The notes beneath the pieces were generated by a model. The model was not told the DNA's origin. It saw only the letters and a program-made list of their open reading frames with translations, and searched no databases. Positions 1 through 64,000 of a DNA stretch of 64,000 bases are shown in pieces (positions within the stretch are counted from its first letter, which is position 1; the number at the start of each line of letters is the position of its first letter). The stretch spans positions 81,296 to 145,295 of the forward strand of contig CACWPS010000002.1 of the NCBI GenBank assembly GCA_902762875.1. Reading direction: 5' to 3'. This DNA is from Oscillospiraceae bacterium (GTDB lineage: Bacteria > Bacillota > Clostridia > Oscillospirales > Acutalibacteraceae). The translations under genes were made by a program, and so were the position numbers.

Positions 1-349
1 TTTCCTCAAAGCTTTGGGGCTCTTCCTTCTTGGGCATCCAGGTATAGGAGCCGTCTATCTTAGGCTGAGAGTAGCTGCGTCTTTCACGGCGTTCCTTTGG
101 CTCGGTCTTTTCGGGTTCAAGAGCACGCTTAATACTAAGGCTTATCTTACCGTCCTCCCCGATATTAAGCACCTTCATTTTAACGGTGTCGCCCACCTTC
201 ACAAATTCATTAATATCGTTCACATAGGTGCGTGCAACCTCAGAAATATGTACCATTCCCGATTTGCCCTCGCCTATGTCCGCAAAGACTCCGAAGTTTG
301 TGATTCCGGTAATTTTTCCCTCAACAATCTGTCCTACAGTAAGCTCCAT
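1..349 (-). CDS. yabR: S1 RNA-binding domain protein (YabR-like), 3' end outside window
   Basis: The reverse strand encodes MELTVGQIVEGKITGITNFG and continues through a complete S1 OB-fold (about residues 1-72, with the typical GxFADIGEGKSGMVHISE and VKMKVLNI segments). A charged tail rich in K, E and R then runs off the window edge. S1 domains bind single-stranded RNA; B. subtilis YabR lies directly after divIC, as here. The ATG is preceded by a strong GAGGAGG ribosome-binding site. The protein is truncated by the window, not by mutation. The S1 domain is certain; the YabR assignment rests on gene order. Confidence 0.9.
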   Translation of the reverse strand, partial: MELTVGQIVEGKITGITNFGVFADIGEGKSGMVHISEVARTYVNDINEFVKVGDTVKMKVLNIGEDGKISLSIKRALEPEKTEPKERRERRSYSQPKIDGSYTWMPKKEEPQSFEE

Positions 350-374
350 ATAAGCTTTGTATCCTCCTCAAAAA

Positions 375-665
375 TTAATTGCCTGATATATCGATAAAAA
401 CCTGTTCGTCGGGATAGACGAAGCCCAGTCTTTCTCTTGCCGCTTTTTCAATTATTTGTGACTGCGAGCCGTCCTCAAGCATAGAGCGAAGCTCCTCAAT
501 ATCATTTTGCTCTTGGTCGTACTGTGCCTTCAAGGCTTCAAGCTCCTTGCGGCTTTGACTCAGGGTATTCCAAAGCCCCGAGAGGGTAGCTATCATATAA
601 ACGCATACACCCAAAATCAAAACCCGCAGTATAATACTTTTATTTTTTCTTTTTTTCTTTTTCAT
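375..665 (-). CDS. divIC: Septum formation initiator family protein (DivIC/FtsL-like)
   Basis: This 96-residue protein has a lysine-rich cytoplasmic start, one transmembrane helix (about residues 12-31) and an extracellular coiled coil (about 35-65), then the family-typical end with AARERLGFVYPDEQVF. DivIC/FtsL proteins form the FtsB/FtsL/DivIB subcomplex that activates septal peptidoglycan synthesis. It sits between yabQ and the S1 gene, the same order as yabQ-divIC-yabR in Bacillus. A GGAGTGTG sequence lies upstream of the ATG. Confidence 0.88.
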   Translation of the reverse strand: MKKKKRKNKSIILRVLILGVCVYMIATLSGLWNTLSQSRKELEALKAQYDQEQNDIEELRSMLEDGSQSQIIEKAARERLGFVYPDEQVFIDISGN

Positions 666-725
666 AACTCACACTCCGTAGAAATGCAAGACCGATATTC
701 TATCGGATTAAGTATACAACAAACA

Positions 726-1184
726 CTATTTCTTTTTCAAGTGTTTTTTTAAAGTATTTGCGGGTAAACTGTATATTTTTTTAACTTTTTCGCCCAAATG
801 CTCGGTTTGCGCTGAAATTACGGTGAAAAATCGGCTGAAAATCACCGAAATCCATTTAAAAACAAACCGCATACCCCGTAACACTTTAGAAAAAGCAAAA
901 AACAAAATGCGTGAAACCGTAAGCCTTGTAGCCAAAAAGCCTACCGCCGCTCCCGCAAAAACAAAGCCTCGGGGCTGACCGCCCGTTACCGCAAGCAAAA
1001 AACAAAAACAGGTAACGGCGCAAAAAAGAGAATACAAAATATCCGAAACAAAAACTGCGGCTGTGCTAAATTTAATTTCTTTTCTTAAAGCACGCAGGCA
1101 ATCGTATACAATACAGTAAATTCCGCCTAAAACGGCGGAATATAAAAAGCCCAGCAGTTGAGAGAGGTTATCTATTTCCCACAT
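726..1184 (-). CDS. yabQ: Spore cortex biosynthesis protein YabQ
   Basis: This 152-residue membrane protein has about three to four hydrophobic segments between residues 8 and 112 and a basic C-terminal tail ending in LKKHLKKK. The early motif FLYSAVLGGIYCIVYDCLRALRK, given here only for its position at residues 13-35, is typical of YabQ. In Bacillus YabQ is a forespore outer-membrane protein made in the mother cell and needed for cortex formation. It begins 3 bp after yabP ends, so the two are co-transcribed. Identification rests on hydropathy, length and gene order. Confidence 0.85.
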   Translation of the reverse strand: MWEIDNLSQLLGFLYSAVLGGIYCIVYDCLRALRKEIKFSTAAVFVSDILYSLFCAVTCFCFLLAVTGGQPRGFVFAGAAVGFLATRLTVSRILFFAFSKVLRGMRFVFKWISVIFSRFFTVISAQTEHLGEKVKKIYSLPANTLKKHLKKK

Positions 1185-1187
1185 AGC

Positions 1188-1457
1188 TCACCTGAAAATA
1201 CGGGAAAATACACCGCCGCTTTTCTCTTCCGAGGTATATACAAGTGCGTATAGCCGCCCTTCTGCCGAAAGGTCGCCGCTTTTGGTATCGAAATTAATTA
1301 TATGTAACCCCGAGCCCTTTACGGTAAGTCTTCCAAGCGAGGTATCAAGCACCACGGTCTCCTCGTCAAAGGAAAGAACATCCTTTACCCCTGTAAGGGT
1401 CATTTTCTTGCGGTCCTCAACTATTATATTATGATTTAAGCGCACATTTTCTTCCAC
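1188..1457 (-). CDS. yabP: Sporulation protein YabP
   Basis: The protein shows the YabP core HNIIVEDRKKMTLTGVKDV followed by SFDEETVVLDTSLG and GSGLHIINFD, close to the family consensus for this small beta-rich sporulation protein (YabP/YqfC superfamily). An upstream GTG at 1466 is possible. I prefer the GTG at 1457 because AGAGG then lies 8 nt ahead of it, while it would almost touch the upstream codon. That start gives about 89 residues. It is followed immediately by yabQ; the pair marks the organism as an endospore former. Confidence 0.88.
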   Translation of the reverse strand: MEENVRLNHNIIVEDRKKMTLTGVKDVLSFDEETVVLDTSLGRLTVKGSGLHIINFDTKSGDLSAEGRLYALVYTSEEKSGGVFSRIFR

Positions 1458-1515
1458 AGCCAACACCTCTAATTAAATATATTTAATCAGAGTATGTTTT
1501 ATACCGCCATAGGGC

Positions 1516-1770
1516 TTAAGGTATTATTTTATAAAGCCCCGCCGCATCGTCCTTTTTAACGGTCTCTGCAACCGAGGTGACCTGAGCTTTAAAATCTCTG
1601 GCGCCGAAGGATATTTCGATAACATCCCCCACCTTTACATCATACGATGCACGAGCCGTCTTGCCGTTTACCGTAACTCTGCCCGCATCGCAGGCCTCAT
1701 TAGCAATCGTGCGCCTTTTAATTATTCTTGAAACCTTTAAATATTTATCAAGTCTCATTTTCTTCTCCAT
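1516..1770 (-). CDS. rqcP: S4-domain RNA-binding protein (RqcP/YabO)
   Basis: The 84-residue protein is essentially one S4 domain: MRLDKYLKVSRIIKRRTIAN, then GRVTVNGKTARASYDVKVGD. RqcP (YabO, the HslR family) works with RqcH on stalled 50S subunits in ribosome-associated quality control, holding the P-site tRNA during alanine tailing. The position between hup and yabP matches the Bacillus yabO locus. The start is the first methionine (MEKKMRLDK). Confidence 0.88.
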   Translation of the reverse strand: MEKKMRLDKYLKVSRIIKRRTIANEACDAGRVTVNGKTARASYDVKVGDVIEISFGARDFKAQVTSVAETVKKDDAAGLYKIIP

Positions 1771-1779
1771 TCAAAAACT

Positions 1780-1803
1780 AAAGCCGCCCTTACGGACGGC
1801 TTT
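1780..1803 (-). terminator. Rho-independent terminator after hup
   Basis: On the minus strand AAAGCCGTCC and GGGCGGCTTT form a 10-bp stem (one G-T pair) with a GTAA loop, followed by AGTTTTTG. It lies between the hup stop and the rqcP start, so it can separate abundant hup mRNA from the downstream cluster, perhaps with partial read-through. Confidence 0.7.
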
Positions 1804-1815
1804 TCGTAAGTACAA

Positions 1816-2091
1816 TTATTTGGAAACTGTATCCTTAAGAGCCTTGCCTGCCTTGAATACGGGATTCTTGGAAGCGGCAATCTTAATGGTCTGCTTAGTC
1901 TGGGGATTGATACCTGTTCTTGCAGCACGCTCACGAACCTCAAAGGTACCGAAGCCTACGAGCTGAACCTTCTCGCCCTTCTTTAACTCGTCTGTTACGG
2001 TGTCAAGAAAAGCAACGAGAGCCTTTTCAGCGTCCTTCTTAGAAATGCCGGCCTTATCAGCCATAGATGCTACTAATTCAGTTTTGTTCAT
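1816..2091 (-). CDS. hup: HU family DNA-binding protein
   Basis: The 91-residue protein is a full-length [22 protein letters not shown], the conserved [20 protein letters not shown] arm segment, and [15 protein letters not shown] at the end. HU is the main histone-like architectural protein and bends DNA as a dimer. An in-frame extension of five codons exists upstream, but GGAGG sits 8 nt before the ATG at 2091, so that start is chosen. It has its own terminator and a long AT-rich leader. Confidence 0.96.
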
Positions 2092-2268
2092 TGTAAGAAC
2101 CTCCAAAAAATTTTTTCAACGAATAACTCCGTTAGAAAGCTATATTGTACAAACTCAAGCCTGTACTATATATTTTTACCATACTTTCTTGGAAAAATCA
2201 ATATATTTTCGTATATATTTTAAATTTTCTGTAAAAAAACATAAAAAATGCGTTTTTTGAGTGGCAAT

Positions 2269-3948
2269 TCAGCGAATAATTCTATGTTTTTTACAAAAAT
2301 CCGTAAGCTTTTCTGCCTTAGGAAGAGACCTTAAATCGTCTTCCTCCAAAGCCTTCAGCAACACAAGACAAATTATATAAACTAAAACCGCCGCCAAAAT
2401 TGCCAAAGTCGTTATAAAAAACGAATTGCCTATATATAAAACCATCTGTGCGGCAACTCCGCAAAACAATGCGGCAGCAAGGGGTTTAAAAAATACGGCT
2501 TTAATATCAAGGGCTGTTTCTTTGCTTTTAAGCAAAACCGCCATATGCAAAACAAATATCACCGCATAACAGGCAAGGGTACCTAAAGCCGCTCCCTTAA
2601 CATTAATTTCGGGGACAGATACGGTAAGCATTCCTATTATAAGCTTAACCGCCGCACCTGCACCTATGTTTATAAGCGCCGCCTTTTGTTTACCCATAGC
2701 CTGCAAAATTCCCGTTAAGGGAATCCCAATACCCGCAAAGACCGCCGCAATACCGAATAACTTAAGCATAGGAGCGCCTATTTCCACCGAGGCGGCGCTG
2801 TCATACAAAAGCTCCATTATCCTATCCGATGCCACAAAAAGACCTATGCCCGCAGGGAGAGAAATAAGGGAGACAAGCTTTAAGGCAGAGTTTAAATTGC
2901 GGTTTAAAGCCTTATAATCCTTTTCGGTGTTAAGTCCCGCAATTACCGGCACAGCGCTTACACCGATAACCGTAGTAAGGGTAGGAACCAAATTAAAAAG
3001 GGTATAGGCCTTTCCCCTTATGCCGTAAAGCAGGGCGGAAAGCTCACCGTTTGTTATGGGAGCCGCCGCAGTTTTATTATAGTCTGCTACCGAATAAGCA
3101 TACATTTCCCTTATTATATTGAAGGAGCTTTCGTCAAGCCCGCCTAATTGCCGCCTTACGGTAAGTGCGTCTATAATAAGTGCAATATTACCCGCAAGTG
3201 AGGCGAGTGCTACGGGAACGGCAATCAAAACGAGGGCTTTTGCGGCAGACCTGCCCCCTAAAATCGGACTGCCCGATAATTTAACGGGAGAGATTCCGTC
3301 CCCCTTAAACCTATAATAAAGCTTTAAATAAAGGGTTGATACCGCCGTACCCACCGTAATTCCGAAAATCGCCGCCGCCGCACCGAAAGCGACATTACCG
3401 GTTATTTTAACCGTCAAAAGTCCAAAGCCAAAGCCCAATACCAGCTTGCAAAGCGCCTCTAAAAGCTCGGAAACCGCCGTGGGAAGCATATTGTTAAGCC
3501 CTTGATAATAGCCTCGGTAAGAGGACATAAGGCAACAAAAAATAACCGACGGGGTCATTGCAAAGAGGGAATATATGCCCGCCCCTGTAGAATCGGTAAG
3601 TCTCGAAAAGGGATATATAACGGCACTAAGGCACAAAAAGCAGATAAGCCCCGCCGAAAGATATACCCTGCGGCTCACATTCAGCATCTGCTTTACATCA
3701 TTATATCTTCCCTTTGCTAAATATTCCGAAACCGTTTTTGATACGGCAACAGGGAACCCTGCCATAGCAAGGGCGTAAAAGGGTGTAAATAAATCGTAGG
3801 CAGAGGAAAAATAGCCGAAGCCCAAATCGCCCAGACAGTATTTAGAGGAAAGGGGAATTTTAAAAAGTGCTCCTATAAGCTTTACAATAACCGCCGAGCA
3901 TAAAAGCAAAAGCGCACCCCGTTGAAAGCTCTTTTCTTGTGTTTTCAT
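2269..3948 (-). CDS. Polysaccharide flippase, SpoVB/MurJ-like MOP superfamily
   Basis: This protein of about 559 residues has roughly 14 transmembrane helices from residue 9 (GALLLLCSAVIVKLIGALFK). The first helix carries the KIPLSSKYCLGDLGFGYFSSAY region typical of SpoVB and lipid II flippases. It probably exports undecaprenyl-linked peptidoglycan or polysaccharide precursors. Two in-frame starts exist: ATG 3948, which nearly abuts the upstream stop, and ATG 3960. I chose 3948. Closeness to the yab cluster and the adjacent nucleosidase gene suggest a sporulation or envelope role. The exact paralogue (SpoVB, YabM or MurJ) cannot be told apart by eye. Confidence 0.82.
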   Translation of the reverse strand: MKTQEKSFQRGALLLLCSAVIVKLIGALFKIPLSSKYCLGDLGFGYFSSAYDLFTPFYALAMAGFPVAVSKTVSEYLAKGRYNDVKQMLNVSRRVYLSAGLICFLCLSAVIYPFSRLTDSTGAGIYSLFAMTPSVIFCCLMSSYRGYYQGLNNMLPTAVSELLEALCKLVLGFGFGLLTVKITGNVAFGAAAAIFGITVGTAVSTLYLKLYYRFKGDGISPVKLSGSPILGGRSAAKALVLIAVPVALASLAGNIALIIDALTVRRQLGGLDESSFNIIREMYAYSVADYNKTAAAPITNGELSALLYGIRGKAYTLFNLVPTLTTVIGVSAVPVIAGLNTEKDYKALNRNLNSALKLVSLISLPAGIGLFVASDRIMELLYDSAASVEIGAPMLKLFGIAAVFAGIGIPLTGILQAMGKQKAALINIGAGAAVKLIIGMLTVSVPEINVKGAALGTLACYAVIFVLHMAVLLKSKETALDIKAVFFKPLAAALFCGVAAQMVLYIGNSFFITTLAILAAVLVYIICLVLLKALEEDDLRSLPKAEKLTDFCKKHRIIR

Positions 3949-3949
3949 A

Positions 3950-4651
3950 TCACAGCTCATTTGCGGCGGCTTTAGCGCATTCGAGTATAAAGTCAGATAA
4001 AACCGTCTCACCCGAAGTGTTCATTTCACGGTAGCTTTCAAGTGCCGATTCACCCGCGTCGTCGGAAACCCTGCGCACCGAGGCAAAGGGCACCCCCGCA
4101 TACTCGCAGACATAGGCGATGGCCGCCGTCTCCATATCACAGCACATAGCGCCAAATTCATCCTTTAAAAAGCTACGCAGCTTTTCATCGCACACAAAGC
4201 AGTCGCCTGTTGCGGCAAGCCCCTCTTTAATATGGGGCAAAAGGGATTTTACAATACCGTTTAAGCGCTTGTCCGAATTATAAACAAAGCTCTCCTGCCC
4301 CGGCTTTTCACAGGGCTTATAGCCGATTGTTGTAAGGTTGAAATCGTGCTCTAAAAACTTATTGCAAAGGCAAATCTCACCCCGCCTTACACCGCTTATT
4401 CCGCCGGAAAGCCCGTAATTAAGTATAACTTCACAGCCTATATCCACCAAATGGGCGGCCCCCGCTGCCGCATTTACCTTGCCAATTCCGCAAAGCATAG
4501 CACAAAGCTCGGTGTCTCCGATTTTAAATTCGAATATCCTTCTTTTAAGAAAGGTTTTTTCGGTATATTTGCCCCTTTTGATGTTTTCCTCAAGGGGTGC
4601 AAACTCGTCCGAATCGGCGACGATTATGCCTATTTTCTTAATTCTTTCCAT
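3950..4651 (-). CDS. MTA/SAH nucleosidase-like phosphorylase superfamily protein
   Basis: The 233-residue protein begins KKIGIIVADSDEFAPLEENI and carries GIGKVNAAAGAAHLVDIG, NYGLSGGISG and, near the C-terminus, CDMETAAIAYVC followed by RRVSDDAG. The M-E-T/S and (R/S)xxSDxA motifs supply the ribose-binding Glu and catalytic Asp of 5'-methylthioadenosine/S-adenosylhomocysteine nucleosidases. These cleave adenine from MTA/SAH in methyl-cycle salvage. Some residues differ from canonical Pfs/MtnN, so a different nucleoside specificity is possible. It overlaps or touches the flippase gene. Confidence 0.8.
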   Translation of the reverse strand: MERIKKIGIIVADSDEFAPLEENIKRGKYTEKTFLKRRIFEFKIGDTELCAMLCGIGKVNAAAGAAHLVDIGCEVILNYGLSGGISGVRRGEICLCNKFLEHDFNLTTIGYKPCEKPGQESFVYNSDKRLNGIVKSLLPHIKEGLAATGDCFVCDEKLRSFLKDEFGAMCCDMETAAIAYVCEYAGVPFASVRRVSDDAGESALESYREMNTSGETVLSDFILECAKAAANEL

Positions 4652-4680
4652 ATATTCTCTCCGTAAATATTTTTACACAA

Positions 4681-4809
4681 AAAAGCCTCCCAAGCCTCAT
4701 GGGAGGGGGACCGACCGTTAGGTTGGTGGAGGGATATATTTAAGATTTCCAAAATCCTAATATCCCCCAGTCAGCTTTGCTGACAGCCCCCTTTAGGCAA
4801 GGGGGCCCA
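4681..4809. repeat. Composite palindromic intergenic repeat, copy 1
   Basis: It begins with a GCCTCCC...GGGAGG hairpin, has a gGAGGGATAT centre, and ends in CCCCCAGTCAGC, GCTGACAG and CCCCCTT...AAGGGGGCC stems. A longer relative with the same head (GCCTCCC...GGGAGG...GGAGGGAT) and tail (CCCCCAGTC...GACAGC...AAGGGGGCC) lies at 55379-55577. Dispersed palindromes of this design are common between genes in gut Clostridia. No coding potential is seen. Confidence 0.7.
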
Positions 4810-4851
4810 TTGTTTTATAAAATTTCACATTAATTCAACAGTGGTCGGTTT

Positions 4852-5238
4852 TTACTCTGTCTTGTCTTCCTCGCTGTCGTAAAAAAGCTTTTCGCCGCAG
4901 GCGTTGCAGTAATTGGAGATTTGGTCGATTGCCGCTCCGCACTTAGGGCAGATGCGCTTATTCTTAGCGCTGTTAATTTCTGCCTTAAGGGCATCAATCT
5001 TATCGCTTTTTTCCTTTATTGCAAGCACTAACTCGCTGATGTTTTCGGCATCACACTCGCCGTCCTTGATTTTATTGTAATAAATCTCGCCCAAAACCGC
5101 AAAATCCTTTGCTCTTTTGCTTTCAAGAGAGGCTATGTCAAACTTCTGCTTTTGGGTATTAACAACCTCGCCCGTCTTCTTAGAGGCAACATCAATCGCA
5201 TCCTTAGCCTTGCTTAGCATATCGTCAAAAAAATCCAT
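4852..5238 (-). CDS. Coiled-coil zinc-ribbon protein
   Basis: The 128-residue protein begins MDFFDDMLSKAKDAIDVASK, has a helical, probably coiled-coil middle (about residues 30-90) and ends in a zinc ribbon (CPKCGAAID, then NYCNACGEKL). Similar small proteins are widespread in Clostridia without known function. AACGGAGG precedes the ATG. It stands between the repeat and the nucleoside kinase gene and may be single-gene transcribed. I assign no function. Confidence 0.75.
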   Translation of the reverse strand: MDFFDDMLSKAKDAIDVASKKTGEVVNTQKQKFDIASLESKRAKDFAVLGEIYYNKIKDGECDAENISELVLAIKEKSDKIDALKAEINSAKNKRICPKCGAAIDQISNYCNACGEKLFYDSEEDKTE

Positions 5239-5296
5239 TGTTAAAACCTCCGTTTTTTCTTATTCTATCACAAATTTATGAACATTTCAAGTAGAG

Positions 5297-6229
5297 TTAC
5301 AGTTGATATTTACCGTTGCCCACAAATTCCGTAATCAGGGAATCGGGCGGCAAAAGGGATATATCAATCGGGACGAATTTTTCAATAGCCTTAACTGTTT
5401 TAAAAAAATAGCCCCTGAACGGCACATCATCCTTTACCTCGTCTGCAAGCTTTAAAAACTCGTTACGGTAAAGGCAGGGCTCATATATGTGCAGGGTTTT
5501 AATCTGCGCATCGGCAGTATCCTTAAAGCAGTAAAGATACTTTTCCTCACCCTCCACAACCCCCTGCCAGAGGCACAGGGTATCATTAACGGGAGTGCCC
5601 CTAAAGGTGCGGTCACGAAGCAGACGCCGCATTAGCCTTATTTGCTTGCTTGACAAAAGCTTACTGCCGTCCTCATTATCAATACCTCGGTTTACGCTGA
5701 TGTACGCCTTAAATATATTCTTTCGGGGCACTAAATCGGTTATAAGGGGATTTAATGCGTGAAGCCCCTCTACTATAGCTATACCCTTTCCCGAAACATC
5801 AATTTCTTTAGCTTCAAGAAGCCTTGTTTTATTGGAAAAATTAAATTTCGGAAGCAATGTCTTACCCGTTTTAATAATCTCGCTAAAGCATTTGTTAAGG
5901 AGCTTAATATCAAGGGCATTTACCGATTCAATATCTTTAGTTCCATCCTCTAATACGGGCAGTTTATCCACAGGTAAATAAAAATCGTCAAGAGATATTA
6001 TTTCGATTTTTTCGCCCAGATTTCTTAGCTTTTCGCAAAGTATATGGGCAGTTGTAGTTTTACCCGATGCCGAGGGCCCCGCCAATGCTACAATTTTAAT
6101 ATCCTTATTATCGGCTATTCTTGCGGCAATTTCGGTAAGCTCTTTTTCGTAATGCCGTTCAGCACGGGATACTAACTCCCCCGGATTATTAAGTGCTAAA
6201 TCATTTATTGTTTGCAGGGTACTTTTCAT
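5297..6229 (-). CDS. Uridine kinase-like P-loop nucleoside kinase
   Basis: The 310-residue protein has a Walker A motif GPSASGKTTTAH at about residues 51-62, then ISLDDFYLP (the DDFY of uridine kinases and phosphoribulokinases) at about 79-87, and IVEGLHALNP at about 150. It probably phosphorylates a nucleoside or related sugar. The N-terminal 45 residues form an extension not present in minimal Udk. The start overlaps the end of hemZ by 29 bp, so it belongs to the recJ-relA-dtd-hemZ operon. Confidence 0.83.
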   Translation of the reverse strand: MKSTLQTINDLALNNPGELVSRAERHYEKELTEIAARIADNKDIKIVALAGPSASGKTTTAHILCEKLRNLGEKIEIISLDDFYLPVDKLPVLEDGTKDIESVNALDIKLLNKCFSEIIKTGKTLLPKFNFSNKTRLLEAKEIDVSGKGIAIVEGLHALNPLITDLVPRKNIFKAYISVNRGIDNEDGSKLLSSKQIRLMRRLLRDRTFRGTPVNDTLCLWQGVVEGEEKYLYCFKDTADAQIKTLHIYEPCLYRNEFLKLADEVKDDVPFRGYFFKTVKAIEKFVPIDISLLPPDSLITEFVGNGKYQL

Positions 6230-7682
6230 AAAACCTTAAAACACCGTCCTTTCTCGCCGCCAGTTCATTAAAGCGGCTTATATATTCATACGGATATTTA
6301 TAGTTAAATATTCTTTCAATATAAGGGCCGTTCGGCTCTCTGAGCTTAGTGACCGCCGAAGCACCGCAGGCTAATACCGTATGGGTTTCGTCCATTGTGT
6401 AAACATTATAAAGGCATTCTTTACCCCTTTTAGCATAACCTACATTTTCAAGATTACCCACAGTCTTGCTCTGCCTATACATATAATACGGGAAAATTCC
6501 CTTTTCCGTGAGGGTTTCACGGGCAAAATTCACCATTTTTGCCGCCTCGGCACCCATTTGCGCCTCGGGAAACAGCCCGTTTACATTAAGGGTAGACGAC
6601 CGTTTCATAGAAAGAGAGTGAACAGTAACGCTTTCAGGCTCAAGGGACAAAACACGCTCCATAGTAGTTTTAAAGCTTTCATAGGTATCCCCGTGAAGTC
6701 CCGCTATTAAATCGGTATTAATATTGCAGAAACCACATTCCCTCGCAAGCAAAAACGCCTTTTCGGTCTCCTCGGCGGTGTGCCGTCTGCCTATAGACTT
6801 TAGTACCTCGTCATTCATAGTCTGGGGATTGATGCTGATTCTCGTCGCTCCAAGGCTCTTTATTGTTTCGAGCTTTTCCCTTGTTACGGTATCGGGTCTG
6901 CCCGCCTCGACTGTGTATTCCCGCAAACCGCTTAGGTCAAAATAAGCTTTAACGGCAGACATAATTTCGCCTATCTGCTCTGCTGTAAGCGATGTGGGTG
7001 TTCCCCCGCCGATATATATTGTTTCAAGCCTTAAGCTAAGCTTTTTTGCAATTTCGGCAGTAAGCCTTAATTCTTCCTTTAAAAGGCGCACATAGTCGGG
7101 TATTAAGCCCTTTGCCTGCTCAACCGAGTGGGACACAAAGGAGCAATAGGCGCACCTTGTGGGGCAAAAGGGTATGGAAATATAAAGGCTGTAAGAATCA
7201 GGTTTGGAAAGGGCGGTAATTTTATTTTCACTTTCCACCGTCTCACGGCACAGCGAAATTTTATTTTCGCTTACCATAAGCCCCTTTTTAAACCAATCTT
7301 CTGCCAAAGTCTTGCCGTTATCGGCAGAAAGTCGGGAGAAAAGCTTTGCGGGGCGGACTCCTGTAAGTATTCCCCATTCGGGAACATAGCCCGATGCCTT
7401 AACAAAGCAGTTATAAAGAGCTACCGCCAAAAGCCGCTCACATTCATTATCATAATCGGGATTATCGTTTGAAAGGGTTTCAGAAAACTCAAAGCTTTTA
7501 TTATCGATTAAAAGCTCTGCCGAAAGGCGGGTTTCCTTTTCGCCCCTTAAAAGCGAGGTTATAGAAGTGCGGTCTTCCCTTTCTTCCCCTTCGCAAAACT
7601 CGATTTTCTCAAAGGGTGAAAAAATTCTTATGAGCTTTTCAAGCTCATATTTATATGAATGATTTATAAGACAAAGCTTCAT
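6201..7682 (-). CDS. hemZ: Radical SAM coproporphyrinogen III oxidase-like protein HemZ
   Basis: The 493-residue protein contains the radical SAM cluster CPTRCAYCSF (CxxxCxxC, about residues 173-182), then YIGGGTPTSL and SINPQTMNDEVLKSIGRRHT, the HemN/HemZ hallmarks. The roughly 165-residue N-terminal region before the barrel matches the longer HemZ subtype found with dtd and relA in Clostridia. HemZ-type proteins are annotated as oxygen-independent coproporphyrinogen dehydrogenases, but some family members are heme chaperones (HemW) and the true substrate here is open. It starts 4 bp after the MBL gene stop. Confidence 0.87.
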   Translation of the reverse strand: MKLCLINHSYKYELEKLIRIFSPFEKIEFCEGEEREDRTSITSLLRGEKETRLSAELLIDNKSFEFSETLSNDNPDYDNECERLLAVALYNCFVKASGYVPEWGILTGVRPAKLFSRLSADNGKTLAEDWFKKGLMVSENKISLCRETVESENKITALSKPDSYSLYISIPFCPTRCAYCSFVSHSVEQAKGLIPDYVRLLKEELRLTAEIAKKLSLRLETIYIGGGTPTSLTAEQIGEIMSAVKAYFDLSGLREYTVEAGRPDTVTREKLETIKSLGATRISINPQTMNDEVLKSIGRRHTAEETEKAFLLARECGFCNINTDLIAGLHGDTYESFKTTMERVLSLEPESVTVHSLSMKRSSTLNVNGLFPEAQMGAEAAKMVNFARETLTEKGIFPYYMYRQSKTVGNLENVGYAKRGKECLYNVYTMDETHTVLACGASAVTKLREPNGPYIERIFNYKYPYEYISRFNELAARKDGVLRFYEKYPANNK

Positions 7683-7686
7683 TTCC

Positions 7687-8298
7687 TCACCCTACAAACA
7701 TATTGTTTTCCTTTTCACGGGCTATGGTAGTAGCGTCGCCGTGACCGGGGTAAACCGCTGTGTCAGGCGGCAGTGACATAAGCTTTTTTAGGGAGTGCTG
7801 AAGCACCCTTAAATCGCCGCCGGGAAAATCGGTTCGTCCTATAGAGTTTTGGAACAAAGTATCTCCCGAAAAAAGGCAATCACCTACAAGATAAGATACA
7901 CCGCCCACCGTGTGCCCCGGTGTGCTTATAACCTTAATCTCAATATCCCCTACCGTTATTATATCGCCGTTTTTATAGGTGAAATCAGGCTTAAAGGGGG
8001 ATATATGGGCGTGGAACATATCAGAGAGGTTAAGCTTAGTGTCATTAAGTCCGTCGGCGTCAAGCTCGCCTATCCCTATTTTGGCCCCCGTTTTTTCACG
8101 CAGTATTTCCGCCCCGCCAATATGGTCAAAATGGGCGTGGGTAAGAAGAATAAGCCTCTCCTTATCGGCGTTTTCATTTAAAAAATCAAGGGTGCTCGGC
8201 CTGTCAAAGCCGGGGTCTATTACAACCGCCGCCTTCCCGGTTGAAAGCAGATAGCAGTTGGTTTTAATAAGTCCTAAATGTAAGGTTTTAATTTCCAT
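7687..8298 (-). CDS. MBL-fold metallo-hydrolase (glyoxalase II-like)
   Basis: The 203-residue protein shows the metallo-beta-lactamase zinc motif LTHAHFDHIGG (HxHxDH), then STPGHTVGG, FSGDTLF and VYPGHGDATTI. This is the short hydroxyacylglutathione hydrolase-like type common in Firmicutes; the substrate is unknown. An ATG eight codons further up exists, but GGAG lies five bases before the ATG at 8298. That start overlaps the end of dtd by 11 bp, consistent with translational coupling in the operon. Confidence 0.88.
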   Translation of the reverse strand: MEIKTLHLGLIKTNCYLLSTGKAAVVIDPGFDRPSTLDFLNENADKERLILLTHAHFDHIGGAEILREKTGAKIGIGELDADGLNDTKLNLSDMFHAHISPFKPDFTYKNGDIITVGDIEIKVISTPGHTVGGVSYLVGDCLFSGDTLFQNSIGRTDFPGGDLRVLQHSLKKLMSLPPDTAVYPGHGDATTIAREKENNMFVG

Positions 8299-8752
8299 TT
8301 TTACTCCATATATCGGTATCAAAAAGTATGGTCACGGGTCCGTCGTTTATAAGCTCGACCTTCATATCTGCGCCGAAAATCCCCTTTTCAACCCGCTTTA
8401 CGCCAAGCTCCTTAAGCCTTTCACAGTAAAAATCGTAAAGCTCTTCCGCCTTTTGCGGCTCTAATGCGCCGATAAAGGAGGGGCGGTTGCCCTTTTTAAC
8501 ATCAGCACAAAGGGTAAACTGGGATATTGCCAAAACCTCTCCCTCAACATCAAGCAGGGATTTATTCATTTTATCGTTTTCATCACAAAAAACACGGAGA
8601 TTAACCGTTTTCCTTGCAAGCAGGTCGGCTTCATACTCGGTGTCACCCTCTGCGGCGCCGAAAAGAATCATATATCCCTTATTACAGGAGCCGACAGTCT
8701 TACCGTCCACCCTAACAGACGCACTCTCCACCCTTTGAATTACAGCCTTCAT
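8288..8752 (-). CDS. dtd: D-aminoacyl-tRNA deacylase
   Basis: The 154-residue protein begins MKAVIQRVESASVRVDGKTV and has the catalytic SQFTLCADVKKGNRPSF block (SQFTL) and the Gly-cis-Pro NDGPVT motif near the C-terminus. Dtd hydrolyses D-aminoacyl-tRNA and mischarged glycyl-tRNA. Length and motifs are full. The start overlaps the relA stop by one base (TGATG type), so it is in the same operon. Confidence 0.96.
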   Translation of the reverse strand: MKAVIQRVESASVRVDGKTVGSCNKGYMILFGAAEGDTEYEADLLARKTVNLRVFCDENDKMNKSLLDVEGEVLAISQFTLCADVKKGNRPSFIGALEPQKAEELYDFYCERLKELGVKRVEKGIFGADMKVELINDGPVTILFDTDIWSKNGN

Positions 8753-10944
8753 TACTGATTTATCCTTTCAATACTGAACACGCCCTTTAGCTTTTCAAGG
8801 CGTGAAATAATGCTCCTTAAATGCTCCACGCTCTCCACCGAGATTGTAAGCACCACAATACAGTTGCCGCTCTTTGTAGGCCTTGCGGTAACGCTGTGGG
8901 CGGTAACCCGCATATTGTAAACCGTGTTCATAACATCAAGCAAAATTCCGTCACGGTCAATAGCCGCAATTTGAAGGGTTGATATAAAGGAATCGGTCTT
9001 TGTGCCGTCCCAATGGGCGGGAATCCAGCGCTCCGGCTCGGCGGAATCGGCAATATTAACAGGTACATTCGGGCAGTCCCGCTTGTGAATGGAAACCCCG
9101 TGCCCCCTTGTGATAAAGCCTATTATATCGTCCCCCGGAAGCGGAGTACAGCACTTTGAAAGCTTGATAAGGCAGTTATCAATGCCGTCTACAATAACCC
9201 CGTCAGAGGATTTAGTTGACTTGGTTTGGGCAATAGGCACAACCTCGGGGGGGCTTGCCGCCGCATGCTTTTTGTTGTACTCCTCTTTAATGCGGGGCAT
9301 TATTTTTGAAAGCAGTACCCCGCCGTAACCGATAGCCGCAAAAAACTCCTCTGCATTTGCAAATTTCTGCCTTTTAGCTATCTCGTCAATAAACTCGGCG
9401 TACTCTTCATCTGTCATATCTATGCCCGCACGGCGGAATTCCTTTTCCATTTCAAGCTTGCCTGCGGCAATATTCTCGGTACGCTTTTCCTTTTTAAACC
9501 AGGAACGAATCTTTGACTTTGCCTGAGAGGTAACCGCAATATTAAGCCAGTCACGGCTGGGTCCGTGACCCGCCTGATTAGTGGTTAAAATCTCAATAAC
9601 CTCGCCTGTTTTAACCTGATGGTTAATAGGCACAATCTTGCCGTCCACCTTTGCGCCCACCATTCTCGTGCCTACGGCAGAGTGAATGGCAAAGGCGAAA
9701 TCCACAACCGTAGCCCCCATAGGCAGATTTATAACATCGCCCCTCGGGGTAACCGCAAAAACATCCTCCTGCGACAGGTCTACCTTAATGCTCCTTACAA
9801 GGTCGGAAGCGTCGGTTGACGCCGCCTGGGAATCAAGAATCTGTCTAATCCAGGCGAGCCTGTCCTCCATTTTTTTGTTATTATCGGTTATTCCCTCTTT
9901 GTATTTCCAGTGTGCCGCAATACCGAACTCGGCGGTATGGTGCATTTCAAAGGTGCGAATCTGTATCTCAAAGGGTATCCCCGCACGGCTTATAACCGTG
10001 GTGTGGAGCGACTGGTACATATTCGGCTTCGGTGTAGAAATATAGTCCTTAAACCTATTTGGAATAGGTCTGAACATATCGTGCATAATGCCTAATATAT
10101 TGTAGCAGTTAGCCACCGTATCGGTTATAATTCTAATTGCGTAAATATCGTAAATCTCGTCAAAATCCTTGCCCTGAACATACATTTTACGGTATATTCC
10201 GTGAATAGACTTAACCCTGCTCTGAAACGCCATTTCTACGCCCGGCATAGCCTCTTTAAGCCGTTCCTCTATATTGGCTTTTATTTCCTTTAAAATCTGC
10301 TCTCGGTGCTGTTTGCGGTGGGAGAGCAAATTTTCAATTTCCTTATAAGCTACAGGGTCAAGGTGCTTAATCGCAAGGTCTTCAAGCTCCTCCTTTACGG
10401 GGCGGATACCTAAGCGGTGGGCAATCGGGGCGTAAATTTCCAGCGTTTCAAGGGATTTATCACGCTGTTTCTGCTCGGGCATAGCGTCAATCGTGCGCAT
10501 ATTATGCAGTCTGTCCGCCAGCTTAATAATAATAACCCGTATATCCTGACCCATCGCTATGAGCATTTTTCTAAGGCTTTCCGCCTGCTGCTGCTCCTTG
10601 GTGGTGAAATTAAGTCTTCCTATCTTTGTAACCCCGTCCACAAGCAATGCCACATCGTCGCCGAAGTCCCGTTTTATGTCCTCAACCGTGGTGTCGGTAT
10701 CCTCTACAACATCGTGCAGAAGCGCTGCGGCTATAGATTCGCTGTCCATTCCGAGGGTAACGATAATAAGCGCCACATTTAAGGGGTGGATATAGTAATC
10801 CTCATTGGTGCACCTTTTCTGCCCCTCGTGCTTTAAGACGCAAAACTCAAAGGCCTTTCTTACCAAATCATAGTTATAATTGCCGCCGAATTCCTGCATT
10901 TGCTTATATAATTTTTCATAATCTCTTTCCTGTTCGGGCTTCAT
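8752..10944 (-). CDS. relA: Bifunctional (p)ppGpp synthetase/hydrolase
   Basis: The 730-residue protein has all Rel domains in order: HD hydrolase (HPLNVALI and LLHDVVEDTD, about 52-87), synthetase (IYDIYAIRII, KDYISTPKPNMYQSLHTTVI, about 260-320), TGS (AVTPRGDVINLPMGATVVDF, about 395), a zinc-finger/RIS region (CLIKLSKCCTPLPGD) and a C-terminal ACT domain. The intact HD and ED motifs in the hydrolase half and the synthetase motif point to the bifunctional Gram-positive Rel. It mediates the stringent response. It overlaps recJ by 4 bp. Confidence 0.96.
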   Translation of the reverse strand: MKPEQERDYEKLYKQMQEFGGNYNYDLVRKAFEFCVLKHEGQKRCTNEDYYIHPLNVALIIVTLGMDSESIAAALLHDVVEDTDTTVEDIKRDFGDDVALLVDGVTKIGRLNFTTKEQQQAESLRKMLIAMGQDIRVIIIKLADRLHNMRTIDAMPEQKQRDKSLETLEIYAPIAHRLGIRPVKEELEDLAIKHLDPVAYKEIENLLSHRKQHREQILKEIKANIEERLKEAMPGVEMAFQSRVKSIHGIYRKMYVQGKDFDEIYDIYAIRIITDTVANCYNILGIMHDMFRPIPNRFKDYISTPKPNMYQSLHTTVISRAGIPFEIQIRTFEMHHTAEFGIAAHWKYKEGITDNNKKMEDRLAWIRQILDSQAASTDASDLVRSIKVDLSQEDVFAVTPRGDVINLPMGATVVDFAFAIHSAVGTRMVGAKVDGKIVPINHQVKTGEVIEILTTNQAGHGPSRDWLNIAVTSQAKSKIRSWFKKEKRTENIAAGKLEMEKEFRRAGIDMTDEEYAEFIDEIAKRQKFANAEEFFAAIGYGGVLLSKIMPRIKEEYNKKHAAASPPEVVPIAQTKSTKSSDGVIVDGIDNCLIKLSKCCTPLPGDDIIGFITRGHGVSIHKRDCPNVPVNIADSAEPERWIPAHWDGTKTDSFISTLQIAAIDRDGILLDVMNTVYNMRVTAHSVTARPTKSGNCIVVLTISVESVEHLRSIISRLEKLKGVFSIERINQ

Positions 10945-12959
10945 ACCGTTTCCCTCCTTTCAAGTAAAGCTCTGTAAATCGCCGAGTTTGTAAGCTCGGT
11001 TTTGGTATGTACTCCCGTACTTCTGTAAATTCCCCCGCTGTCCTTAATTATAAGCCCTAATTCGGTCAGCGTCATAAGAGATATTGAGGTTTTAGCATAT
11101 CCCACCGAATTTAGGTGGACATATTTAATTCTTTCCTCTGAGGCGGGCGATGCAGTTATGTATTTATATATTATGCCAATTTCCGCTCTTGATGGGAGAA
11201 GCAGGTTTACATCAAATTCTCTGCCCGCCATATAGCTATTAAGACTGTCAATTTCCCTGAACAGCCGCTCATCATCAGTACCGCTCATTCTAAGCGCCTT
11301 TACCTGAACAGAAAGGTTTAATTCCCCGTTATAAAGGGTAGTATCCACCGTTACGGCGGCGTCTAAAATATCGCCCTCACTAAAGCAGAAGCGTTCCTTA
11401 GTCATTCCGAAAAGCAGGGCCTGAAAGGAATTTTCACCCTTTGAAAACAAAAGCCTTAAATGCTTGCCGCCGCCTATAGGGGTGATTCTTACAAGGGTTA
11501 CGCCGTATACCCCGAAAAGCGGGGTGGGGTTGCCGTGGCCGAAGGGCTCCAAGTCCTTTAAGGCCTCGGCTAAATCAAGGCTTAATGCCGAGGGATTAAG
11601 CCTACAGTCAAGCTTAAGCACAGGCGGCACATATTCCTGCCCCGCCGCATATTCATTTATTTTTTGCCTGAACAGCTCTATATTTTCGGATTTAAGGCTT
11701 ACCCCTGCGGCAAGCTCATGACCGCCGAATTTAAGTAGAGTGTCCGAGGAATATTTTATCGCATTATAAAGCGAAAAGCCCTCTATACTTCTGCCCGAGC
11801 CGCTTGCAGTTTCCCCGTTTTTAGAGATTACAACAGAGGGACAGCCGTACCGCTCGGTTATTCTTGAGGCCACAATTCCCACCACACCGTTATGCCAGTT
11901 TTCACCGTCCACAACGATAACGCGGTCGTATTTATACCCCTTTTCCTCAATTATTTCCACAGCAATAGCGAAAATTTCCTTTTCTATGCGCTGGCGTTCG
12001 GCATTTGCATCGTCAATTTCCCCTGCAATGCCTAAAGCCTTTAGCATATTGTCACAAAGGAGTAGCTCCACCGCCCGCTTTGCGCTGCCCATTCTGCCTG
12101 CGGCATTAATACGGGGGGCTATTCCAAAGGAAATTCTCCCCGCATTTACCGAATCAGCGGAAATCCCCGCCACATTAAGAATAGCCGAAAGCCCCGTCGC
12201 AGGTGCGGTTTTAAGCTTTTCTACCCCGTATTTTACAATCCCGCGGTTCTCAAAGGTCAAGGGCATAACATCAGCCGAAACCGCCACGCTTAAAAGGTCT
12301 GCAAAATAGGGCAAAAGCTCCTCGGGCTCCTTGTCTTCCATAACGCATATAAGCTTAAAGGCAACCTCTGCTCCGCAAATTTCCTTAAATTCCGAGGGGC
12401 AGTCAGATCTGTGGGGATCAACCACCGCATCTGCCTCGGGCAAAGTATCGGGCGGCAAATGGTGGTCGGTCACCACAACCGAAATACCAAGTTCCTTTGC
12501 AAGCTTTATTTCATTATGGCAGGCAATGCCGTTATCCACCGTGATTAAAAGACCTACACCGTCTTCCTTGAGCTTTTTAACGGCATCGCAGTTCATACCG
12601 TAGCCCTCGTCAAAGCGGTCGGGTATATAGTATGTGCAATCCGCTCCCCTGCCTGAAAGATAGCCGTACATAATAGCGGTGGCAGTTACGCCGTCACAGT
12701 CATAATCCCCGAAAACCGCAATTTTAGTACCCTTTTCAACTTCGGCGTTTATTATCTCTGCCGCACTTTCGATATCCGCAAGATTTCGGGGGTCTTCAAA
12801 ATACGGCTCGTCGGACAAAAACTCCTCAAGGGCGGCGGGGTCGGTATATCCCCTTGCAGAGGCGATAAGCGCAATTATCGGGTCAACATCGCACTCTTCT
12901 GCCAGTTCCTTCGCAAGAGCCTTATCAAAATCCGCAACCTGCCATTTCTTCATACCCAT
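10941..12959 (-). CDS. recJ: Single-stranded-DNA-specific exonuclease RecJ
   Basis: The product of about 672 residues carries the DHH phosphoesterase motifs IAVFGDYDCDGVTATAIMYG (motif I), LITVDNGIACHNEI, VVTDHHLPPDTLPEADAVVD (DHH) and later FGGHELAAGVSL (DHHA1 GGH), then an OB-fold region. RecJ is the 5'-3' ssDNA exonuclease of RecF recombination and mismatch repair. Three starts are possible (GTG 12968, ATG 12959, ATG 12953). ATG 12959 is best spaced from an AGGGCGGTG sequence. The roughly 80-residue C-terminal tail is variable in Clostridia. Confidence 0.94.
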   Translation of the reverse strand: MGMKKWQVADFDKALAKELAEECDVDPIIALIASARGYTDPAALEEFLSDEPYFEDPRNLADIESAAEIINAEVEKGTKIAVFGDYDCDGVTATAIMYGYLSGRGADCTYYIPDRFDEGYGMNCDAVKKLKEDGVGLLITVDNGIACHNEIKLAKELGISVVVTDHHLPPDTLPEADAVVDPHRSDCPSEFKEICGAEVAFKLICVMEDKEPEELLPYFADLLSVAVSADVMPLTFENRGIVKYGVEKLKTAPATGLSAILNVAGISADSVNAGRISFGIAPRINAAGRMGSAKRAVELLLCDNMLKALGIAGEIDDANAERQRIEKEIFAIAVEIIEEKGYKYDRVIVVDGENWHNGVVGIVASRITERYGCPSVVISKNGETASGSGRSIEGFSLYNAIKYSSDTLLKFGGHELAAGVSLKSENIELFRQKINEYAAGQEYVPPVLKLDCRLNPSALSLDLAEALKDLEPFGHGNPTPLFGVYGVTLVRITPIGGGKHLRLLFSKGENSFQALLFGMTKERFCFSEGDILDAAVTVDTTLYNGELNLSVQVKALRMSGTDDERLFREIDSLNSYMAGREFDVNLLLPSRAEIGIIYKYITASPASEERIKYVHLNSVGYAKTSISLMTLTELGLIIKDSGGIYRSTGVHTKTELTNSAIYRALLERRETV

Positions 12960-13026
12960 ACGCTTCACCGCCCTTTAATTCTATATTATATCTATTATAT
13001 TATACTTTCCTTTCATAATCAACTGC

Positions 13027-13073
13027 AATTTTGAAAAGAAATTAAAAACAAATTTTGAAAAGAAATTAAAAAC
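13027..13073. repeat. Two tandem 23-bp AT-rich repeats
   Basis: The 23-base unit beginning AATTTTGAAAAGAAATTAAA occurs twice, separated by one base, in the divergent region between recJ and the AEC transporter. It sits just upstream of the plus-strand promoter and could bind a regulator or be slippage-prone sequence. Confidence 0.8.
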
Positions 13074-13087
13074 CGCCTTAGATATGC

Positions 13088-13117
13088 TTGAAAAGCGTAT
13101 CTGTGTTGTGCTATAAT
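13088..13117 (+). promoter_or_regulatory. Sigma-A-type promoter for AEC transporter
   Basis: TTGAAA (13088-13093) and a perfect TATAAT (13112-13117) are separated by 18 bp, about 33 bp upstream of the ATG at 13151. Confidence 0.7.
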
Positions 13118-13150
13118 CAAACAAAACAACATAATAGTGAGGAGATTAAA

Positions 13151-14074
13151 ATGCAGGTTTTTTCGGCAACACTCAATCAAATGCTGGTGCTGTTTATATT
13201 TATGGCGCTGGGCTTTATGTTAAACAAAAAAGGTCTCTTACCGCAAGATGGCTCCACGGTGCTCTCTAAGCTTGAAACCTATCTTTTTGTACCCTGTCTT
13301 GTTTTCTCGGTATTTTTTAAATACTGTACGGTGGAGAATTTCAAGCAAAAATCGGTTTACATACTGTACGGAACGGCTGTAATGGCAGTCTCTCTTATTA
13401 TCGGTATTTTTTTGGCAAGGCTCTTTGCAAAGGACGGCTATCTTCGCAAAATATATACATATTCCTTTGCGGTTGCTAATTTCAGCTTTATGGGTAATGC
13501 GGTAGTGCTCGGCGTATTCGGCGAGGAAATCCTTTTTGATTATATGATTTTCACCCTTCCCCTTAACCTCTATGTCTACTCCATAGGCACAGCCTCACTT
13601 ATACCAAGCGATAAGGGAGGAAAAGTAAGCCTTAAAACCTTTGTAAACCCGATTTTTATTTCCTTAATTTTGGGGGCGGTTTGCGGGCTTTGCTCGGTTC
13701 AGCTGCCTAAATTCATAACCTCTGCAATTTCCTCGGCGGGGGCTTGTATGTCACCCCTCGCAATGCTGCTTACGGGCTTTGTTATAGGCGGCTACAGCCT
13801 TAAAAAGCTGGCGAGCGACAAAAAGGTATACTTAGCCTCGGTTATTCGCCTTATAATTCTCCCCTCTTTGTTTATGCTCGTTTTACTGGCCATGAAAACC
13901 GATAATGCGATTATCCGTGCGGCGCTTTGCGCTACCGCTATGCCGCTGGGGCTTAACACGGTGGTATTCCCCGCCGCTTACGGTGGAGACACTACTCCCG
14001 GTGCCTCAATGGCGCTAATCTCTCATTTAATTTCAATTATCACAATCCCCGTAATGTTTGCGATTTTCTTATAA
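13151..14074 (+). CDS. AEC family transporter (auxin efflux carrier-like)
   Basis: The 307-residue membrane protein has about ten hydrophobic helices and begins MQVFSATLNQMLVLFIFMAL, with NKKGLLPQDGSTVLSKLETYL, SYSFAVANFSFMGNAV-like and ATAMPLGLNT blocks typical of the AEC family. Members export or take up small organic acids such as malate; the substrate cannot be read from the sequence. GAGGAG lies 5 bases before the ATG at 13151, which is preferred over the upstream in-frame codon that falls in the promoter. It is monocistronic. Confidence 0.88.
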   Translation: MQVFSATLNQMLVLFIFMALGFMLNKKGLLPQDGSTVLSKLETYLFVPCLVFSVFFKYCTVENFKQKSVYILYGTAVMAVSLIIGIFLARLFAKDGYLRKIYTYSFAVANFSFMGNAVVLGVFGEEILFDYMIFTLPLNLYVYSIGTASLIPSDKGGKVSLKTFVNPIFISLILGAVCGLCSVQLPKFITSAISSAGACMSPLAMLLTGFVIGGYSLKKLASDKKVYLASVIRLIILPSLFMLVLLAMKTDNAIIRAALCATAMPLGLNTVVFPAAYGGDTTPGASMALISHLISIITIPVMFAIFL

Positions 14075-14172
14075 AAATTTCTCGATACATCTGCCGACTG
14101 ATGAAATCTATATATGTTCTATCCGTCCTTCAAAAATCATATTTTAAAAACAGTAGCGACTGGAGTGATAAT

Positions 14173-14346
14173 GTGATTTTTAAGAAAAAAATTGCGGTGA
14201 TTTTGGCGGTTGTTTTGTCCCTTGCGATACTTAGCACCGCAGTAGCAAAGGGATATGAATATATCGCCGTCGGCGGTACTGTGACCGAACAGCGGACAAT
14301 AATCCTCGATGCAGGCCACGGCGGGTTAACTAATACTATAGATTAG
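14173..14346 (+). pseudogene. cwlD: cwlD 5' segment (N-acetylmuramoyl-L-alanine amidase), interrupted by element
   Basis: A GTG start with GGAG seven bases upstream begins an IFKKKIAVILAVVLSLAILS signal-anchor helix, then the secreted amidase start TIILDAGHGG. There the host sequence stops and seven element-encoded codons (LTNTID and TAG) end the frame. The rest of the gene, starting inside the same HGG codons, lies at 33751-34321. CwlD is the mother-cell/forespore amidase that, with PdaA, makes muramic-delta-lactam in spore cortex so that germination enzymes recognise it. As it stands the fragment lacks almost the whole Amidase_3 domain and cannot be functional. Precise excision would restore it. 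Confidence 0.93.
14312..14327. mobile_element. attL core of the cwlD element
   Basis: CAGGCCACGGCGGGTT lies here and CAGCCCACGGCGGGTT at 33747-33762, a 16-bp match with one mismatch that contains an identical 12-bp core CCACGGCGGGTT. The core encodes the H-G-G of the amidase motif. On the element side it is followed by GTTAACTAATACTATAG (overlapping the core end), the mirror of an arm at the other end. Confidence 0.9.
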
Positions 14347-14383
14347 GTCCAAAACTGCCGTGAAAATTCAATAAAAAACCTTA

Positions 14384-14410
14384 GAAAACCCGCATAAACA
14401 GCGGGTTTTC
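14384..14410. terminator. Hairpin terminator at element left end
   Basis: GAAAACCCGC and GCGGGTTTTC form a perfect 10-bp stem with loop ATAAACA. A and T tracts on both sides mean it can work in either direction, insulating the element from cwlD transcription. Confidence 0.65.
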
Positions 14411-14522
14411 GCCATTTTATGACAATTTAACTAAGGGAAGTGAATTTAACCTACAAATTTCTAAATTTTAATGCAATGCAGGTTAAAATATGGTATAATA
14501 TTTTATAGTAGGTGACGAGATA

Positions 14523-14756
14523 ATGGATAAAGCTATGAAACGAAAGCAAGATTTATTTAAACTTTGTAACGGTATGGATGAACTTAATATAAATATAAAA
14601 GAGAAATGTCTTTCTTTTTCTGAAGCAATGCTTTCAATTGAGGGAATGAAGGTTAGCAATGAGGTTACACTTGCTCTTGAAGAATGGAAAGAAGGTAAAG
14701 CAACTTATTTATCAATTTTCGAATCAACACTTCAAAGATACGGGTTTAACACATAA
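14523..14756 (+). CDS. Small hypothetical protein upstream of HipA-like kinase
   Basis: The 77-residue, mostly helical, charged protein (MDKAMKRKQDLFKLCNGMDE...) is preceded by an extended -10 (TGGTATAAT, 14491-14499) and GGTGA. I recognise no domain. It lies 75 bp before a kinase gene that has its own promoter, so a toxin-antitoxin relationship is possible but is not shown by the sequence. No HTH is visible, unlike the usual HipB partner. Confidence 0.6.
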   Translation: MDKAMKRKQDLFKLCNGMDELNINIKEKCLSFSEAMLSIEGMKVSNEVTLALEEWKEGKATYLSIFESTLQRYGFNT

Positions 14757-14771
14757 TTAAATGCTTAACAG

Positions 14772-14800
14772 TTGAATTTTAAAATAGAATCGTGTATAAT
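14772..14800 (+). promoter_or_regulatory. Sigma-A promoter of HipA-like kinase
   Basis: TTGAAT (14772-14777), 17-bp spacer and TATAAT (14795-14800) lie 31 bp upstream of the kinase ATG, which has an AGGAG ribosome-binding site. Confidence 0.75.
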
Positions 14801-14831
14801 ATATTAAAAACAAAGAAAGGAGAAAAAGTTT

Positions 14832-15866
14832 ATGAAGGATTTTGAGATTTTAAGCCGTGATACAGTTGTCGCTGTTTGGAAAGATAACGAGCTTAAAGTG
14901 TTGAACAGCGATTTATTGCCTTTATATTTAAAGCGTGTAAACGATGCTAAATCTTGGCTTGAAACAAGGGCTATTGACTCACACAGAGCAAACTCTAGAC
15001 TTCTCAAAAAGGCATTGCGACTTGCTGAGAAAGACGATGTTTCAACTGTGCTTCACGTTAACGCCGCAACTATTACCGACACATATTGGGTGCGCGCTAT
15101 CGGCAGTGATTTGAAATATGAAGATGTTCGCTTTAATAAAGACTATTTCTCCAATCTGGCACTAAGAGGACTTTATTCAAGCTTTAATTCTGCCGCAAAG
15201 CGTAAGGATACAAAAACACCGGAGCTGACCAATATCGGTAGCTTTGAAAAGTGCTGGAAGCTCAAAGACGGAAAATGGTGGATTTATAAATCTGCTAACC
15301 AAAAGGAGCAGTTTTCGGAGCTTTTTGTATATGAATTAGGTAAATCCCTTGGAATGAATATGGCTCATTACGAAAAGGGTGACAAATGCGTTAAGTCGCT
15401 TGATTTTACCGATTCGGCAAAGGTCATATTTGAACCGGCTTCATCCTTTATGGGTGACGAGGAAGATTATATTAAAGTAGTTGAAAAGTTAAAAGAACTT
15501 TGTCCTAAAGCGATTCCTGACTATATTAAGATGATTTTCCTTGATACCATAACTGCTAACCCTGATAGACACACCGGAAACTTCGGTTTAATGCGTGATG
15601 CTAAAAGCGGTGAACTGTTAGGACTCGCACCTAACTTTGATAACAATATGGCGCTTATTGCCCGCGGATATCCTACAAGCAAATCCGCAAATGACCTTTT
15701 AATAACACTCTTTAATGAACTAATGGAAAAACATCCTGAATATAAAGAATACTTGCAAAAAGTCACAGAGCAAATGATTAAAAAAGTCATTAGCAAACTT
15801 AATATGAAAGTGAAATCTCAGGTAATTGTTGATTTTGTAATCAATCGTTATCAAGCAATTAAATAA
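14832..15866 (+). CDS. HipA-like kinase-domain protein
   Basis: The 344-residue protein has the HipA-type catalytic loop TANPDRHTGNFGLM at residues 241-254 (D245 and N250 as catalytic Asp and metal-binding Asn) and the DFG-equivalent APNFDNN at 266-272. WWIYKSANQKEQFSELFVYE around 149-168 supplies the ATP-binding region with its lysine. HipA-family kinases phosphorylate targets such as glutamyl-tRNA synthetase and act as toxins; CtkA-like relatives are effectors. The N-terminal 100 residues do not look like the usual HipA N-subdomain. A terminator follows at once, so the gene stands alone with its own promoter. Confidence 0.8.
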   Translation: MKDFEILSRDTVVAVWKDNELKVLNSDLLPLYLKRVNDAKSWLETRAIDSHRANSRLLKKALRLAEKDDVSTVLHVNAATITDTYWVRAIGSDLKYEDVRFNKDYFSNLALRGLYSSFNSAAKRKDTKTPELTNIGSFEKCWKLKDGKWWIYKSANQKEQFSELFVYELGKSLGMNMAHYEKGDKCVKSLDFTDSAKVIFEPASSFMGDEEDYIKVVEKLKELCPKAIPDYIKMIFLDTITANPDRHTGNFGLMRDAKSGELLGLAPNFDNNMALIARGYPTSKSANDLLITLFNELMEKHPEYKEYLQKVTEQMIKKVISKLNMKVKSQVIVDFVINRYQAIK

Positions 15867-15872
15867 ATGACA

Positions 15873-15915
15873 AAAACCCTTGTAGCAGATAACATTCGCT
15901 ACAAGGGTTTTTTGT
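15873..15915 (+). terminator. Terminator after HipA-like gene
   Basis: AAAACCCTTGTAGC and GCTACAAGGGTTTT form a 14-bp perfect stem with a short A+T loop, followed by TTTTGTTT. Confidence 0.85.
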
Positions 15916-16046
15916 TTATGCTTTAGAAGAAAATGAAGTTAAAATTGATTATGACAAAACTTTATGCAAATCTTTTTTATAGAACCAAAGTAATGACTTT
16001 TTAAAGTTTTGTATGTTTAATTTAAAGGCTTCAAATAATTACATTT

Positions 16047-16778
16047 CTACAACCGAACTACAAAAGGAAAATATGGTGTACTACGAGGTTTTTCGATTTG
16101 AGGGTTTTGGTTATTATTGCTTTTTTCCCTTGTAGCGACACACGCTTGGTTGTGGATGCTTACTATGCTTTGGAATGATTTTGAAAAAGTTGGTTGTGCG
16201 GCCCATTTTCGTGCACACTGTAACAGAGAATAACTATAGTATCCGCCTTTTCTACTATCGTCTCCAGCGGTTTCGTTTAAATCGCATGCATATGCAACGA
16301 CTGTTCCATCTGGACAAGCAGCAAGTAACTCTTCGTAATATTTTCGTGCTGCAATGCCGTTCATATCTCTTTTTTCTATTAGTGAAGAAAATTCATGTAT
16401 TAGGCTTTCATTAATAGATTCAGCGTTTTTTCTGCAACAATCTAAAATAATGGTTCTTTTCTTAGCATCATTATTTAATAAATGTGCATAAATTTCACAA
16501 TCTTTTTTTAACTCTATTATTGTTTCACCTTTATATGAACAACCGTGTCCACAAAAAACAATGATTGAATAATCAATATTTTTTAATAAATTCAAATGAA
16601 TTTCAAGCAAAATTGATGAAGGTTTATTTAAACATTCAATCTCACTTTCATACCAATAACCACCTTGTGGAGACATTAAAAAATTCTTATAATTGACAAC
16701 ATCTTTATTTACTCCTTCACAATAGTTTTCAGAACCTATTTCACCCGGATTAGATATTATTAAAGCTTTTCTAGTCAT
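16047..16778 (-). CDS. Caspase-like (peptidase C14) protein
   Basis: The 243-residue protein opens with a strand TRKALIISNPGE, has the catalytic histidine in IIVFCGHG (H78), and the catalytic cysteine in IILDCCRKN (C114/C115, the second most likely catalytic). A later segment GTVVAYACDLNETAGDD resembles the S1-pocket strand of bacterial caspases. It is a single-domain protease with no obvious sensor domain. AAGGAG lies before the ATG at 16778, which overlaps the end of the upstream membrane-protein gene by 8 bp, so the two are translationally coupled. Bacterial caspases often act in abortive-infection systems; here that role is inferred from context. Confidence 0.8.
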   Translation of the reverse strand: MTRKALIISNPGEIGSENYCEGVNKDVVNYKNFLMSPQGGYWYESEIECLNKPSSILLEIHLNLLKNIDYSIIVFCGHGCSYKGETIIELKKDCEIYAHLLNNDAKKRTIILDCCRKNAESINESLIHEFSSLIEKRDMNGIAARKYYEELLAACPDGTVVAYACDLNETAGDDSRKGGYYSYSLLQCARKWAAQPTFSKSFQSIVSIHNQACVATREKSNNNQNPQIEKPRSTPYFPFVVRL

Positions 16779-17628
16779 TGCAACAGTTCTCCTTATATTC
16801 TTTATTTTCAAAATTACTAATAATTGATGGTACTAAGCGCTCGCTAAAACCCGCTATAATACATATAAGTATCAAGCAGTATTGAGAATTTTCTTCTGAA
16901 TGGAAATTTGCAAAAATTAAATCTAAATTATATAAATATATAACTACAAAACCACTAATAACACTTGCGAACATTCGTGATAGAATTTCAAGGAAATTAA
17001 GAAATCTTCCTGATTCGCAATCATAACATTTTTTACCGCTTTTTTGAATTATTGAAAGTGTTGCTCCAATAGTTCCTAAAACAGAATACCCTAGGGTATC
17101 AATAACTTCAGTGGATATTCCTAAAAAATTAGATATAACCAAATAGTTTTGTTTGGCAAACCCAGCTATTAATAAAATAACAAATAAAATTATGAAGCAA
17201 AACTCTAATTGCCATTTTCGGGTTATTTCACAATTTCTATTGTTTAAGTATTGCTCTGCAGCGAGGATATGTTTATCTGCCTCACAAAATTCGTTTTCTA
17301 ATACTAAAACAACCGCTTCTGCCAACATATAATTGAATTCTTTATATTGTTTTTTAGACAAACAGCGGGCTATTGGCTGGTGCTGCAATAAACCTATTTT
17401 TGAAATATATGTATTAATATCATTTTTATTATCTGTGTCATATTTTTCTGTTGTTTCCCAATCAAACTCATTTTCACTATCAAGCCATACTATATATCTT
17501 TCACTACTGTATCGGACCAAAGTGTTAACGTTATCTACCGATATGTCAGAAAAATTTTTTAATATTTCAAGAATTTCTGTGCGTCGTATGTTGTTCTTGT
17601 TTATAATCCGTATGTTTCCTATATCCAT
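16771..17628 (-). CDS. Four-helix membrane protein coupled to the caspase-like gene
   Basis: The 285-residue protein has a soluble N-terminal half (about 1-138) and four hydrophobic segments: LEFCFIILFVILLIAGFA (near 145), LGYSVLGTIGATLSII (near 183), MFASVISGFVVIYLY (near 220) and YCLILICIIAGF (near 250). The last is followed by SERLVPSII. The G-F-S-E-R pattern recurs in uncharacterised bacterial membrane proteins. It has its own consensus promoter and an AGGAGG site, and overlaps the protease start by 8 bp. It could anchor, sense for, or be the substrate of the caspase-like protein. I do not assign a function. Confidence 0.75.
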   Translation of the reverse strand: MDIGNIRIINKNNIRRTEILEILKNFSDISVDNVNTLVRYSSERYIVWLDSENEFDWETTEKYDTDNKNDINTYISKIGLLQHQPIARCLSKKQYKEFNYMLAEAVVLVLENEFCEADKHILAAEQYLNNRNCEITRKWQLEFCFIILFVILLIAGFAKQNYLVISNFLGISTEVIDTLGYSVLGTIGATLSIIQKSGKKCYDCESGRFLNFLEILSRMFASVISGFVVIYLYNLDLIFANFHSEENSQYCLILICIIAGFSERLVPSIISNFENKEYKENCCND

Positions 17629-17657
17629 ATTGCCTCCTATAAATTTTACTTTAAAAT

Positions 17658-17686
17658 ATTATACCTTATTTTTCCAAGTAAATCAA
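17658..17686 (-). promoter_or_regulatory. Promoter of membrane protein/caspase-like operon
   Basis: On the minus strand TTGATT (17686-17681), a 17-bp spacer and TATAAT (17663-17658) lie about 30 bp before the ATG at 17628. Confidence 0.75.
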
Positions 17687-17925
17687 TTGTTTTCGACAGG
17701 TTTGGTGTGAATATAAGGATATATAGGATTGCAAAAGACATAATTTTGTGTTGTCATATAAAGAGAGTAATTATAATTGGAAGCAAAAATTAAATATGGT
17801 CTCAGCACAAAGATTGGCGGTGTGGTTTACACTGCATATGTGCTGTATTTTTTCTAGTAAATTAAATGAAATACTCTTAGAACAAACACAAAACAAATGA
17901 TTTTTTTATAAAGTGAATATTAAAT
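17687..17925. other. Gene-free stretch with an imperfect hairpin
   Basis: No gene is seen. On the plus strand CAGCACA (17803-17809) pairs with TGTGCTG (17839-17845), enclosing GTGTggtttACAC, and ATTTTTTC follows, so a small terminator or structured RNA is possible. The remainder is AT-rich without recognisable features. Confidence 0.45.
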
Positions 17926-17966
17926 AAGCAACAAGCCGCACCCATTGAAGGTGCGGCTTGTTGCTT
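17926..17966 (-). terminator. Long perfect terminator hairpin after XRE gene
   Basis: AAGCAACAAGCCGCACC (17926-17942) and its exact complement (17950-17966) form a 17-bp perfect stem with a 7-base loop. It overlaps the stop codon of the XRE gene and has T-rich flanks on both sides, so it may be bidirectional. Confidence 0.88.
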
Positions 17967-18282
17967 ATTTTTGTTCTTTTGTCAAACGGCGAATATGCCC
18001 GATAATCAGCATCATATCGTCATCGTTAAGTTTTCTGAGTTCATCAATCGCACTTTGAAGCAGTGCAGGGTTTTCAATAGAATCATCGAAGAATTGGCTG
18101 GGTGTAATTTCAAAATAATTACATATCTCAAGGAACTCTGCCATAGGCGGCAAGGACTTGCCAGAAGATATGTTATAGATATAACTTCTGCTATGACCGA
18201 GGTCATAACTCATTTGGTATTCTGAAACACCCTTTTTGAGCCGCAATTCTGTAATTCTATTTCTAATAAAAGTTCCGTCCAT
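17965..18282 (-). CDS. XRE-family transcriptional regulator
   Basis: The 105-residue protein has a Cro/CI helix-turn-helix over about residues 5-60: IRNRITELRLKKGVSEYQMS, then DLGHSRSYIYNISSGKSLPP and LEICNYFEITPSQFFDD. The C-terminal 40 residues are helical and may dimerise. ATG 18282 is preferred to the GTG at 18291 because AGAGGTG lies 8 nt upstream of it. It diverges from the SLOG gene, sharing a 195-bp AT-rich intergenic region, and could regulate it. Confidence 0.88.
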   Translation of the reverse strand: MDGTFIRNRITELRLKKGVSEYQMSYDLGHSRSYIYNISSGKSLPPMAEFLEICNYFEITPSQFFDDSIENPALLQSAIDELRKLNDDDMMLIIGHIRRLTKEQK

Positions 18283-18359
18283 ATTGTTCACACCTCTCTA
18301 TGTTTATATTTTAGTCTATTGGGAGGGCAAACTATTCCAAGAATATATGTTGAATTATC

Positions 18360-18388
18360 TTGTTTAATAGCGAATAATATGTTATAAT
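18360..18388 (+). promoter_or_regulatory. Promoter candidate for SLOG gene
   Basis: TTGTTT, a 17-bp spacer and TATAAT lie in the divergent region between the XRE and SLOG genes. The leader to the GTG at 18477 would be about 80 nt. Confidence 0.5.
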
Positions 18389-18476
18389 CGAATATAATAT
18401 GTTTACAAGTTCGTATTATTGCAAAAACATCAAAAATAATATTGTTAAAACATAAATACTTGGAGTTTGATATAAC

Positions 18477-18956
18477 GTGTTGGGGATTTTTACTGTCGCC
18501 TTTTTCGGTCACAGGTATATAGATAATCCGTTGAGGGTTGAAGAATTACTTGAAGAACAGATAAGGAAACTTATTGACGAAAAAGAGTATGTGGATTTTT
18601 TGGTGGGGCGTAACGGCGAGTTTGATCAGTGCGTTTCATCAACCGTGCTTCGTGTACGAAAAAATTATAGGGATGATAACAGTTCTCTTGTTTTGATGCT
18701 ACCATACCCAACCGCCGAATATATTAATAACCAAAATTATTATGAAGATTATTATAGTGACATTGATATTTCATATGCAGCTTCAAAAGCGCACCCGAAA
18801 GCTGCTATACAAATTCGTAATCGAGAGATGGTAGATAGAGCTGATTTGGTTATTTGCTATATCGAGCATAACGAGGGCGGTGCTTATAAAACCATAAAAT
18901 ATGCTTCGGAACAGAATAAACCCATAATCAATCTTGCTGATTGTGTTGACTATTGA
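18477..18956 (+). CDS. SLOG-family (YpsA/DUF1273-like) nucleotide-binding protein
   Basis: The 159-residue protein starts FTVAFFGHRYIDNPLRVEEL and has FLVGRNGEFDQCVSS, LVLMLPYP, NREMVDRADLVICYIEHNEG and GGAYKTIKYA, the conserved G-H-R, G-x-x-x-F-D and A-D-x-x-I blocks of the SLOG superfamily (relatives of DprA and LOG enzymes). Such proteins are proposed to bind nucleotides or their derivatives and occur in conflict systems. The start is GTG with GGAG 11 bases upstream. It is followed at 18970 by a small membrane protein, and a decayed piece of a second copy lies at 19196-19252. Confidence 0.82.
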   Translation: MLGIFTVAFFGHRYIDNPLRVEELLEEQIRKLIDEKEYVDFLVGRNGEFDQCVSSTVLRVRKNYRDDNSSLVLMLPYPTAEYINNQNYYEDYYSDIDISYAASKAHPKAAIQIRNREMVDRADLVICYIEHNEGGAYKTIKYASEQNKPIINLADCVDY

Positions 18957-18969
18957 AAAGGAGAAGAAA

Positions 18970-19143
18970 ATGAAAGTTTTTAAATTTATTGTAGTAAGTA
19001 TTCTAGTTTTAATTACGCTTCAAACCGCATATTTTGCTTTGTTATATAAAGCAAATACAGCAACCGGGACTTTTCTTATATGTTTAGGGATAACACTATT
19101 TGTCACTTGTGATGGCGGACTAGAGAGAAAGAAATCACGGTAA
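18970..19143 (+). CDS. Small membrane protein
   Basis: The 57-residue protein (MKVFKFIVVSILVLITLQTA...) has two hydrophobic helices and a basic end GLERKKSR. AAGGAG lies before the ATG at 18970, which is therefore chosen over an upstream in-frame codon inside the SLOG gene. It lies 13 bp after the SLOG stop. A SLOG protein paired with a membrane effector is a known theme in predicted conflict systems, but two short helices alone are weak evidence. Confidence 0.65.
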   Translation: MKVFKFIVVSILVLITLQTAYFALLYKANTATGTFLICLGITLFVTCDGGLERKKSR

Positions 19144-19195
19144 AAATGCTTTGGTTGACATAAACTTTCACAGTTTTCTGTTGTATGCACCTTTA

Positions 19196-19252
19196 AAGAT
19201 ACACCCTAAGTCAACTAGACAAATTTGTAAGCGTGAAATGGTAGTTGTAGCA
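19196..19252 (+). pseudogene. Remnant of a second SLOG gene
   Basis: The frame from 19196 reads KIHPKSTRQICKREMVVVA, which aligns with KAHPKAAIQIRNREMVDRA inside the intact SLOG protein (12 of 19 positions identical). No start or further homologous sequence is seen, so this is a decayed duplicate or the trace of a deletion between copies. Confidence 0.7.
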
Positions 19253-19286
19253 ATTATAATTTTAACCAAATTCCGTTAAAATTATG

Positions 19287-19315
19287 TTGATTTTATCGAA
19301 AATTGGTGTTATAAT
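19287..19315 (+). promoter_or_regulatory. Promoter of XRE/ImmA pair
   Basis: TTGATT (19287-19292), a 17-bp spacer and TATAAT (19310-19315) lie 33 bp before the ATG at 19349. Confidence 0.75.
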
Positions 19316-19348
19316 AGATTTGGTAAATATTAGAAGGAAGTGATACCT

Positions 19349-19780
19349 ATGGATAGTATTACTAATTTAATAAAATCTGAAATCAAGCGTCAGTATAAAA
19401 GTCTGCGCCAATTCTCAGAGCAAAGTGGTATTCCGTACAGCACCTTATCCAATGCTTTAACTAAGGGCATTGGCGGAACATCATATGATACTGTTGTTAA
19501 GATATGCGACCTTTTAAATCTAAAGCAGATTTATGATACTGAGGTTTCATTGTTTAACGAGCAATTTCACGAAATAGGTACAATGCTTACCGCTCTTGAC
19601 GAACAGGGTGTTCATACGGTTAAAACTATTTTAACGTTAGAATATAACCGTTGTATAGATAAGCAGTCCGAACCGGCTATAAAAGGATTTAACGGTATAG
19701 CGTACGCAGCAAAAAAGATACACGACGAAAAGCGAAATGAAATTAAGCGCCTGGTTGATGAGGTAAAGAGTAATGAATAA
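19349..19780 (+). CDS. XRE-family regulator paired with ImmA-like protease
   Basis: The 143-residue protein has an N-terminal HTH: LIKSEIKRQYKSLRQFSEQS, then GIPYSTLSNALTKGIGGTSY and TVVKICDLL. The C-terminal half is helical. AGGAAGTG precedes the ATG at 19349. The stop overlaps the next gene by 8 bp. Regulator/ImmA pairs such as ImmR-ImmA of ICEBs1 control element excision: the metalloprotease cuts the repressor after DNA damage or cell signals. That role here is inferred from arrangement. Confidence 0.85.
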   Translation: MDSITNLIKSEIKRQYKSLRQFSEQSGIPYSTLSNALTKGIGGTSYDTVVKICDLLNLKQIYDTEVSLFNEQFHEIGTMLTALDEQGVHTVKTILTLEYNRCIDKQSEPAIKGFNGIAYAAKKIHDEKRNEIKRLVDEVKSNE

Positions 19781-20465
19781 TACTGTCATTCGTCAGAAGG
19801 CTTCGGATTTTTTAAAGAAATTTTCTGTTAGCCAATTGTCGCTGGATAGCCTGCTTAAAGTTTTTCAGAACCAAGGTTTTGATATCATTGAATATAGTTC
19901 TTCAAAAAATTCAGAATCGGTCAGTAAATTAATATCTGCATTAGATATTGAAAAATATCTGTCGGATGGCAAGGCCCTTGCATATAAATCGGATGATATA
20001 AAATTGATATTTATTTGTGAGGATTTAACTGCTGACGAAAAATTATATGCTCTTGCACATGAAGAAGGACATGTATTTTGTGGACACTTGCGCGACGGAA
20101 ATGTTTTGTATAGTGTTGAGGAAGAACGTGAGGCAAACGAATTTGCTCATTACATTCTACATCCAACTGTATTTCAAAGAGCAAAGTCTTTTATAAAGGA
20201 AAATAAAAAGCTTTCAATCGCTACAATATGTCTTGCTTTAGTGATAATCGTAATGATACCGTGTTCGATACATATATTCACTTCAAAAGATAAACCGGTC
20301 TATTCCGAAACATATAACGGCAATTACTATATTACTCAAAGCGGAACCAAATATCATAGAGAAGATTGTACTTATATAAAAGGTAGAAAAACGCAAGTTT
20401 TGACTGAAAAGAAATTGAAATCAGGACATTATGAGCCTTGTAAGGTTTGTTTGCCCAACGAGTAA
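19773..20465 (+). CDS. ImmA/IrrE-family metallopeptidase with membrane anchor and Cys-rich tail
   Basis: The 230-residue protein has the zinc protease motif LAHEEGHVFCGHL (HEEGH, residues 96-100) with a downstream glutamate in EEEREANEFAHYIL. A transmembrane helix follows at about 147-170, then a small C-terminal domain with KYHREDCTYIKGR and GHYEPCKVCLP (about 193-228), a Cys-His pattern seen at the ends of secreted nucleases and other surface proteins. Typical ImmA proteins are soluble, so the anchor and tail suggest it senses something at or across the membrane. It overlaps the repressor gene by 8 bp. Confidence 0.85.
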   Translation: MNNTVIRQKASDFLKKFSVSQLSLDSLLKVFQNQGFDIIEYSSSKNSESVSKLISALDIEKYLSDGKALAYKSDDIKLIFICEDLTADEKLYALAHEEGHVFCGHLRDGNVLYSVEEEREANEFAHYILHPTVFQRAKSFIKENKKLSIATICLALVIIVMIPCSIHIFTSKDKPVYSETYNGNYYITQSGTKYHREDCTYIKGRKTQVLTEKKLKSGHYEPCKVCLPNE

Positions 20466-20477
20466 AGGAGATTTAAT

Positions 20478-21521
20478 ATGTATTTCTTAACTATAGTTTT
20501 AGCGGTTATATTTATAATTTGTGCATTAGCGGTAGAAGAAGCCGGACTGGCAGCTTTCTTAGTAATCTTATCTGTGATTATGATTGTTTTATCAGCTATT
20601 TTAATCTACAGAGACTATAAAAAATCAAAAAATATTACATATAAGCCACAATTCTTTGATAATGATACTCCTACCACTGTTGATAAGAGTGGATACGGTT
20701 ACAGTATGGATAATCCGATATATACGAGCTCGGTTCATAATGCCTACTCATTTCTTGATAATTTAAGAACATCGGATGGCAAAAAGATTAAATATAAACG
20801 TTCAGGAGCATATTATGGCGTTGTTTGTAATGGCAAAAAAGAAACTGCTGTAGATAAATATGAAATAACTGTTTCTGGTAGAGTATATGCCACACTTTAT
20901 ATTTGTCCCTATGGTAAAGATTCTAATAAGGTTCCTAACGGATTTTCTCTTCAAACTAAACCACTTAATAAAAAACAGGCTATGGAAAAAGCTATAGCTA
21001 ACTCTTCTAATGATGATATAAACAAATTATGTGATGGCTTAGAAACCGAACCACAAACAATGAAGATGGCTTTTCCTGGCGGTGAACGTCAAAAAGGCAG
21101 TGTTGTTCGTTCGCTTTGTAAAATATTTAATATTAATTCATCTGATGCACTTATGCAAAAGAAATTAGTGAGAATATATCTTGACGTTTTAGTAAGAAAA
21201 GTAATAATAAAATGTTCGGATGAAGACATTTTATCAAGTCTTAAGATTAATCATAATGATTTAATTAAAACAAAAGAAACAGCAAATTCTGTTATGACAT
21301 ATATATTTATGAATATGATGAATAACGATTTTGAGATTAAATCGGATGAAGATTTGGAAATGATAGGTATCGTTTCTACTGGATTTGCAGAAAACGAAGA
21401 AAGTCGCGAAGAGAATGAAGTTCACCAAACCGAAAATCTTGATGATGCTGACTATGGTCTTGTACCCGAGAAGCCTATATATACAAATGGTGTTGCAGGT
21501 TCAAATTCCTATTTGGAGTGA
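20478..21521 (+). CDS. Membrane protein with a duplicated domain, cut by an in-frame TGA
   Basis: The 347-residue product has two N-terminal transmembrane helices (about 1-18 and 22-45), a beta-rich domain (about 74-165: NPIYTSSVHNAYSFLDNLRT ... KVPNGFSLQ), a helical middle (about 170-290) and the beginning of a second copy of the beta domain (KPIYTNGVAGSNSYLE). There TGA ends the frame. The same frame continues for 63 codons and completes the repeat. It starts with AAAGGAG before the ATG. I do not recognise the family. It heads the block leading to the Hsp70 module and is likely membrane-bound with a cytosolic tail. Confidence 0.75.
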   Translation: MYFLTIVLAVIFIICALAVEEAGLAAFLVILSVIMIVLSAILIYRDYKKSKNITYKPQFFDNDTPTTVDKSGYGYSMDNPIYTSSVHNAYSFLDNLRTSDGKKIKYKRSGAYYGVVCNGKKETAVDKYEITVSGRVYATLYICPYGKDSNKVPNGFSLQTKPLNKKQAMEKAIANSSNDDINKLCDGLETEPQTMKMAFPGGERQKGSVVRSLCKIFNINSSDALMQKKLVRIYLDVLVRKVIIKCSDEDILSSLKINHNDLIKTKETANSVMTYIFMNMMNNDFEIKSDEDLEMIGIVSTGFAENEESREENEVHQTENLDDADYGLVPEKPIYTNGVAGSNSYLE

Positions 21522-21710
21522 TTAACAACAACGCTTGGTGAAACACTTTCATGGGAAAGACAAGGTTCAATGAGTGTTGACGGTATAAACGGTATGATAG
21601 ATATTTATGAAGGATACTTACCTTCAGGAAAGCGTTATAAAACCTTATATGTGAATATGTATGGTACTGCAAATTCTACAACTGCACCAAAAGGATTTAA
21701 AATGAAGTAA
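21522..21710 (+). pseudogene. Downstream continuation of the duplicated domain
   Basis: Immediately after the TGA the same frame reads LTTTLGETLSWERQGSM, then SGKRYKTLYVNMYGTA and TTAPKGFKMK before TAA. This mirrors the first copy (LRTSDGKKIKYKRSGAYYG, VSGRVYATLYICPYGKD, KVPNGFSLQ). The TGA aligns with an asparagine of copy one. Either a single point mutation has truncated the protein or the stop is read through. The next gene starts 15 bp later with its own ribosome-binding site. Confidence 0.75.
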
Positions 21711-21725
21711 AAATTGGAGGTAAAA

Positions 21726-22961
21726 ATGAGTATTCCTTATCGTTTCCCAAATGGCTCTTATGGAAGAATAATGATTGCTCCTGGTGGCTTTAGAGAAAGT
21801 ATGGCGCATCTTTCGTTTAGGGAAGATTCCGATCCTGTTGAGGGAAAATATATAAAGGTAATCGAAGATTGTAATTGTCAATTATTAACTGTATCAGATA
21901 ATTATATATGTTATTTTTCTAAGATAACAGATGTTAGTAAGTATCTATATGGTATTACGGCAGATGAACTTTGTACACCAAACGATCCAGAGTCTAGATA
22001 TTCGTCTTATCCAGAAATGATTGAGTGGAACAATGATAAAGTATCCTCTCTGAATTGGGATATGTTCCTTCTTGCATTTTACTTATTCGTATTTTCGGAT
22101 AGTGATTTTTCTTCTTTTTATTGGCGGCAACTTCAACAAATTTTACGTATTATTGAGAATGATAACAATTTATTTAAACGAGTTACTTTTGGTAAAACAA
22201 AAAACTTTAATGAAGATGTAAATATATTTTGGAACAAAATATACGAAGAACTTGGAAAAAAGGTTTTGCGTATGTGTTCAGCACAAACTTGTTGGCTTGC
22301 TTTCCAAGGTTTAAAAGAAATCCAAGAAACCTTTTCTATAGCAGAACATACACAATGCATTGAACTTGAAAAAATGTTTTGTATGTTAATGGATGGTATT
22401 GCTGTTGAAAAAATCCGCCGTGATGATAGAGATAAAATAAGGTATCTTACATTTGATTCGTTGGATATAAATAACATATTCTTTTATGACGAATATTTCG
22501 AACTTGAATCTGTTGATTCCAAGACAAAAGAAGAAGTGTTCAATATGGCTTTTGAGCGCTTTTTATGGGCAGCTGATTTATTAAGAGATAATAATCGAAA
22601 CTATATTTCTGCAGATAAATTATACGAGAAGGCTTTAGAGTACGCTAACGCTGAGCAAAGGTTATTGATAGATTCTAGACGAAAAGCAATTATACCATAC
22701 ATTAAAGAGCAAGAAGAAATCAAAAGAAAAGAAAAACAAAAAGAAACTAGAATTAAACTTACGGAAAATATAACATTTTCTATTATTTTAGTTACAATCC
22801 TTGCATTGATTGTTTTTGTGATTTTATTAGTTGTTTCATTAATCTTTTCGTTAAAAGGATTGTTAAATGTTTCTTGGGTAGGTGCTGTTATATCTATAGC
22901 AATTGCTATTATTAGTTTTTTGGTTGGGAAAATATTTGATCCGGAATTAAAACTTTTTTAA
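21726..22961 (+). CDS. Hypothetical protein with C-terminal membrane hairpin
   Basis: The 411-residue protein has a soluble part of about 340 residues (start MSIPYRFPNGSYGRIMIAPG), a charged helix rich in K, E and R (about 325-345), and two transmembrane helices near the end (ITFSIILVTILALIVFVILL and WVGAVISIAIAIISFLVGKI). I recognise no family. GGAGG before ATG 21726 decides the start. It precedes the GrpE-like gene by 22 bp and is probably co-transcribed, so it may be the membrane component or client of the chaperone module. Confidence 0.7.
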   Translation: MSIPYRFPNGSYGRIMIAPGGFRESMAHLSFREDSDPVEGKYIKVIEDCNCQLLTVSDNYICYFSKITDVSKYLYGITADELCTPNDPESRYSSYPEMIEWNNDKVSSLNWDMFLLAFYLFVFSDSDFSSFYWRQLQQILRIIENDNNLFKRVTFGKTKNFNEDVNIFWNKIYEELGKKVLRMCSAQTCWLAFQGLKEIQETFSIAEHTQCIELEKMFCMLMDGIAVEKIRRDDRDKIRYLTFDSLDINNIFFYDEYFELESVDSKTKEEVFNMAFERFLWAADLLRDNNRNYISADKLYEKALEYANAEQRLLIDSRRKAIIPYIKEQEEIKRKEKQKETRIKLTENITFSIILVTILALIVFVILLVVSLIFSLKGLLNVSWVGAVISIAIAIISFLVGKIFDPELKLF

Positions 22962-22983
22962 CAATGTATGTGTGAGGGTTTAT

Positions 22984-23337
22984 ATGAAAGATATAGAAGT
23001 TTTACAAAATTCAATTGCTAATATTTCTTCGGAATTATGTAGATTTAAAAATGTGTTTGAAAAAGCTATAAGTAAACTTGATTTTGAAGAACAAAGCAAG
23101 TATATGAGCCAATTTGCTTGGTTTTCAAAAAAGGTTACAAAAGCTGTCGAAGAGGCAGGTCTTAGAATTGTAAGTCTTGAAGGACAGGCGTATGACCCAG
23201 GCATGGCGGTTACGCCGCTAAACATTGATGATTTTGAGGTTGAGGATGAGCTTAAAATCGTTCAAATGATAGAACCTATTATTATGCAAGAAGATACTGT
23301 ATTAAAAACAGGCACTGTTTTACTTGGGAGGATTTGA
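22984..23337 (+). CDS. GrpE-like nucleotide exchange factor (diverged)
   Basis: The 117-residue protein has an N-terminal helical stretch (about 1-60) and a C-terminal part that follows the GrpE wing: EEAGLRIVSLEGQAYDPGMA, then VQMIEPIIMQEDTVLKTGTV. The D-P-G-x-x-V and closing G-T-x-L-x-G positions match the GrpE pattern (FDPxxHEAV ... VLRPAxVxV). It is shorter than housekeeping GrpE, lacking most of the long dimer helix. Its stop overlaps the SD region of the Hsp70 gene, 2 bp from that ATG, so the exchange factor and Hsp70 are coupled. The similarity is by eye; confirm with a profile search. Confidence 0.65.
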   Translation: MKDIEVLQNSIANISSELCRFKNVFEKAISKLDFEEQSKYMSQFAWFSKKVTKAVEEAGLRIVSLEGQAYDPGMAVTPLNIDDFEVEDELKIVQMIEPIIMQEDTVLKTGTVLLGRI

Positions 23338-23339
23338 AA

Positions 23340-25823
23340 ATGAAATATTACATAGGAATTGACTTAGGCACAACAAACAGTGCTATTTGCTCGTACGACG
23401 GTGAAAATATCCGTGTTTGGAAAAGTCCTGAACAAAACGATGTAACACCATCTGCTATTTATGCGGATAAGCGTGGCAACCGCTATTACGGTAATAAAGC
23501 ATACAATCAGGCACCGTATAACCCTGATAATTCAGCAACCTTATTTAAGCGTTATATGGGTACGACAATGAAGCTTGAACTAAAAGCTTCGGGGATTTCG
23601 CTTACCCCCGAAGAATGCAGTGCAGAAATATTGAAGGTTTTATACGGATACTTACCTGAAGAAATACGCAATAGCGATGACACAGCAACCGTTATTACAG
23701 TTCCCGCTGCATTTAATCAAATGAAGAAAGATGCAACCTTGCAAGCTGCGAAGCTTGCAGGGCTTGGTAATGTTGCTTTAATGCAGGAACCCGTTGCTGC
23801 TATTATGAGCATTATGCGCCTTTCTAAAAAAGAAGGCATCTTCTTGGTTTATGATTTGGGTGGCGGTACATTTGACGTTACTATAGCAGAAAATATTGGC
23901 GGTAAAGTAAATCTACTTGCAACAGGCGGCGTTGAATCCTGCGGTGGTAGAGATATTGACCGAATGATTTTTATGCAAATTGTAGTTCCGTGGTTAAAGC
24001 AAAATTTTGCTCTACCTGATGATTTTCTTGGCAACAGCAAATATAAAACCTTTATCCGTGTAGCACAATGGGCAACCGAGCGTGCAAAAATCGAGTTATC
24101 TGCAATGGGCACAAGCACTATTGCTCTTAGCGAAGGCGAAGCCAGAACAACGGATGAAGAAGATAATGAACTTTATTTGGATATTGACCTTACTCGTGAA
24201 CAAGTGGATAATATTATTGCGGACTTAATTGCAGAAACCGTAGCCGCAACGCGTGAAACCTTAGCTAAGGCAGGACTTTCTGCTAATGATTTGGAGCGTA
24301 TTGTTTTTGTTGGTGGTCCTACCAACTATAAGCCTTTAAGGGATAAGGTTGCATTTGAACTTTCTTTGCCAGCAGATATTGATGTTAATCCTATGACCGC
24401 TGTTGCTGAGGGCGCAAGTATTTTTGCCGAGTCTATCGACTGGTCAACATCTAACCACAACCGTAAAGCAACTAACGAAACTGCGAATACACAGTTGGAT
24501 CTTTCGTTTAAATACACAGCGAGAACACCTAATGATTCTGCAAAGATTATGTGTGTGCTTGGCAAAGAACTTAACGGATATACTATTCTTTTCACAAGTC
24601 TTGATACAGGTTGGACTTCGGGTAATGCACCGTTAAAGGATAAGGCTATGCTTGATTTACCCTTATCTAAAAACGGTGAAAACCGCTTTTCTGTAAAAGT
24701 ATTTGATGAATTTGGTAAAGAAATTAGCGCAGTATCCGAGCCAATTATAATAACTAAAACTTTAGCTACTATTGGTGCTATTCCTGCTTCACATTCTATC
24801 GCCATCGAGGTTATTGATAAACTAGGTGGAACACCAACCCTTGAATTCCTTGTAAAAGAAGGAGATGCTCTACCTAAAAAGGGCGGTATTAACTTTAAGG
24901 CTGGTCAGACAATTAAAGCCGGTTCAAACGATTCTCTTAACATCAAGCTTTGGGAAGGCGAAATTAAATCACCCATAGATGATAATAGATTTATTGGAGT
25001 TTTGAAAATAGCTGGAACTGATATTGATAGCGGTGTAATACCTACCGGTGCAGATATTGAGTGTGAATATGAAATGTCAGATTCAGGCACAATTAATCTT
25101 GAAGTATCTATTCCTTGTATAGGTGCATCGTTTGGAAATCATAATTTCTATTCCCGTCAAGAAGGACAAACTGACCTTGAAAACATCGATGCTTTAGCTG
25201 AACAAGGTCGCAAATTATTAGAACGTATTGAAGATATGTCCGATAAGGTTTCAGATCCAAATTTAGAAAATGCTCGCAAAAAGGCAGAACTTGCTGCAAA
25301 TATTGACAGTATGGAAAACTGTGAGCCTGAGGATGTTCAAAAGGCGAATAACGAGCTTCTCGATGCTAAAAAATTGATGCATCAGTCCCGTCAGGATAAT
25401 TTACAGATTATCAGACAGATGGAGCTTGATAATTGTGTAGAATTCTTTAATGAGGTTGTTCGCCAGTATGCTACATCTAGTGAACAGCAAATGTATGATA
25501 ATTTAGTTCGTACTGCTCAACATGCTATTGACCGCAATGAAAATAGTTTTGATAATCATCTTAGCAATTTGAGAACTAAAAATACTATGATTTTATTGCG
25601 TCAAGATTGGTTTATTGTTGACTGGTATAATCGTGCAACCTCCGCAACTGCGAATTATATTGATATTGCTCGTTTCAACGAACTAAAAAGACGCGGTGAT
25701 ATCGCTCTTGCAAACGATAACATTGACGAGCTTCGCCAGATTCTGTTTGAGCTTCTTTCAATTCAAATTCATGCAGATTCCGGTGACGGTATGTATGATG
25801 TAGCAAATATAATAAAGGGGTAA
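23340..25823 (+). CDS. Hsp70 (DnaK-like) protein with an extra beta domain
   Basis: The 827-residue protein has a complete nucleotide-binding domain: IGIDLGTTNSAI (5-16), VITVPAAFNQ (118-127), MQEPVAAIMS (148-157), LVYDLGGGTFDVTI (169-182) and IVFVGGPTNY (near 320). Next comes an unusual beta-rich stretch of about 110 residues (about 375-490), then a substrate-binding beta domain recognisable by LPKKGGINFKAGQTIKAGSN, LNIKLWEGE and IDSGVIPTGADI, then a long helical tail (about 610-827). Housekeeping DnaK is about 610 residues and lacks the insert. The phosphate-binding motifs are intact, so it should hydrolyse ATP. GGGAGG precedes ATG 23340. Confidence 0.93.
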   Translation: MKYYIGIDLGTTNSAICSYDGENIRVWKSPEQNDVTPSAIYADKRGNRYYGNKAYNQAPYNPDNSATLFKRYMGTTMKLELKASGISLTPEECSAEILKVLYGYLPEEIRNSDDTATVITVPAAFNQMKKDATLQAAKLAGLGNVALMQEPVAAIMSIMRLSKKEGIFLVYDLGGGTFDVTIAENIGGKVNLLATGGVESCGGRDIDRMIFMQIVVPWLKQNFALPDDFLGNSKYKTFIRVAQWATERAKIELSAMGTSTIALSEGEARTTDEEDNELYLDIDLTREQVDNIIADLIAETVAATRETLAKAGLSANDLERIVFVGGPTNYKPLRDKVAFELSLPADIDVNPMTAVAEGASIFAESIDWSTSNHNRKATNETANTQLDLSFKYTARTPNDSAKIMCVLGKELNGYTILFTSLDTGWTSGNAPLKDKAMLDLPLSKNGENRFSVKVFDEFGKEISAVSEPIIITKTLATIGAIPASHSIAIEVIDKLGGTPTLEFLVKEGDALPKKGGINFKAGQTIKAGSNDSLNIKLWEGEIKSPIDDNRFIGVLKIAGTDIDSGVIPTGADIECEYEMSDSGTINLEVSIPCIGASFGNHNFYSRQEGQTDLENIDALAEQGRKLLERIEDMSDKVSDPNLENARKKAELAANIDSMENCEPEDVQKANNELLDAKKLMHQSRQDNLQIIRQMELDNCVEFFNEVVRQYATSSEQQMYDNLVRTAQHAIDRNENSFDNHLSNLRTKNTMILLRQDWFIVDWYNRATSATANYIDIARFNELKRRGDIALANDNIDELRQILFELLSIQIHADSGDGMYDVANIIKG

Positions 25824-25827
25824 ATTT

Positions 25828-27225
25828 ATGGAACAGTGGTTACCGAGAGGCTATAATATTGCCGATGACAATAGAATAAAAAGAGTATTTTCACAGGATG
25901 ATAGTTGGCAAATTTATCTTACTAACAGGGATAATTATGTCCTTGCGGTGACCGCTGATTTATACCGACTTTGGATAGAGGAATATAGTTTACCCGAGAA
26001 AATTTTTTCAAAGTTAGATTTAGGATATTTCATATTCTGCGGTACTAATACATATTTGGTATCATCCTTAAAAAGTGGACCGTATCCCGAAAATGGCGGA
26101 CAGGTTGAGGCTTTTTCTCTTGCTTTTAACACCGCAGCAAGATTATATCCTAATGCTGATTTGCAAAATGCGGTTTATATTGAGGAATATTCTTTACTGT
26201 TACCAACAGAGTTTAATCTGCCCGAAAGCAATAACGCTATTGCATACGGTAAATGGCTTACGGGTGGTATAAATATTCCCGTAACATCAATTAAAAGAAT
26301 CAGCCAAATTGCGTCTTGGCTGAATAAAGACTTTCTTTATAATTCCGTTAAACTTGCAGGATTTGATGTTGAACCTATAGAGTATGATGATAATTCAGCT
26401 CTTGTGACAGAAACAAAAACTGAAACTGTCGCTCCAATGGCACCACCAACTGATTCTGTATGTAACGGTCAGTTCTCGTTAATAGGAAGGCCTGATCTTG
26501 AGCAGTTCTTCAACGACAATATTATTGATATTGTTACAAACCGTGAAGCATATGCTCGTATGGGCATAAACTTCCCGGGAGCTACTATTCTTTACGGACC
26601 TCCCGGTTGCGGTAAGACATATGCAATTGACAGATTGGCAGAATTTTTAGGGTGGCAGAGATTTGATATCGATTCAAGTAATATTGCCAGCTCGTATATC
26701 CACGATACCCCTAAAAAGATATCCGAAGTGTTTAATTCTGCAATAAAAGCTGCACCATCTATTTTGGTTATAGATGAGATGGAAGCCTTTTTGATGGATA
26801 GAAATTCTTCGGGACCTGGTACACATCACATAGAGGAGGTTGCCGAGTTCTTGCGCAGAATACCTGAAGCTATTTCAAAAGGTGTATTGATTTTTGCTAT
26901 GACAAACATGCTTGATTCTATTGACCCTGCTATTCTTAGACGTGGTCGTTTTGACCATATTATTGAGGTCAAGATGGCAAGCAAGGAAGAGTTAACGGCA
27001 CTCTTCTCAGCAAAACTTAGCGAATTGCCTACAGAAGATGATGTTATTGCTGAAGACTTGGCGGTAAAACTTGATAAGCATCCGTTGTCCGACGTAGCCT
27101 TTGTGCTTAGAGAAGCAGGAAGACTTGCCGTTAAAAAGAAGTTAGATAAGATTAGCAAGGAATGTTTTGATGAAGCGGTTAACGCTTTGCCAAAAGAAAC
27201 GGAAGACAAGCATATAGGGTTTTAA
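25828..27225 (+). CDS. AAA+ ATPase (FtsH/Cdc48-type) of the Hsp70 module
   Basis: The 465-residue protein has a unique N-terminal domain (about 1-215) and one AAA+ domain: Walker A LYGPPGCGKTYA (255-266), Walker B ILVIDEMEAF (312-321), sensor-1 FAMTN (356-360) and arginine finger RRGRFD (371-376). This is the classical AAA clade with the FtsH/Cdc48-like second region of homology but no protease domain. It starts 4 bp after the Hsp70 stop. With Hsp70 it resembles a disaggregase pair, although it is not ClpB. The N-domain, which would set substrate choice, is not recognised. Confidence 0.9.
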   Translation: MEQWLPRGYNIADDNRIKRVFSQDDSWQIYLTNRDNYVLAVTADLYRLWIEEYSLPEKIFSKLDLGYFIFCGTNTYLVSSLKSGPYPENGGQVEAFSLAFNTAARLYPNADLQNAVYIEEYSLLLPTEFNLPESNNAIAYGKWLTGGINIPVTSIKRISQIASWLNKDFLYNSVKLAGFDVEPIEYDDNSALVTETKTETVAPMAPPTDSVCNGQFSLIGRPDLEQFFNDNIIDIVTNREAYARMGINFPGATILYGPPGCGKTYAIDRLAEFLGWQRFDIDSSNIASSYIHDTPKKISEVFNSAIKAAPSILVIDEMEAFLMDRNSSGPGTHHIEEVAEFLRRIPEAISKGVLIFAMTNMLDSIDPAILRRGRFDHIIEVKMASKEELTALFSAKLSELPTEDDVIAEDLAVKLDKHPLSDVAFVLREAGRLAVKKKLDKISKECFDEAVNALPKETEDKHIGF

Positions 27226-27243
27226 TTTTGGAGTGTGAAAATA

Positions 27244-28836
27244 ATGCGGCTTATAGATAATCCTTTTTATATTTTGGATGTATCTACAACTGATAATCGC
27301 CAAACTATTATTTCTAAGGCGGAAGAAAAGAGCTTTTTTGAGGATTCTTCTGTTTGCAGTGAGGCACAAAATATTTTATTAAATATCATTAAGCGAACAT
27401 CTGCAGAACTTTCGTGGTTTCCGGGTGCGGATAGCTCTAAAATTCGGGAAATTTCTAATGCAATAAAGAATAATCAGTCGATTAATCTTTCGGGTCTTGG
27501 TTCTATTGCAAGGTTGAATGCTTGTGTTTACAATTTTTCAATAGGAACACAGGTAGATGTTTATGAAACCGGATATTCTGTTTTAGAAATTGATGAATTA
27601 TTTGAGAGCTTAGATGCAGTTGAAGTTACCGATATTATAAATAATGACCGTCAAAAAGCTGGAATTAAAGAAATATCAGAAAACGAAGTTTTAGCAGAAC
27701 TTCAGAAGATTCGTGAATACATAAGCCATGTTATTACAGAAAAGGTTCAGAGTTTTCCTAATAAACAACGTATTGATTTTCATACATTAATTGCGGAAAA
27801 ATGCATTGCTGATAGTTCTTATAACGATGGTGTTATAATTGAAGATATTATCAACCAATATGAGATTTTTGTTCAATCAATGCTTGAATTAAAGGAAACT
27901 GGAATAAGAAAACTGATTAGTGACGTTAGATTGTTAATAAGCGGAGAACGGAGCATTTCAAATATTGGTCAAAACATATCTTATGATGAATGTTTACAGA
28001 AAGAAATAAGAATTAATGTTGATGCTATTCTTCACACATTAAAAGACTGGGATGTTTATGCTCAACCTATACAGTTGCGTGATACCGCCAGAGGATACAT
28101 TAATACTAATAGTCAAAAACTGGCAAACGAAATAAGAGACTTAGGAATACTTATTTATAATGAAAAAGGGTATACAGAAATATCATTGAAAATTTCAAAA
28201 ATACTCAAATCAGTATTTGCAGAATTACCTGAGTTTGTTGACAAGGTTAGTAATGATGAACGTATTCTTAATGAGAATAAGGCTAAGGAAGCGTTAGATA
28301 AATTAAGAGAACAAAATAGACAAGTTGCGGTTGCTCAGCAACAGAAAAGAAATTTTGGCTCAAATTTAATTGGTTGCTTATCACCGTTTGCGGGATTTGC
28401 TATTTTTATAGTGATAATTTTGATTATAGCAGGACTTTCTGAATGTTCTTCGGATTCTAACGATAGTAGCTCAAAATCGACCAAACCATCTTCCTCGTAT
28501 TCGGGTGGTACAAATAATTACTACGATTATGACGACTATGACTACACCCCATCACAAAATTATGATTCGGGCAATTCAGTAAAGGCAAATCAACTCAAAT
28601 CCGAATTAGAAGATTTAAAAGATGAAATTGAGGATATGGAGTGGGATTTAGATCAACTTAAAGACGATATAGATTATTATGAGCGTCAATATTACAACAC
28701 TGGTTATGATTTTTATATTAATTATTACGATGATGCAGTTGATGATTATAATGATTTATACGATGAATACGAAGCCGCGATTGATGAGTATAATGATAAA
28801 GTGAATGAGTATAATCGGTTAATAGGTGCTTATTAA
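27244..28836 (+). CDS. J-like membrane protein of the Hsp70 module
   Basis: The 530-residue protein begins LIDNPFYILDVSTTDNRQTI and continues SEAQNILLNIIKRTSAELSW. This resembles the start and end of a J-domain (yYxiLgv ... A...L....kR..Y) but the HPD signature is absent. A long helical region follows, then a transmembrane helix (about 377-403), a Ser-rich and Tyr/Asp-rich linker and a C-terminal acidic coiled coil with many Y-D-D/Y-N-D repeats. ATG 27244 has GGAG ten bases upstream. It is the last gene of the block and is followed by a terminator. The J-like reading is tentative; a membrane-anchored partner for Hsp70 is the natural inference. Confidence 0.65.
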   Translation: MRLIDNPFYILDVSTTDNRQTIISKAEEKSFFEDSSVCSEAQNILLNIIKRTSAELSWFPGADSSKIREISNAIKNNQSINLSGLGSIARLNACVYNFSIGTQVDVYETGYSVLEIDELFESLDAVEVTDIINNDRQKAGIKEISENEVLAELQKIREYISHVITEKVQSFPNKQRIDFHTLIAEKCIADSSYNDGVIIEDIINQYEIFVQSMLELKETGIRKLISDVRLLISGERSISNIGQNISYDECLQKEIRINVDAILHTLKDWDVYAQPIQLRDTARGYINTNSQKLANEIRDLGILIYNEKGYTEISLKISKILKSVFAELPEFVDKVSNDERILNENKAKEALDKLREQNRQVAVAQQQKRNFGSNLIGCLSPFAGFAIFIVIILIIAGLSECSSDSNDSSSKSTKPSSSYSGGTNNYYDYDDYDYTPSQNYDSGNSVKANQLKSELEDLKDEIEDMEWDLDQLKDDIDYYERQYYNTGYDFYINYYDDAVDDYNDLYDEYEAAIDEYNDKVNEYNRLIGAY

Positions 28837-28850
28837 TCTTTTCTTGAAAC
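28833..28850 (+). repeat. TTCTTGAAAC motif, copy 1
   Basis: TTAATCTTTTCTTGAAAC begins in the stop region of the J-like gene. It is the least complete of five same-orientation copies in 28.8-31.8 kb. TTGAAA is followed after 18 bp by TAATAA. Confidence 0.65.
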
Positions 28851-28872
28851 TAAATAATAACCTTATGTAATA

Positions 28873-28918
28873 AAAATATGACCTTTAAAGTTTTATGGCT
28901 TTAGAGGTCATATTTTTT
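28873..28918 (+). terminator. Terminator after the Hsp70/AAA operon
   Basis: AAATATGACCT and AGGTCATATTT flank an inner AAAG/CTTT stem and a short loop, with T6 at the end. Confidence 0.8.
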
Positions 28919-28938
28919 ATGAAAAGAGGATAAAATCA

Positions 28939-29172
28939 ATGAAAAAGTACATTGATACAGCAGTTTGGGAAAATGATTACAGAGAAAGGCTTAAGAAACT
29001 TATGGAGCAAAAGAATATTACTGCTCGAGAATTAAGTTTAACGCTCGGGTATAACGAGGGGTATATCAGCCGAATTCTCAAAAGAAAAATTGACCCGTCA
29101 TTTAAATCTATGATGGATATTATGTTGTATTTTGACATAAGTCCAGCTGAATTCTTTACGCTTGATTTATAA
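28939..29172 (+). CDS. Small XRE-type HTH protein
   Basis: The 77-residue protein is little more than an HTH: YRERLKKLMEQKNITARELS, LTLGYNEGYISRILKRKIDP and MMDIMLYFDISPAEFF. AAGAGG precedes the ATG. It lies between two copies of the TTCTTGAAAC motif and upstream of the non-coding stretch, so it is a candidate regulator of either. Confidence 0.85.
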   Translation: MKKYIDTAVWENDYRERLKKLMEQKNITARELSLTLGYNEGYISRILKRKIDPSFKSMMDIMLYFDISPAEFFTLDL

Positions 29173-29186
29173 AGTCATACTAAATA

Positions 29187-29212
29187 TTAATGTTTTCTTG
29201 AAACTTGAAAAA
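29187..29212 (+). repeat. TTCTTGAAAC motif, copy 2 (full)
   Basis: TTAATGTTTTCTTGAAACTT continues GAAAAA. The core TTTTC(N9)GAAAA has dyad symmetry. TTGAAA (29198-29203) lies 17 bp before TAGAAT (29221-29226), so it could be the promoter of the non-coding transcript. Confidence 0.8.
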
Positions 29213-29864
29213 CTCTTTCTTAGAATTTAAGTGTCATCTTAAAATCTTGAGAAGGAGTTTTTAAATTTATTTAGGTGTACGAAGGAATGTTACACCATTA
29301 GCACGGGAAGTAAGGGTATCTTCGACAAAGGTTTGTCGAGAGATGATGAAGTGTACCTGAAAAGGTCCGACTTGCACAGCTGCCGAAATGTTGCAGGTTG
29401 AGTAGCAGATTTAAGTTTTAAGTTGTTAACGAAAATCTGCGGCAGCACACCTGAGCGATGACAGGTAGGTTCATCGTTGCTACCGTGAAAGACACGGCTG
29501 AAAAATATTTGCTTGGATATATTTTCAGTATTTTAATCAAGCGCCGAAGTTATGGGATTTAATCGGTAATGAAAATCCTTGCCGTACCACTATTCAGCGG
29601 TGGACCGATCCATTGTATCGGTATATGGTATTGCGTTCTCTTAAGTTAGAGGCTTAGGCACACCTAAGTATACGCTGGGCTTGTCCCATTATGCTGACCT
29701 TCAGCCAAAATTAAATATGATTTACGTTTCGAGATAATGATGATTATAATTTCGAGAGTCATTTCGAAATCTGTTCTCTTTTCGAGAGGTATGATTATCT
29801 TTTCGATATGATAGATGACAGAGATGATGCTCATTTTGAAATGATGATGACTTTCATTTTGAGA

Positions 29865-29936
29865 GGCGCCGGTTTCTATCTTTCCTAGCAAGGAAGATAG
29901 AAACGCGACCGAGGGCCTGCCCGAGGGAGCGGCGCC
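29865..29936. repeat. GC-rich nested hairpin
   Basis: An outer GGCGCC/GGCGCC pair encloses a 14-bp stem (GTTTCTATCTT(T)CCT with AGGAAGATAGAAAC, loop AGCA) and a small GGGC/GCCC hairpin. It stands out sharply in AT-rich surroundings. Confidence 0.8.
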
Positions 29937-30022
29937 AAGGCATAGTACGCATAGTTAGAAAAAGAAAATTGGAGAAACGTATGGTTTTTATATAAAAAAG
30001 TCCCTGGGCGTACTATGCCTTG
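29936..30022. repeat. 15-bp perfect inverted repeat with 57-base loop
   Basis: CAAGGCATAGTACGC (29936-29950) and its exact complement GCGTACTATGCCTTG (30008-30022) enclose an A-rich loop of 57 bases containing GGAG and an in-frame GTATGG. It directly abuts the GC-rich hairpin. Confidence 0.85.
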
Positions 30023-30361
30023 CTATCATTTTTAGATGATAGATGACAATATTTCGAGATGATATTTTGATATGATTTATGATACACATTTTGAAATGAT
30101 AGATTAACTATCTTTTCGAAATTCGTTTTGAAATTAACTGTCGGTGCTTAGTATGAAAATATGATTTACTTTTTGATATGCTCCTAACAGATTCTTATAA
30201 GAGTAAGCAAGGATATAAAATATTAATGAGACCAATCTTTAACAAATCTGCAAAAGAATCTATCCTGTCTTTTTGAAATGATATATGACTGTCATTTCGA
30301 AATGAGTGTATGATCATCATTTTCAAATGAGTACAGGAAATATGATTATCATTTATAGAGC

Positions 30362-30407
30362 GGCTCCCATAGACTGCGAATCAGTCTGTGGGAGCCAAAA
30401 TTTTTTG
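30362..30407 (+). terminator. Strong rho-independent terminator
   Basis: GGCTCCCATAGACTG (30362-30376) and CAGTCTGTGGGAGCC (30382-30396) form a 15-bp stem with one wobble pair and a 5-base loop, followed by AAAATTTTTTG. No coding gene ends before it, which implies a non-coding transcript. Confidence 0.88.
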
Positions 30408-30504
30408 TGATTAAAATTTTCGTTAATAAATTTATTTGTACAGCAACCGCCTTAATCAAAATTTTTCGTACACAAACCTATGATTTTATAAATCATACAA
30501 AAAG

Positions 30505-30530
30505 TTAATGTTTTCTTGAAACTCGAAAAA
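30505..30530 (+). repeat. TTCTTGAAAC motif, copy 3
   Basis: TTAATGTTTTCTTGAAACTC then GAAAAA; one base differs from copy 2. TTGAAA (30516-30521) is followed after 17-18 bp by TTATATA. Confidence 0.8.
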
Positions 30531-30627
30531 ATTATTCCTTATATATTTAACATCCAAATATTTTGGTACACAGTTTCAACCTGAACCACTGAGATTGTGA
30601 ACGAAAATTTAGATAAATTCATATGAG

Positions 30628-30644
30628 TTAATGTTTTCTTGAAA
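30628..30644 (+). repeat. TTCTTGAAA motif, copy 4 (short)
   Basis: TTAATGTTTTCTTGAAA is identical to copy 2 over 17 bases, then diverges. It lies 112 bp before the tyrosine recombinase start and has no clear -10 at the expected distance. Confidence 0.75.
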
Positions 30645-30755
30645 TGGCATAAAAACATTATCCACATTTAAGTATCGGAAATTTGTGAAGGGCATCGAGT
30701 AGCACATAGATGTTTTTTTATAAATTCACGAAATATTACGAAAGGAGTAATACTT

Positions 30756-31733
30756 ATGAGTTTAACCCCTGAAGAACACGAACGAAAAGCCGAGAACCAA
30801 AAGCAGAATTTGCTTAATCAAACTCTTCCTGTGATTGATAGGTCAAATCAAGGAAGTTTTAAAACACGTAGACGCTATAAAGCAGTAATGAATAGATTCT
30901 GTGGGTATTTAGGAGAGAATACCACATTGCAGAATTTTAGAAATGTTGAAGTCCGACACGTGCGAAGTTATGTTGAGCATCTTCAAACCAGCGGTTGTAA
31001 GCCAGGATATATACTCACCGAACTATCCGGCATAAAGTGGGTACATCAGCGAATGAACCCTAAACGAAATTTGCCTAAGAGTAATAAATGCTTTTTTGTT
31101 GCTAAGCGCCAATTATATGTAAAGGATAAATCTATTCTTCCGCATGAGTTTGATGACCTTATAAAAGTTGCACTAGATATGGGCCGTATGGATGTGGTTA
31201 TCGAAGCGTATATGGATAGATACTTCGGACTTCGCCACGAGGAGTTTGTAACCCTTCGTGTGCATCAAATTGAGTATGCGCTTAAATATAAACAATTAAA
31301 TCTTACAAACACCAAGGGCGGCAGGCCAAGAGATATACCCGTTGAAACTAAAATGCAGGAGAACATTTTAAGACGAGTATTAGCATACACTCAGAAAAAC
31401 GGTAAGTGTTCTATGGACTATGTTATATGCGATAACCATACAAACAGTGTTAAAAAGAAAAGCAAATCCTTGGATAACTGGATGAACAACAATAAAAAGA
31501 AATTTATGGACTCCGAGCGCACCAAGTACAAAAGCCCAGGCAAACGGCCGAGAGAACAATCGATACATTGGCATAGTCTCAGGCATTTGTTTTATCAAGA
31601 AACTAAAGAACGATACAAAGCCGAAGGCAGAATGACCGATGCACAAATTGAACGAGAACTTTCCGAATCTATGGGACATTCTCGCAACGATGTTAATAAC
31701 ACTTATTCGAATGAAATTAAAAGAATACGGTAA
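30756..31733 (+). CDS. Tyrosine recombinase/integrase
   Basis: The 325-residue protein has an N-terminal SAM-like core-binding domain (about 30-105) and a catalytic domain with the usual residues: R160 in DRYFGLRHEEFVTLRV, K187 in TNTKGGRPRDIPV, H273/R276 in WHSLRHLFYQE, H308 in SMGHSRNDV and Y317 in NNTYSNE. All six catalytic positions are present, so it should be active. AAAGGAG precedes the ATG. It lies between copies 4 and 5 of the TTCTTGAAAC motif. A second recombinase within a serine-recombinase element may act on internal sites or be left from an older insertion. Confidence 0.9.
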   Translation: MSLTPEEHERKAENQKQNLLNQTLPVIDRSNQGSFKTRRRYKAVMNRFCGYLGENTTLQNFRNVEVRHVRSYVEHLQTSGCKPGYILTELSGIKWVHQRMNPKRNLPKSNKCFFVAKRQLYVKDKSILPHEFDDLIKVALDMGRMDVVIEAYMDRYFGLRHEEFVTLRVHQIEYALKYKQLNLTNTKGGRPRDIPVETKMQENILRRVLAYTQKNGKCSMDYVICDNHTNSVKKKSKSLDNWMNNNKKKFMDSERTKYKSPGKRPREQSIHWHSLRHLFYQETKERYKAEGRMTDAQIERELSESMGHSRNDVNNTYSNEIKRIR

Positions 31734-31734
31734 A

Positions 31735-31760
31735 TTATTGTTTTCTTGAAACTTGAAAAT
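31735..31760 (+). repeat. TTCTTGAAAC motif, copy 5
   Basis: TTATTGTTTTCTTGAAACTT then GAAAAT directly follows the integrase stop codon. TTGAAA (31746-31751) lies 17-18 bp before TTAATAC. Confidence 0.8.
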
Positions 31761-31774
31761 AATATTACTTAATA

Positions 31775-31826
31775 CTTTCCCGACAATCGAGCAAAGCTCA
31801 AATTCTGGTTGTCGGAAAGGATTTTA
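31775..31826 (+). terminator. Hairpin after the integrase gene
   Basis: CTTTCCCGACAA (31775-31786) pairs with TTGTCGGAAAG (31809-31819) apart from one bulged C, followed by GATTTTAG. The T tract is short, so it could be a terminator or a leader structure for the recombinase operon. Confidence 0.5.
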
Positions 31827-31893
31827 GTAATGCTGAAAACATTAAATTATTTAAATCAGCATAAACATTATGTAGGCAAGGAGGGCGTGTTAT

Positions 31894-32103
31894 ATGAAGA
31901 AAAATAAAACCGAATATATTGTAGTTAATACGTTCTCCGAAATTAGTGAGGCAGAACGCAAGGAAAAAATAAATAATGCAATTAGAACTCTTTGCGTTAT
32001 GGATATTGAAAAATTATACGAATTGGATTATAATAATAGTGTTGCATTTCACGGCAGCACTCAGGACCTAAGTGGGAAGGAGTGCTTTGAAAATGCTAAC
32101 TGA
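31894..32103 (+). CDS. Small protein preceding the serine recombinase
   Basis: The 69-residue protein (MKKNKTEYIVVNTFSEISEA...) has AAGGAGGG before its ATG and overlaps the recombinase start by 11 bp, so the two are coupled. Short proteins often precede large serine recombinases in Clostridia, and some act as recombination directionality factors. No domain can be recognised here, so that role is a hypothesis. Confidence 0.75.
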   Translation: MKKNKTEYIVVNTFSEISEAERKEKINNAIRTLCVMDIEKLYELDYNNSVAFHGSTQDLSGKECFENAN

Positions 32104-33679
32104 AATTGCGGATATTTATGTTCGCCTTTCTTCAGAAGATAGGGATAAGAAAAACAAGACTGACGAGAGCGAAAGTATCCAAAATCAAAAGACGATGCTT
32201 ATAAACTACTGTATCGAGAAAGGATGGCAAATCAACGGCATTTACTGTGATGAGGATTACAGTGGTGCCGACGCTTCAAGACCTGCTTGGAATCAGGTGC
32301 TAAAAGACTGCGAAGAAGGCAGATGCACGATAGTTGTCTGCAAAACACAATCCCGTTTTTCACGTGATATGGAAATGATTGAACACTTCATTCACGGAAA
32401 GTTTCCTGAATGGGGCGTGCGATTTGTTGCGGTTGTTGATAACATTGACACAAACGTTAAAGGCAATAAAAAAACACGGCAAATCAACGGGCTTGTAAAT
32501 GAATGGCAGTTGGAAGAGTTATCCGACAACGTTAAAGCCACTTTAAGTGTTAAACGTAAAAACGGCGAATTTGTCGGCTCTTTTGCACCTTACGGCTATT
32601 TAATTGACCCCGATAACAAGAATCATTTAATTATTGATGAAGTTGCAGCGCCTACAGTTCAACGGATATTTGATTTATATATCGGTGGACTTGGGTACAT
32701 AAGCATTGCGAAAATATTAAATGATGAGATGATTCCACCACCTTGTGTTCACAAAAAGGAGCTTGGCACTAAGTATTATAACGGTAATTATGAGAAGAAC
32801 AATGCGCCACGGACAACCTGGTCCGATTCGGCTGTTTATGCAATTCTTCGCCGCTTTGAATACACAGGTACTCTGGTCCAGGGAAGACAAGAAGTTGTAA
32901 ACTACAAAACGGGCAAACGCCGTAAAAAGTCGCAAAGTGAGTGGGATATTGTAGAGGATACCCACGAGCCGATTATTTCTAAAGAAACCTTTTATAAGGC
33001 ACAGGAGATTAGGTTATCACGTGGCAGAGGTCAAAAAATCCCAAGCGGTAGTTGTTATTCGCTTGCTAAAAAGGTGTTTTGTGCCGAGTGCGGTAACACG
33101 ATGTGGAAGATGAGCTATAAGTTGCGTGACGGAAGATATAACTATCTTTCTTGCAGAACTCGAAAAACCACTAACGGAGTTTGCCAAAACGCACACAGTA
33201 TTCGCCTTGACGAGTTGGAACAAATCGTAGTAGATGAAATCAATAAGTTACTTGATAAATATTACGATGAAAAGCAGATCGGCAAGTTGGATGCACCCAA
33301 AAGGAAAAAGAACGGTGCTAAAACCTTGCAGTCGCAAATTGCAGAGCTTGAAGAAAAGGTGAAGCGGAACGATAACCGAATGGCTCAGATGTACACCGAT
33401 AAATTAGATGGTATCATCAGCGTAGCGGAGTTTACAAAATATCGAGAAAGCTATCAAAAGGAATCTGCAGAAACAGAAAAACGCATCGAAATTTTGAAAT
33501 CAAAGCTTGCTACACTTATGGGCGGCGAAACAAAAATGGATACTACTCAGGTACTTGAAAAGTACAGAAAAATTGACACTCTTACTTTCGAGATTGCCGA
33601 TGAATTTATAAGCAAAATCTTCATCGGAAAGCTCAAAAAGGATGGCAAGAGAGAAATCAAGATTGAGTGGAAAATTTAG
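32093..33679 (+). CDS. Large serine recombinase
   Basis: The 528-residue protein has the resolvase catalytic domain (IYVRLSSEDRD, catalytic serine S13; QSRFSRDMEMIEHF; ELSDNVKATLSVKRKNGEFV), a recombinase domain (about 165-275), a zinc ribbon (FCAECGNTMWKMSYK and CRTRKTTNGVCQNAH, about 335-375) and a coiled coil (about 400-470). This is the organisation of integrases such as TndX and of SpoIVCA, which excises skin from sigK. It is the last gene before attR, 71 bp from the core, as expected for the integrase of this element. AAGGAGTG before ATG 32093 sets the start. Confidence 0.96.
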   Translation: MLTEIADIYVRLSSEDRDKKNKTDESESIQNQKTMLINYCIEKGWQINGIYCDEDYSGADASRPAWNQVLKDCEEGRCTIVVCKTQSRFSRDMEMIEHFIHGKFPEWGVRFVAVVDNIDTNVKGNKKTRQINGLVNEWQLEELSDNVKATLSVKRKNGEFVGSFAPYGYLIDPDNKNHLIIDEVAAPTVQRIFDLYIGGLGYISIAKILNDEMIPPPCVHKKELGTKYYNGNYEKNNAPRTTWSDSAVYAILRRFEYTGTLVQGRQEVVNYKTGKRRKKSQSEWDIVEDTHEPIISKETFYKAQEIRLSRGRGQKIPSGSCYSLAKKVFCAECGNTMWKMSYKLRDGRYNYLSCRTRKTTNGVCQNAHSIRLDELEQIVVDEINKLLDKYYDEKQIGKLDAPKRKKNGAKTLQSQIAELEEKVKRNDNRMAQMYTDKLDGIISVAEFTKYRESYQKESAETEKRIEILKSKLATLMGGETKMDTTQVLEKYRKIDTLTFEIADEFISKIFIGKLKKDGKREIKIEWKI

Positions 33680-33746
33680 TGAAAATAACCACTCAAAAAA
33701 CGACAAAATATACAAGAACAACAAAAAAGTGTAGTATTGGCTAACT

Positions 33747-33762
33747 CAGCCCACGGCGGGTT
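33747..33762. mobile_element. attR core of the cwlD element
   Basis: CAGCCCACGGCGGGTT contains the 12-bp core shared with attL. On the element side GTAGTATTGGCTAAC precedes it. This is an imperfect inverted copy of GTTAACTAATACTATAG next to attL, so the joined circle would have a symmetrical attP. Confidence 0.9.
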
Positions 33763-34321
33763 TGACGGCGGAGCGGTGGCGCCCGACGGTACTGTTGAAA
33801 AGGACATAAATTTAAAGATTGCCCTTACCCTAAAGGATTTTCTAAAGCAAAGCGGCTTTAGAGTTATAATGACGAGGGAGAGCGATGTTTCAACCGACGA
33901 TGTTGAAACTGATAAGATTGCAACCCGCAAAAAAAGTGACCTTAAAAACCGCTTGGAGCTTATGAGAGATAATCCGAATGCAGTTTTTGTGAGCATCCAC
34001 CTTAACAAATTCACAACCTCGGCGGCGAACGGCTCCCAGGTGTTTTACAGCGCAAAACAAGAGGACTCCAAGGTGCTTGGCGACTGCATACAAAAATCTA
34101 TCGTTAAACTTTTACAGCCCGAAAATACAAGGGTCAACAAGCAGGCCACCAGCAGTACCTATCTTCTCTACAACGCCACCGTCCCCGCTGTGCTGGTGGA
34201 ATGCGGGTTTTTAAGCAACACCGCCGAGCTTAAAAGGCTTAAGGACGAGGAATACCAGAAGAAAATGGCATTTTCGATTTTTTGCGGAATAATAAGCTTT
34301 TATTCCGATAGCAGTATATAA
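33751..34321 (+). pseudogene. cwlD: cwlD 3' segment (Amidase_3 catalytic domain)
   Basis: From the core the frame reads HGGFDGGAVAPDGTVEKDIN, then GFRVIMTRESDVS, RLELMRDNPNAVFVSIHLNK and VPAVLVECGFLSNTAEL, the zinc-binding His, Glu and His and the catalytic Glu region of Amidase_3. Only the H of the first zinc ligand lies in the shared core; D-A-G is in the 5' fragment. Joined to 14173-14315 the frame has 714 bases (237 residues), the length expected of CwlD. The radA ATG follows 17 bp after the stop. A spurious upstream TTG start exists inside the element but would give no signal peptide. Confidence 0.93.
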
Positions 34322-34338
34322 TATTTAGGAGAATTAAA

Positions 34339-35703
34339 ATGGCAGGAAAAAGTAAAACGGTATATGTCTGCACCGAGTGCGGCTTTGAAAGCCCGAAATG
34401 GATGGGCAAATGCACCGAGTGCGGGGCGTGGAATACTATGGAGGAGGATGTGCGGCTGCCGCAGAAAGCGGCGGTAAGCGCAGTAAAGCCCGTCCACTCC
34501 TTTTCGGCAAGACCGCTTTCAGAAATCAGCGCCGACGATGAGCACAGGTTTGTCACCGGTATTTCCGAGCTTGACAGGGTTTTAGGCGGCGGAATTGTAA
34601 AGGGGTCTGTGGTGCTTTTGTCGGGCGACCCGGGTATCGGTAAATCCACAATCCTTTTGCAGGTCTGCTCCGCTTTGCAGGACAAGCTTGACATACTTTA
34701 TGTATCGGGCGAGGAATCTGCTATACAAATAAAGCTCCGCGCAAGGCGCATAGGTGTCGACAGCGACCGAGTCTCTGTTATGACTGAAACCGATGTTCAG
34801 ACCGTTTGCGAATATATAAACTCCGCAAAGCCGGGACTTGTGATTATCGACTCCATTCAGACTATGCAGCACAGCGACATCTCCTCTTCCCCCGGCAGTA
34901 TCGTGCAGGTAAGGGAATCTACAAACCTGCTCCTTAGAACGGGTAAAAGCCTTGATATCCCCATATTTATTGTGGGGCATGTAAACAAGGGGGGCGACAT
35001 TGCAGGTCCTAAGGTTATGGAGCATATTGTGGATACAGTGCTGTATTTCGAGGGCGAGCGCAACCAGTCCGGCAGAATTTTAAGGGCAATGAAAAACCGC
35101 TTCGGCTCCACAAATGAAATCGGCGTTTTTGAAATGACCGAAACGGGGCTTAGTGCTGTAGAAAATCCGTCGGCTATGATGCTGTCGGGCAGAATGAGCG
35201 ATGTTTCGGGCGGGTGCATCACCTGCATTATGGAGGGTACAAGACCAATTTTAGCCGAGGTACAGGGGCTTGTAACCGCAACCGGCTTCGGCAATGCAAG
35301 GCGCACCTCTGCGGGCTTTGATTACAATCGCTTAAATCTTATGCTTGCTGTCCTTGAAAAGCGGTTGGGTCTTTATTTTTCAAATCTTGACACCTACCTT
35401 AATATAGTGGGTGGCATCCGTCTTGACGAGCCCGCCGCCGACCTCGCCGTGGCTATGGCGCTGGTTTCGGGACTTCGTGATATACCCATTGACGAATACA
35501 CAGTAGCCTTCGGGGAAATCGGTCTTTCGGGGGAGCTAAGGTCTGTTCCCCGTGCCCAGTCCCGTGTTACCGAGGCGGCACGAATGGGCTTTAAAAGGTG
35601 TATTTTACCTAGAGCCTGTCTTAAGCAAATTACCAACTGTCCCGACTCAATCGAGCTTATCGGCGTCAGGCGGCTCTCCGAGGCTGTCGCCCTTATCAAG
35701 TGA
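34339..35703 (+). CDS. radA: DNA repair protein RadA
   Basis: The 454-residue protein has the N-terminal zinc finger CTECGFESPKWMGKCTECGA, Walker A SGDPGIGKSTILLQ (about 92-105), the RadA-specific MKNRFGSTNEIGVFEM (KNRFG) and a C-terminal Lon-like domain (about 280-454). RadA helps branch migration in recombination and transformation. AGGAG precedes the ATG. It follows cwlD closely, so the element insertion could lower its expression if they share a promoter. Confidence 0.96.
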   Translation: MAGKSKTVYVCTECGFESPKWMGKCTECGAWNTMEEDVRLPQKAAVSAVKPVHSFSARPLSEISADDEHRFVTGISELDRVLGGGIVKGSVVLLSGDPGIGKSTILLQVCSALQDKLDILYVSGEESAIQIKLRARRIGVDSDRVSVMTETDVQTVCEYINSAKPGLVIIDSIQTMQHSDISSSPGSIVQVRESTNLLLRTGKSLDIPIFIVGHVNKGGDIAGPKVMEHIVDTVLYFEGERNQSGRILRAMKNRFGSTNEIGVFEMTETGLSAVENPSAMMLSGRMSDVSGGCITCIMEGTRPILAEVQGLVTATGFGNARRTSAGFDYNRLNLMLAVLEKRLGLYFSNLDTYLNIVGGIRLDEPAADLAVAMALVSGLRDIPIDEYTVAFGEIGLSGELRSVPRAQSRVTEAARMGFKRCILPRACLKQITNCPDSIELIGVRRLSEAVALIK

Positions 35704-35820
35704 TTTTTCGGTAAAGTACGGGCATACCCCTTTAAGCGAATTAACCGTGCCGCAGTTGTTTAGCTGACAGTATCCGTCAGCCTGATATTTGCAGTTTTCG
35801 GCGCACCAAATAACACCCAA
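35647..35820 (-). CDS. Small cysteine-rich protein, convergent with radA
   Basis: A TTG-started frame of 57 residues reads GVIWCAENCKYQADGYCQLN, then NCGTVNSLKGVCPYF and an acidic tail ending DADKLD. The C-x3-C-x7-C ... C-P-Y-F pattern matches small Cys-rich proteins common in Clostridia, probably metal-binding. GGGGTGA lies 6 bases before the TTG. Its last 57 bp overlap the end of radA on the opposite strand. It is too short for routine ORF calling but the residue pattern is convincing. Confidence 0.7.
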   Translation of the reverse strand: MGVIWCAENCKYQADGYCQLNNCGTVNSLKGVCPYFTEKSLDKGDSLGEPPDADKLD

Positions 35821-35846
35821 GCAATTTCACCCCATAAGCTTTGCTT

Positions 35847-35877
35847 AAGCCGTGAGTAAAATCACGGCTTGGTTTTT
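35847..35877 (+). terminator. Terminator downstream of radA
   Basis: AAGCCGTGA and TCACGGCTT form a 9-bp stem with loop GTAAAA, followed by GGTTTTTG. Confidence 0.8.
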
Positions 35878-35938
35878 GCAATAATTATTATTGTGTTTTA
35901 GCCTTTCAATATTCATATGGAAAAATTTAAAAAATATG

Positions 35939-35975
35939 TTGACTTTAGCACGCTGATGTGATAAAATGCTAAAGT
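35939..35975 (+). promoter_or_regulatory. his operon promoter with candidate YerC operator
   Basis: TTGACT (35939-35944), 17-bp spacer and TAAAAT (35962-35967). A perfect 9-bp inverted repeat, ACTTTAGCA (35942-35950) and TGCTAAAGT (35967-35975), overlaps the -35 and the end of the -10. It lies 26 bp upstream of the gene for a TrpR-like repressor, so autorepression is likely. Confidence 0.75.
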
Positions 35976-36000
35976 ATTTTAATTCAGGAGTGCGTAAAAT

Positions 36001-36291
36001 ATGCATAAGCTTGATAAAGAAAGAATGAGCCTGCTTTACAAAGCGGTGCTCTCCCTTAAAACAGAGGAAGAATGTGCGGCGTTTTTCGAGGATGCCTGCA
36101 CCGTGCAGGAGACCGAGGCGATAGCCCAGCGAATAGAGGTTGCCTGTCAGCTAAACTGCGGCAAAAGCTATGTTGACATTAACAAAAGCACAGGAGCCAG
36201 CACCGCAACCATTTGCAGGGTAAGCCGTTGTTTAAATTACGGCAGCGGCGGCTACAAAACGGTAATCGGGCGTTTGGAGGAGAATAAATGA
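36001..36291 (+). CDS. yerC: TrpR-like regulator YerC/YecD
   Basis: The 96-residue helical protein has the TrpR-family HTH: ALSLKTEEECAAFFEDACTV-like start region, QETEAIAQRIEVACQL and SYVDINKSTGASTATICRVS. YerC proteins resemble the Trp repressor and are found next to his genes in Clostridia, where they probably sense histidine. It overlaps hisZG by 4 bp and is the first gene of the operon, which carries a palindromic operator. Confidence 0.92.
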   Translation: MHKLDKERMSLLYKAVLSLKTEEECAAFFEDACTVQETEAIAQRIEVACQLNCGKSYVDINKSTGASTATICRVSRCLNYGSGGYKTVIGRLEENK

Positions 36292-37850
36292 GCTTTGACG
36301 AGAGTATTTTAAAAAGCGACGAACGGGCGGTATATGAGCTTCGTGCCCTTTACAGGGAATATGGCTACAGCCAGTTTAAAATGAGCAAGTTTGAGGAGTA
36401 CGATTTATATTCCGAAAACAAGGATTTTTTGGTTTCGGACGGGGTAATAACCTTTAACGATACAAACGGCAAGCTGTTGGCCTTAAAGCCTGATGTCACC
36501 CTTTCTATTTTAAAGAATTTTAAGGATGAGGCGGGCAGTACCGAACGCCTTTACTACAACGAGAATGTTTACAGAATTTCCGAAACCTCACATACATACA
36601 AGGAAATTATGCAGACGGGCCTTGAATGTATAGGGGATATAAACGGCGATAGCGAGGCAGAGGTTATAATACTTGCCCTTAAAAGCCTTTCCCTTATAAG
36701 TAATGACTTTGTGCTGGACCTATCCCATGTGGGGCTTGTTTCGGCCTTGCTTGACGGCTTCGCTTTAGAGGGCACGCAAAGAAAAACCGCTCTAAATGCC
36801 ATAGTTGCCAAAAACGGCGATTTGTTAAAGGAAGTGTGCGGCGAGGAGCTTTTCGGCAGTCTTAAATGCCTTATTAAAAGCTTTAAAAACGCAAAGGATG
36901 CCCTTAGTGCGGTAGAAAAGATTTGCAATACCGATGAGGCTAAGCAATACGCCAAGGAGCTAAGCGACATCTACAACCGTGCGGAAAATGAGGGATTTGG
37001 CAGTAATATAAATATCGACTTTTCTATCGTTGACTCCGCCGCATATTACAGCGGAACGGTATTTAAGGGCTACATCGGCGGTGCGGAATCAAGGGTGCTT
37101 TCGGGCGGCAGATACGACGGTCTTATGCGCAAGATGGGCAGACGCTCGGGCGGTATAGGCTTTGCGGTATATCTTGATGCCCTTGAACGCACAGACGAGA
37201 AGGCAGAAACAGACAGCGGATATATAAATGTAGCCCTACCTAAAGGACGGCTTGGGGAAAAGGTTTATTCAATGTTTGAGAGTGCGGGCTTCCCCTGCCC
37301 CTCTATTAAGGAAAACAACCGCAAGCTGATTTTTGAAAACGAGGAATTGGGTCTTCGCTTTTTCTGGGTAAAGCCCTCCGATGTTGCTATCTATGTTGAG
37401 CGGGGTGCGGCGGATATAGGCGTTGCAGGTAAGGATATTCTGCTTGAATACGAGCCTGATGTTTACGAGCTGTTGGATTTGAAGCTTGGCATTTGCCGTA
37501 TGGCAGTTGCGGGCAAAAAGGGCTTTAAGGACGACACCTCTAAAACACTTCGTGTGGCCACAAAGTTTTCCAATATAGCAAGGCAGTACTACGCAGAAAA
37601 GTGCCGAGATATTGACATTATCCACCTTAACGGCTCTATTGAGATAGCCCCTATTTTAGGGCTTTCCGATGTTATTGTGGACATTGTGGAAACGGGTAAA
37701 ACCCTGCTTGAAAACAACTTAGAGCCCTTTGAAACCATAGTACCCATAAGCGCAAGGCTGATTTCAAACAAGGCAAGCTTTAAGTTTAAGGCAGAAAAAA
37801 TAGAAAAAATCAAAAAGGGACTTTTAGGTCTTACGGAGAATGAAAAATGA
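36288..37850 (+). CDS. hisZG: Fused HisZ-HisG ATP phosphoribosyltransferase
   Basis: The 520-residue protein joins a class II synthetase-like HisZ (about 1-300; ALKPDVTLSILKNF, RLYYNENVYRIS, VLSGGRYDGLM) to a short-form HisG (about 312-520; INVALPKGRLGEKVYSMF, GAADIGVAGKDIL, ADIVETGKTL-like DIVETGKTLLENNL). HisG condenses ATP and PRPP in the first step of histidine synthesis; HisZ carries histidine feedback control. They are normally two proteins. The fusion is continuous, without stop or frameshift, and the linker is only about 12 residues. Confidence 0.93.
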   Translation: MSFDESILKSDERAVYELRALYREYGYSQFKMSKFEEYDLYSENKDFLVSDGVITFNDTNGKLLALKPDVTLSILKNFKDEAGSTERLYYNENVYRISETSHTYKEIMQTGLECIGDINGDSEAEVIILALKSLSLISNDFVLDLSHVGLVSALLDGFALEGTQRKTALNAIVAKNGDLLKEVCGEELFGSLKCLIKSFKNAKDALSAVEKICNTDEAKQYAKELSDIYNRAENEGFGSNINIDFSIVDSAAYYSGTVFKGYIGGAESRVLSGGRYDGLMRKMGRRSGGIGFAVYLDALERTDEKAETDSGYINVALPKGRLGEKVYSMFESAGFPCPSIKENNRKLIFENEELGLRFFWVKPSDVAIYVERGAADIGVAGKDILLEYEPDVYELLDLKLGICRMAVAGKKGFKDDTSKTLRVATKFSNIARQYYAEKCRDIDIIHLNGSIEIAPILGLSDVIVDIVETGKTLLENNLEPFETIVPISARLISNKASFKFKAEKIEKIKKGLLGLTENEK

Positions 37851-39127
37851 TTAAGATTATGAAATACGACGAGGTTTCGCCCGAGGAAATATTCGCCCGA
37901 GGTACGGCGGCAACCGATGTTTCGGAAATTGTACGGGATATTATAGATAATGTAAAAGAGAACGGCGATAAAGCGCTTTATCAGTACTGCGAGAAATTTG
38001 ATAAGGCGAAATTATCCTCCCTTGAAGTAAGCAAAGAGGAAATTGACGAGGCGTTCGCTACGGTAGAGCCCCAATTTATCAAGATTTTAAAGCAAGCAGC
38101 GGAAAATATACGCAATTTTCACAAACAGCAGGTGCGCCAAAGCTTTATTTTAAACGGGGACGGCTATGTGACAGGTCAAAAAATCACCCCCATTGAAAAG
38201 GTGGGGCTTTATGTGCCCGGCGGCACAGCGGCCTATCCCTCTACTGTTTTAATGGACAGTATTCCCGCTAAAATTGCGGGCTGTGAGGAGATTTGCATTA
38301 CCACTCCCCCGTCGGCTGACGGCAAGGTTAATCCCGCAATACTTGCGGCGGCAAAAATAGCGGGGGTTGACCGCATCTTCAAAATAGGCGGAGCTCAGGC
38401 GGTAGCGGCGCTTGCCTACGGCACCGAAACAGTACCGAAGGTTGATAAAATTGTAGGCCCCGGCAACGCCTTTGTAGCCGAGGCTAAGAGACAGGTTTTC
38501 GGGCTTGTTTCAATAGATATGATAGCGGGACCCAGCGAAATTTTGGTAATTGCGGACGGCAAGAGCAATCCGAAGTTTGTGGCGGCGGATTTGCTCTCCC
38601 AAGCAGAGCACGATAAAATGGCATCGGCGGTGCTTGTGACCGACAGCGAGGAGTTAGCCGAAAAGGTTAGTGCCGAGCTTGAAAGGCAGATACCTTTGCT
38701 CCCCCGTGCCGAGATAGCCCGTATTTCCATTGATAACAACGGCAAAATCATAGTAGCCGACAATCTTTTTGATGTAATAGATGTGGCAAACGAAATAGCC
38801 CCCGAGCATTTGGAGCTTTCGGTTGATAACCCCTTCGATTACCTTGACAAAATAAAGAACGCAGGCAGTATTTTTATGGGCAGGTATTGCCCCGAGGCTT
38901 TGGGCGACTATTTTGCAGGGCCTAACCACACACTGCCCACCTCGGGCACGGCGAGATTTTCAAGTCCTTTATCGGTTGACGATTTCGTTAAAAAATCCCA
39001 GTACACCTATTATACTAAAGAAACGCTTAAAAAGTCTGCCGAATCGGTGGCTTTCTTTGCCGAGAAAGAGGGACTTTCCGCCCACGCAAGGAGCGTTACG
39101 GTGCGTTTTGAGGATGAAATAAAATGA
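37847..39127 (+). CDS. hisD: Histidinol dehydrogenase
   Basis: The 426-residue protein has VGLYVPGGTAAYPSTVLMDS, KIVGPGNAFVAEAKRQVFG, DMIAGPSEILVIAD and SQAEHD, the signature of HisD including the zinc ligands and catalytic Glu-His later at APEHLELSVDNP. It oxidises histidinol to histidine in two NAD-dependent steps. It overlaps its neighbours by 4 bp at both ends. Confidence 0.97.
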   Translation: MIKIMKYDEVSPEEIFARGTAATDVSEIVRDIIDNVKENGDKALYQYCEKFDKAKLSSLEVSKEEIDEAFATVEPQFIKILKQAAENIRNFHKQQVRQSFILNGDGYVTGQKITPIEKVGLYVPGGTAAYPSTVLMDSIPAKIAGCEEICITTPPSADGKVNPAILAAAKIAGVDRIFKIGGAQAVAALAYGTETVPKVDKIVGPGNAFVAEAKRQVFGLVSIDMIAGPSEILVIADGKSNPKFVAADLLSQAEHDKMASAVLVTDSEELAEKVSAELERQIPLLPRAEIARISIDNNGKIIVADNLFDVIDVANEIAPEHLELSVDNPFDYLDKIKNAGSIFMGRYCPEALGDYFAGPNHTLPTSGTARFSSPLSVDDFVKKSQYTYYTKETLKKSAESVAFFAEKEGLSAHARSVTVRFEDEIK

Positions 39128-40185
39128 GCAGATTTTTAAGCCAAAAATTAGCGGGGCTTGAAGCTTATGTCCCGGGTGAACAACCAAGGGACAAGCGCTA
39201 CATAAAGCTTAACACAAACGAATCCCCCTATCCCCCGCCCGCAGATGTTGTAAAGGCTGTAGGAAAGGCGGAGATTGAAGATTTACGGCTTTATTCCGAC
39301 CCCGAGTGCACCGTCCTTAAGGCGGCGTTAGCAGAGCAATACGGAGTAAACACAAAAAACATATTTATCTCCAACGGCTCAGACGAGGTTTTAAATTTTG
39401 CCTTTATGGCATACGGCGATAAGGGGGCGGTTTTCCCCGATATTACCTACGGCTTTTATTCGGTTTTCGCCGATTTGTACGGCATTAATGCCGAGGTTGT
39501 ACCGCTGAAAGAAGATTTTACGGTTTATATTAACGCTTTTTGCGGTAAAAACAGCCTTGTAGTAATAGCAAACCCCAACGCACCCACAGGTATCGCCTTA
39601 GAGCTTTTTGAAATTGAGAAAATCGTTTCTTCAAACCCTGACGGGGTTGTTATAATAGACGAGGCTTATGTGGATTTTGGGGCAGAGAGCGCTGTAAAGC
39701 TTACCGAAAAATATTCAAACCTGCTTGTGATTGAGACCTACTCAAAGTCCCGCAGTATGGCGGGGGCAAGACTTGGCTTTGCTTTTGCAAATGAGCAGAT
39801 TATCGAAGACCTTGAAAAAATAAAATACTCCACCAACCCCTACAATATTAACAGAATTACCCAGATTGCGGGGGCGGCGGCGCTTAATAATCAGGCGTAT
39901 TTTGACGAAAACTGTCACAAAATCGCCGTAACAAGGGAATATGTAAAAGAAGAGCTTATTAATTTAGGCTTTACGGTTACAAACTCCAAGGCGAATTTCC
40001 TATTTGCCAAAAGCGATAAAATAGGCGGTAAGGAGCTTTATTTATCCCTTAAGGAGCGTGGAGTTTTGATAAGGCATTTTGAAAGCGAGCGTATTAAGGA
40101 CTTTAACCGCATTACTATAGGAAGCCGTGAGGAAATGGAAATTTTCCTTAAAAATGTGCGTGAAATTATGGGAGGCAGGAAATGA
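39124..40185 (+). CDS. hisC: Histidinol-phosphate aminotransferase
   Basis: The 353-residue fold-type I PLP enzyme has IKLNTNESPYPPP, FISNGSDEVLNFAF, ANPNAPTGIAL, IIDEAYVDFG and the PLP-lysine region ETYSKSRSMAGARLGFAFAN. It converts imidazole-acetol phosphate to histidinol phosphate. Start and stop overlap hisD and hisB by 4 bp. Confidence 0.97.
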   Translation: MSRFLSQKLAGLEAYVPGEQPRDKRYIKLNTNESPYPPPADVVKAVGKAEIEDLRLYSDPECTVLKAALAEQYGVNTKNIFISNGSDEVLNFAFMAYGDKGAVFPDITYGFYSVFADLYGINAEVVPLKEDFTVYINAFCGKNSLVVIANPNAPTGIALELFEIEKIVSSNPDGVVIIDEAYVDFGAESAVKLTEKYSNLLVIETYSKSRSMAGARLGFAFANEQIIEDLEKIKYSTNPYNINRITQIAGAAALNNQAYFDENCHKIAVTREYVKEELINLGFTVTNSKANFLFAKSDKIGGKELYLSLKERGVLIRHFESERIKDFNRITIGSREEMEIFLKNVREIMGGRK

Positions 40186-40769
40186 GAACTGCGGAAATTA
40201 ACAGAAAAACCAACGAAACCGATATTAAGCTGAGGTTAAATTTAGATGGTACGGGAAAAAGTGAAATCAACACAGGCTGTGGTTTTCTTGACCATATGCT
40301 CACCCTTTTTACCCGTCACGGCGGCTTTGACCTTGCCGTTTCCTGCAAGGGGGACACAAATGTTGATTACCACCACACTGTGGAGGATATAGGCATAGCT
40401 TTGGGTGATGCTTTTAAATCGGCCCTCGGTGATATGCGGGGCATCACCCGCTATGGAAGCTTTATTCTTCCTATGGACGAGTCCCTTATTATGACGGCGG
40501 TGGATATTTCGGGCAGAGCGCATCTGTCCTACGGTTTAACAATCCCCGCCCAAAAGGTTGGAGATTTTGATACCGAGCTTACAGAGGAGTTTTACTTAGG
40601 ATTTGTCCGTCACTCGGCAATTACCTTGCACATTAAACAGCTTAGCGGCACAAACTCCCACCACATTATTGAGGGTGCCTTTAAGTCTGTTGCGAGAAGT
40701 CTTGCGGCGGCGGTTAAGATTGACGAAAACCGCAGGGATGAAATTCCGTCCACAAAGGGTGTGCTTTAA
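40182..40769 (+). CDS. hisB: Imidazoleglycerol-phosphate dehydratase
   Basis: The 195-residue monofunctional IGPD has GCGFLDHMLTLFTRHGGFDL, DYHHTVEDIGIALG and GTNSHHIIEGAFKSVARSLA, the two manganese-binding HHxxE motifs. There is no phosphatase domain, which fits the separate PHP histidinol phosphatase at the end of the operon. Confidence 0.97.
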   Translation: MRTAEINRKTNETDIKLRLNLDGTGKSEINTGCGFLDHMLTLFTRHGGFDLAVSCKGDTNVDYHHTVEDIGIALGDAFKSALGDMRGITRYGSFILPMDESLIMTAVDISGRAHLSYGLTIPAQKVGDFDTELTEEFYLGFVRHSAITLHIKQLSGTNSHHIIEGAFKSVARSLAAAVKIDENRRDEIPSTKGVL

Positions 40770-41390
40770 ATGATTGCAATTATTGACTACGGTGTGGGTA
40801 ACCTTTTTTCCCTCTCCTCTTCCCTAAAAGCAGTAGGAGCTGATGCGGTTATCACGGGGGAGCCCGAGCTTATAAAAAAGGCAGATAAGCTGATACTCCC
40901 CGGTGTAGGTGCCTTCGGCGACGCTATGGAAAAGCTTAAAGCCGACGGCTTAGACATACTTATAAAAGAGGAAACCGACAAGGGCAAACCGCTCCTTGGC
41001 ATCTGCCTTGGTATGCAGATGTTATTCCAAAAAAGCTATGAGTTTGGGGAGCATAAGGGATTAGGGCTTATAAAGGGCGAGGTTGTGCCTATGGAGGGCA
41101 GAATCCCGCAAAACCTCAAAATCCCCCATATCGGCTGGAATGCGCTGAAATTTAACGGCGACTGCCCGATTTTTAAGGACAATAAAGACGGTGATTTCGT
41201 TTACTTCGTCCATTCCTTTTATGCGGACGGCTGTAACGAGAGCGTTACCGCCACCACCGAATACGGTATTACCGTTACTGCGGCGGCGGCGAATAAAAAT
41301 GTTTTCGGCTGTCAGTTCCACCCCGAAAAAAGCGGCGAAACGGGGCTTAAAATTCTTAGTGCCTTTTGCGGCTTGGAGGCAAATAAATGA
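40770..41390 (+). CDS. hisH: Imidazole glycerol phosphate synthase, glutaminase subunit
   Basis: The 206-residue class I glutamine amidotransferase has IIDYGVGNLFSLSSSLKAVG, PGVGAFGDAM, LLGICLGMQMLF (nucleophile Cys) and GCQFHPEKSGETGL (catalytic His and Glu). It feeds ammonia to HisF. It starts immediately after the hisB stop. Confidence 0.97.
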   Translation: MIAIIDYGVGNLFSLSSSLKAVGADAVITGEPELIKKADKLILPGVGAFGDAMEKLKADGLDILIKEETDKGKPLLGICLGMQMLFQKSYEFGEHKGLGLIKGEVVPMEGRIPQNLKIPHIGWNALKFNGDCPIFKDNKDGDFVYFVHSFYADGCNESVTATTEYGITVTAAAANKNVFGCQFHPEKSGETGLKILSAFCGLEANK

Positions 41391-42100
41391 ACATTTTCCC
41401 TGCAATAGATTTATATGAGCACAAGGCGGTACGGCTTTTTAAGGGCGATTACGCCGAAATGACCGTTTACAGCGATAACCCCATAGAGATTGCCCGTGAT
41501 TTTGAGGCTAAGGGTGCAAAATATATCCATATAGTTGACCTAGAGGGGGCTAAAAACGGCGAGACCCCAAATTTTGAAATCGTAAAAGAAATTGCCCAAA
41601 ACACGGGGCTTTTTTGCGAGATAGGCGGCGGTATACGCAGTCTTGATACCGTTGAAAAGTACCTAAACGCAGGGCTTGACCGTGTTATCTTAGGCACGGC
41701 GGCGGTAAATGATGAGGCATTTTTGCGTGCCGCAGTTAGTAAATACGGCGATAAAATAGCGGTAGGGGTAGATATTAAGGATGGCTTTGTGGCGGTAAAG
41801 GGCTGGACCGAAAAATCCAGCTACAGCTGTTTTGATTTCTGCGAAAAAATGCGGAAAATAGGGGTTAAAACCCTTATTTGTACCGATATTTCAAGGGACG
41901 GCGCAATGAAAGGCACTAACCGTCAGCTTTATAAGGAGCTTTCCGAAAAATTTGATATGAACATCACCGCCTCGGGGGGAGTTTCAACCCTTGAGGATAT
42001 AAAAGCATTAAGAAGGCTCAACCTTTACGGCGCTATAATCGGTAAGGCGTACTATATCGGAGCAATCGACCTTGAAGAAGCATTGGAGGCGGCAAAATGA
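41387..42100 (+). CDS. hisA: ProFAR isomerase
   Basis: The 237-residue beta/alpha barrel starts NIFPAIDLYEHKAVRLFKGD and has HIVDLEGAKNGE, IGGGIRSLDTVEKYL and CTDISRDGAMKGTN, giving the two catalytic aspartates. It opens the ProFAR ring in histidine synthesis. 4-bp overlaps join it to hisH and hisF. Confidence 0.96.
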   Translation: MNIFPAIDLYEHKAVRLFKGDYAEMTVYSDNPIEIARDFEAKGAKYIHIVDLEGAKNGETPNFEIVKEIAQNTGLFCEIGGGIRSLDTVEKYLNAGLDRVILGTAAVNDEAFLRAAVSKYGDKIAVGVDIKDGFVAVKGWTEKSSYSCFDFCEKMRKIGVKTLICTDISRDGAMKGTNRQLYKELSEKFDMNITASGGVSTLEDIKALRRLNLYGAIIGKAYYIGAIDLEEALEAAK

Positions 42101-42855
42101 TTACCAAAAGAATAATTCCCTGCCTTGATGTTAAGGACGGCAGGGTTGTTAAAGGCGTAAATTTTGAGGGGCTTAACGATGTCTCCTCCCCCGTAGAGCT
42201 TGGCAAGTATTACAGTGACTGCGGCGCAGACGAGCTTGTGTTTTACGATATTACCGCCTCGAGTGACGGAAGACGGCTTTTTACCGATATTTTAAAAGAG
42301 GTGGCGAGCAATATTTTTATTCCCCTCACCGTTGGCGGCGGAATTAATACCTTAGAGGACTTTGACCGTGTGCTTAAATGCGGGGCGGACAAGGTAAGTG
42401 TTAATTCAGGCGCTATTAAAAACCCCGACCTAATAAAAGCGGCGGCGGAAAAATACGGCAGTCAATGCGTGGTTATATCGGCAGATATTAAGCGGGTTGA
42501 CGGCGAGTTCCGTGTTTTCGCCCGTGGCGGCAGGGACGATACTGGAATGGAGGGGGTCTCCTGGATAAAGCGGTGCGTGGACAACGGCGCAGGCGAGGTG
42601 GTTGTAAACTCCATTGATACCGACGGGGTTAAAAAGGGCTTTGACATAGAGATGCTAAAAGCCGTATGCGAAGCGGTTAATGTACCGGTTATCGCCTCGG
42701 GCGGTGCGGGCAGAGCCCAAGATTTTGTGACCTTATTTAACGAAATTCCCGATATTGACGCAGGCCTTGCCGCTTCAATCTTCCATTTCGGCGAGGTTAA
42801 AATATCCGATTTAAAGCAACTTTTAAATAAAAACAATATTAATGTGAGGCTGTAA
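42097..42855 (+). CDS. hisF: Imidazole glycerol phosphate synthase, cyclase subunit
   Basis: The 252-residue barrel has RIIPCLDVKDGRVVKGVNFE, DELVFYDITASSDGR, VGGGINTLEDFDRVL, NSIDTDGVKKGFD and ASGGAGRAQDF. Both catalytic aspartates are present. It partners HisH. Confidence 0.97.
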   Translation: MITKRIIPCLDVKDGRVVKGVNFEGLNDVSSPVELGKYYSDCGADELVFYDITASSDGRRLFTDILKEVASNIFIPLTVGGGINTLEDFDRVLKCGADKVSVNSGAIKNPDLIKAAAEKYGSQCVVISADIKRVDGEFRVFARGGRDDTGMEGVSWIKRCVDNGAGEVVVNSIDTDGVKKGFDIEMLKAVCEAVNVPVIASGGAGRAQDFVTLFNEIPDIDAGLAASIFHFGEVKISDLKQLLNKNNINVRL

Positions 42856-42858
42856 ATT

Positions 42859-43518
42859 ATGATAAACATTGACGAGCTTAAATTTGACGAAAAAGGGCTT
42901 ATCCCCGCAGTTGTGGTGGACGCACACAGCAAAAAGGTGTTAACGGTGGCTTATATGAATAAAGAAAGCCTTAAAATCTCTATGGAAAAAGAGCTTACCT
43001 GCTTTTACAGCCGTTCAAGGGATGAACTGTGGCTCAAAGGGGAAACCAGCAGCAACTATCAGCACATTGTTTCAATAACCGCCGACTGCGATAAGGATGC
43101 GCTGACGGTGGTTGTGGAAAAGGAGGGCCCCGCCTGCCACATGGGTAGCGATTCCTGCTTTACAAACCCCGTTTTTCAGAGTGAAAACCGTGCGGAATTT
43201 TCTATGGACGGACTGTATGAGCTTTTAGAGGGCAGAAAAAAGGATATGCCCGAGGGCTCTTACACAACCTACCTTTTCCAAAAGGGAATTGATAAAATCC
43301 TTAAAAAGGTGGGAGAAGAATCCACCGAGGTTATAATTGCCGGCAAGGCAAATGACAAAAAGGAAACGGTTTACGAGATTGCCGACCTTGCATACCACAT
43401 TATGGTTATGATGGTTCAAATGGGCATTTCGGTTGATGATGTAAGAAAAGAGCTTGCCTCACGCCATGTTATCGACCACAAGGTTAAGCAGGAGAAAATG
43501 GCAAGCGATGAAATGTAA
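42859..43518 (+). CDS. hisIE: Bifunctional PRA-CH/PRA-PH
   Basis: The 219-residue protein joins HisI (about 1-105; VAYMNKESLKISMEKELTCF, FYSRSRDELWLKGETSSNYQ, DCDKDALTV, C-H zinc ligands) with HisE (about 115-215; YTTYLFQKGIDKILKKVGEE, EVIIAGKANDKKE). It catalyses steps two and three of histidine synthesis. Confidence 0.96.
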   Translation: MINIDELKFDEKGLIPAVVVDAHSKKVLTVAYMNKESLKISMEKELTCFYSRSRDELWLKGETSSNYQHIVSITADCDKDALTVVVEKEGPACHMGSDSCFTNPVFQSENRAEFSMDGLYELLEGRKKDMPEGSYTTYLFQKGIDKILKKVGEESTEVIIAGKANDKKETVYEIADLAYHIMVMMVQMGISVDDVRKELASRHVIDHKVKQEKMASDEM

Positions 43519-44311
43519 TTTTCATACACACTCCTACTTTTGCGACGGCAATGACTCTCCCGAGGAGCTGGTAAAAGCGGCACTTAATAAGGGCTTTTTC
43601 GCTCTGGGCTTTTCTTCCCATAGCTATACCGAAATGGACAAAAGCTTTGCCTTGAGCCCAGAAAATGCGAAAAAATACCGTGACGAAATTGCCGCTCTTA
43701 AAGAGGAATATAAAGGCAAAATCGAGCTTTACTGCGGAATTGAGCAGGATTATTTTTCAGAGGAGCCCACAGACTGCTACGATTTCGTTATAGGCTCGGT
43801 GCATTATTTCTTAAAAAACGGGGAATATGTCTGCGTTGATAATACCGCCGAAATCGTAAAGGATGCGGTAAACAGGCTTTACGGCGGCGATTTTGACGCT
43901 TTAGCCGAGGATTATTTTGCCCTCGTCGCAAAGGTTGCCGAGAAAACCAACGCCGATATAATAGGGCATTTTGATTTAGTTTCAAAGTTTAGCGAGAAAA
44001 ACGGCTACGGAGAAAGCAAGCGATTTTTAGCGGCGGCTCAAAAGGCTGTAAAGTCGCTTATACCTTACGGCTTGCCCTTTGAAATCAACACGGGCGCTAT
44101 GGCGAGGGGTGTGAGGAGTGTTCCCTACCCCTCCCCCGAAATTCTTAAAATGATTAAAAAGCACGGCGGGGAAATTATGCTCTCCAGCGACTGCCACGAT
44201 AAAAATCACCTCGATTTCGCATTATTGGGGGCGGCTGATTTAGCCCGTAAAACAGGCTTCACCCGCACCGCCGTAATAAAAAACGGTAAAATAGAGTATA
44301 TAGCACTTTAG
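43508..44311 (+). CDS. hisK: PHP-type histidinol phosphatase
   Basis: The 267-residue PHP-domain protein has metal motifs FHTHSYFCDGNDSPEELVKA, CGIEQDYF, VIGSVHYF, IIGHFDLVSKF and LSSDCHDKNHLDFA. It is the HisK-type L-histidinol-phosphate phosphatase that fills the pathway step not covered by HisB. ATG 43508 overlaps the hisIE stop by 11 bp and begins exactly at the PHP core. Confidence 0.93.
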   Translation: MKCNFHTHSYFCDGNDSPEELVKAALNKGFFALGFSSHSYTEMDKSFALSPENAKKYRDEIAALKEEYKGKIELYCGIEQDYFSEEPTDCYDFVIGSVHYFLKNGEYVCVDNTAEIVKDAVNRLYGGDFDALAEDYFALVAKVAEKTNADIIGHFDLVSKFSEKNGYGESKRFLAAAQKAVKSLIPYGLPFEINTGAMARGVRSVPYPSPEILKMIKKHGGEIMLSSDCHDKNHLDFALLGAADLARKTGFTRTAVIKNGKIEYIAL

Positions 44312-44368
44312 TATCTAAATACTGGACGATTTAGGGCTGTCCCATACGATTGCCAAACAAGCTTGTGT

Positions 44369-44392
44369 AGGGGACGGTGCCCACACCGTCCC
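44369..44392 (+). repeat. Small palindromic repeat after the his operon
   Basis: GGGACGGTG (44371-44379) and CACCGTCCC (44384-44392) form a 9-bp stem with a 4-base loop, inside TGTAGGGGACGGTG..., a form of dispersed palindrome frequent between genes in Clostridia. The T tract is missing, so it is a weak terminator at best. Confidence 0.6.
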
Positions 44393-44416
44393 GTAAAAGC
44401 TTTAATAAACCTACTA

Positions 44417-44445
44417 TTGCAAAAGCGGCCATAAACTGATATAAT
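44417..44445 (+). promoter_or_regulatory. Promoter upstream of palindromic element and toxin-like gene
   Basis: TTGCAA (44417-44422), 17-bp spacer and TATAAT (44440-44445). The transcript would run through the palindromic element to the small toxin-like frame, giving a leader of about 330 nt. Confidence 0.6.
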
Positions 44446-44461
44446 ACCTTCGTAAGGCAAA

Positions 44462-44741
44462 CCTTAGGCTAGCGAGAGCCGAACCCGTCATGCCTGACAT
44501 TTGAATAATTTTGTTCGGACTTGTCTCATCTCTTGCAATACGCCGGTATTACTGCGTTCTTCGACTTCGCCCGAATCAAAATTCTTCTAAATGGCAGGTC
44601 GAAGAGTTTGTGTTGCCGCCTTTTTTCGTCCGGTGAAGCGCAAATTTGCAGGAATATGCGATATTTCAAAAATGAGCGCAAAACAGGCGGGAAAAGGCGG
44701 CAACACAAACCGTAACGGGTTCGGCTCTCGCTAGCCTACGG
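44462..44741. repeat. MITE-like palindromic element
   Basis: The 27-bp ends (44462-44488 and 44715-44741) are inverted copies with one mismatch, containing GGCTAGCGAGAGCCGAACCC. A second perfect 19-bp inverted repeat lies inside (44606-44624 and 44692-44710, GTTTGTGTTGCCGCCTTTT). No transposase gene is present. The size of about 280 bp and terminal inverted repeats suggest a non-autonomous element or a large RNA hairpin; no clear target-site duplication is seen. Confidence 0.75.
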
Positions 44742-44780
44742 TAGGCGGTTAAACTTTGCCCTCGAAAGGGGGCGTTGCCG

Positions 44781-44876
44781 ATGGAGTACATAACGGTAAA
44801 CGATTTGTTTACATTTGGGATTTTGATTGTTTCAATCATTACTCTTGTTATTTCCATAATGCGCAAAAAGAAATAG
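44781..44876 (+). CDS. Holin-like type I toxin (Hol_Tox/TxpA-like)
   Basis: The 31-residue frame reads MEYITVNDLFTFGILIVSII then a further hydrophobic run and RKKK. One membrane helix with a basic end and the start pattern M-x-x-I-T-x-x-D-L match the putative holin-like toxin family. GAAAGGGGGC lies 6-7 bases before the ATG, a very strong ribosome-binding site. A consensus antisense promoter faces it from 44990. It is too short for ordinary gene calling. Confidence 0.75.
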   Translation: MEYITVNDLFTFGILIVSIITLVISIMRKKK

Positions 44877-44951
44877 ACCGCCACCCTGAGAAAGTTACGG
44901 TCTAAATCTTTTAGATTAAATTTTTGAGGGCTAACCGTCTATCGGTTTGCC
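44875..44951 (+). terminator. 3' structures of the toxin-like mRNA
   Basis: AGACCG (44875-44880) pairs with CGGTCT (44898-44903), then GGCTAACCG (44929-44937) pairs with CGGTTTGCC (44943-44951). Two such hairpins after a holin-like toxin frame are typical of type I systems, where the 3' end also contacts the antisense RNA. Confidence 0.6.
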
Positions 44952-44961
44952 TTACACCTTT

Positions 44962-44990
44962 ATTATAAGCAAATATCTTTAAATTGTCAA
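44962..44990 (-). promoter_or_regulatory. Consensus antisense promoter (candidate RNA antitoxin)
   Basis: On the minus strand TTGACA (44990-44985), 17-bp spacer and TATAAT (44967-44962) are a perfect sigma-A match. Transcription would begin near 44955 and run over the toxin 3' structures and frame. No protein gene lies downstream on that strand for over 600 bp, so the product is most likely an antisense RNA. Confidence 0.75.
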
Positions 44991-45041
44991 GCGGAATGGT
45001 GAAAATCGCTTGCTGTTTTATATTTAAAAGGAAAAAATTAT

Positions 45042-45965
45042 TTATTCTACACCGTCTGCATAACTGCAAGCGTTAGTGGCGGCTACTGCGCCGTCTGCGG
45101 CGGCAGTCACAAGCTGGCGAAGCTCCTTAGTTCTACAGTCCCCTGCGGCGAAAATTCCCGCTCTTGAAGTGCGGCAGTCCTCCCCCGCCTTTATATAGCC
45201 GTACTCATCAAGCTCCACAATATCCTTATACGCCCCGTTTTGCGGCAACTGTCCTATTGCGACAAAAAGCCCCGAAACGGGAATTTCTTTTTTCTCGCCT
45301 GTCACGGTGTTTTCGACACCCACAGAGGTAAGCGAGTTTTCGCCGTTTATCGCTGTAAGAACGGAATCAAGCTCATAATTAACATTACTTTTTCCCTTTA
45401 GCTTTAAAACCGTGCTTTTATCGGCACGAAATTCGCTTCTTCGGTGGATTACGGTCACGCTTTCACACATATCCGCAAGAAACGCCGCATCACCGAGAGC
45501 GGTATTACCCCCGCCTAAAACCGCAACCCCTTTGTTTTTATAAAACGCACCGTCACATACCGCACAGTAGGATACGCCCTTTCCGATAAATTTATCTTCT
45601 TCGGCAAGACCCGTCTTTCTGTGTCTTAGTCCGCCTGCAATAATAACCGCCCTGCCTGTGTACTCCCCATATTCGGCGGTAACGGTTTTATATGCTCCGC
45701 TTTCTTTGATTCCTGTTGCTGTATCAAAAACGGTTTCTGTGCCCAATGCAGTGGCTTGGGTGTGCAGTCTGTCGGAAAGCTCCACACCGCTTATATTCAT
45801 AAAGCCGGGGAAATTTTCCACCCCGTCTGAAAGGGAAATCTGCCCACCGAAGCTGTTGTTTTCAAGCAAAAGCACGGTCTTCCCCGCCCTGCGGGCGTAA
45901 ACAGAAGCCGTAAGCCCCGCACAGCCGCCTCCTATTATAATAATGTCGTATATATTTTCACTCAT
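45042..45965 (-). CDS. trxB: Thioredoxin reductase
   Basis: The 307-residue flavoprotein has the FAD motif IIGGGCAGLTASVYARRAGK, the redox pair CAVCDGAF (CxxC, about 131-134), the NADP motif VLGGGNTALGDAAF and a C-terminal GIFAAGDCRTKELRQLVTAA. ATG 45965 is preceded by AAGGAATG; the longer frame begins without a ribosome-binding site. It reduces thioredoxin with NADPH. Confidence 0.93.
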   Translation of the reverse strand: MSENIYDIIIIGGGCAGLTASVYARRAGKTVLLLENNSFGGQISLSDGVENFPGFMNISGVELSDRLHTQATALGTETVFDTATGIKESGAYKTVTAEYGEYTGRAVIIAGGLRHRKTGLAEEDKFIGKGVSYCAVCDGAFYKNKGVAVLGGGNTALGDAAFLADMCESVTVIHRRSEFRADKSTVLKLKGKSNVNYELDSVLTAINGENSLTSVGVENTVTGEKKEIPVSGLFVAIGQLPQNGAYKDIVELDEYGYIKAGEDCRTSRAGIFAAGDCRTKELRQLVTAAADGAVAATNACSYADGVE

Positions 45966-46043
45966 AGCTTTATCATTCCTTTTAGCCAAATCATAACACA
46001 TTTTTTATAGTATTACAAGAAAAAGTAATTTAATTACAACAAA

Positions 46044-46071
46044 GCGGACCTCTCCTATTTGAGAAGTCCGC
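46044..46071 (-). terminator. Terminator after phosphoglucomutase gene
   Basis: GCGGACTTCTC and GAGAGGTCCGC (minus strand) form a stem with one mismatch and loop AAATAG, followed by TTTGTTGT. Confidence 0.75.
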
Positions 46072-46087
46072 CTGAATTTATCTGCAT

Positions 46088-47797
46088 TTAAAACCCTAAG
46101 AGCTTTGTGCCGCTGTCGGTAAGACCGCCAAGATTAGCCTCCGCCTCGGAATAGGTTTTACCCACTGCACCGATGTAAAGCTTAATTTTAGGCTCTGTAC
46201 CCGAAGGACGAACTATTAAGGAGCATCCGTCCTCCATATAGAAGCAAAGCACATTGGAGCGGGGAAGGGTGATTTTGGTTTCATTTCCGTTTTTAAGGTC
46301 ACGGCTTACGGATGCCTCGTAATCGTCAAACTTAACAACCTTAGAACCGTTTATTTCGCTGGGGGTATCTGTTCTCAGTGCTTCCATCATACCCTTAATC
46401 TGCTTCACACCGCTTTCACCCTCGCAGGTAAAGCTCTTTTGAGCGCAGATGTAATAGCCGTACTTCTTGTAAAGACCGTCAAGCACCTCAATAAGGTTTT
46501 TGCCCTGCGCCTTATAGTAAGCCACCATTTCGCAGATGAGCATTGAGGCAATAACAGCGTCCTTATCCCGCACATATGTGCCGCCTAAATAGCCGTAGCT
46601 TTCCTCAAAGCCGAAGACAAAGCGGTTCTCCTCGCCCTTTGCTTCAAGCATTGTTATCTGCTCGCCTATAAACTTAAAGCCGGTAAGCACATCAACAAGC
46701 TCACAGCCGTAGTTTTCGGCGATTTTGCGGCAAAGCTCGGTTGTAACTATTGTTTTAACCGCAAGCGGATTTTTGGGTAATGTGCCGTTTTCCTTTCTCC
46801 TTGCAAGCACGAAATCCAGCAGTAAAGCGCCCACATCGTTGCCTGACAGGAGCTTATATTCCTCCCCGTCACGCACCGCTATTCCCACTCGGTCGCAGTC
46901 GGGGTCGGTGGCAAGCAGTAATTCGGGCTTAATCTCGTTTGCAAGCTTTAATGCGCACTCGAAGGCTTGACGGATTTCGGGGTTCGGATAAGGAGCGGTG
47001 GGGAAATTGCCGTCAGGCAGCTCCTGCTCAGGTACTACCGTCACATTGGTGACACCGATTTTCTTTAAAATGCTTCTGACAGGCTTATTACCGCTGCCGT
47101 GGAGCGGGGTGTAAATTACATTCAGGGATTTAACATCCGCCTCGGGAGCTACTCTGCAGGCAAGCACGCAGTTTAAATATTCCTCAATAATATCCTCGCC
47201 GATATACTCGATTTTGCCCTCGGCTACTGCCGTATCGAAATCGACCGTCTTAACATCGTCGAAAATATCAACCTTATTCATTATGGAAAGGACATAATCA
47301 GCCGCTTCAAGACCTAACTGACAACCATCGGGCCCGTAAGCCTTATAGCCGTTGTATTTAGCGGGGTTATGGCTTGCAGTTACAACTACACCCGCATCAC
47401 ACTTAAGTCTTCTTACCGCAAAGGAGAGCATAGGAGTGGGCATAAGCTCCTCATAAATATAAACCTTGATACCGTTTGCCGCAAAAATAGCGGCGGCGGT
47501 TTTTGCAAAAAGGTCGCTTTTAATGCGGCTGTCATACGCAACAGCTATCCTGCCGTTTTGGGACACCGAATTAACATATGCCGCAAGACCTTGAGATGCC
47601 TTGCCTACGGTATATATGTTCATACGGTTTGTTCCTGCGCCGATAACGCCTCGAAGACCTCCCGTGCCGAATTCAAGATCCTTATAAAAAGCGTCGGAAA
47701 TCGCTTCCACATTGTCTTTAATGCTTTCGAGCTCCTTTACTAAATCGGGGTCGCCTACAGCCTTTTCACACCATATCTTATATTTTTCGTTAACCAA
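46088..47797 (-). CDS. pgcA: Phosphoglucomutase/phosphomannomutase (PgcA-like)
   Basis: The 569-residue alpha-D-phosphohexomutase has the phosphoserine loop VVTASHNPAKYNGYKAYGPD, the metal loop LLATDPDCDRVGIAV, the sugar loop FGFEESYGYL and the phosphate loop VRPSGTEPKIKLY. It interconverts glucose-1- and glucose-6-phosphate, supplying glycogen and envelope synthesis. The start is TTG with GGAGGTG seven bases upstream. It is near glgP and the GH13 gene but on the opposite strand. Confidence 0.94.
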   Translation of the reverse strand: MVNEKYKIWCEKAVGDPDLVKELESIKDNVEAISDAFYKDLEFGTGGLRGVIGAGTNRMNIYTVGKASQGLAAYVNSVSQNGRIAVAYDSRIKSDLFAKTAAAIFAANGIKVYIYEELMPTPMLSFAVRRLKCDAGVVVTASHNPAKYNGYKAYGPDGCQLGLEAADYVLSIMNKVDIFDDVKTVDFDTAVAEGKIEYIGEDIIEEYLNCVLACRVAPEADVKSLNVIYTPLHGSGNKPVRSILKKIGVTNVTVVPEQELPDGNFPTAPYPNPEIRQAFECALKLANEIKPELLLATDPDCDRVGIAVRDGEEYKLLSGNDVGALLLDFVLARRKENGTLPKNPLAVKTIVTTELCRKIAENYGCELVDVLTGFKFIGEQITMLEAKGEENRFVFGFEESYGYLGGTYVRDKDAVIASMLICEMVAYYKAQGKNLIEVLDGLYKKYGYYICAQKSFTCEGESGVKQIKGMMEALRTDTPSEINGSKVVKFDDYEASVSRDLKNGNETKITLPRSNVLCFYMEDGCSLIVRPSGTEPKIKLYIGAVGKTYSEAEANLGGLTDSGTKLLGF

Positions 47798-47881
47798 AAA
47801 AATGCACCTCCGTTTTTTCTTGTCTTTATTATAGCAAAAAACTCTGTCGATAACAAGCAGTTTTGCAAGAATTTATAATAT

Positions 47882-47910
47882 TTGCAAAATCTTGACTTAT
47901 GTGCTATAAT
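47882..47910 (+). promoter_or_regulatory. Promoter of cardiolipin synthase gene
   Basis: TTGCAA (47882-47887), 17-bp spacer and TATAAT (47905-47910), giving a leader of about 165 nt that contains the hairpins described next. Confidence 0.65.
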
Positions 47911-47920
47911 TTAGAATAAT

Positions 47921-48070
47921 AGCGTGAAAAATCACGCTAAAATTTATAAAGACGCCTGTTTCTCGCCTTTGTTACCAAAGGCAACCGAAACAGATGCGAT
48001 ATAATAATCACCATTTCAGTGATTTTTCATCGCATTTTGTGTCTTGCAAAGAAATGGTGATTATTATAAG
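47921..48070 (+). other. Hairpin-rich leader of cardiolipin synthase gene
   Basis: AGCGTGA/TCACGCT, CTGTTTC/GAAACAG enclosing CCTTTG/CAAAGG, and a 17-bp stem ATAATAATCACCATTTC pairing with GAAATGGTGATTATTAT just before the ribosome-binding site. The last could hide or frame the start region; it may be a control leader or another palindromic repeat. Confidence 0.6.
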
Positions 48071-48082
48071 AGGTGAAAAAGG

Positions 48083-49612
48083 ATGTCACTACGCAAAAGG
48101 GGAATAAGAATTCAAACCAGAATTATTATCTCGGCATTATTGTTGCTGTTGCAGTTAGTTTTTCTTTTTTATGTGCTTTACGATATTACCGCAAAATCGG
48201 TGGCGTTATATGCCGTTTCGATGATTGCAGGTACTATAACGGTTATCTCTATCTTAAACCGCCGAGGCAATCCCGACCATAAAATTGCGTGGATTATTTT
48301 TATTCTGATATTTCCAGTGTTCGGTATTTCGGTCTTTCTTTTATGGGGCGGCGGCAGAGTTATGCCCCACCAGCGTAAGAAAATGGAGAAGTGCGAGGCG
48401 CACTATCTGCCCTATCTTAAGGAGGACGAAAAGGTAAGGGACAGGCTCCGTTATTACGATATGTTCCATTCCCGTCAGGCGGATTACCTTTCGGGGGAAT
48501 CGGGCTATCCCCTTTACGGCAATACCGAAACCGAATTCCTCTGCCCCGGCGAAAAAATACTTGAAAAGCTGCTTTGCGAGCTAAGCCTTGCCGAAAAATA
48601 CATTTTTATGGAGTTTTTCATCCTCGCAGAAGGATATATGTGGGACGAGATACACAAGGTACTCTCTCAAAAGGTTAAAGAGGGCGTAGAGGTAAGAATT
48701 ATTTTTGACGATTTCGGCTCGATAAAACGCCAACACAAAAATTTCATAAGCAATCTGCGGGCAGAGGGTATCGCCGTATCGGTCTTCAATCCCATAAAGC
48801 CTTCTATGAACATATTTATGAATAACCGAAGCCACCGCAAAATTGTGGTGATTGACGGTAAAACTGCCTTTACGGGCGGCTTTAATATAGGAGACGAGTA
48901 TATTAACCATATGGTGCGCTTCGGCCATTGGCATGACAGTGGCATAATGCTTAAGGGCGAGGCAGTAAAAAGCTTTCTTGTAATGTTTTTATGTATGTGG
49001 GAGTTTACCACCAAACAAGAGCTTGATATTAACGCCTATTTAACCGATTACGGGGCGGAAAACGACGGTTTTGTACTTCCCTATTGCGACGATCCCCTTA
49101 ACGATAAAAACCCTGCCGAGGGTATTTATATGCAGATTATTAACACCGCACAAAAGTATGTATATATAACCTCGCCCTATCTTATCATAGATAATACAAT
49201 GATTTCGATTTTAAGAATGGCGGCAAAATCCGGTATAGATGTGCGGATAGTAACACCCCACATTCCCGATAAATGGTATGTCCACCCCGTGACCCGTTAT
49301 AATTATTTAGAGCTTTTAGAGGCAGGGGTGCGCATCTACGAATACACCCCCGGTTTTATTCATTCAAAGCTTTTTGTTTCGGATGATAAGATAGCAACGG
49401 TGGGTACGGTAAATATGGATTACCGAAGCTTTGTTTTCCACTTTGAATGCGGAGCGTGGATATGCGACAACAGCACCGTGCTTGATATCAAAAAGGAATT
49501 TGAGCAGGTACTTTCAAAATCCGAGGAGATAAAAATTGAGGAATGGAAGAAACGGCCTGTCGGTATGCGCTTGAAACAGGCAATTTTGCATATATTTGCG
49601 CCGTTTATGTGA
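48083..49612 (+). CDS. cls: Cardiolipin synthase (phospholipase D family)
   Basis: The 509-residue protein has two N-terminal transmembrane helices (about 13-60 and 68-92) and two HKD motifs: NRSHRKIVVIDGKTAFTGGF and FIHSKLFVSDDKIATVGTVN. It joins phosphatidylglycerol molecules into cardiolipin at the membrane. AGAGGTG precedes the ATG. Both flanks hold unusual hairpin clusters. Confidence 0.94.
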   Translation: MSLRKRGIRIQTRIIISALLLLLQLVFLFYVLYDITAKSVALYAVSMIAGTITVISILNRRGNPDHKIAWIIFILIFPVFGISVFLLWGGGRVMPHQRKKMEKCEAHYLPYLKEDEKVRDRLRYYDMFHSRQADYLSGESGYPLYGNTETEFLCPGEKILEKLLCELSLAEKYIFMEFFILAEGYMWDEIHKVLSQKVKEGVEVRIIFDDFGSIKRQHKNFISNLRAEGIAVSVFNPIKPSMNIFMNNRSHRKIVVIDGKTAFTGGFNIGDEYINHMVRFGHWHDSGIMLKGEAVKSFLVMFLCMWEFTTKQELDINAYLTDYGAENDGFVLPYCDDPLNDKNPAEGIYMQIINTAQKYVYITSPYLIIDNTMISILRMAAKSGIDVRIVTPHIPDKWYVHPVTRYNYLELLEAGVRIYEYTPGFIHSKLFVSDDKIATVGTVNMDYRSFVFHFECGAWICDNSTVLDIKKEFEQVLSKSEEIKIEEWKKRPVGMRLKQAILHIFAPFM

Positions 49613-49619
49613 TAATGAC

Positions 49620-49810
49620 TATAGAATATCGAAACGCCGTAGAGCGTTTCGATAAGCCGATTTTATCGGCTTTTGCGAATTCAAATAAGTAGCTTTTTGA
49701 ATTCGCTCTATATTCATTTCAATGGGTATAGACAAATTTTCTTTGAAAATTTGCTGCCAAATCGAAGATTTGGCGTCGAAATAGTGTATTTCACTATTCG
49801 ACTATCTATA
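49620..49810. repeat. Run of six back-to-back hairpins
   Basis: In 190 bp there are CGAAACGC/GCGTTTCG, AAGCCGAT/ATCGGCTT, GCGAATTCAAA/TTTGAATTCGC, CAAATTTTC/GAAAATTTG, GCCAAATC/GATTTGGC and GTCGAAATAGTG/CACTATTCGAC. Each has a short loop and they are laid end to end with almost no unpaired sequence. The first may terminate cls; the rest are unexplained. Confidence 0.85.
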
Positions 49811-49824
49811 ACCATTATAATTAA

Positions 49825-49853
49825 TTGACATTTTTGTAATTTGCTGATATAAT
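49825..49853 (+). promoter_or_regulatory. Consensus promoter of small membrane protein
   Basis: TTGACA (49825-49830), 17-bp spacer and TATAAT (49848-49853) match sigma-A consensus perfectly. Confidence 0.85.
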
Positions 49854-49878
49854 GTGTTAAGAAAGAGGTGCTTATCAT

Positions 49879-50022
49879 ATGAAAGGATTTTTTAAATTTG
49901 TAATGTCTGCTTTCGCTGTTTTTGCTGCGACGGTTGGTGCGCTGGTTGTAATTGATAGGCTTGCCAATAAAAACCGTATCGAGGGCGATTACCTTGAGTG
50001 CGACAGCATAGACGAAATGTAA
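49879..50022 (+). CDS. Small single-helix membrane protein
   Basis: The 47-residue frame reads MKGFFKFVMSAFAVFAATVG, then ALVVIDRLANKNRIEGDYLE and a short acidic end. One transmembrane helix is followed by an acidic cytosolic tail. AAAGAGGTG precedes the ATG, a perfect promoter lies upstream and a terminator downstream, so this is an expressed independent gene. Its function is unknown. Confidence 0.75.
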   Translation: MKGFFKFVMSAFAVFAATVGALVVIDRLANKNRIEGDYLECDSIDEM

Positions 50023-50036
50023 AATACCAACTCTGC

Positions 50037-50068
50037 AAAAGGCTTCCTTAGTGGGAGCCTTTTATTAT
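50037..50068 (+). terminator. Terminator after small membrane protein gene
   Basis: AAAAGGCTTCC and GGGAGCCTTTT form the stem with loop TTAGT, followed by ATTATTT. Confidence 0.8.
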
Positions 50069-50187
50069 TTCCTCAACTCCCCCTGATATTGTGCTAAATC
50101 ACGAATTTTTTTAATTTTTGTATGTTTTTTATTATCTTTTTATATAAAATGCACAATTATTTGTGAAATTATAGTTGTAGTTACATC

Positions 50188-50216
50188 TTGAAATATTGTT
50201 TTGAATATTGTATTAT
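50188..50216 (+). promoter_or_regulatory. Promoter of glgP
   Basis: TTGAAA (50188-50193), 17-bp spacer and TATTAT (50211-50216) lie about 50 bp before the glgP ATG, which has GAGGAG. Confidence 0.6.
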
Positions 50217-50267
50217 TAATCTGTAAATAATAATTTTGCGTATTATATAAATTGAGGAGATGCTGTT

Positions 50268-52670
50268 ATGACTAAATATACCGTTACCGAGCTTGCTTCA
50301 ATGATCGAGTCCAAGCTCTCTCACAATTTCGGCGTAACACCGGCTCAGGCTTCAGACGAGCTTTTTTATAAAGCCTGCGTGCTTGTTTTGCTTGAAATTA
50401 TGAGCAAACGCCGCACGGAGTTTAAAAAGTCCGTTGACGAGCAGGAAGCAAAAACCGTTTATTATCTAAGTATGGAGTTTTTAATGGGCCGCTCCCTTAA
50501 AAATAATCTCTACAATTTAGACCTTACAGATACTATGGCTAAGGCGCTTGCAAAGTTTAAGGTAAAGCTTGTCAAGCTTTATGATTTTGAGCCTGATGCA
50601 GGGCTTGGCAACGGAGGTCTCGGCCGTCTTGCCGCCTGCTTCCTTGACGGGCTTTCCACAGGAAGCTATCCGGCTATGGGCTACTGCATTCGCTACGAGT
50701 TAGGTATCTTCCGTCAAAAATTAGTTGACGGCTGGCAGACCGAGCTGCCTGATTTTTGGCTTCCCGGCGGCGGAGTATGGCTCGAACAGCGCCCTGCTTC
50801 GGCGGTTGATGTCAATTTTGACGGCAAGATAAACGAGTGGTGGGACGGCAGCTATCACCACATTGAGCATACGGGTTATCAGACCGTTCGCGCCGTTCCG
50901 TACGACCTTATGGTTGCAGGTAAGGACGGTAAGACCGTAAATGTACTGCGCCTTTGGAGTGCAGAGTGTCAGGACTTTGATATGTCGGCATTTAATCAGG
51001 GCGATTATGTGCGTGCCCTCGAACAGCGTGCTATGACCGAGACTATTTCAAAGGTACTTTACCCCGAGGACAATCATATCGAAGGCAAATCCCTTAGACT
51101 CCGTCAGCAGTATTTCTTGGTTTCGGCTTCAATTCAGGATATTTTAAACCGCCACTTAAGAAAGTACAACACCCTTGACAATCTGCCTGATAAGGTTGCT
51201 ATCCACATTAACGACACCCACCCCACCCTCTCTATCCCCGAGCTTATGCGCTTTTTGCTGGACGAGTGCGGTTACGGTTGGGACAAAGCGTGGGATCTTG
51301 TGACCCGTACTGTAGCTTACACTAACCACACCATTATGTCCGAGGCGCTGGAGTGCTGGCCTGTTGAGCTTATTAAGCAGCGCATCCCCCGCATTTATCA
51401 GATAATTAAGGAAATCGACCGCCGCTTCAGGGGCGAGGTTCTCTCCCGCACGGGCGACCCTGCTATAGTAGAGCGCACCGCCATTATTCAGAACGGCATT
51501 ATAAAAATGGCTAACCTTTGTGTTGCGGCATGTCACACCGTAAACGGTGTTTCAAAGCTTCACAGTGAAATTCTTGTAAAGGAGCTTTTCACCGACTACG
51601 CTAAAATGACCCCCGAAAAGTTCACCAATGTTACAAACGGTATTGCCCATAGGCGTTGGCTGTGTCAGGCTAACCCCGAGCTTACATCTTACCTTACCGA
51701 GCTTATCGGCAACGGCTTTATTAAAGATGCCGCCCAGCTTGAAAAGCTTATGGAATATAAGGACGATAGCGCAGTACTCGATAGGTTGCAGGCAATCAAG
51801 CGCCAGAATAAGGTTCGCTTTGCCGATTATGTTAAGGATAAAACCTCTATTATCTTAGACCCCGATTCCATTTTCGATATGCAGGTAAAGAGACTTCACG
51901 AATACAAGCGTCAGCACCTTAACGCCCTTAACATCATTTCGGAATACCTTTATTTAAAGAACAATCCGAATGCCGACTTTACTCCTAAGACCTATATCTT
52001 CGGTGCTAAGGCGGCGGCGGGCTACCTCTTTGCTAAAGAGATTATCCAAATGATTTACAAGCTTTCGACCGTTATCGACAATGACCGCACCGTAAACGAC
52101 AAGCTCAAGATTTTATTCCTTGAGGACTACCGTGTAACCTTAGCCGAGCTTATGATTCCCTCTGCCGATATAAGCGAGCAGATATCCCTCGCTTCTACCG
52201 AGGCCAGCGGTACGGGTAATATGAAGCTTATGATGAACGGTGCAATCACCTTGGGTACTGAGGACGGCGCCAATGTGGAAATTCACAAGGCAGTTGGGGA
52301 CGATAACATCATTATCTTCGGTATGCAGACCCCCGAGGTACTCTCTCTCCAGAAAAACGGCTACTCCCCCGCTCGGTATTATAACAACAATCCCGAATTA
52401 AAGCAGGCGCTTGACTTTATAGGCAAGGGCATTGCGGGTCAACCCTTTGAGAATATTTATAATTCCCTTAAGAATAATGACCGCTATATGGCACTTGCGG
52501 ACTTTGCCGACTACAGAAAAGCACAGCAAAAGGCAAGCACGCTTTATAATGACCGTGAGAAGTGGAATAAGATGTCTCTTGTAAACATTGCAAAGTCGGG
52601 TATCTTTGCGGCAGACCGTTCTATTGACGACTATGCTAAAAATATCTGGCACTTAAAGCCGGTTAAGTAA
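50268..52670 (+). CDS. glgP: Glycogen phosphorylase
   Basis: The 800-residue protein has EFLMGRSLKNNLYNL, DAGLGNGGLGRLAACFLDGL, FDMQVKRLHEYKRQHLN and the PLP-lysine block EASGTGNMKLMMNGAITLGT. It releases glucose-1-phosphate from glycogen or maltodextrin. It is followed 3 bp later by a GH13 enzyme, suggesting a joint glycogen/maltodextrin role, with phosphoglucomutase nearby. Confidence 0.97.
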   Translation: MTKYTVTELASMIESKLSHNFGVTPAQASDELFYKACVLVLLEIMSKRRTEFKKSVDEQEAKTVYYLSMEFLMGRSLKNNLYNLDLTDTMAKALAKFKVKLVKLYDFEPDAGLGNGGLGRLAACFLDGLSTGSYPAMGYCIRYELGIFRQKLVDGWQTELPDFWLPGGGVWLEQRPASAVDVNFDGKINEWWDGSYHHIEHTGYQTVRAVPYDLMVAGKDGKTVNVLRLWSAECQDFDMSAFNQGDYVRALEQRAMTETISKVLYPEDNHIEGKSLRLRQQYFLVSASIQDILNRHLRKYNTLDNLPDKVAIHINDTHPTLSIPELMRFLLDECGYGWDKAWDLVTRTVAYTNHTIMSEALECWPVELIKQRIPRIYQIIKEIDRRFRGEVLSRTGDPAIVERTAIIQNGIIKMANLCVAACHTVNGVSKLHSEILVKELFTDYAKMTPEKFTNVTNGIAHRRWLCQANPELTSYLTELIGNGFIKDAAQLEKLMEYKDDSAVLDRLQAIKRQNKVRFADYVKDKTSIILDPDSIFDMQVKRLHEYKRQHLNALNIISEYLYLKNNPNADFTPKTYIFGAKAAAGYLFAKEIIQMIYKLSTVIDNDRTVNDKLKILFLEDYRVTLAELMIPSADISEQISLASTEASGTGNMKLMMNGAITLGTEDGANVEIHKAVGDDNIIIFGMQTPEVLSLQKNGYSPARYYNNNPELKQALDFIGKGIAGQPFENIYNSLKNNDRYMALADFADYRKAQQKASTLYNDREKWNKMSLVNIAKSGIFAADRSIDDYAKNIWHLKPVK

Positions 52671-52673
52671 TTT

Positions 52674-54524
52674 ATGGAACATTATCCTTTTGATTCAAGA
52701 AACCCCATTTACCGTAATAAATTAGGAGCTTTAGCCGAAGGAGATACCCTTCGGCTAAAGCTGTTGTTACATAATGATGCCCGTGTTCATTCGGCTTTTT
52801 TGCTTTTGCGTGACGATAAGGACGAAGTTGTGCGAGAAGCTAAAATGACGGCGGGAGACGAGCTTGACGGCTACCGCTTTTATGAGTGCGAAACAACCCT
52901 TACAGAGGGGCTTTATTGGTATCAATTCCGCTATACAAGTGAGCATGGCGAGTTCCGTGTGGTAAAGAGCGACCATTCCTTGGGAATCGTTGCAAATGAG
53001 GGTGAATGGTGGCAGTTAACCGTATATAACCGTGATTATTCCACCCCAAATTGGCTTGACGGCGGTATTATCTATCAGATTTTCCCCGATAGATTTTATA
53101 ATTCCCACACCCCGAAGTCTGATATCCCCGAGGACCGCTATGTATGCGAGGACTGGTACAAACCACCCGAATACCGCCAAACAAGGGATAAATGCAGTCT
53201 CGGTAACGATTATTACGGCGGCGACCTTAAAGGTATTGAAGAAAAGCTCCCCTATTTAGAGGAGCTGGGGGTAAGCTGTATATACCTAAACCCGATTTTT
53301 GAGGCCCACTCAAACCACCGCTACAATACAGCGGATTATCTTAAAATTGACCCCTCCCTCGGCACAGAGGATGACTTGGTTTCCCTTGTTAATGAAGCCC
53401 AAAAGCACGGTATAGGCATAGTTTTAGACGGCGTTTTTTCCCACACAGGGGATGACAGCCGCTATTTCAACGCTAAACGCCGCTATGATACTCTCGGTGC
53501 GGCAAATTCCCCCGAGTCACCCTATCACAGCTGGTACAAGTTCGGCGATTATCCCACGGGCTATTCCTGCTGGTGGGGCGTGCCCTCTTTGCCCGAAACG
53601 GACGAGGATGATATATCCTTCTCAAGCTTTATTACGGGTGAAAACGGGGTTATAAGATACTGGCTTAAAAGGGGAATTAAGGGCTGGCGGCTTGATGTTG
53701 CAGACGAGCTGCCCGACTCCTTCATTGATAAAATTCGTCTTGCCGTGAAATCCGAGGGGAAAGAAAACTACCTTTTAGGCGAGGTTTGGGAGGACGCTAC
53801 AAATAAAATAAGCTACGGCAGCAGGCGCAGATTTCTGCGTGGAAGACAGCTTGATTCGGTTATGAATTATCCCCTTGCCGATGCGATAATAACCTATGTT
53901 AAAGGCGGAAATTCCCGAGCTTTGGTTGATACCGTGCTTGATATATTGGAAAATTACCCGCCCCAATCGGTAAGTCTTTTGATGAACCATATCGGCACCC
54001 ACGATACGGCGAGAATACTTACCCGACTTGCTAAAGGCGATGCCGAGGGCGACCGAGAGTGGCAGGCTCGGCAGACCCTGACGACGGAGGAATACTCCCA
54101 CGGAGTTGATCTTTTAAAGCTTGCGGCGGTGATTCAGTACACAATACCCGGCGTGCCCTCACTCTATTACGGGGACGAGGCGGGAATGAGCGGCTACGGC
54201 GACCCGTTCTGCCGCAGAGCCTTCCCGTGGGGAAAAGAGGATAAGGAGCTTACCGCATTTTATAAAAAATTAGGTCAAATGAGGAGAAACAGCCCCGTCT
54301 TTAAATCAGGGGAGTTTGTTCCCGTATACGCTAATTTCGGCGATATTGTATATATTCGCAAAAAGGAAAAAAATGAGGTGCTCGTGGCGGTTAACCGTTG
54401 GCATGAGCCTTCCGAAATAGAAATTCCCGAAAGATTTAATACCGCTAAGGTAATTTTCGGTAATAAACCGAAGAACGGCAAACTAAACTTAAATAAAGAG
54501 GATTTTGCAGTTTTAGAGCTTTAA
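52674..54524 (+). CDS. GH13 alpha-glucan hydrolase (neopullulanase-like)
   Basis: The 616-residue protein has an N-terminal beta-sandwich (about 1-120, CBM34-like) and a GH13 barrel: GIIYQIFPDRFYNS, LYLNPIFEAHSNHRYNTADY-like region, GIVLDGVFSHTGDD, the nucleophile GWRLDVADEL, the acid/base LLGEVWED and the stabiliser NHIGTHDTARI. No signal peptide is seen, so it acts in the cytosol on maltodextrins or branched glucan. The ATG lies 3 bp after glgP with only a weak ribosome-binding site, so translational coupling is likely. Confidence 0.93.
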   Translation: MEHYPFDSRNPIYRNKLGALAEGDTLRLKLLLHNDARVHSAFLLLRDDKDEVVREAKMTAGDELDGYRFYECETTLTEGLYWYQFRYTSEHGEFRVVKSDHSLGIVANEGEWWQLTVYNRDYSTPNWLDGGIIYQIFPDRFYNSHTPKSDIPEDRYVCEDWYKPPEYRQTRDKCSLGNDYYGGDLKGIEEKLPYLEELGVSCIYLNPIFEAHSNHRYNTADYLKIDPSLGTEDDLVSLVNEAQKHGIGIVLDGVFSHTGDDSRYFNAKRRYDTLGAANSPESPYHSWYKFGDYPTGYSCWWGVPSLPETDEDDISFSSFITGENGVIRYWLKRGIKGWRLDVADELPDSFIDKIRLAVKSEGKENYLLGEVWEDATNKISYGSRRRFLRGRQLDSVMNYPLADAIITYVKGGNSRALVDTVLDILENYPPQSVSLLMNHIGTHDTARILTRLAKGDAEGDREWQARQTLTTEEYSHGVDLLKLAAVIQYTIPGVPSLYYGDEAGMSGYGDPFCRRAFPWGKEDKELTAFYKKLGQMRRNSPVFKSGEFVPVYANFGDIVYIRKKEKNEVLVAVNRWHEPSEIEIPERFNTAKVIFGNKPKNGKLNLNKEDFAVLEL

Positions 54525-54549
54525 TCCCCTTTAATTCGCTTTATCGGGG

Positions 54550-55323
54550 TTGATTTCCTTGAGCGTTTTGCCGTATGTGATTACAATAACCCTTGCCGCT
54601 GGAGTGGGCGGCACGGGGCTTGGCGGTCTTTTCGGAATATTTTTAGGAAAAAAGTCCGCTAAAACAGTCAGCGGACTTTTAAGCTTTGCGGCGGGTGTTA
54701 TGCTCGCCGTGGTTTGTCTTGACCTCGTGCCGGGGGCTATGGAAAATTCCCGAATTTTCCTTGTTTTGTCGGGAACGGCGCTCGGCTTTTTGCTTGTGTT
54801 TCTTTTAAATGACCTTACGCTCCGTTCACATATTACGGCAAACGGAGGGGCTGATATTTCGGAAAGTCGGCTATTTATCGGCGGGGTTGTGACGGCGGTA
54901 GCGGTTGCTCTGCATAATTTTCCCGAGGGTATGGTAATCGGTGCGTCCTTTGTGAGCTTCGGGGCGGATTACCGCTTTACACTAAGCCAAACTGCGGTTG
55001 CGGCGGTAATCGGGCTTCATAATATACCCGAGGGTATGGCTATGGCAGTACCGCTAGCTTCAGGCGGTATGCGAAAATCCGCAGCGGCGGCAATTACCGC
55101 AGTTGCGGGAGCCCCCACCGTTTTAGGGGCATTGGCGGGCTTTTTCTTAGGCTCTTTAAGCCCGTTGTGGCTGAGCCTCTCTTTAAGCCTTGCCTCGGGT
55201 GCTATGTTGTATGTTGTATTCGGCGAGCTTTTGCCCGAAGCTTATTCGATTGACAGCTCCCCTCTTCCCGTGTTTTGCGCCCTTGCGGGAATACTCACGG
55301 GAATTTTTATGGTTCTTGCTTGA
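54550..55323 (+). CDS. ZIP family metal transporter
   Basis: The 257-residue membrane protein has about eight helices and two ZIP motifs, VALHNFPEGMVIGASF and IGLHNIPEGMAMAVPLASGG, with histidine, asparagine and glutamate metal ligands. It probably imports zinc or another divalent metal. The start is probably the TTG at 54550, with GGGG only one base upstream, so a later TTG (codon 4) is possible. Confidence 0.88.
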   Translation: MISLSVLPYVITITLAAGVGGTGLGGLFGIFLGKKSAKTVSGLLSFAAGVMLAVVCLDLVPGAMENSRIFLVLSGTALGFLLVFLLNDLTLRSHITANGGADISESRLFIGGVVTAVAVALHNFPEGMVIGASFVSFGADYRFTLSQTAVAAVIGLHNIPEGMAMAVPLASGGMRKSAAAAITAVAGAPTVLGALAGFFLGSLSPLWLSLSLSLASGAMLYVVFGELLPEAYSIDSSPLPVFCALAGILTGIFMVLA

Positions 55324-55378
55324 AAAATTAAAAATGCAGTTAAAAAAGTCTTTTATATATGTTGGTTTATGCGAGTTC

Positions 55379-55577
55379 AGCCTCCCTTGTGTAAAGGGAG
55401 GTGTCACGGAGTGACGGAGGGATTGTAATAGAAGCTTGCAATCAAAACATAGATTTTTAGAATAATGTGCAATCCCCCAGTCTCGCTACGCTCGACAGCC
55501 GCTGACGGCGGCGGTCTCCTCTGTCACTGCGTGACATCTCCTCACACTGTGAGGAGTCACCCTTTACACAAGGGGGC
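55379..55577. repeat. Composite palindromic intergenic repeat, copy 2
   Basis: GCCTCCCTTGTGTAAAGGGAGG, then GTCACGGAGTGAC and GGAGGGATT, a short unique centre, CCCCCAGTCTCGC, a GCCGCTGACGGCGGC stem, CTCCTCACACTGTGAGGAG and CCTTTACACAAGGGGGCC. The 199-bp unit shares its head and tail design with 4681-4809 and adds further hairpins. The other parts of 55324-55674 hold only the terminator. Confidence 0.75.
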
Positions 55578-55612
55578 CGAAGAGCACCCGCAATTTATTA
55601 TAGAACCTTAAA

Positions 55613-55663
55613 AAAAACCGACAAATCCAAACCCGATTTTAAGGGTGGATTTGTCGGTTTTCT
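55613..55663 (-). terminator. Terminator of the adhE-hydrogenase operon
   Basis: AAAACCGACAAATCC and GGATTTGTCGGTTTT pair over 15 bp with an inner hairpin loop, giving a U tract on the minus strand after the hydrogenase-like gene. Confidence 0.85.
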
Positions 55664-55674
55664 TAATTGTAGCT

Positions 55675-57093
55675 TTAATCTATTTTTCCGAGCTGGCTTA
55701 AGGCGTCGGTAATGGTCTTTTCGTAGGCTTCCTTGCCGTACTTATCAACCTCCGCCTTATTCTTTTCGCCGTGGGTAAGACAGCCTGCGCCGCCTATACA
55801 GCCGCCGACGCATGCCATACCCTCAATAAAGTTAGCGTCAAGCACATTCTTGCTCTTTTTAAGCAGAGCCATACGGCATTCCTCTATACCGTCGCAGGAA
55901 ACCGCCTTTAAATCGAAGTCGGTTATGCCCCGCTCCTTAAGGCCTTCGGCTACTGCGTCGGCAAGTCCGCCGCAACGGGCAAAAATTCTGCCGAAGTAAG
56001 AAGCGTTATCAAGCACATCCTCTTCCATTTCCATAATTTCAAGGTCACGGCTGTCAAACAGCGCCTGTAATTCCTCGAAGGTAATAACGCAGTCGATATA
56101 GGGACGCACCTCCGGCTTTTGGAACTCCATCTTCTTTGCGGTGCAGGGCCCGATAAAGACAATTTTGGAATCTGGGTCGGTCTCCTTTATGTACTTGGCA
56201 ATGGTGGCGGCGGGAGAAAGGTTGTGGGAAATATTGTCCGCAAGCTCGGGGAACTGACCCTTTACATAGCTTACAAAGGCGGGACAGCAGGAGCTGGTTA
56301 AAAAGCCCTTTTCGGCAAGCTCGCCCGACTCTGCGTAGGCCACCATATCAGCGCCCAAAGCCGCCTCAACTACCGAGTGAAAACCGAGTGTCTTAATGCC
56401 CGTAATAACCTGACCGAGCTTTGCATATCTGAACTGGCTGGAAATAGAGGGCGCAATAACGGCGTAAACCTTTTCCTTATTTTTAAGCATCTCAATAGCG
56501 TCCAAAATAAAGGACTTATCGGTTATAGCGCCGAAGGGGCACTGGTAAACGCAGGCACCGCAGGAAATGCACTTATCGTTGTCAATGCTTGCCGCCTTGC
56601 TTTCGGTCATGGAAATTGCGCCCACCTTACAAGATTTAACGCAGGGACGCTTGAAGTCCATAATTGCACTGTAGGGACAGACCTTAGCACACTGACCGCA
56701 CTCAACGCACTTGGTTTTATCAATGTGCGCCTTCTGCTGGCTGTCAAAGGTGATAGCCCCCCTGCGGCAGACATCCTCACAGCGGTGAGCCAAGCAACCT
56801 CGGCAAGCGTCGGTTACCTCATATCCGCCCATAGGGCACTCGTCACAGGCTATCTCAATAACCTCGATAACATTGGGGTTTTCCTTATCGCCACCCATTG
56901 CGATTTTTACACGCTCGCCTAAAATAGCACGCTCCTTGTAAACACAGCAACGCATAGTGGGCTCGTTACCGGGTACTATTGTTTTGGGAATATCAAGCAA
57001 ATGCTCGGTCAAGGTTCCGTTCCAGGCCTCTCTGGCAACCTCCCTTAGCACTTTATATTTAAGATGTTGTACCTTAGTATCAAACTTTCTCAC
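55675..57093 (-). CDS. [FeFe] hydrogenase-like protein with ferredoxin domain
   Basis: The 472-residue protein carries several [4Fe-4S] motifs (CRGCLAHRCEDVC; CVECGQCAKVCPYSAI; CISCGACVYQCPFGAI) and an H-cluster-type domain with TSSCCPAFVSYV, FIGPCTAKKMEF and EGMACVGGCIGGAGC, corresponding to motifs L1-L3 including all H-cluster cysteines. Extra cysteines occur in the N-terminal 100 residues. It resembles group B (ancestral) [FeFe] hydrogenases of Clostridia. Start is GTG with AAGGAG. It closes the operon after the SpoIIE-type phosphatase, and may catalyse hydrogen turnover with ferredoxin. Confidence 0.85.
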   Translation of the reverse strand: MRKFDTKVQHLKYKVLREVAREAWNGTLTEHLLDIPKTIVPGNEPTMRCCVYKERAILGERVKIAMGGDKENPNVIEVIEIACDECPMGGYEVTDACRGCLAHRCEDVCRRGAITFDSQQKAHIDKTKCVECGQCAKVCPYSAIMDFKRPCVKSCKVGAISMTESKAASIDNDKCISCGACVYQCPFGAITDKSFILDAIEMLKNKEKVYAVIAPSISSQFRYAKLGQVITGIKTLGFHSVVEAALGADMVAYAESGELAEKGFLTSSCCPAFVSYVKGQFPELADNISHNLSPAATIAKYIKETDPDSKIVFIGPCTAKKMEFQKPEVRPYIDCVITFEELQALFDSRDLEIMEMEEDVLDNASYFGRIFARCGGLADAVAEGLKERGITDFDLKAVSCDGIEECRMALLKKSKNVLDANFIEGMACVGGCIGGAGCLTHGEKNKAEVDKYGKEAYEKTITDALSQLGKID

Positions 57094-57108
57094 AGCTGTT
57101 ACTCCTTA

Positions 57109-58281
57109 TTAAAAATAACTTACTTTAATTCTTTTGCCCATTTTTTTAAGGCAGTCGGACAGCTCGGTTACAAGCTGCATTTTAATGTTGAAATTAATCG
57201 GCAAATCGGGGTTTTGGTGAGCGGGATTTACCGCCCTGCCCACGAAAAAGTTAATATCTGTCGCTTCCTCGAAAAGCATACGGCATATTAAAGATGCGCC
57301 GTCCCGCTTTACGCCCCAATGGGAATAGGATTCGTTGTCGCTAAGATAGTCCTTAGCGTATTCAAGCACACGGCTTACGGTGATAACCCCCTCGGTTACT
57401 AAATCCACACCCTCAAGCTCGGCTATCGGCGGAATATCCTTATCAATAAACTCAAGCTTAGGTCTTAGGGGCTTTCCTAAATAGTTTGAAGCAATAGTTG
57501 AAGTCGTACCGCCGCAAACTATATGCTTGCCCTCTTTTGAGAAGAAGAGAGACATCATCTTATCGCAGTCATCACGGTTAGAGGGAGGGCCGAACAGCAG
57601 GTTCATAGGCTCACGCCGTCTTATTCTTACAACGCAAGAGGTTGCGTCGTCCCCCGGCTTTCCGCCGTAAAGACGGTTGCACTCGTCGATTAAAATAGTC
57701 GAAAGGGTTTTTGCGGTATATCCCACCGAATAAAAGGTCTTCATAAACTCGACTATATCCTTGCGCTCCCAGCCGAAGTTGTAATCTATGCCTATACCTG
57801 CGTGGGGGCAACCGTCGCTCATCATAACGAAAACATCGTCCTCACGAAGCCGTATTTTCGACTGAAAGATTTTTTTACCGTCTATATTCAGCTCGGTTTT
57901 CGGGTAGTCATAATCCTCACCGTCACGAAGCATTATTACAAGGGGGTTATCGTACTGAATAAGCTCCGCTTCCCCCGTTCCGATAAGGCGCATTATTGTA
58001 AAGGTAGAGTAGGCAACACCACGCTCTGAGCACACGGGAAGTGTGGCGGCGATTGTGTTGACACAGTCGGTAAGGGAGAGACCCGCCGCTATCATTGTGG
58101 AAATAATTTTAGAGGTAAGGGTTGAGAGTATACTCGCCTTAACGCCGCTTCCGAGCCCGTCCGCCAACACGATAACCGTAGAGCCGTCCTCCTGCTCGAT
58201 AACATCCACATGGTCGCCGCAAAGCTCTTCGCCCTCATGAAAAATACTGCGGTAGCCTATATCTGCGCAAAGATTATTCAT
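57109..58281 (-). CDS. SpoIIE-type PP2C serine phosphatase
   Basis: The 390-residue protein has VIVLADGLGSGVKASILSTL near residue 35, VMMSDGCPHAGIG near 150 and a D-D-A-T segment (PGDDATSCVVRI) near 210, the aspartates binding the metals of PP2C/SpoIIE phosphatases. The C-terminal part (about 220-390) is a separate domain. It overlaps the hydrogenase-like sensor by 8 bp. Linkage of such a phosphatase to HydS-like proteins recurs in Clostridia and implies a phosphorylation circuit that reads redox or hydrogen state. Confidence 0.88.
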   Translation of the reverse strand: MNNLCADIGYRSIFHEGEELCGDHVDVIEQEDGSTVIVLADGLGSGVKASILSTLTSKIISTMIAAGLSLTDCVNTIAATLPVCSERGVAYSTFTIMRLIGTGEAELIQYDNPLVIMLRDGEDYDYPKTELNIDGKKIFQSKIRLREDDVFVMMSDGCPHAGIGIDYNFGWERKDIVEFMKTFYSVGYTAKTLSTILIDECNRLYGGKPGDDATSCVVRIRRREPMNLLFGPPSNRDDCDKMMSLFFSKEGKHIVCGGTTSTIASNYLGKPLRPKLEFIDKDIPPIAELEGVDLVTEGVITVSRVLEYAKDYLSDNESYSHWGVKRDGASLICRMLFEEATDINFFVGRAVNPAHQNPDLPINFNIKMQLVTELSDCLKKMGKRIKVSYF

Positions 58282-59953
58282 CGCTTATCGACTCCTTAAG
58301 CTTGGTAAGCGCAATTTTGGTTTCTGCCGCTGTCTCGCCCAAAAGGGATGCGATTTCCTGAACAATTCGCATCTGCTTTTCCACAACCTTATCGGCGGTT
58401 TCAACCGTCTGGCGGCTTAAATCCTCTTTTTTAAGTTTTTGATTTTCTTCGTCGGTTACATCACGCAGTATGCAGATAAGCGCCTTGTATTCCTTATCAG
58501 ATACAATCGTCTGCTCTACATATTTATCGTACTCCGCAAGGTAAACCTTATTATCCCTTATTGTTCTGCCTGTGCGCTGAACATCCATAAAGGGCTTGGG
58601 GTCAAGAATACGGATAATCGGCTCGCCCATAACATCCGATTCACGGGGTATGTTCATAAGCTTTAATGCCGCACGGTTTATCTGCTGAACCTCGTAATCC
58701 TCATTCAGCACCACAATACCGTTGGGGGTATTATTAATTATGTTATCCGAGAAGTTCTCCGCCCGCTCCTTAAGGAAGGGAAGACACATTGAAACCTCTG
58801 CCTTGCCCTGAATAATGGCAATAGCCTTTTCACGGCAGGTGTTATATCCGCAGGAGCCGCAGTTAAGCTCATCCTCGGGCCTTAGCTTGCCCATTTTGCG
58901 AAGCGCATCCTTAATTTCGGACTCGGCAGGCATTGGCAGTTTGCGGTCTATAAATTCAAGATTTTTGCGCAAAGACGAAAAATCGGGCTGGGCAACATCA
59001 AAGTCCTTCTTACCCGCATAATTAGACACCGCCATATAATCCCTTACGGGCATACGGTGGTATTTTTCCATTACGGGGCCGCCTATACAGCTGCCCGCAC
59101 AGGCGGACATTTCAATAAAAGCGTGGCTTATTTTGCCCTCCTCAATATCGTGGAGCGCCGCCTTGCAGTTTTCAACACCGTCAACAGCAAGATAGGTATA
59201 GTTAGGAAGCTTATTTTCTTCCATCGTCTTCAAAATACCGCCGGTTGTGGGGAAAAAGCGGGCTAAGCTTTCATCATTTTTATCGAGCTTTTGCTCTAAA
59301 ACAATACCCTCTTCGTTAAATAACTGGGTAAGCTCCTCGAATGTAAGCACCGCATCGGTAATGCCGGAATAATAGTCCGCCTCGTCCTTCTTGGCAACGC
59401 AGGGGCCTATAAATACGGTCTTAGCCTCAGGATTACGGCGCTTAATATCCTTGCAATGCGCCTGCATAGGAGACAGAACATCCGCTAAAAAGGGAAGACA
59501 AGAGGGATAGTATTTTTGAATAAGCAGATTAATCGAATGACAGCAGGAGGATATAACAATCTCCCTATTCTCATCTTTTAGCAGTCTTTCGTACTCTCGC
59601 TTTACTATGGTCGCTCCTATTGCGGTTTCCTCCGCATCGTAAAAGCCCAGCTTTTTAAGAGCGGATTTCAGCTCCTCAAAGCCCACCCCATCATAGTTGG
59701 CAATAAAGGAGGGTGCAACAGAGGCTATTACAGGTGCTCCCGAATTAATAAATACCTTTACTCTCTCGGTTTCGTCCGCAATTTCCTTTGCGTTCTGGGG
59801 GCATACAACGAAGCATTGACCGCAGAGTATACATTCGTTTCCGACTATGTGCGCCTGATTGCCCGAAAATTTAATTGATTTAACGGGACAGTGGCGTATG
59901 CATTTATAACAGTTTTTACAGTTGGACTTTTTAAGCTTTAAAAACTCCGCCAT
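58274..59953 (-). CDS. HydS-like sensory [FeFe] hydrogenase with PAS domain
   Basis: The 559-residue protein has two [4Fe-4S] motifs (CKNCYKCIRHCP, CILCGQCFVVCP), a divergent H-cluster domain (VISSCCHSINLL, VFIGPCVAKKDEA, MSACAGSCIGGPV), a further cluster motif NCGSCGYNTCREKA (near 370) and a C-terminal PAS domain (about 405-515; GIVVLNEDYEVQQINRAALK). This order is that of group C sensory hydrogenases. The L1 motif has SCCHS where catalytic enzymes have SCCPxW, consistent with sensing rather than fast catalysis. Confidence 0.88.
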   Translation of the reverse strand: MAEFLKLKKSNCKNCYKCIRHCPVKSIKFSGNQAHIVGNECILCGQCFVVCPQNAKEIADETERVKVFINSGAPVIASVAPSFIANYDGVGFEELKSALKKLGFYDAEETAIGATIVKREYERLLKDENREIVISSCCHSINLLIQKYYPSCLPFLADVLSPMQAHCKDIKRRNPEAKTVFIGPCVAKKDEADYYSGITDAVLTFEELTQLFNEEGIVLEQKLDKNDESLARFFPTTGGILKTMEENKLPNYTYLAVDGVENCKAALHDIEEGKISHAFIEMSACAGSCIGGPVMEKYHRMPVRDYMAVSNYAGKKDFDVAQPDFSSLRKNLEFIDRKLPMPAESEIKDALRKMGKLRPEDELNCGSCGYNTCREKAIAIIQGKAEVSMCLPFLKERAENFSDNIINNTPNGIVVLNEDYEVQQINRAALKLMNIPRESDVMGEPIIRILDPKPFMDVQRTGRTIRDNKVYLAEYDKYVEQTIVSDKEYKALICILRDVTDEENQKLKKEDLSRQTVETADKVVEKQMRIVQEIASLLGETAAETKIALTKLKESISDE

Positions 59954-60018
59954 ACACAGTCAGTCCTTTTTAATTAGTATTGTATTTAGGAGGAGCAAAA
60001 GCCCCTCCCTTGTTTAAA

Positions 60019-60261
60019 TTACTTTAATTTTGCGAGAATGTTCTCTTCAAAAAAGCCTTTTGCAGTTTCGGGGGATACGGAATAAAGCTCGCCGTCAACG
60101 GTTACGCAAACACCCTTTTGACAGTTGCCCATGCAGAAAGTACCGCCGAGCTCAACCTCTTCCTTTAAATTATTTTCGGAAATGAGATATTGAAATTCCT
60201 CAACAACCTGTCTTGAGCCCTTAAGGTGGCAGGAGCTGCCTATACATACTGTTACTTTCAT
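60019..60261 (-). CDS. Thioredoxin-like [2Fe-2S] ferredoxin
   Basis: The 80-residue protein has VCIGSSCHLKGSRQVVEEFQ and GTFCMGNCQKGVCVTVDGEL, the four cysteines of the NuoE/HydA-associated thioredoxin-like [2Fe-2S] fold. ATG 60261 is set by GGGAGG seven bases upstream, ruling out the five-codon extension. It likely passes electrons to, or reports on, the hydrogenase proteins encoded next. Confidence 0.88.
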   Translation of the reverse strand: MKVTVCIGSSCHLKGSRQVVEEFQYLISENNLKEEVELGGTFCMGNCQKGVCVTVDGELYSVSPETAKGFFEENILAKLK

Positions 60262-60284
60262 TTTATTTCCTCCCAAATTTTATA

Positions 60285-61034
60285 TTATTCGTAATCTACA
60301 ACATCAACCCAGGAAAGTAAGAATTCTCTTTCCTTTGCGTTGCCCTTAACAGACTGGGAAGCGGCAACGATGGGAAGCCATTTTTCGATGTACTGCTTGG
60401 CGGTGTCACTCTTCTTGCAGAAAAGCTCCAAATACTTTTTAGCACCCTCAATATTGCCCTCAAGCCAGAACAAAAGGTAGGTTCTTGCAACATCGGCAGA
60501 AGCGTTGCCCTGTGTAGCGTGAGACCAGTCGAGGATATAGGGAACACCCTCATCGGTGATGATAATGTTAGAGGGGTTAAAGTCGCCGTGGCAAACCTTG
60601 TTGTGCTTGGGCATACCCTCAAGGCGGGTGTGAAGCTCATAACGGGTAGTAGCGTCAATATCCGCCTGACCTATCTTGCGGTTCATTTTATCCTTAAGCT
60701 TTGTAAGCAGGGGAGCCTTCATTTCGTGAATGCTCATCTGAATATCAACAAACTGCTCTAAATACTCGTCAAACTTATCGGGATTTTCCTGCATTAACTG
60801 AGCCATTGTCTTACCCTTAATGAACTCGCTTACAATCGCCCATTTACCGTCAACCATTGTAACACCCAAAATTTTCGGAATGTTAAGACCTGTTTCCTCA
60901 ATACGGGCCTGATTGAGGGCTTCGTTTAAAATGTCGGACTTTGAATAATCAGCATCGAACACCTTTACAGCACGGTCCTCGTCCTTGTATATTGTTTTAC
61001 CTGTTCTGACTGCGATAATTTTATCAAGTTTCAT
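60285..61034 (-). CDS. Aminoglycoside phosphotransferase-like kinase
   Basis: The 249-residue kinase-like protein has CHGDFNPSNIII (HxDxxxxN, about 157-168) and ILDWSHATQGN (DFG equivalent, about 177-187). The lysine region is YKDEDRAVKVFDADYSKSD. APH-fold enzymes phosphorylate small molecules or proteins. In an operon with a serine phosphatase and a hydrogen sensor, a protein-kinase role is attractive but unproven. GGAGG precedes the ATG. Confidence 0.85.
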   Translation of the reverse strand: MKLDKIIAVRTGKTIYKDEDRAVKVFDADYSKSDILNEALNQARIEETGLNIPKILGVTMVDGKWAIVSEFIKGKTMAQLMQENPDKFDEYLEQFVDIQMSIHEMKAPLLTKLKDKMNRKIGQADIDATTRYELHTRLEGMPKHNKVCHGDFNPSNIIITDEGVPYILDWSHATQGNASADVARTYLLFWLEGNIEGAKKYLELFCKKSDTAKQYIEKWLPIVAASQSVKGNAKEREFLLSWVDVVDYE

Positions 61035-61049
61035 TTTATTTACCTCCCA

Positions 61050-63665
61050 TTATACATTTTCGTGTGTGCCGTAGTAAGCGTTCAAGTACATCTGCTTGAT
61101 TTCGCTCATCAGCGGATAACGAGGGTTAGCGCCTGTGCACTGGTCGTCGAAGGCCTGCTCGGTCATCTCGTCAAGACGGGCTAAGAAGTCTGCCTCGTCC
61201 GGAACATAGTCACGGATGGTCTTCTTAATTCCAACCTTAGCCTTAAGCTCGTCAAGAGCGGCGATAAGGCTTTCAACCTTCTCTTCATCGGTCTTACCCT
61301 TAAGACCCAAAGCATCTGCAACCTCGGCATAGCGGGCCATAGTGTGGGGGTGGTCATACTGTGAGAATGTACCCATCTTTGTGGGAACTTCGGCGCAGTT
61401 GAAACGGATAACCTCGTCAATCATAAGTGCGTTTGCAACGCCGTGGGGGATGTGGTGGAAGGCGCCCAGCTTATGAGCCATAGAGTGGCAAACACCAAGG
61501 AAGGCATTTGCGAAAGCCATACCAGCCATAGTAGCGGCGTTAGCCATCTTCTCCCTTGCTACGGGGTCATTAGGTCCGTTATCGTAAGCCTCGGGGAGAT
61601 ACTTAAATATCATCTGGAGACTGCGCAGAACCAAACCGTCGGTATAATCTGTTGCAAGCATTGAAGCATAAGCCTCAAGGTTGTGGGTAACAGCGTCGAT
61701 ACCCGAAGCGGCGGTAAGTCCCTTAGGAGCAGACATATGCAAATCAGCGTCAACGATAGCCATATTAGGCATAAGCTCGTAATCTGCAAGGGGATATTTA
61801 ATGCCTGTATCGGCATCTGTAATAACCGCAAAGGGGGTAACCTCAGAGCCTGTACCCGCAGAGGTAGGAACAGCGATAAAGTAAGCCTTTTCGCCCATCT
61901 TCGGGAAGGTGTAAATTCTCTTTCTTATATCAGAGAAGCGCATAGCCATATCCATAAAGTCGGCCTCGGGATGCTCATAGAGTACCCACATAATCTTAGC
62001 CGCGTCCATAGCAGAGCCGCCGCCGATAGCGATAATTACATCGGGAGCGAAGGCACGCATCTGCTCGGTACCTGCCATAGCGCACTGTAAGGTCGGGTCG
62101 GGAGCAACATCGGCAAAGGTGGCATGCTCGATTCCCATTTCATCAAGCTTGTTGGTAATCGGCTTTGTATAGCCGTTGTTGAATAAGAAGCTGTCGGTAA
62201 CAATGAAAGCCTTTTTCTTGCCCATAACTGTTTTAAGCTCATCAAGGGCAACGGGCAGACAGCCCTTCTTAATGTAAACCTTTTCAGGTGCTCTGAACCA
62301 AAGCATATTCTCTCTCCTCTCGGCAACCGTTTTAATATTGATTAAGTGCTTAACCCCAACATTTTCGGATACGGAGTTTCCGCCCCAAGAGCCGCAGCCC
62401 AAGGTAAGGGAGGGAGCAAGCTTAAAGTTGTAAAGGTCGCCGATACCGCCCTGTGATGAGGGGGTGTTTACGAGAATACGGCAGGTCTTCATACGGGCGG
62501 CAAATTTATCAAGCTTCTCCTGCTCGGTAACAGCGTTAAGATAGATTGAAGAGGTGTGACCGTAACCGCCGTCGGCAATAAGCTGTTCAGCCTTATTAAA
62601 TGCGTCGTCAATGTCCTTAGCCTTGTACATAGCAAGTACGGGAGAAAGCTTTTCGTGAGCAAACTCTTCTGTAAGCTCAACGCTCTCAACCTCGCCGATA
62701 AGAATTTTGGTTGCTTCGGGAACCTCAACCCCTGCTAAAGCGGCGATTGTAACAGGCTTCTGACCTACTATCTTAGCGTTAAGCGCACCGTTGATGATAA
62801 TGGTCTTGCGTACCTTCTCGGTCTCCTCGGGGTTTAAGAAGTAACAGCCTCTGTCGGCAAATTCCTTTTTAACCTTCTTATAAACCTTATCAAGAACGAT
62901 TACCGACTGCTCGGAAGCGCAGATCATACCGTTATCAAAGGTCTTTGAGTGAATAATGGAGTTAACGGCAAGCAGAATATCCGCTGTGTCATCGATAATA
63001 GCGGGGGTGTTACCTGCGCCAACGCCCAATGCCGGCTTACCACTTGAATAAGCGGCACGAACCATTCCGGGACCGCCTGTAGCCAAAATGATGTCTGCCT
63101 CTTTCATAACAAGGTTGGTCATTTCAAGGGAGGGTACATCTATCCAGCTGATAATCTCCTCGGGAGCGCCCGCCTTAACTGCGGCCTCAAGAACTATCTT
63201 AGCGGCGGCTATTGTAGCGCCCTTAGCTCTCGGGTGGGGGCTGATAATTATACCGTTACGGGTCTTAAGGGCAACCAGGGTTTTAAAGATAGCGGTAGAG
63301 GTGGGGTTGGTGGTAGGAATAACCGCCGCAATTACGCCGATAGGCTCCGCTACCTTCTTAATTCCGAACTCCTTGTCCTCTTCAATAACGCCGCAGGTTT
63401 TGGTGTTTTTGTAGGCGTTGTAGATGTATTCAGCGGCATAGTGGTTTTTAATAACCTTGTCCTCTACAATACCCATACCTGTTTCCTCAACTGCAAGCTT
63501 TGCAAGGGGGATTCGTGCCTGGTTTGCGGCTGTGGCGGCGGCCTTGAAGATTGCGTCTACCTGCTCTTGGGTGTAGGTAGCAAACTTCCTTTGAGCCGCT
63601 CTGACCCTTGCGATTGCCGCTTCGAGGGTCTCGACGCTGTCAACTACGGGATAATTCTTTTCCAT
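61050..63665 (-). CDS. adhE: Bifunctional acetaldehyde-CoA/alcohol dehydrogenase
   Basis: The 871-residue AdhE has an aldehyde dehydrogenase half (about 1-440; VIPTTNPTSTAIFKTLVALK, FDNGMICASEQSV with catalytic Cys) and an iron-dependent alcohol dehydrogenase half (about 450-871; IAIGGGSAMDAAKIMWVLYE, iron ligands in GVCHSMAHKLGAFHHIPHG). It reduces acetyl-CoA to ethanol and regenerates NAD. AAAGGAG precedes the ATG. The gene leads the operon and has a Rex-type site in its promoter, matching NADH-dependent control. Confidence 0.97.
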   Translation of the reverse strand: MEKNYPVVDSVETLEAAIARVRAAQRKFATYTQEQVDAIFKAAATAANQARIPLAKLAVEETGMGIVEDKVIKNHYAAEYIYNAYKNTKTCGVIEEDKEFGIKKVAEPIGVIAAVIPTTNPTSTAIFKTLVALKTRNGIIISPHPRAKGATIAAAKIVLEAAVKAGAPEEIISWIDVPSLEMTNLVMKEADIILATGGPGMVRAAYSSGKPALGVGAGNTPAIIDDTADILLAVNSIIHSKTFDNGMICASEQSVIVLDKVYKKVKKEFADRGCYFLNPEETEKVRKTIIINGALNAKIVGQKPVTIAALAGVEVPEATKILIGEVESVELTEEFAHEKLSPVLAMYKAKDIDDAFNKAEQLIADGGYGHTSSIYLNAVTEQEKLDKFAARMKTCRILVNTPSSQGGIGDLYNFKLAPSLTLGCGSWGGNSVSENVGVKHLINIKTVAERRENMLWFRAPEKVYIKKGCLPVALDELKTVMGKKKAFIVTDSFLFNNGYTKPITNKLDEMGIEHATFADVAPDPTLQCAMAGTEQMRAFAPDVIIAIGGGSAMDAAKIMWVLYEHPEADFMDMAMRFSDIRKRIYTFPKMGEKAYFIAVPTSAGTGSEVTPFAVITDADTGIKYPLADYELMPNMAIVDADLHMSAPKGLTAASGIDAVTHNLEAYASMLATDYTDGLVLRSLQMIFKYLPEAYDNGPNDPVAREKMANAATMAGMAFANAFLGVCHSMAHKLGAFHHIPHGVANALMIDEVIRFNCAEVPTKMGTFSQYDHPHTMARYAEVADALGLKGKTDEEKVESLIAALDELKAKVGIKKTIRDYVPDEADFLARLDEMTEQAFDDQCTGANPRYPLMSEIKQMYLNAYYGTHENV

Positions 63666-63759
63666 TATTCTATCTCCTTTTATAAAATACTTGGTTTATT
63701 GACTTTTTGTGGTAGGCGGAAGGCTCGTCTTTAAGCCTTACACCGTACCTTTTTTGACT

Positions 63760-63777
63760 TTGTTAATATTTTAACAT
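63760..63777. promoter_or_regulatory. Rex-type operator in the adhE promoter
   Basis: TTGTTAATATTTTAACAT matches the Rex consensus TTGTTAANNNNTTAACAA with a single mismatch. On the minus strand it overlaps a likely -10 (TATGTT) whose -35 TTGCAT lies 18 bp upstream, so bound Rex would block adhE transcription until NADH rises. The gene-free stretch from 63780 to the window end is AT-rich; near its end a TACAAT element and AAGAGGT suggest a plus-strand gene beginning just outside. Confidence 0.8.
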
Positions 63778-64000
63778 AGTTTTGCGTTTTCGTGAAATGC
63801 AATGTTAATATAGGGATATATCATTTTTGATATGTCAATATTATATTATATTTTTGCGCTACAATCAATACTTTTTTGAAGACTATTTGATTAAATCTGC
63901 TTTTGTTATGGTACAATAGATAGGTAACAAAATAAAAAGAAAATTCATCTCAAATATGGTATGATGTTAATAACGACAAAAACAAAGTACCATAAGAGGT

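Follow-up and report, generated by a model that had tools for sequence, protein, structure and literature searches.

A 19,435-bp element splits the spore gene cwlD in the window, our name for the whole 64,000-nucleotide stretch of DNA that was analysed, with one copy of a 12-bp core at each of its ends. We favor the explanation, to which we assign a probability of about 0.58, that this is an integrative element excised in the sporulating mother cell to rebuild cwlD. Specifically, a large serine recombinase would integrate the element at the CA dinucleotide of the cwlD codon that specifies the His of DAGHGG, and the gene would then remain split throughout the vegetative line. Once the mother cell is sporulating, the recombinase would be tipped toward excision by a directionality factor, for which a 69-aa ORF is the best candidate. 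The mother cell, a terminal cell, would go on to make CwlD, and the forespore would retain the element, as with skin and SPbeta. Sequence comparison demonstrates the element and both of its ends, the palindrome at attP with the point of crossover, a recombinase family specific to its target, and movement by horizontal transfer.

The core, CCACGGCGGGTT, occurs at positions 14316 and 33751, a spacing of 19,435 bp, with no third copy on either strand of the window. When the flanks are joined, the frame from the GTG at 14173 to position 34321 spans 714 nt (237 codons), has no inner stop and contains IILDAGHGGFDGG; the unjoined left fragment terminates as GHGGLTNTID followed by a stop. The core search and the joined flanks confirm what the earlier note had described, namely a split cwlD with identical 12-bp cores and a rejoined frame of 237 codons. 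Likewise, the recombinase domains and the joined frame support its proposal of a site-specific recombinase element whose exact removal restores cwlD. The His of DAGHGG in CwlD is a zinc ligand. The 3′ part of the gene, scored alone, matches TIGR02883 (CwlD) at 202.7 bits (E 5.6e-60) against a curated cut-off of 221.55, which is exceeded in just one of the 99 genomes scanned, the CwlD proteins of relatives also scoring below it. No second CwlD was found in the genome bearing this element (G000) when its Amidase_3 matches were compared with the CwlD model. The two other matches are frames of 689 aa and of 248 aa, the latter adjoining spoIVA and giving 30.8 bits to CwlD over its matched stretch.

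Features of the split cwlD locus (window coordinates)
Feature	Position	Strand	Basis or remark
cwlD 5′ half, hydrophobic N-terminal stretch through DAGHGG	14173..14325	+	layout by eye as in 46 intact relatives
attL core CCACGGCGGGTT	14316..14327		inferred crossover CA of His codon at 14317-14318
attP arm, element-derived, AACTAATACTATAG	14328..14341		inverted repeat of other arm
Small ORF, 77 aa, no family match	14523..14756	+	profile scans
HipA-like protein	14832..15866	+	profile match, comparison; copies 82-92% identical in G048, G007 and G019 elements
Cargo: caspase-domain (Peptidase_C14) protein	16047..16811	-	profile match
Cargo: weak YpsA/SLOG match	18477..18956	+	profile match, 26.2 bits vs cut-off 27.7
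Cargo: IrrE-like Peptidase_M78 protein	19773..20465	+	profile match
Cargo: Hsp70-like protein	23334..25823	+	profile match
Cargo: AAA ATPase with PADLOC IetA similarity	25828..27225	+	profile match, PADLOC
Cargo: tyrosine-recombinase-like protein, weak match	30756..31733	+	profile match, comparison
Promoter-like box ACAT-N17-CATAA, 5′ of 69-aa ORF	31839..31864	+	found post hoc
69-aa ORF, overlaps recombinase frame start	31894..32103	+	conserved in relatives
Sigma-A-like promoter TTGAAA-17-TATAAT, within 69-aa ORF	32006..32034	+	shared by 7 of 8 members of the family, counting the window
Large serine recombinase (Resolvase, Recombinase, zinc ribbon)	32072..33679	+	profile match
attP arm TGTAGTATTGGCTAAC	33730..33745		sequence comparison of ends across elements
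attR core	33751..33762		CA of His codon at 33752-33753
cwlD 3′ half, catalytic domain, open to stop	33752..34321	+	TIGR02883 match, joined frame
radA/sms, host gene adjoining cwlD	34339..35703	+	profile match, identity comparison; host yardstick

The element has a GC content of 34.8% versus 45.6% for its flanks, and scanning the window against Rfam (gathering scores) and for tRNAs gave no matches. Its recombinase gene adjoins the cwlD 3′ half and encodes domains that exceed the cut-offs for PF00239, PF07508, PF13408 and PF14287 (DUF4368; 25.2 versus 25). The nearest PDB sequence to this recombinase is YokA of SPbeta (9dxh, E 6e-15), which agrees with an earlier suggestion of kinship to skin/SPbeta-type systems. 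Position makes the 69-aa ORF, for which profile scans gave no family match, a candidate recombination directionality factor. Phage structural genes were absent from the 18 G000 element proteins scanned (10 of them also against PHROGs) and from nine large ORFs of the G019 and G007 elements scanned against Pfam alone. The cargo differs between elements of the family.

Comparison among family members locates the crossover. In all five complete elements, a palindromic attP has its centre at the CA in the codon for the catalytic His (dyad P 0.0145 or lower for each, versus shuffles), and inverted-repeat arms flank a 2-bp crossover core, as is characteristic of large serine recombinase att sites. 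In the G048 element, attL and attR have only CA in common at the crossover. The 12-bp core, though short, is a real attachment site because other elements of the family show the same site; with the crossover at the CA of the His codon, exact removal should therefore always rebuild that codon and the frame. The attP pattern, which is the junction of an excised circle, had 0 matches in IMG/VR, and neither an excised circle nor a same-strain empty site was seen in the data examined.

A search of close relatives for uninterrupted cwlD, an idea of the earlier note, yields 46 intact genes among the 56 genus genomes that have cwlD, and nine carry a cwlD interrupted at the same codon by an element of this family. 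Four further split genes lie beyond the genus set (L127, L128, Marasmitruncus massiliensis and L134). For the cultured M. massiliensis (strain P3646), whose element is a 3.9-kb version, the split gene is the best CwlD match; the available description calls this bacterium spore forming and its micrographs show spores (PMC9584879). Between G000 and L127, the recombinases are 96% identical, CwlD 54% and RadA 67%; between G019 and G101, RadA is 92% identical and the recombinase 71%. The disagreement between recombinase and host-gene identities (96% versus 54-67%) indicates that the element moves horizontally, and, judged from these sequences, the insertions in G000/L127 and in G019/G101 are independent. 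An assignment of L127 and L128 to another genus was dropped because RadA identities of 60-68% also occur between intact genus members; the large host distance remains.

Recombinases approximately 40% identical to this one lie at cotJC in 28 of 47 loci and at a D-Ala-D-Ala carboxypeptidase gene in two, forming target-specific sister clades; Butyricicoccus and Parablautia isolates are among the cotJC carriers. L158, with a weak cotJC match 2 kb off, was not assigned to a target. Another relative, L174 on an IMG/VR viral contig, adjoins dpaB (spoVFB). The 488 records matched in a phage collection are all less than 60% identical, with the best 12 of 488 at 28-40%. What is new beyond the single case is a recurrent, horizontally moving family with cousins at cotJC, the carboxypeptidase gene and dpaB. 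G000 also has a second split gene, which a model comparison places as pdaB-like rather than as pdaA.

The family represents a new, apparently non-phage branch of the intervening elements of sporulation genes. One point of reference is the catalogue of large serine recombinases by Durrant et al. Target-specific clades are described there (PMC10083194), and in its main text cotJC and cwlD are absent and 'sporul' occurs once. The interrupted genes listed in PMC10747680 are sigK, spsM, spoVFB, gerE and that paper's own yabG; the list does not hold cwlD, cotJC or pdaB. In a search outside subscription papers, preprints and supplements, interruption of cwlD, cotJC or pdaA was not the subject of any paper among the matches listed, by title and start of abstract.

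The skin element of sigK (SpoIVCA in B. subtilis, CD1231/CD1234 in C. difficile) is likewise a serine recombinase element that splits a spore gene; its exact excision restores sigK, as exact removal would restore cwlD. In C. difficile, the directionality factor of skin is controlled by sigma-E and SpoIIID, and the recombinase gene is transcribed from a sigma-A promoter (PMC5025042); similarly, the cwlD element has a sigma-A-like box 5′ of the recombinase and a separate box 5′ of the small ORF. Unlike skin, it occupies a different gene, has no phage genes among those scanned, is horizontally mobile and changes its cargo (SpoIVCA and CD1231 were compared by description). SPbeta (SprA/YokA, SprB/YotN) resides in spsM, which is reconstituted during sporulation (PMC4191935), but it is an active phage, whereas the cwlD element has no phage genes among those scanned. 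Another known system is gin in gerE of B. cereus ATCC10987, a non-phage element of 28.6 kb with serine recombinases, a short direct repeat and low GC (PMC5595907). The cwlD element is likewise non-phage, of similar size and low in GC, with a short direct repeat; however, gin carries three recombinases (GirC compared by description only) and has another target. The same logic applies to yin in yabG of C. botulinum and to vfbin in spoVFB, the gene that also adjoins L174.

A mother-cell role for excision would suit the target, as cwlD belongs to the sigma-E (mother-cell) genes of both B. subtilis (PMC517825) and C. difficile (PMC3789822). In the G000 lineage, SpoIVA scores over its cut-off and SigE, scanned as a fragment, scores over the NF006158 cut-off and under that of TIGR02835; among G000 genes, none scored as SigK. 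A box of the ACAT-N17-CATAA type has the same spacing in all eight family members examined, a post hoc observation. Scoring with a sigma-E consensus gave no significance for seven of eight upstream regions and a significant site at a different position in the eighth, and AC-N18-20-CATA occurs five times in 33 wider-clade loci versus 6.0 expected. The shared box is therefore a post hoc hint, and the promoter evidence for mother-cell control is weak.

This weakness, and the fact that no excision was seen, would be expected of a selfish integrative element that sits at a conserved codon of a growth-dispensable gene and leaves by rare random excision, its hosts making spores without muramic-delta-lactam or seldom sporulating. 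Horizontal movement and varied cargo fit such an element equally. Moreover, two of the nine genus copies persist with broken recombinases, one deleted (G036) and one with two in-frame stops in its visible 132 residues (G017), and if the assemblies are right their own enzyme therefore cannot rebuild cwlD. Of 70 genus genomes, 14 gave no match to CwlD with E below 1e-50, so in these cwlD may be dispensable or may fall into gaps. Against this explanation, sister recombinase clades are also found at spore-related genes, one of them a gene for the spore coat, a spore-forming isolate is a carrier, and split cwlD lacks a general excess of divergence, two RadA bins to the contrary. On balance we consider the selfish alternative less likely than excision in the mother cell, although it is the strongest competitor.

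The divergence comparison binned CwlD identity by RadA identity (enough of radA was present in 50 of the 58 genomes; dS was mostly saturated). In the middle bins, split genes resemble intact ones. In the 60-68% bin, which takes in pairs with the distant L127 and L128, split pairs are lower (0.516, n=92, and 0.507, n=18, versus 0.548, n=58), as they are above 90% (0.795, n=8, versus 0.847, n=9). The aligned 3′ domain is stop-free in all 11 split genes, and the 5′ halves have an open frame and, by eye, a hydrophobic N-terminal stretch in all four genus elements for which both ends are present, as well as in L133. Relaxed selection on the 3′ part, which the earlier note had named as a sign against its proposal, is not apparent from the middle bins; the lower identities of split pairs in the lowest and highest bins would fit it. 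The same note's use of the intact frame as an argument against decay is weak, because G036 and G017 retain an open cwlD 3′ part despite their broken recombinases; intact split frames may reflect recent insertion.

A dead insertion, with cwlD a pseudogene and the element fixed, probably describes G036 and G017, given their broken recombinases; as an overall explanation it is improbable, since the 11 split genes keep a stop-free 3′ domain and G000 retains an intact recombinase frame, with the two att sites and the two parts of cwlD undamaged as well. It is very improbable that the 3′ half is expressed alone as a cytoplasmic amidase from the TTG at 33737 (LANSAHGG...), a start codon that leads into an open frame, because this product would lack the N-terminal stretch and domain start, and because the attR-derived leader varies between elements, the open frame in G007 starting only at TNHSHGG. 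An assembly or binning artefact is just as improbable: the carriers are mostly metagenome assemblies and several contigs stop in the element or at the core (that of G050 at the core), but the same junction is seen again in assemblies that are independent of one another and derive from different animals, and also in the genome of an isolate.

Beyond excision of the cwlD element in the mother cell, a broader picture is possible, if doubtful. A recombinase clade of gut Clostridia may have specialised on genes used only in spore-forming cells (cwlD, cotJC, dpaB and perhaps the D,D-carboxypeptidase gene), such that non-phage islands with defence-like and polysaccharide-use genes ride in the forespore germ line and are excised from the dying mother cell. 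Such editing of soma versus germ line would be widespread, with several spore genes per cell perhaps rebuilt together. If true, mobile islands of gut Clostridia would make repeated use of developmental gene rebuilding, which would then reach beyond a handful of strains of Bacillus and Clostridium. It would have a recombinase clade to itself and new target genes, and its crossover would fall on a catalytic codon. The calling of spore genes as missing in gut genomes would also change. A cultured strain with the 3.9-kb version is available for testing, and the family points to new site-specific recombinases.

The spore-cortex gene cwlD of the source genome (G000) was said in the earlier note to be split, with exact removal of the insertion restoring a 237-codon frame, and both points are borne out. 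In the window, CCACGGCGGGTT occurs only twice, with a spacing of 19,435 bp, and joining the flanks yields a cwlD frame of 714 nt. The 3′ part, which is followed by radA, is identified as CwlD by profile matches to TIGR02883 (E 5.6e-60) and Amidase_3 (E 6.4e-46). A second, intact cwlD, which the same note, in combination with the lack of an excised circle, would have counted against its reading, was not found in the G000 genome (1.69 Mb, 22 contigs, 97.55% complete). There the SpoIVA match exceeds its model cut-off, SigE, scanned as a fragment, scores 340.1 bits versus a cut-off of 339 (NF006158) and 322.9 versus 348.6 (TIGR02835), and cotJC is intact over the matched range; a SigK model recovers only SigE and weaker sigma matches. 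We assign a probability of about 0.95 to the reading that the insertion is a site-specific mobile element at cwlD.

Features of the cwlD element and of other recombinase-bearing loci
Feature	Location	Remarks
Core, left end	window 14316	
Possible defence cassette	window 23334-28836	Hsp70-like gene, IetA-like AAA ATPase, 533-aa protein
Small ORF, 69 aa	window 31894-32103	adjoins attR side; candidate directionality factor
Large serine recombinase	window 32072-33679	Resolvase, Recombinase, zinc-ribbon domains; attR side
Core, right end	window 33751	
Split pdaB-like gene, 5′ half	G000:C12 1684-2226	
Another serine recombinase	G000:C12 2255-3820	
pdaB-like 3′ half, two tandem copies	G000:C12 7086-7328, 8224-8466	
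Four consecutive serine recombinase genes	G000:C1 13095-22103	
Recombinase relative beside dpaB/spoVFB	L174 11736-12155	IMG/VR contig

The crossover point was located by joining the ends of five complete elements, namely those of G000 (19.4 kb), of the genus members G019 (30.4 kb), G048 (7.7 kb) and G007 (45.2 kb), and of Marasmitruncus massiliensis P3646 (3.9 kb). In each reconstructed attP, the best dyad is centered on the CA of the cwlD His codon, with P values against shuffles of 0.0035, 0 of 2000, 0.0005, 0.0145 and 0.0010. In G048 the codon reads CAC at attL and CAT at attR, the preceding bases differ, and CA is the sole dinucleotide shared there. Because the crossover dinucleotide is the CA of this codon, any excision rebuilds a His codon, whose residue is a zinc ligand of the amidase. 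In M. massiliensis, the split gene gives the highest CwlD score (203.7 bits). Three frames 611-1384 aa long come next at 98-116 bits, and the fifth match, 270 aa long, scores 22.3 bits. This organism is reported to form spores, which can be seen in micrographs (PMC9584879).

The element has a GC content of 34.8% versus 45.6% for its flanks. A HipA-like gene lies close to attL, and the cargo genes encode, among others, proteins with a caspase domain or resembling Hsp70, an IetA-similar AAA protein, an IrrE-like protease and regulators; the 533-aa protein is without a Pfam or PADLOC match, and no phage structural genes were seen among 18 scanned proteins. Common to the four genus elements are the recombinase, the small ORF and the HipA-like gene (82-92% identity), beyond which there are only weak matches (21-26%) in G007 to two G000 ORFs. 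Several of the nine large ORFs scanned in G019 and G007 serve polysaccharide use or sensing (GH38, GH106, a solute-binding protein, CBM30 and an AraC regulator). The elements of G019 (L069, L070) and G007 (L075, L076) carry polysaccharide-use genes, versus the defence-like cargo of the window's.

Among 70 genus genomes, 56 have a CwlD match at E < 1e-50, all of which were inspected. The uninterrupted gene that the earlier note had proposed seeking in relatives is present in 46, where the N-terminal stretch looks hydrophobic by eye and D[A/P]GHG is retained. Nine are split (G000, G099, G101, G019, G048, G007, G003, G017 and G036), and in G050 the contig stops at the core. A recombinase with 72-94% identity to the window's lies upstream of the 3′ half in each of the other split genomes but G036; in G048 the HipA-like gene intervenes, and in G101, G003 and G017 contig ends cut off the element. 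Two copies are decayed: the G017 recombinase (L080) has two in-frame stops within its visible 132 residues, and that of G036 (L033:1-1080) is deleted except for roughly 20 residues at either end, with the small ORF and upstream box kept. The 3′ part of cwlD is open in both. The next genus relatives of the recombinase (40-41% identity) are located at cotJC. The 14 genomes with no match at this threshold (G005, G009, G014, G020, G024, G031, G035, G037, G038, G044, G049, G054, G100 and G107), among which G009 and G035 are >90% complete, either have truly lost the gene or have an occupied site that falls in an assembly gap.

The element moves horizontally, and its insertions at this codon are independent and repeated, since recombinase identities disagree with those of RadA, our host yardstick, and CwlD. 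G000 shares 96% recombinase, 54% CwlD and 67% RadA identity with L127 (a water deer MAG), and 97%, 53% and 66% with L128; G019 and G101 share 92% in RadA but 71% in the recombinase. Because RadA identities of 60-68% also occur between intact genus members, we do not call the L127 and L128 transfers cross-genus. M. massiliensis (L133; CwlD 48%, RadA 59%) and L134 are more distant. As for relaxed selection on split cwlD, which the earlier note had treated as evidence against rebuilding, the outcome is mixed. The aligned 3′ domain is stop-free in 11 of 11 split genes, and CwlD identity for pairs with split genes is alike or higher at RadA 68-90%, but it is lower at 60-68% (0.516 and 0.507 versus 0.548) and at >90% (0.795 versus 0.847). 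This pattern fits frequent rebuilding or recent insertion, and may also be compatible with some relaxation.

Upstream of the small ORF, ACAT-N17-[CA]ATAA is found at the same spacing in all eight family members, a pattern noticed after alignment and including three near-identical sequences. ACAT and CATAA start 21 nt apart; in published sigma-K and sigma-E logos the -35 and -10 elements start 20 nt apart (PMC517825), and the -10 boxes of the two factors are similar (PMC3789822). However, a sigma-E consensus reaches significance upstream of the small ORF in just one of the eight members, and there at a different position. A related pattern shows no enrichment across 33 wider-clade loci (5 versus 6.0 expected). 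A sigma-A-like box (11/12) lies inside the small ORF, ahead of the recombinase, in 7 of 8. This layout resembles that of C. difficile skin, in which sigma-E controls the directionality factor and sigma-A the recombinase (PMC5025042). On balance, we lean modestly toward excision in sporulation as the event that rebuilds cwlD.

A GTDB scan for recombinase relatives yielded 47 loci, including the G099, G019, G048 and G007 copies again (L129-L132). Their targets are cotJC (28), cwlD (8) and a D-Ala-D-Ala carboxypeptidase (2); nine have no target assigned, and in five of these the sequence stops no more than 114 bp from the match, too close to judge. At 24 of the cotJC loci the gene lies <450 bp from the recombinase, and at four it flanks the element farther away. 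The name cotJC is our assignment from the sequence, and profile models say manganese catalase; the carboxypeptidase is a general Peptidase_S11 with a putative sporulation role. A phylogeny of 54 recombinases places the cwlD rows in a single clade (SH-aLRT 88), the two carboxypeptidase rows in a second, and those at cotJC inside a starred clade of 34. Target labels cluster on the tree, with none of 200 shuffles giving a value as low. Of the six rows without an assigned target in the starred clade, four likewise lie at cotJC (L038, L039, L041 and L040, the last being, by length, the L151 contig). This sister clade splits cotJC-type genes in many gut Clostridia (L038, L039 and L040 of G058, G025 and G032; L135-L171), including Butyricicoccus, Anaerotruncus and Parablautia isolates. 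The relative on L174 (43%) adjoins a dpaB/spoVFB 5′ half (TIGR02852). The window recombinase has a borderline match (25.2 bits versus a cut-off of 25) to DUF4368, which PMC10083194 links to multi-targeting recombinases, yet its clade is target-specific.

The pdaB-like gene (TIGR02764; L113) is a second split sporulation gene of G000. The pdaA model match ends at the same place (159-161; 47-160 in G026) in nine more genus genomes, and in G010, G022, G031 and G008 this coincides with a contig end. An unsplit pdaB-like gene with an extra free 3′ half within ~3 kb downstream is seen in G055:C12, G099:C52, G059:C34, G029:C11, G045:C65 and G100:C34, as though a spare 3′ end had been brought or left behind by elements at these loci.

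Among the openly available papers listed in literature searches, none deals, judging by title and opening of the abstract, with cwlD or cotJC interruption. The kind of element described here is already known, as gene-intervening elements in sporulation genes. What is new is the targets, the mobility, the target-specific recombinase clade and the apparently non-phage nature of the element.
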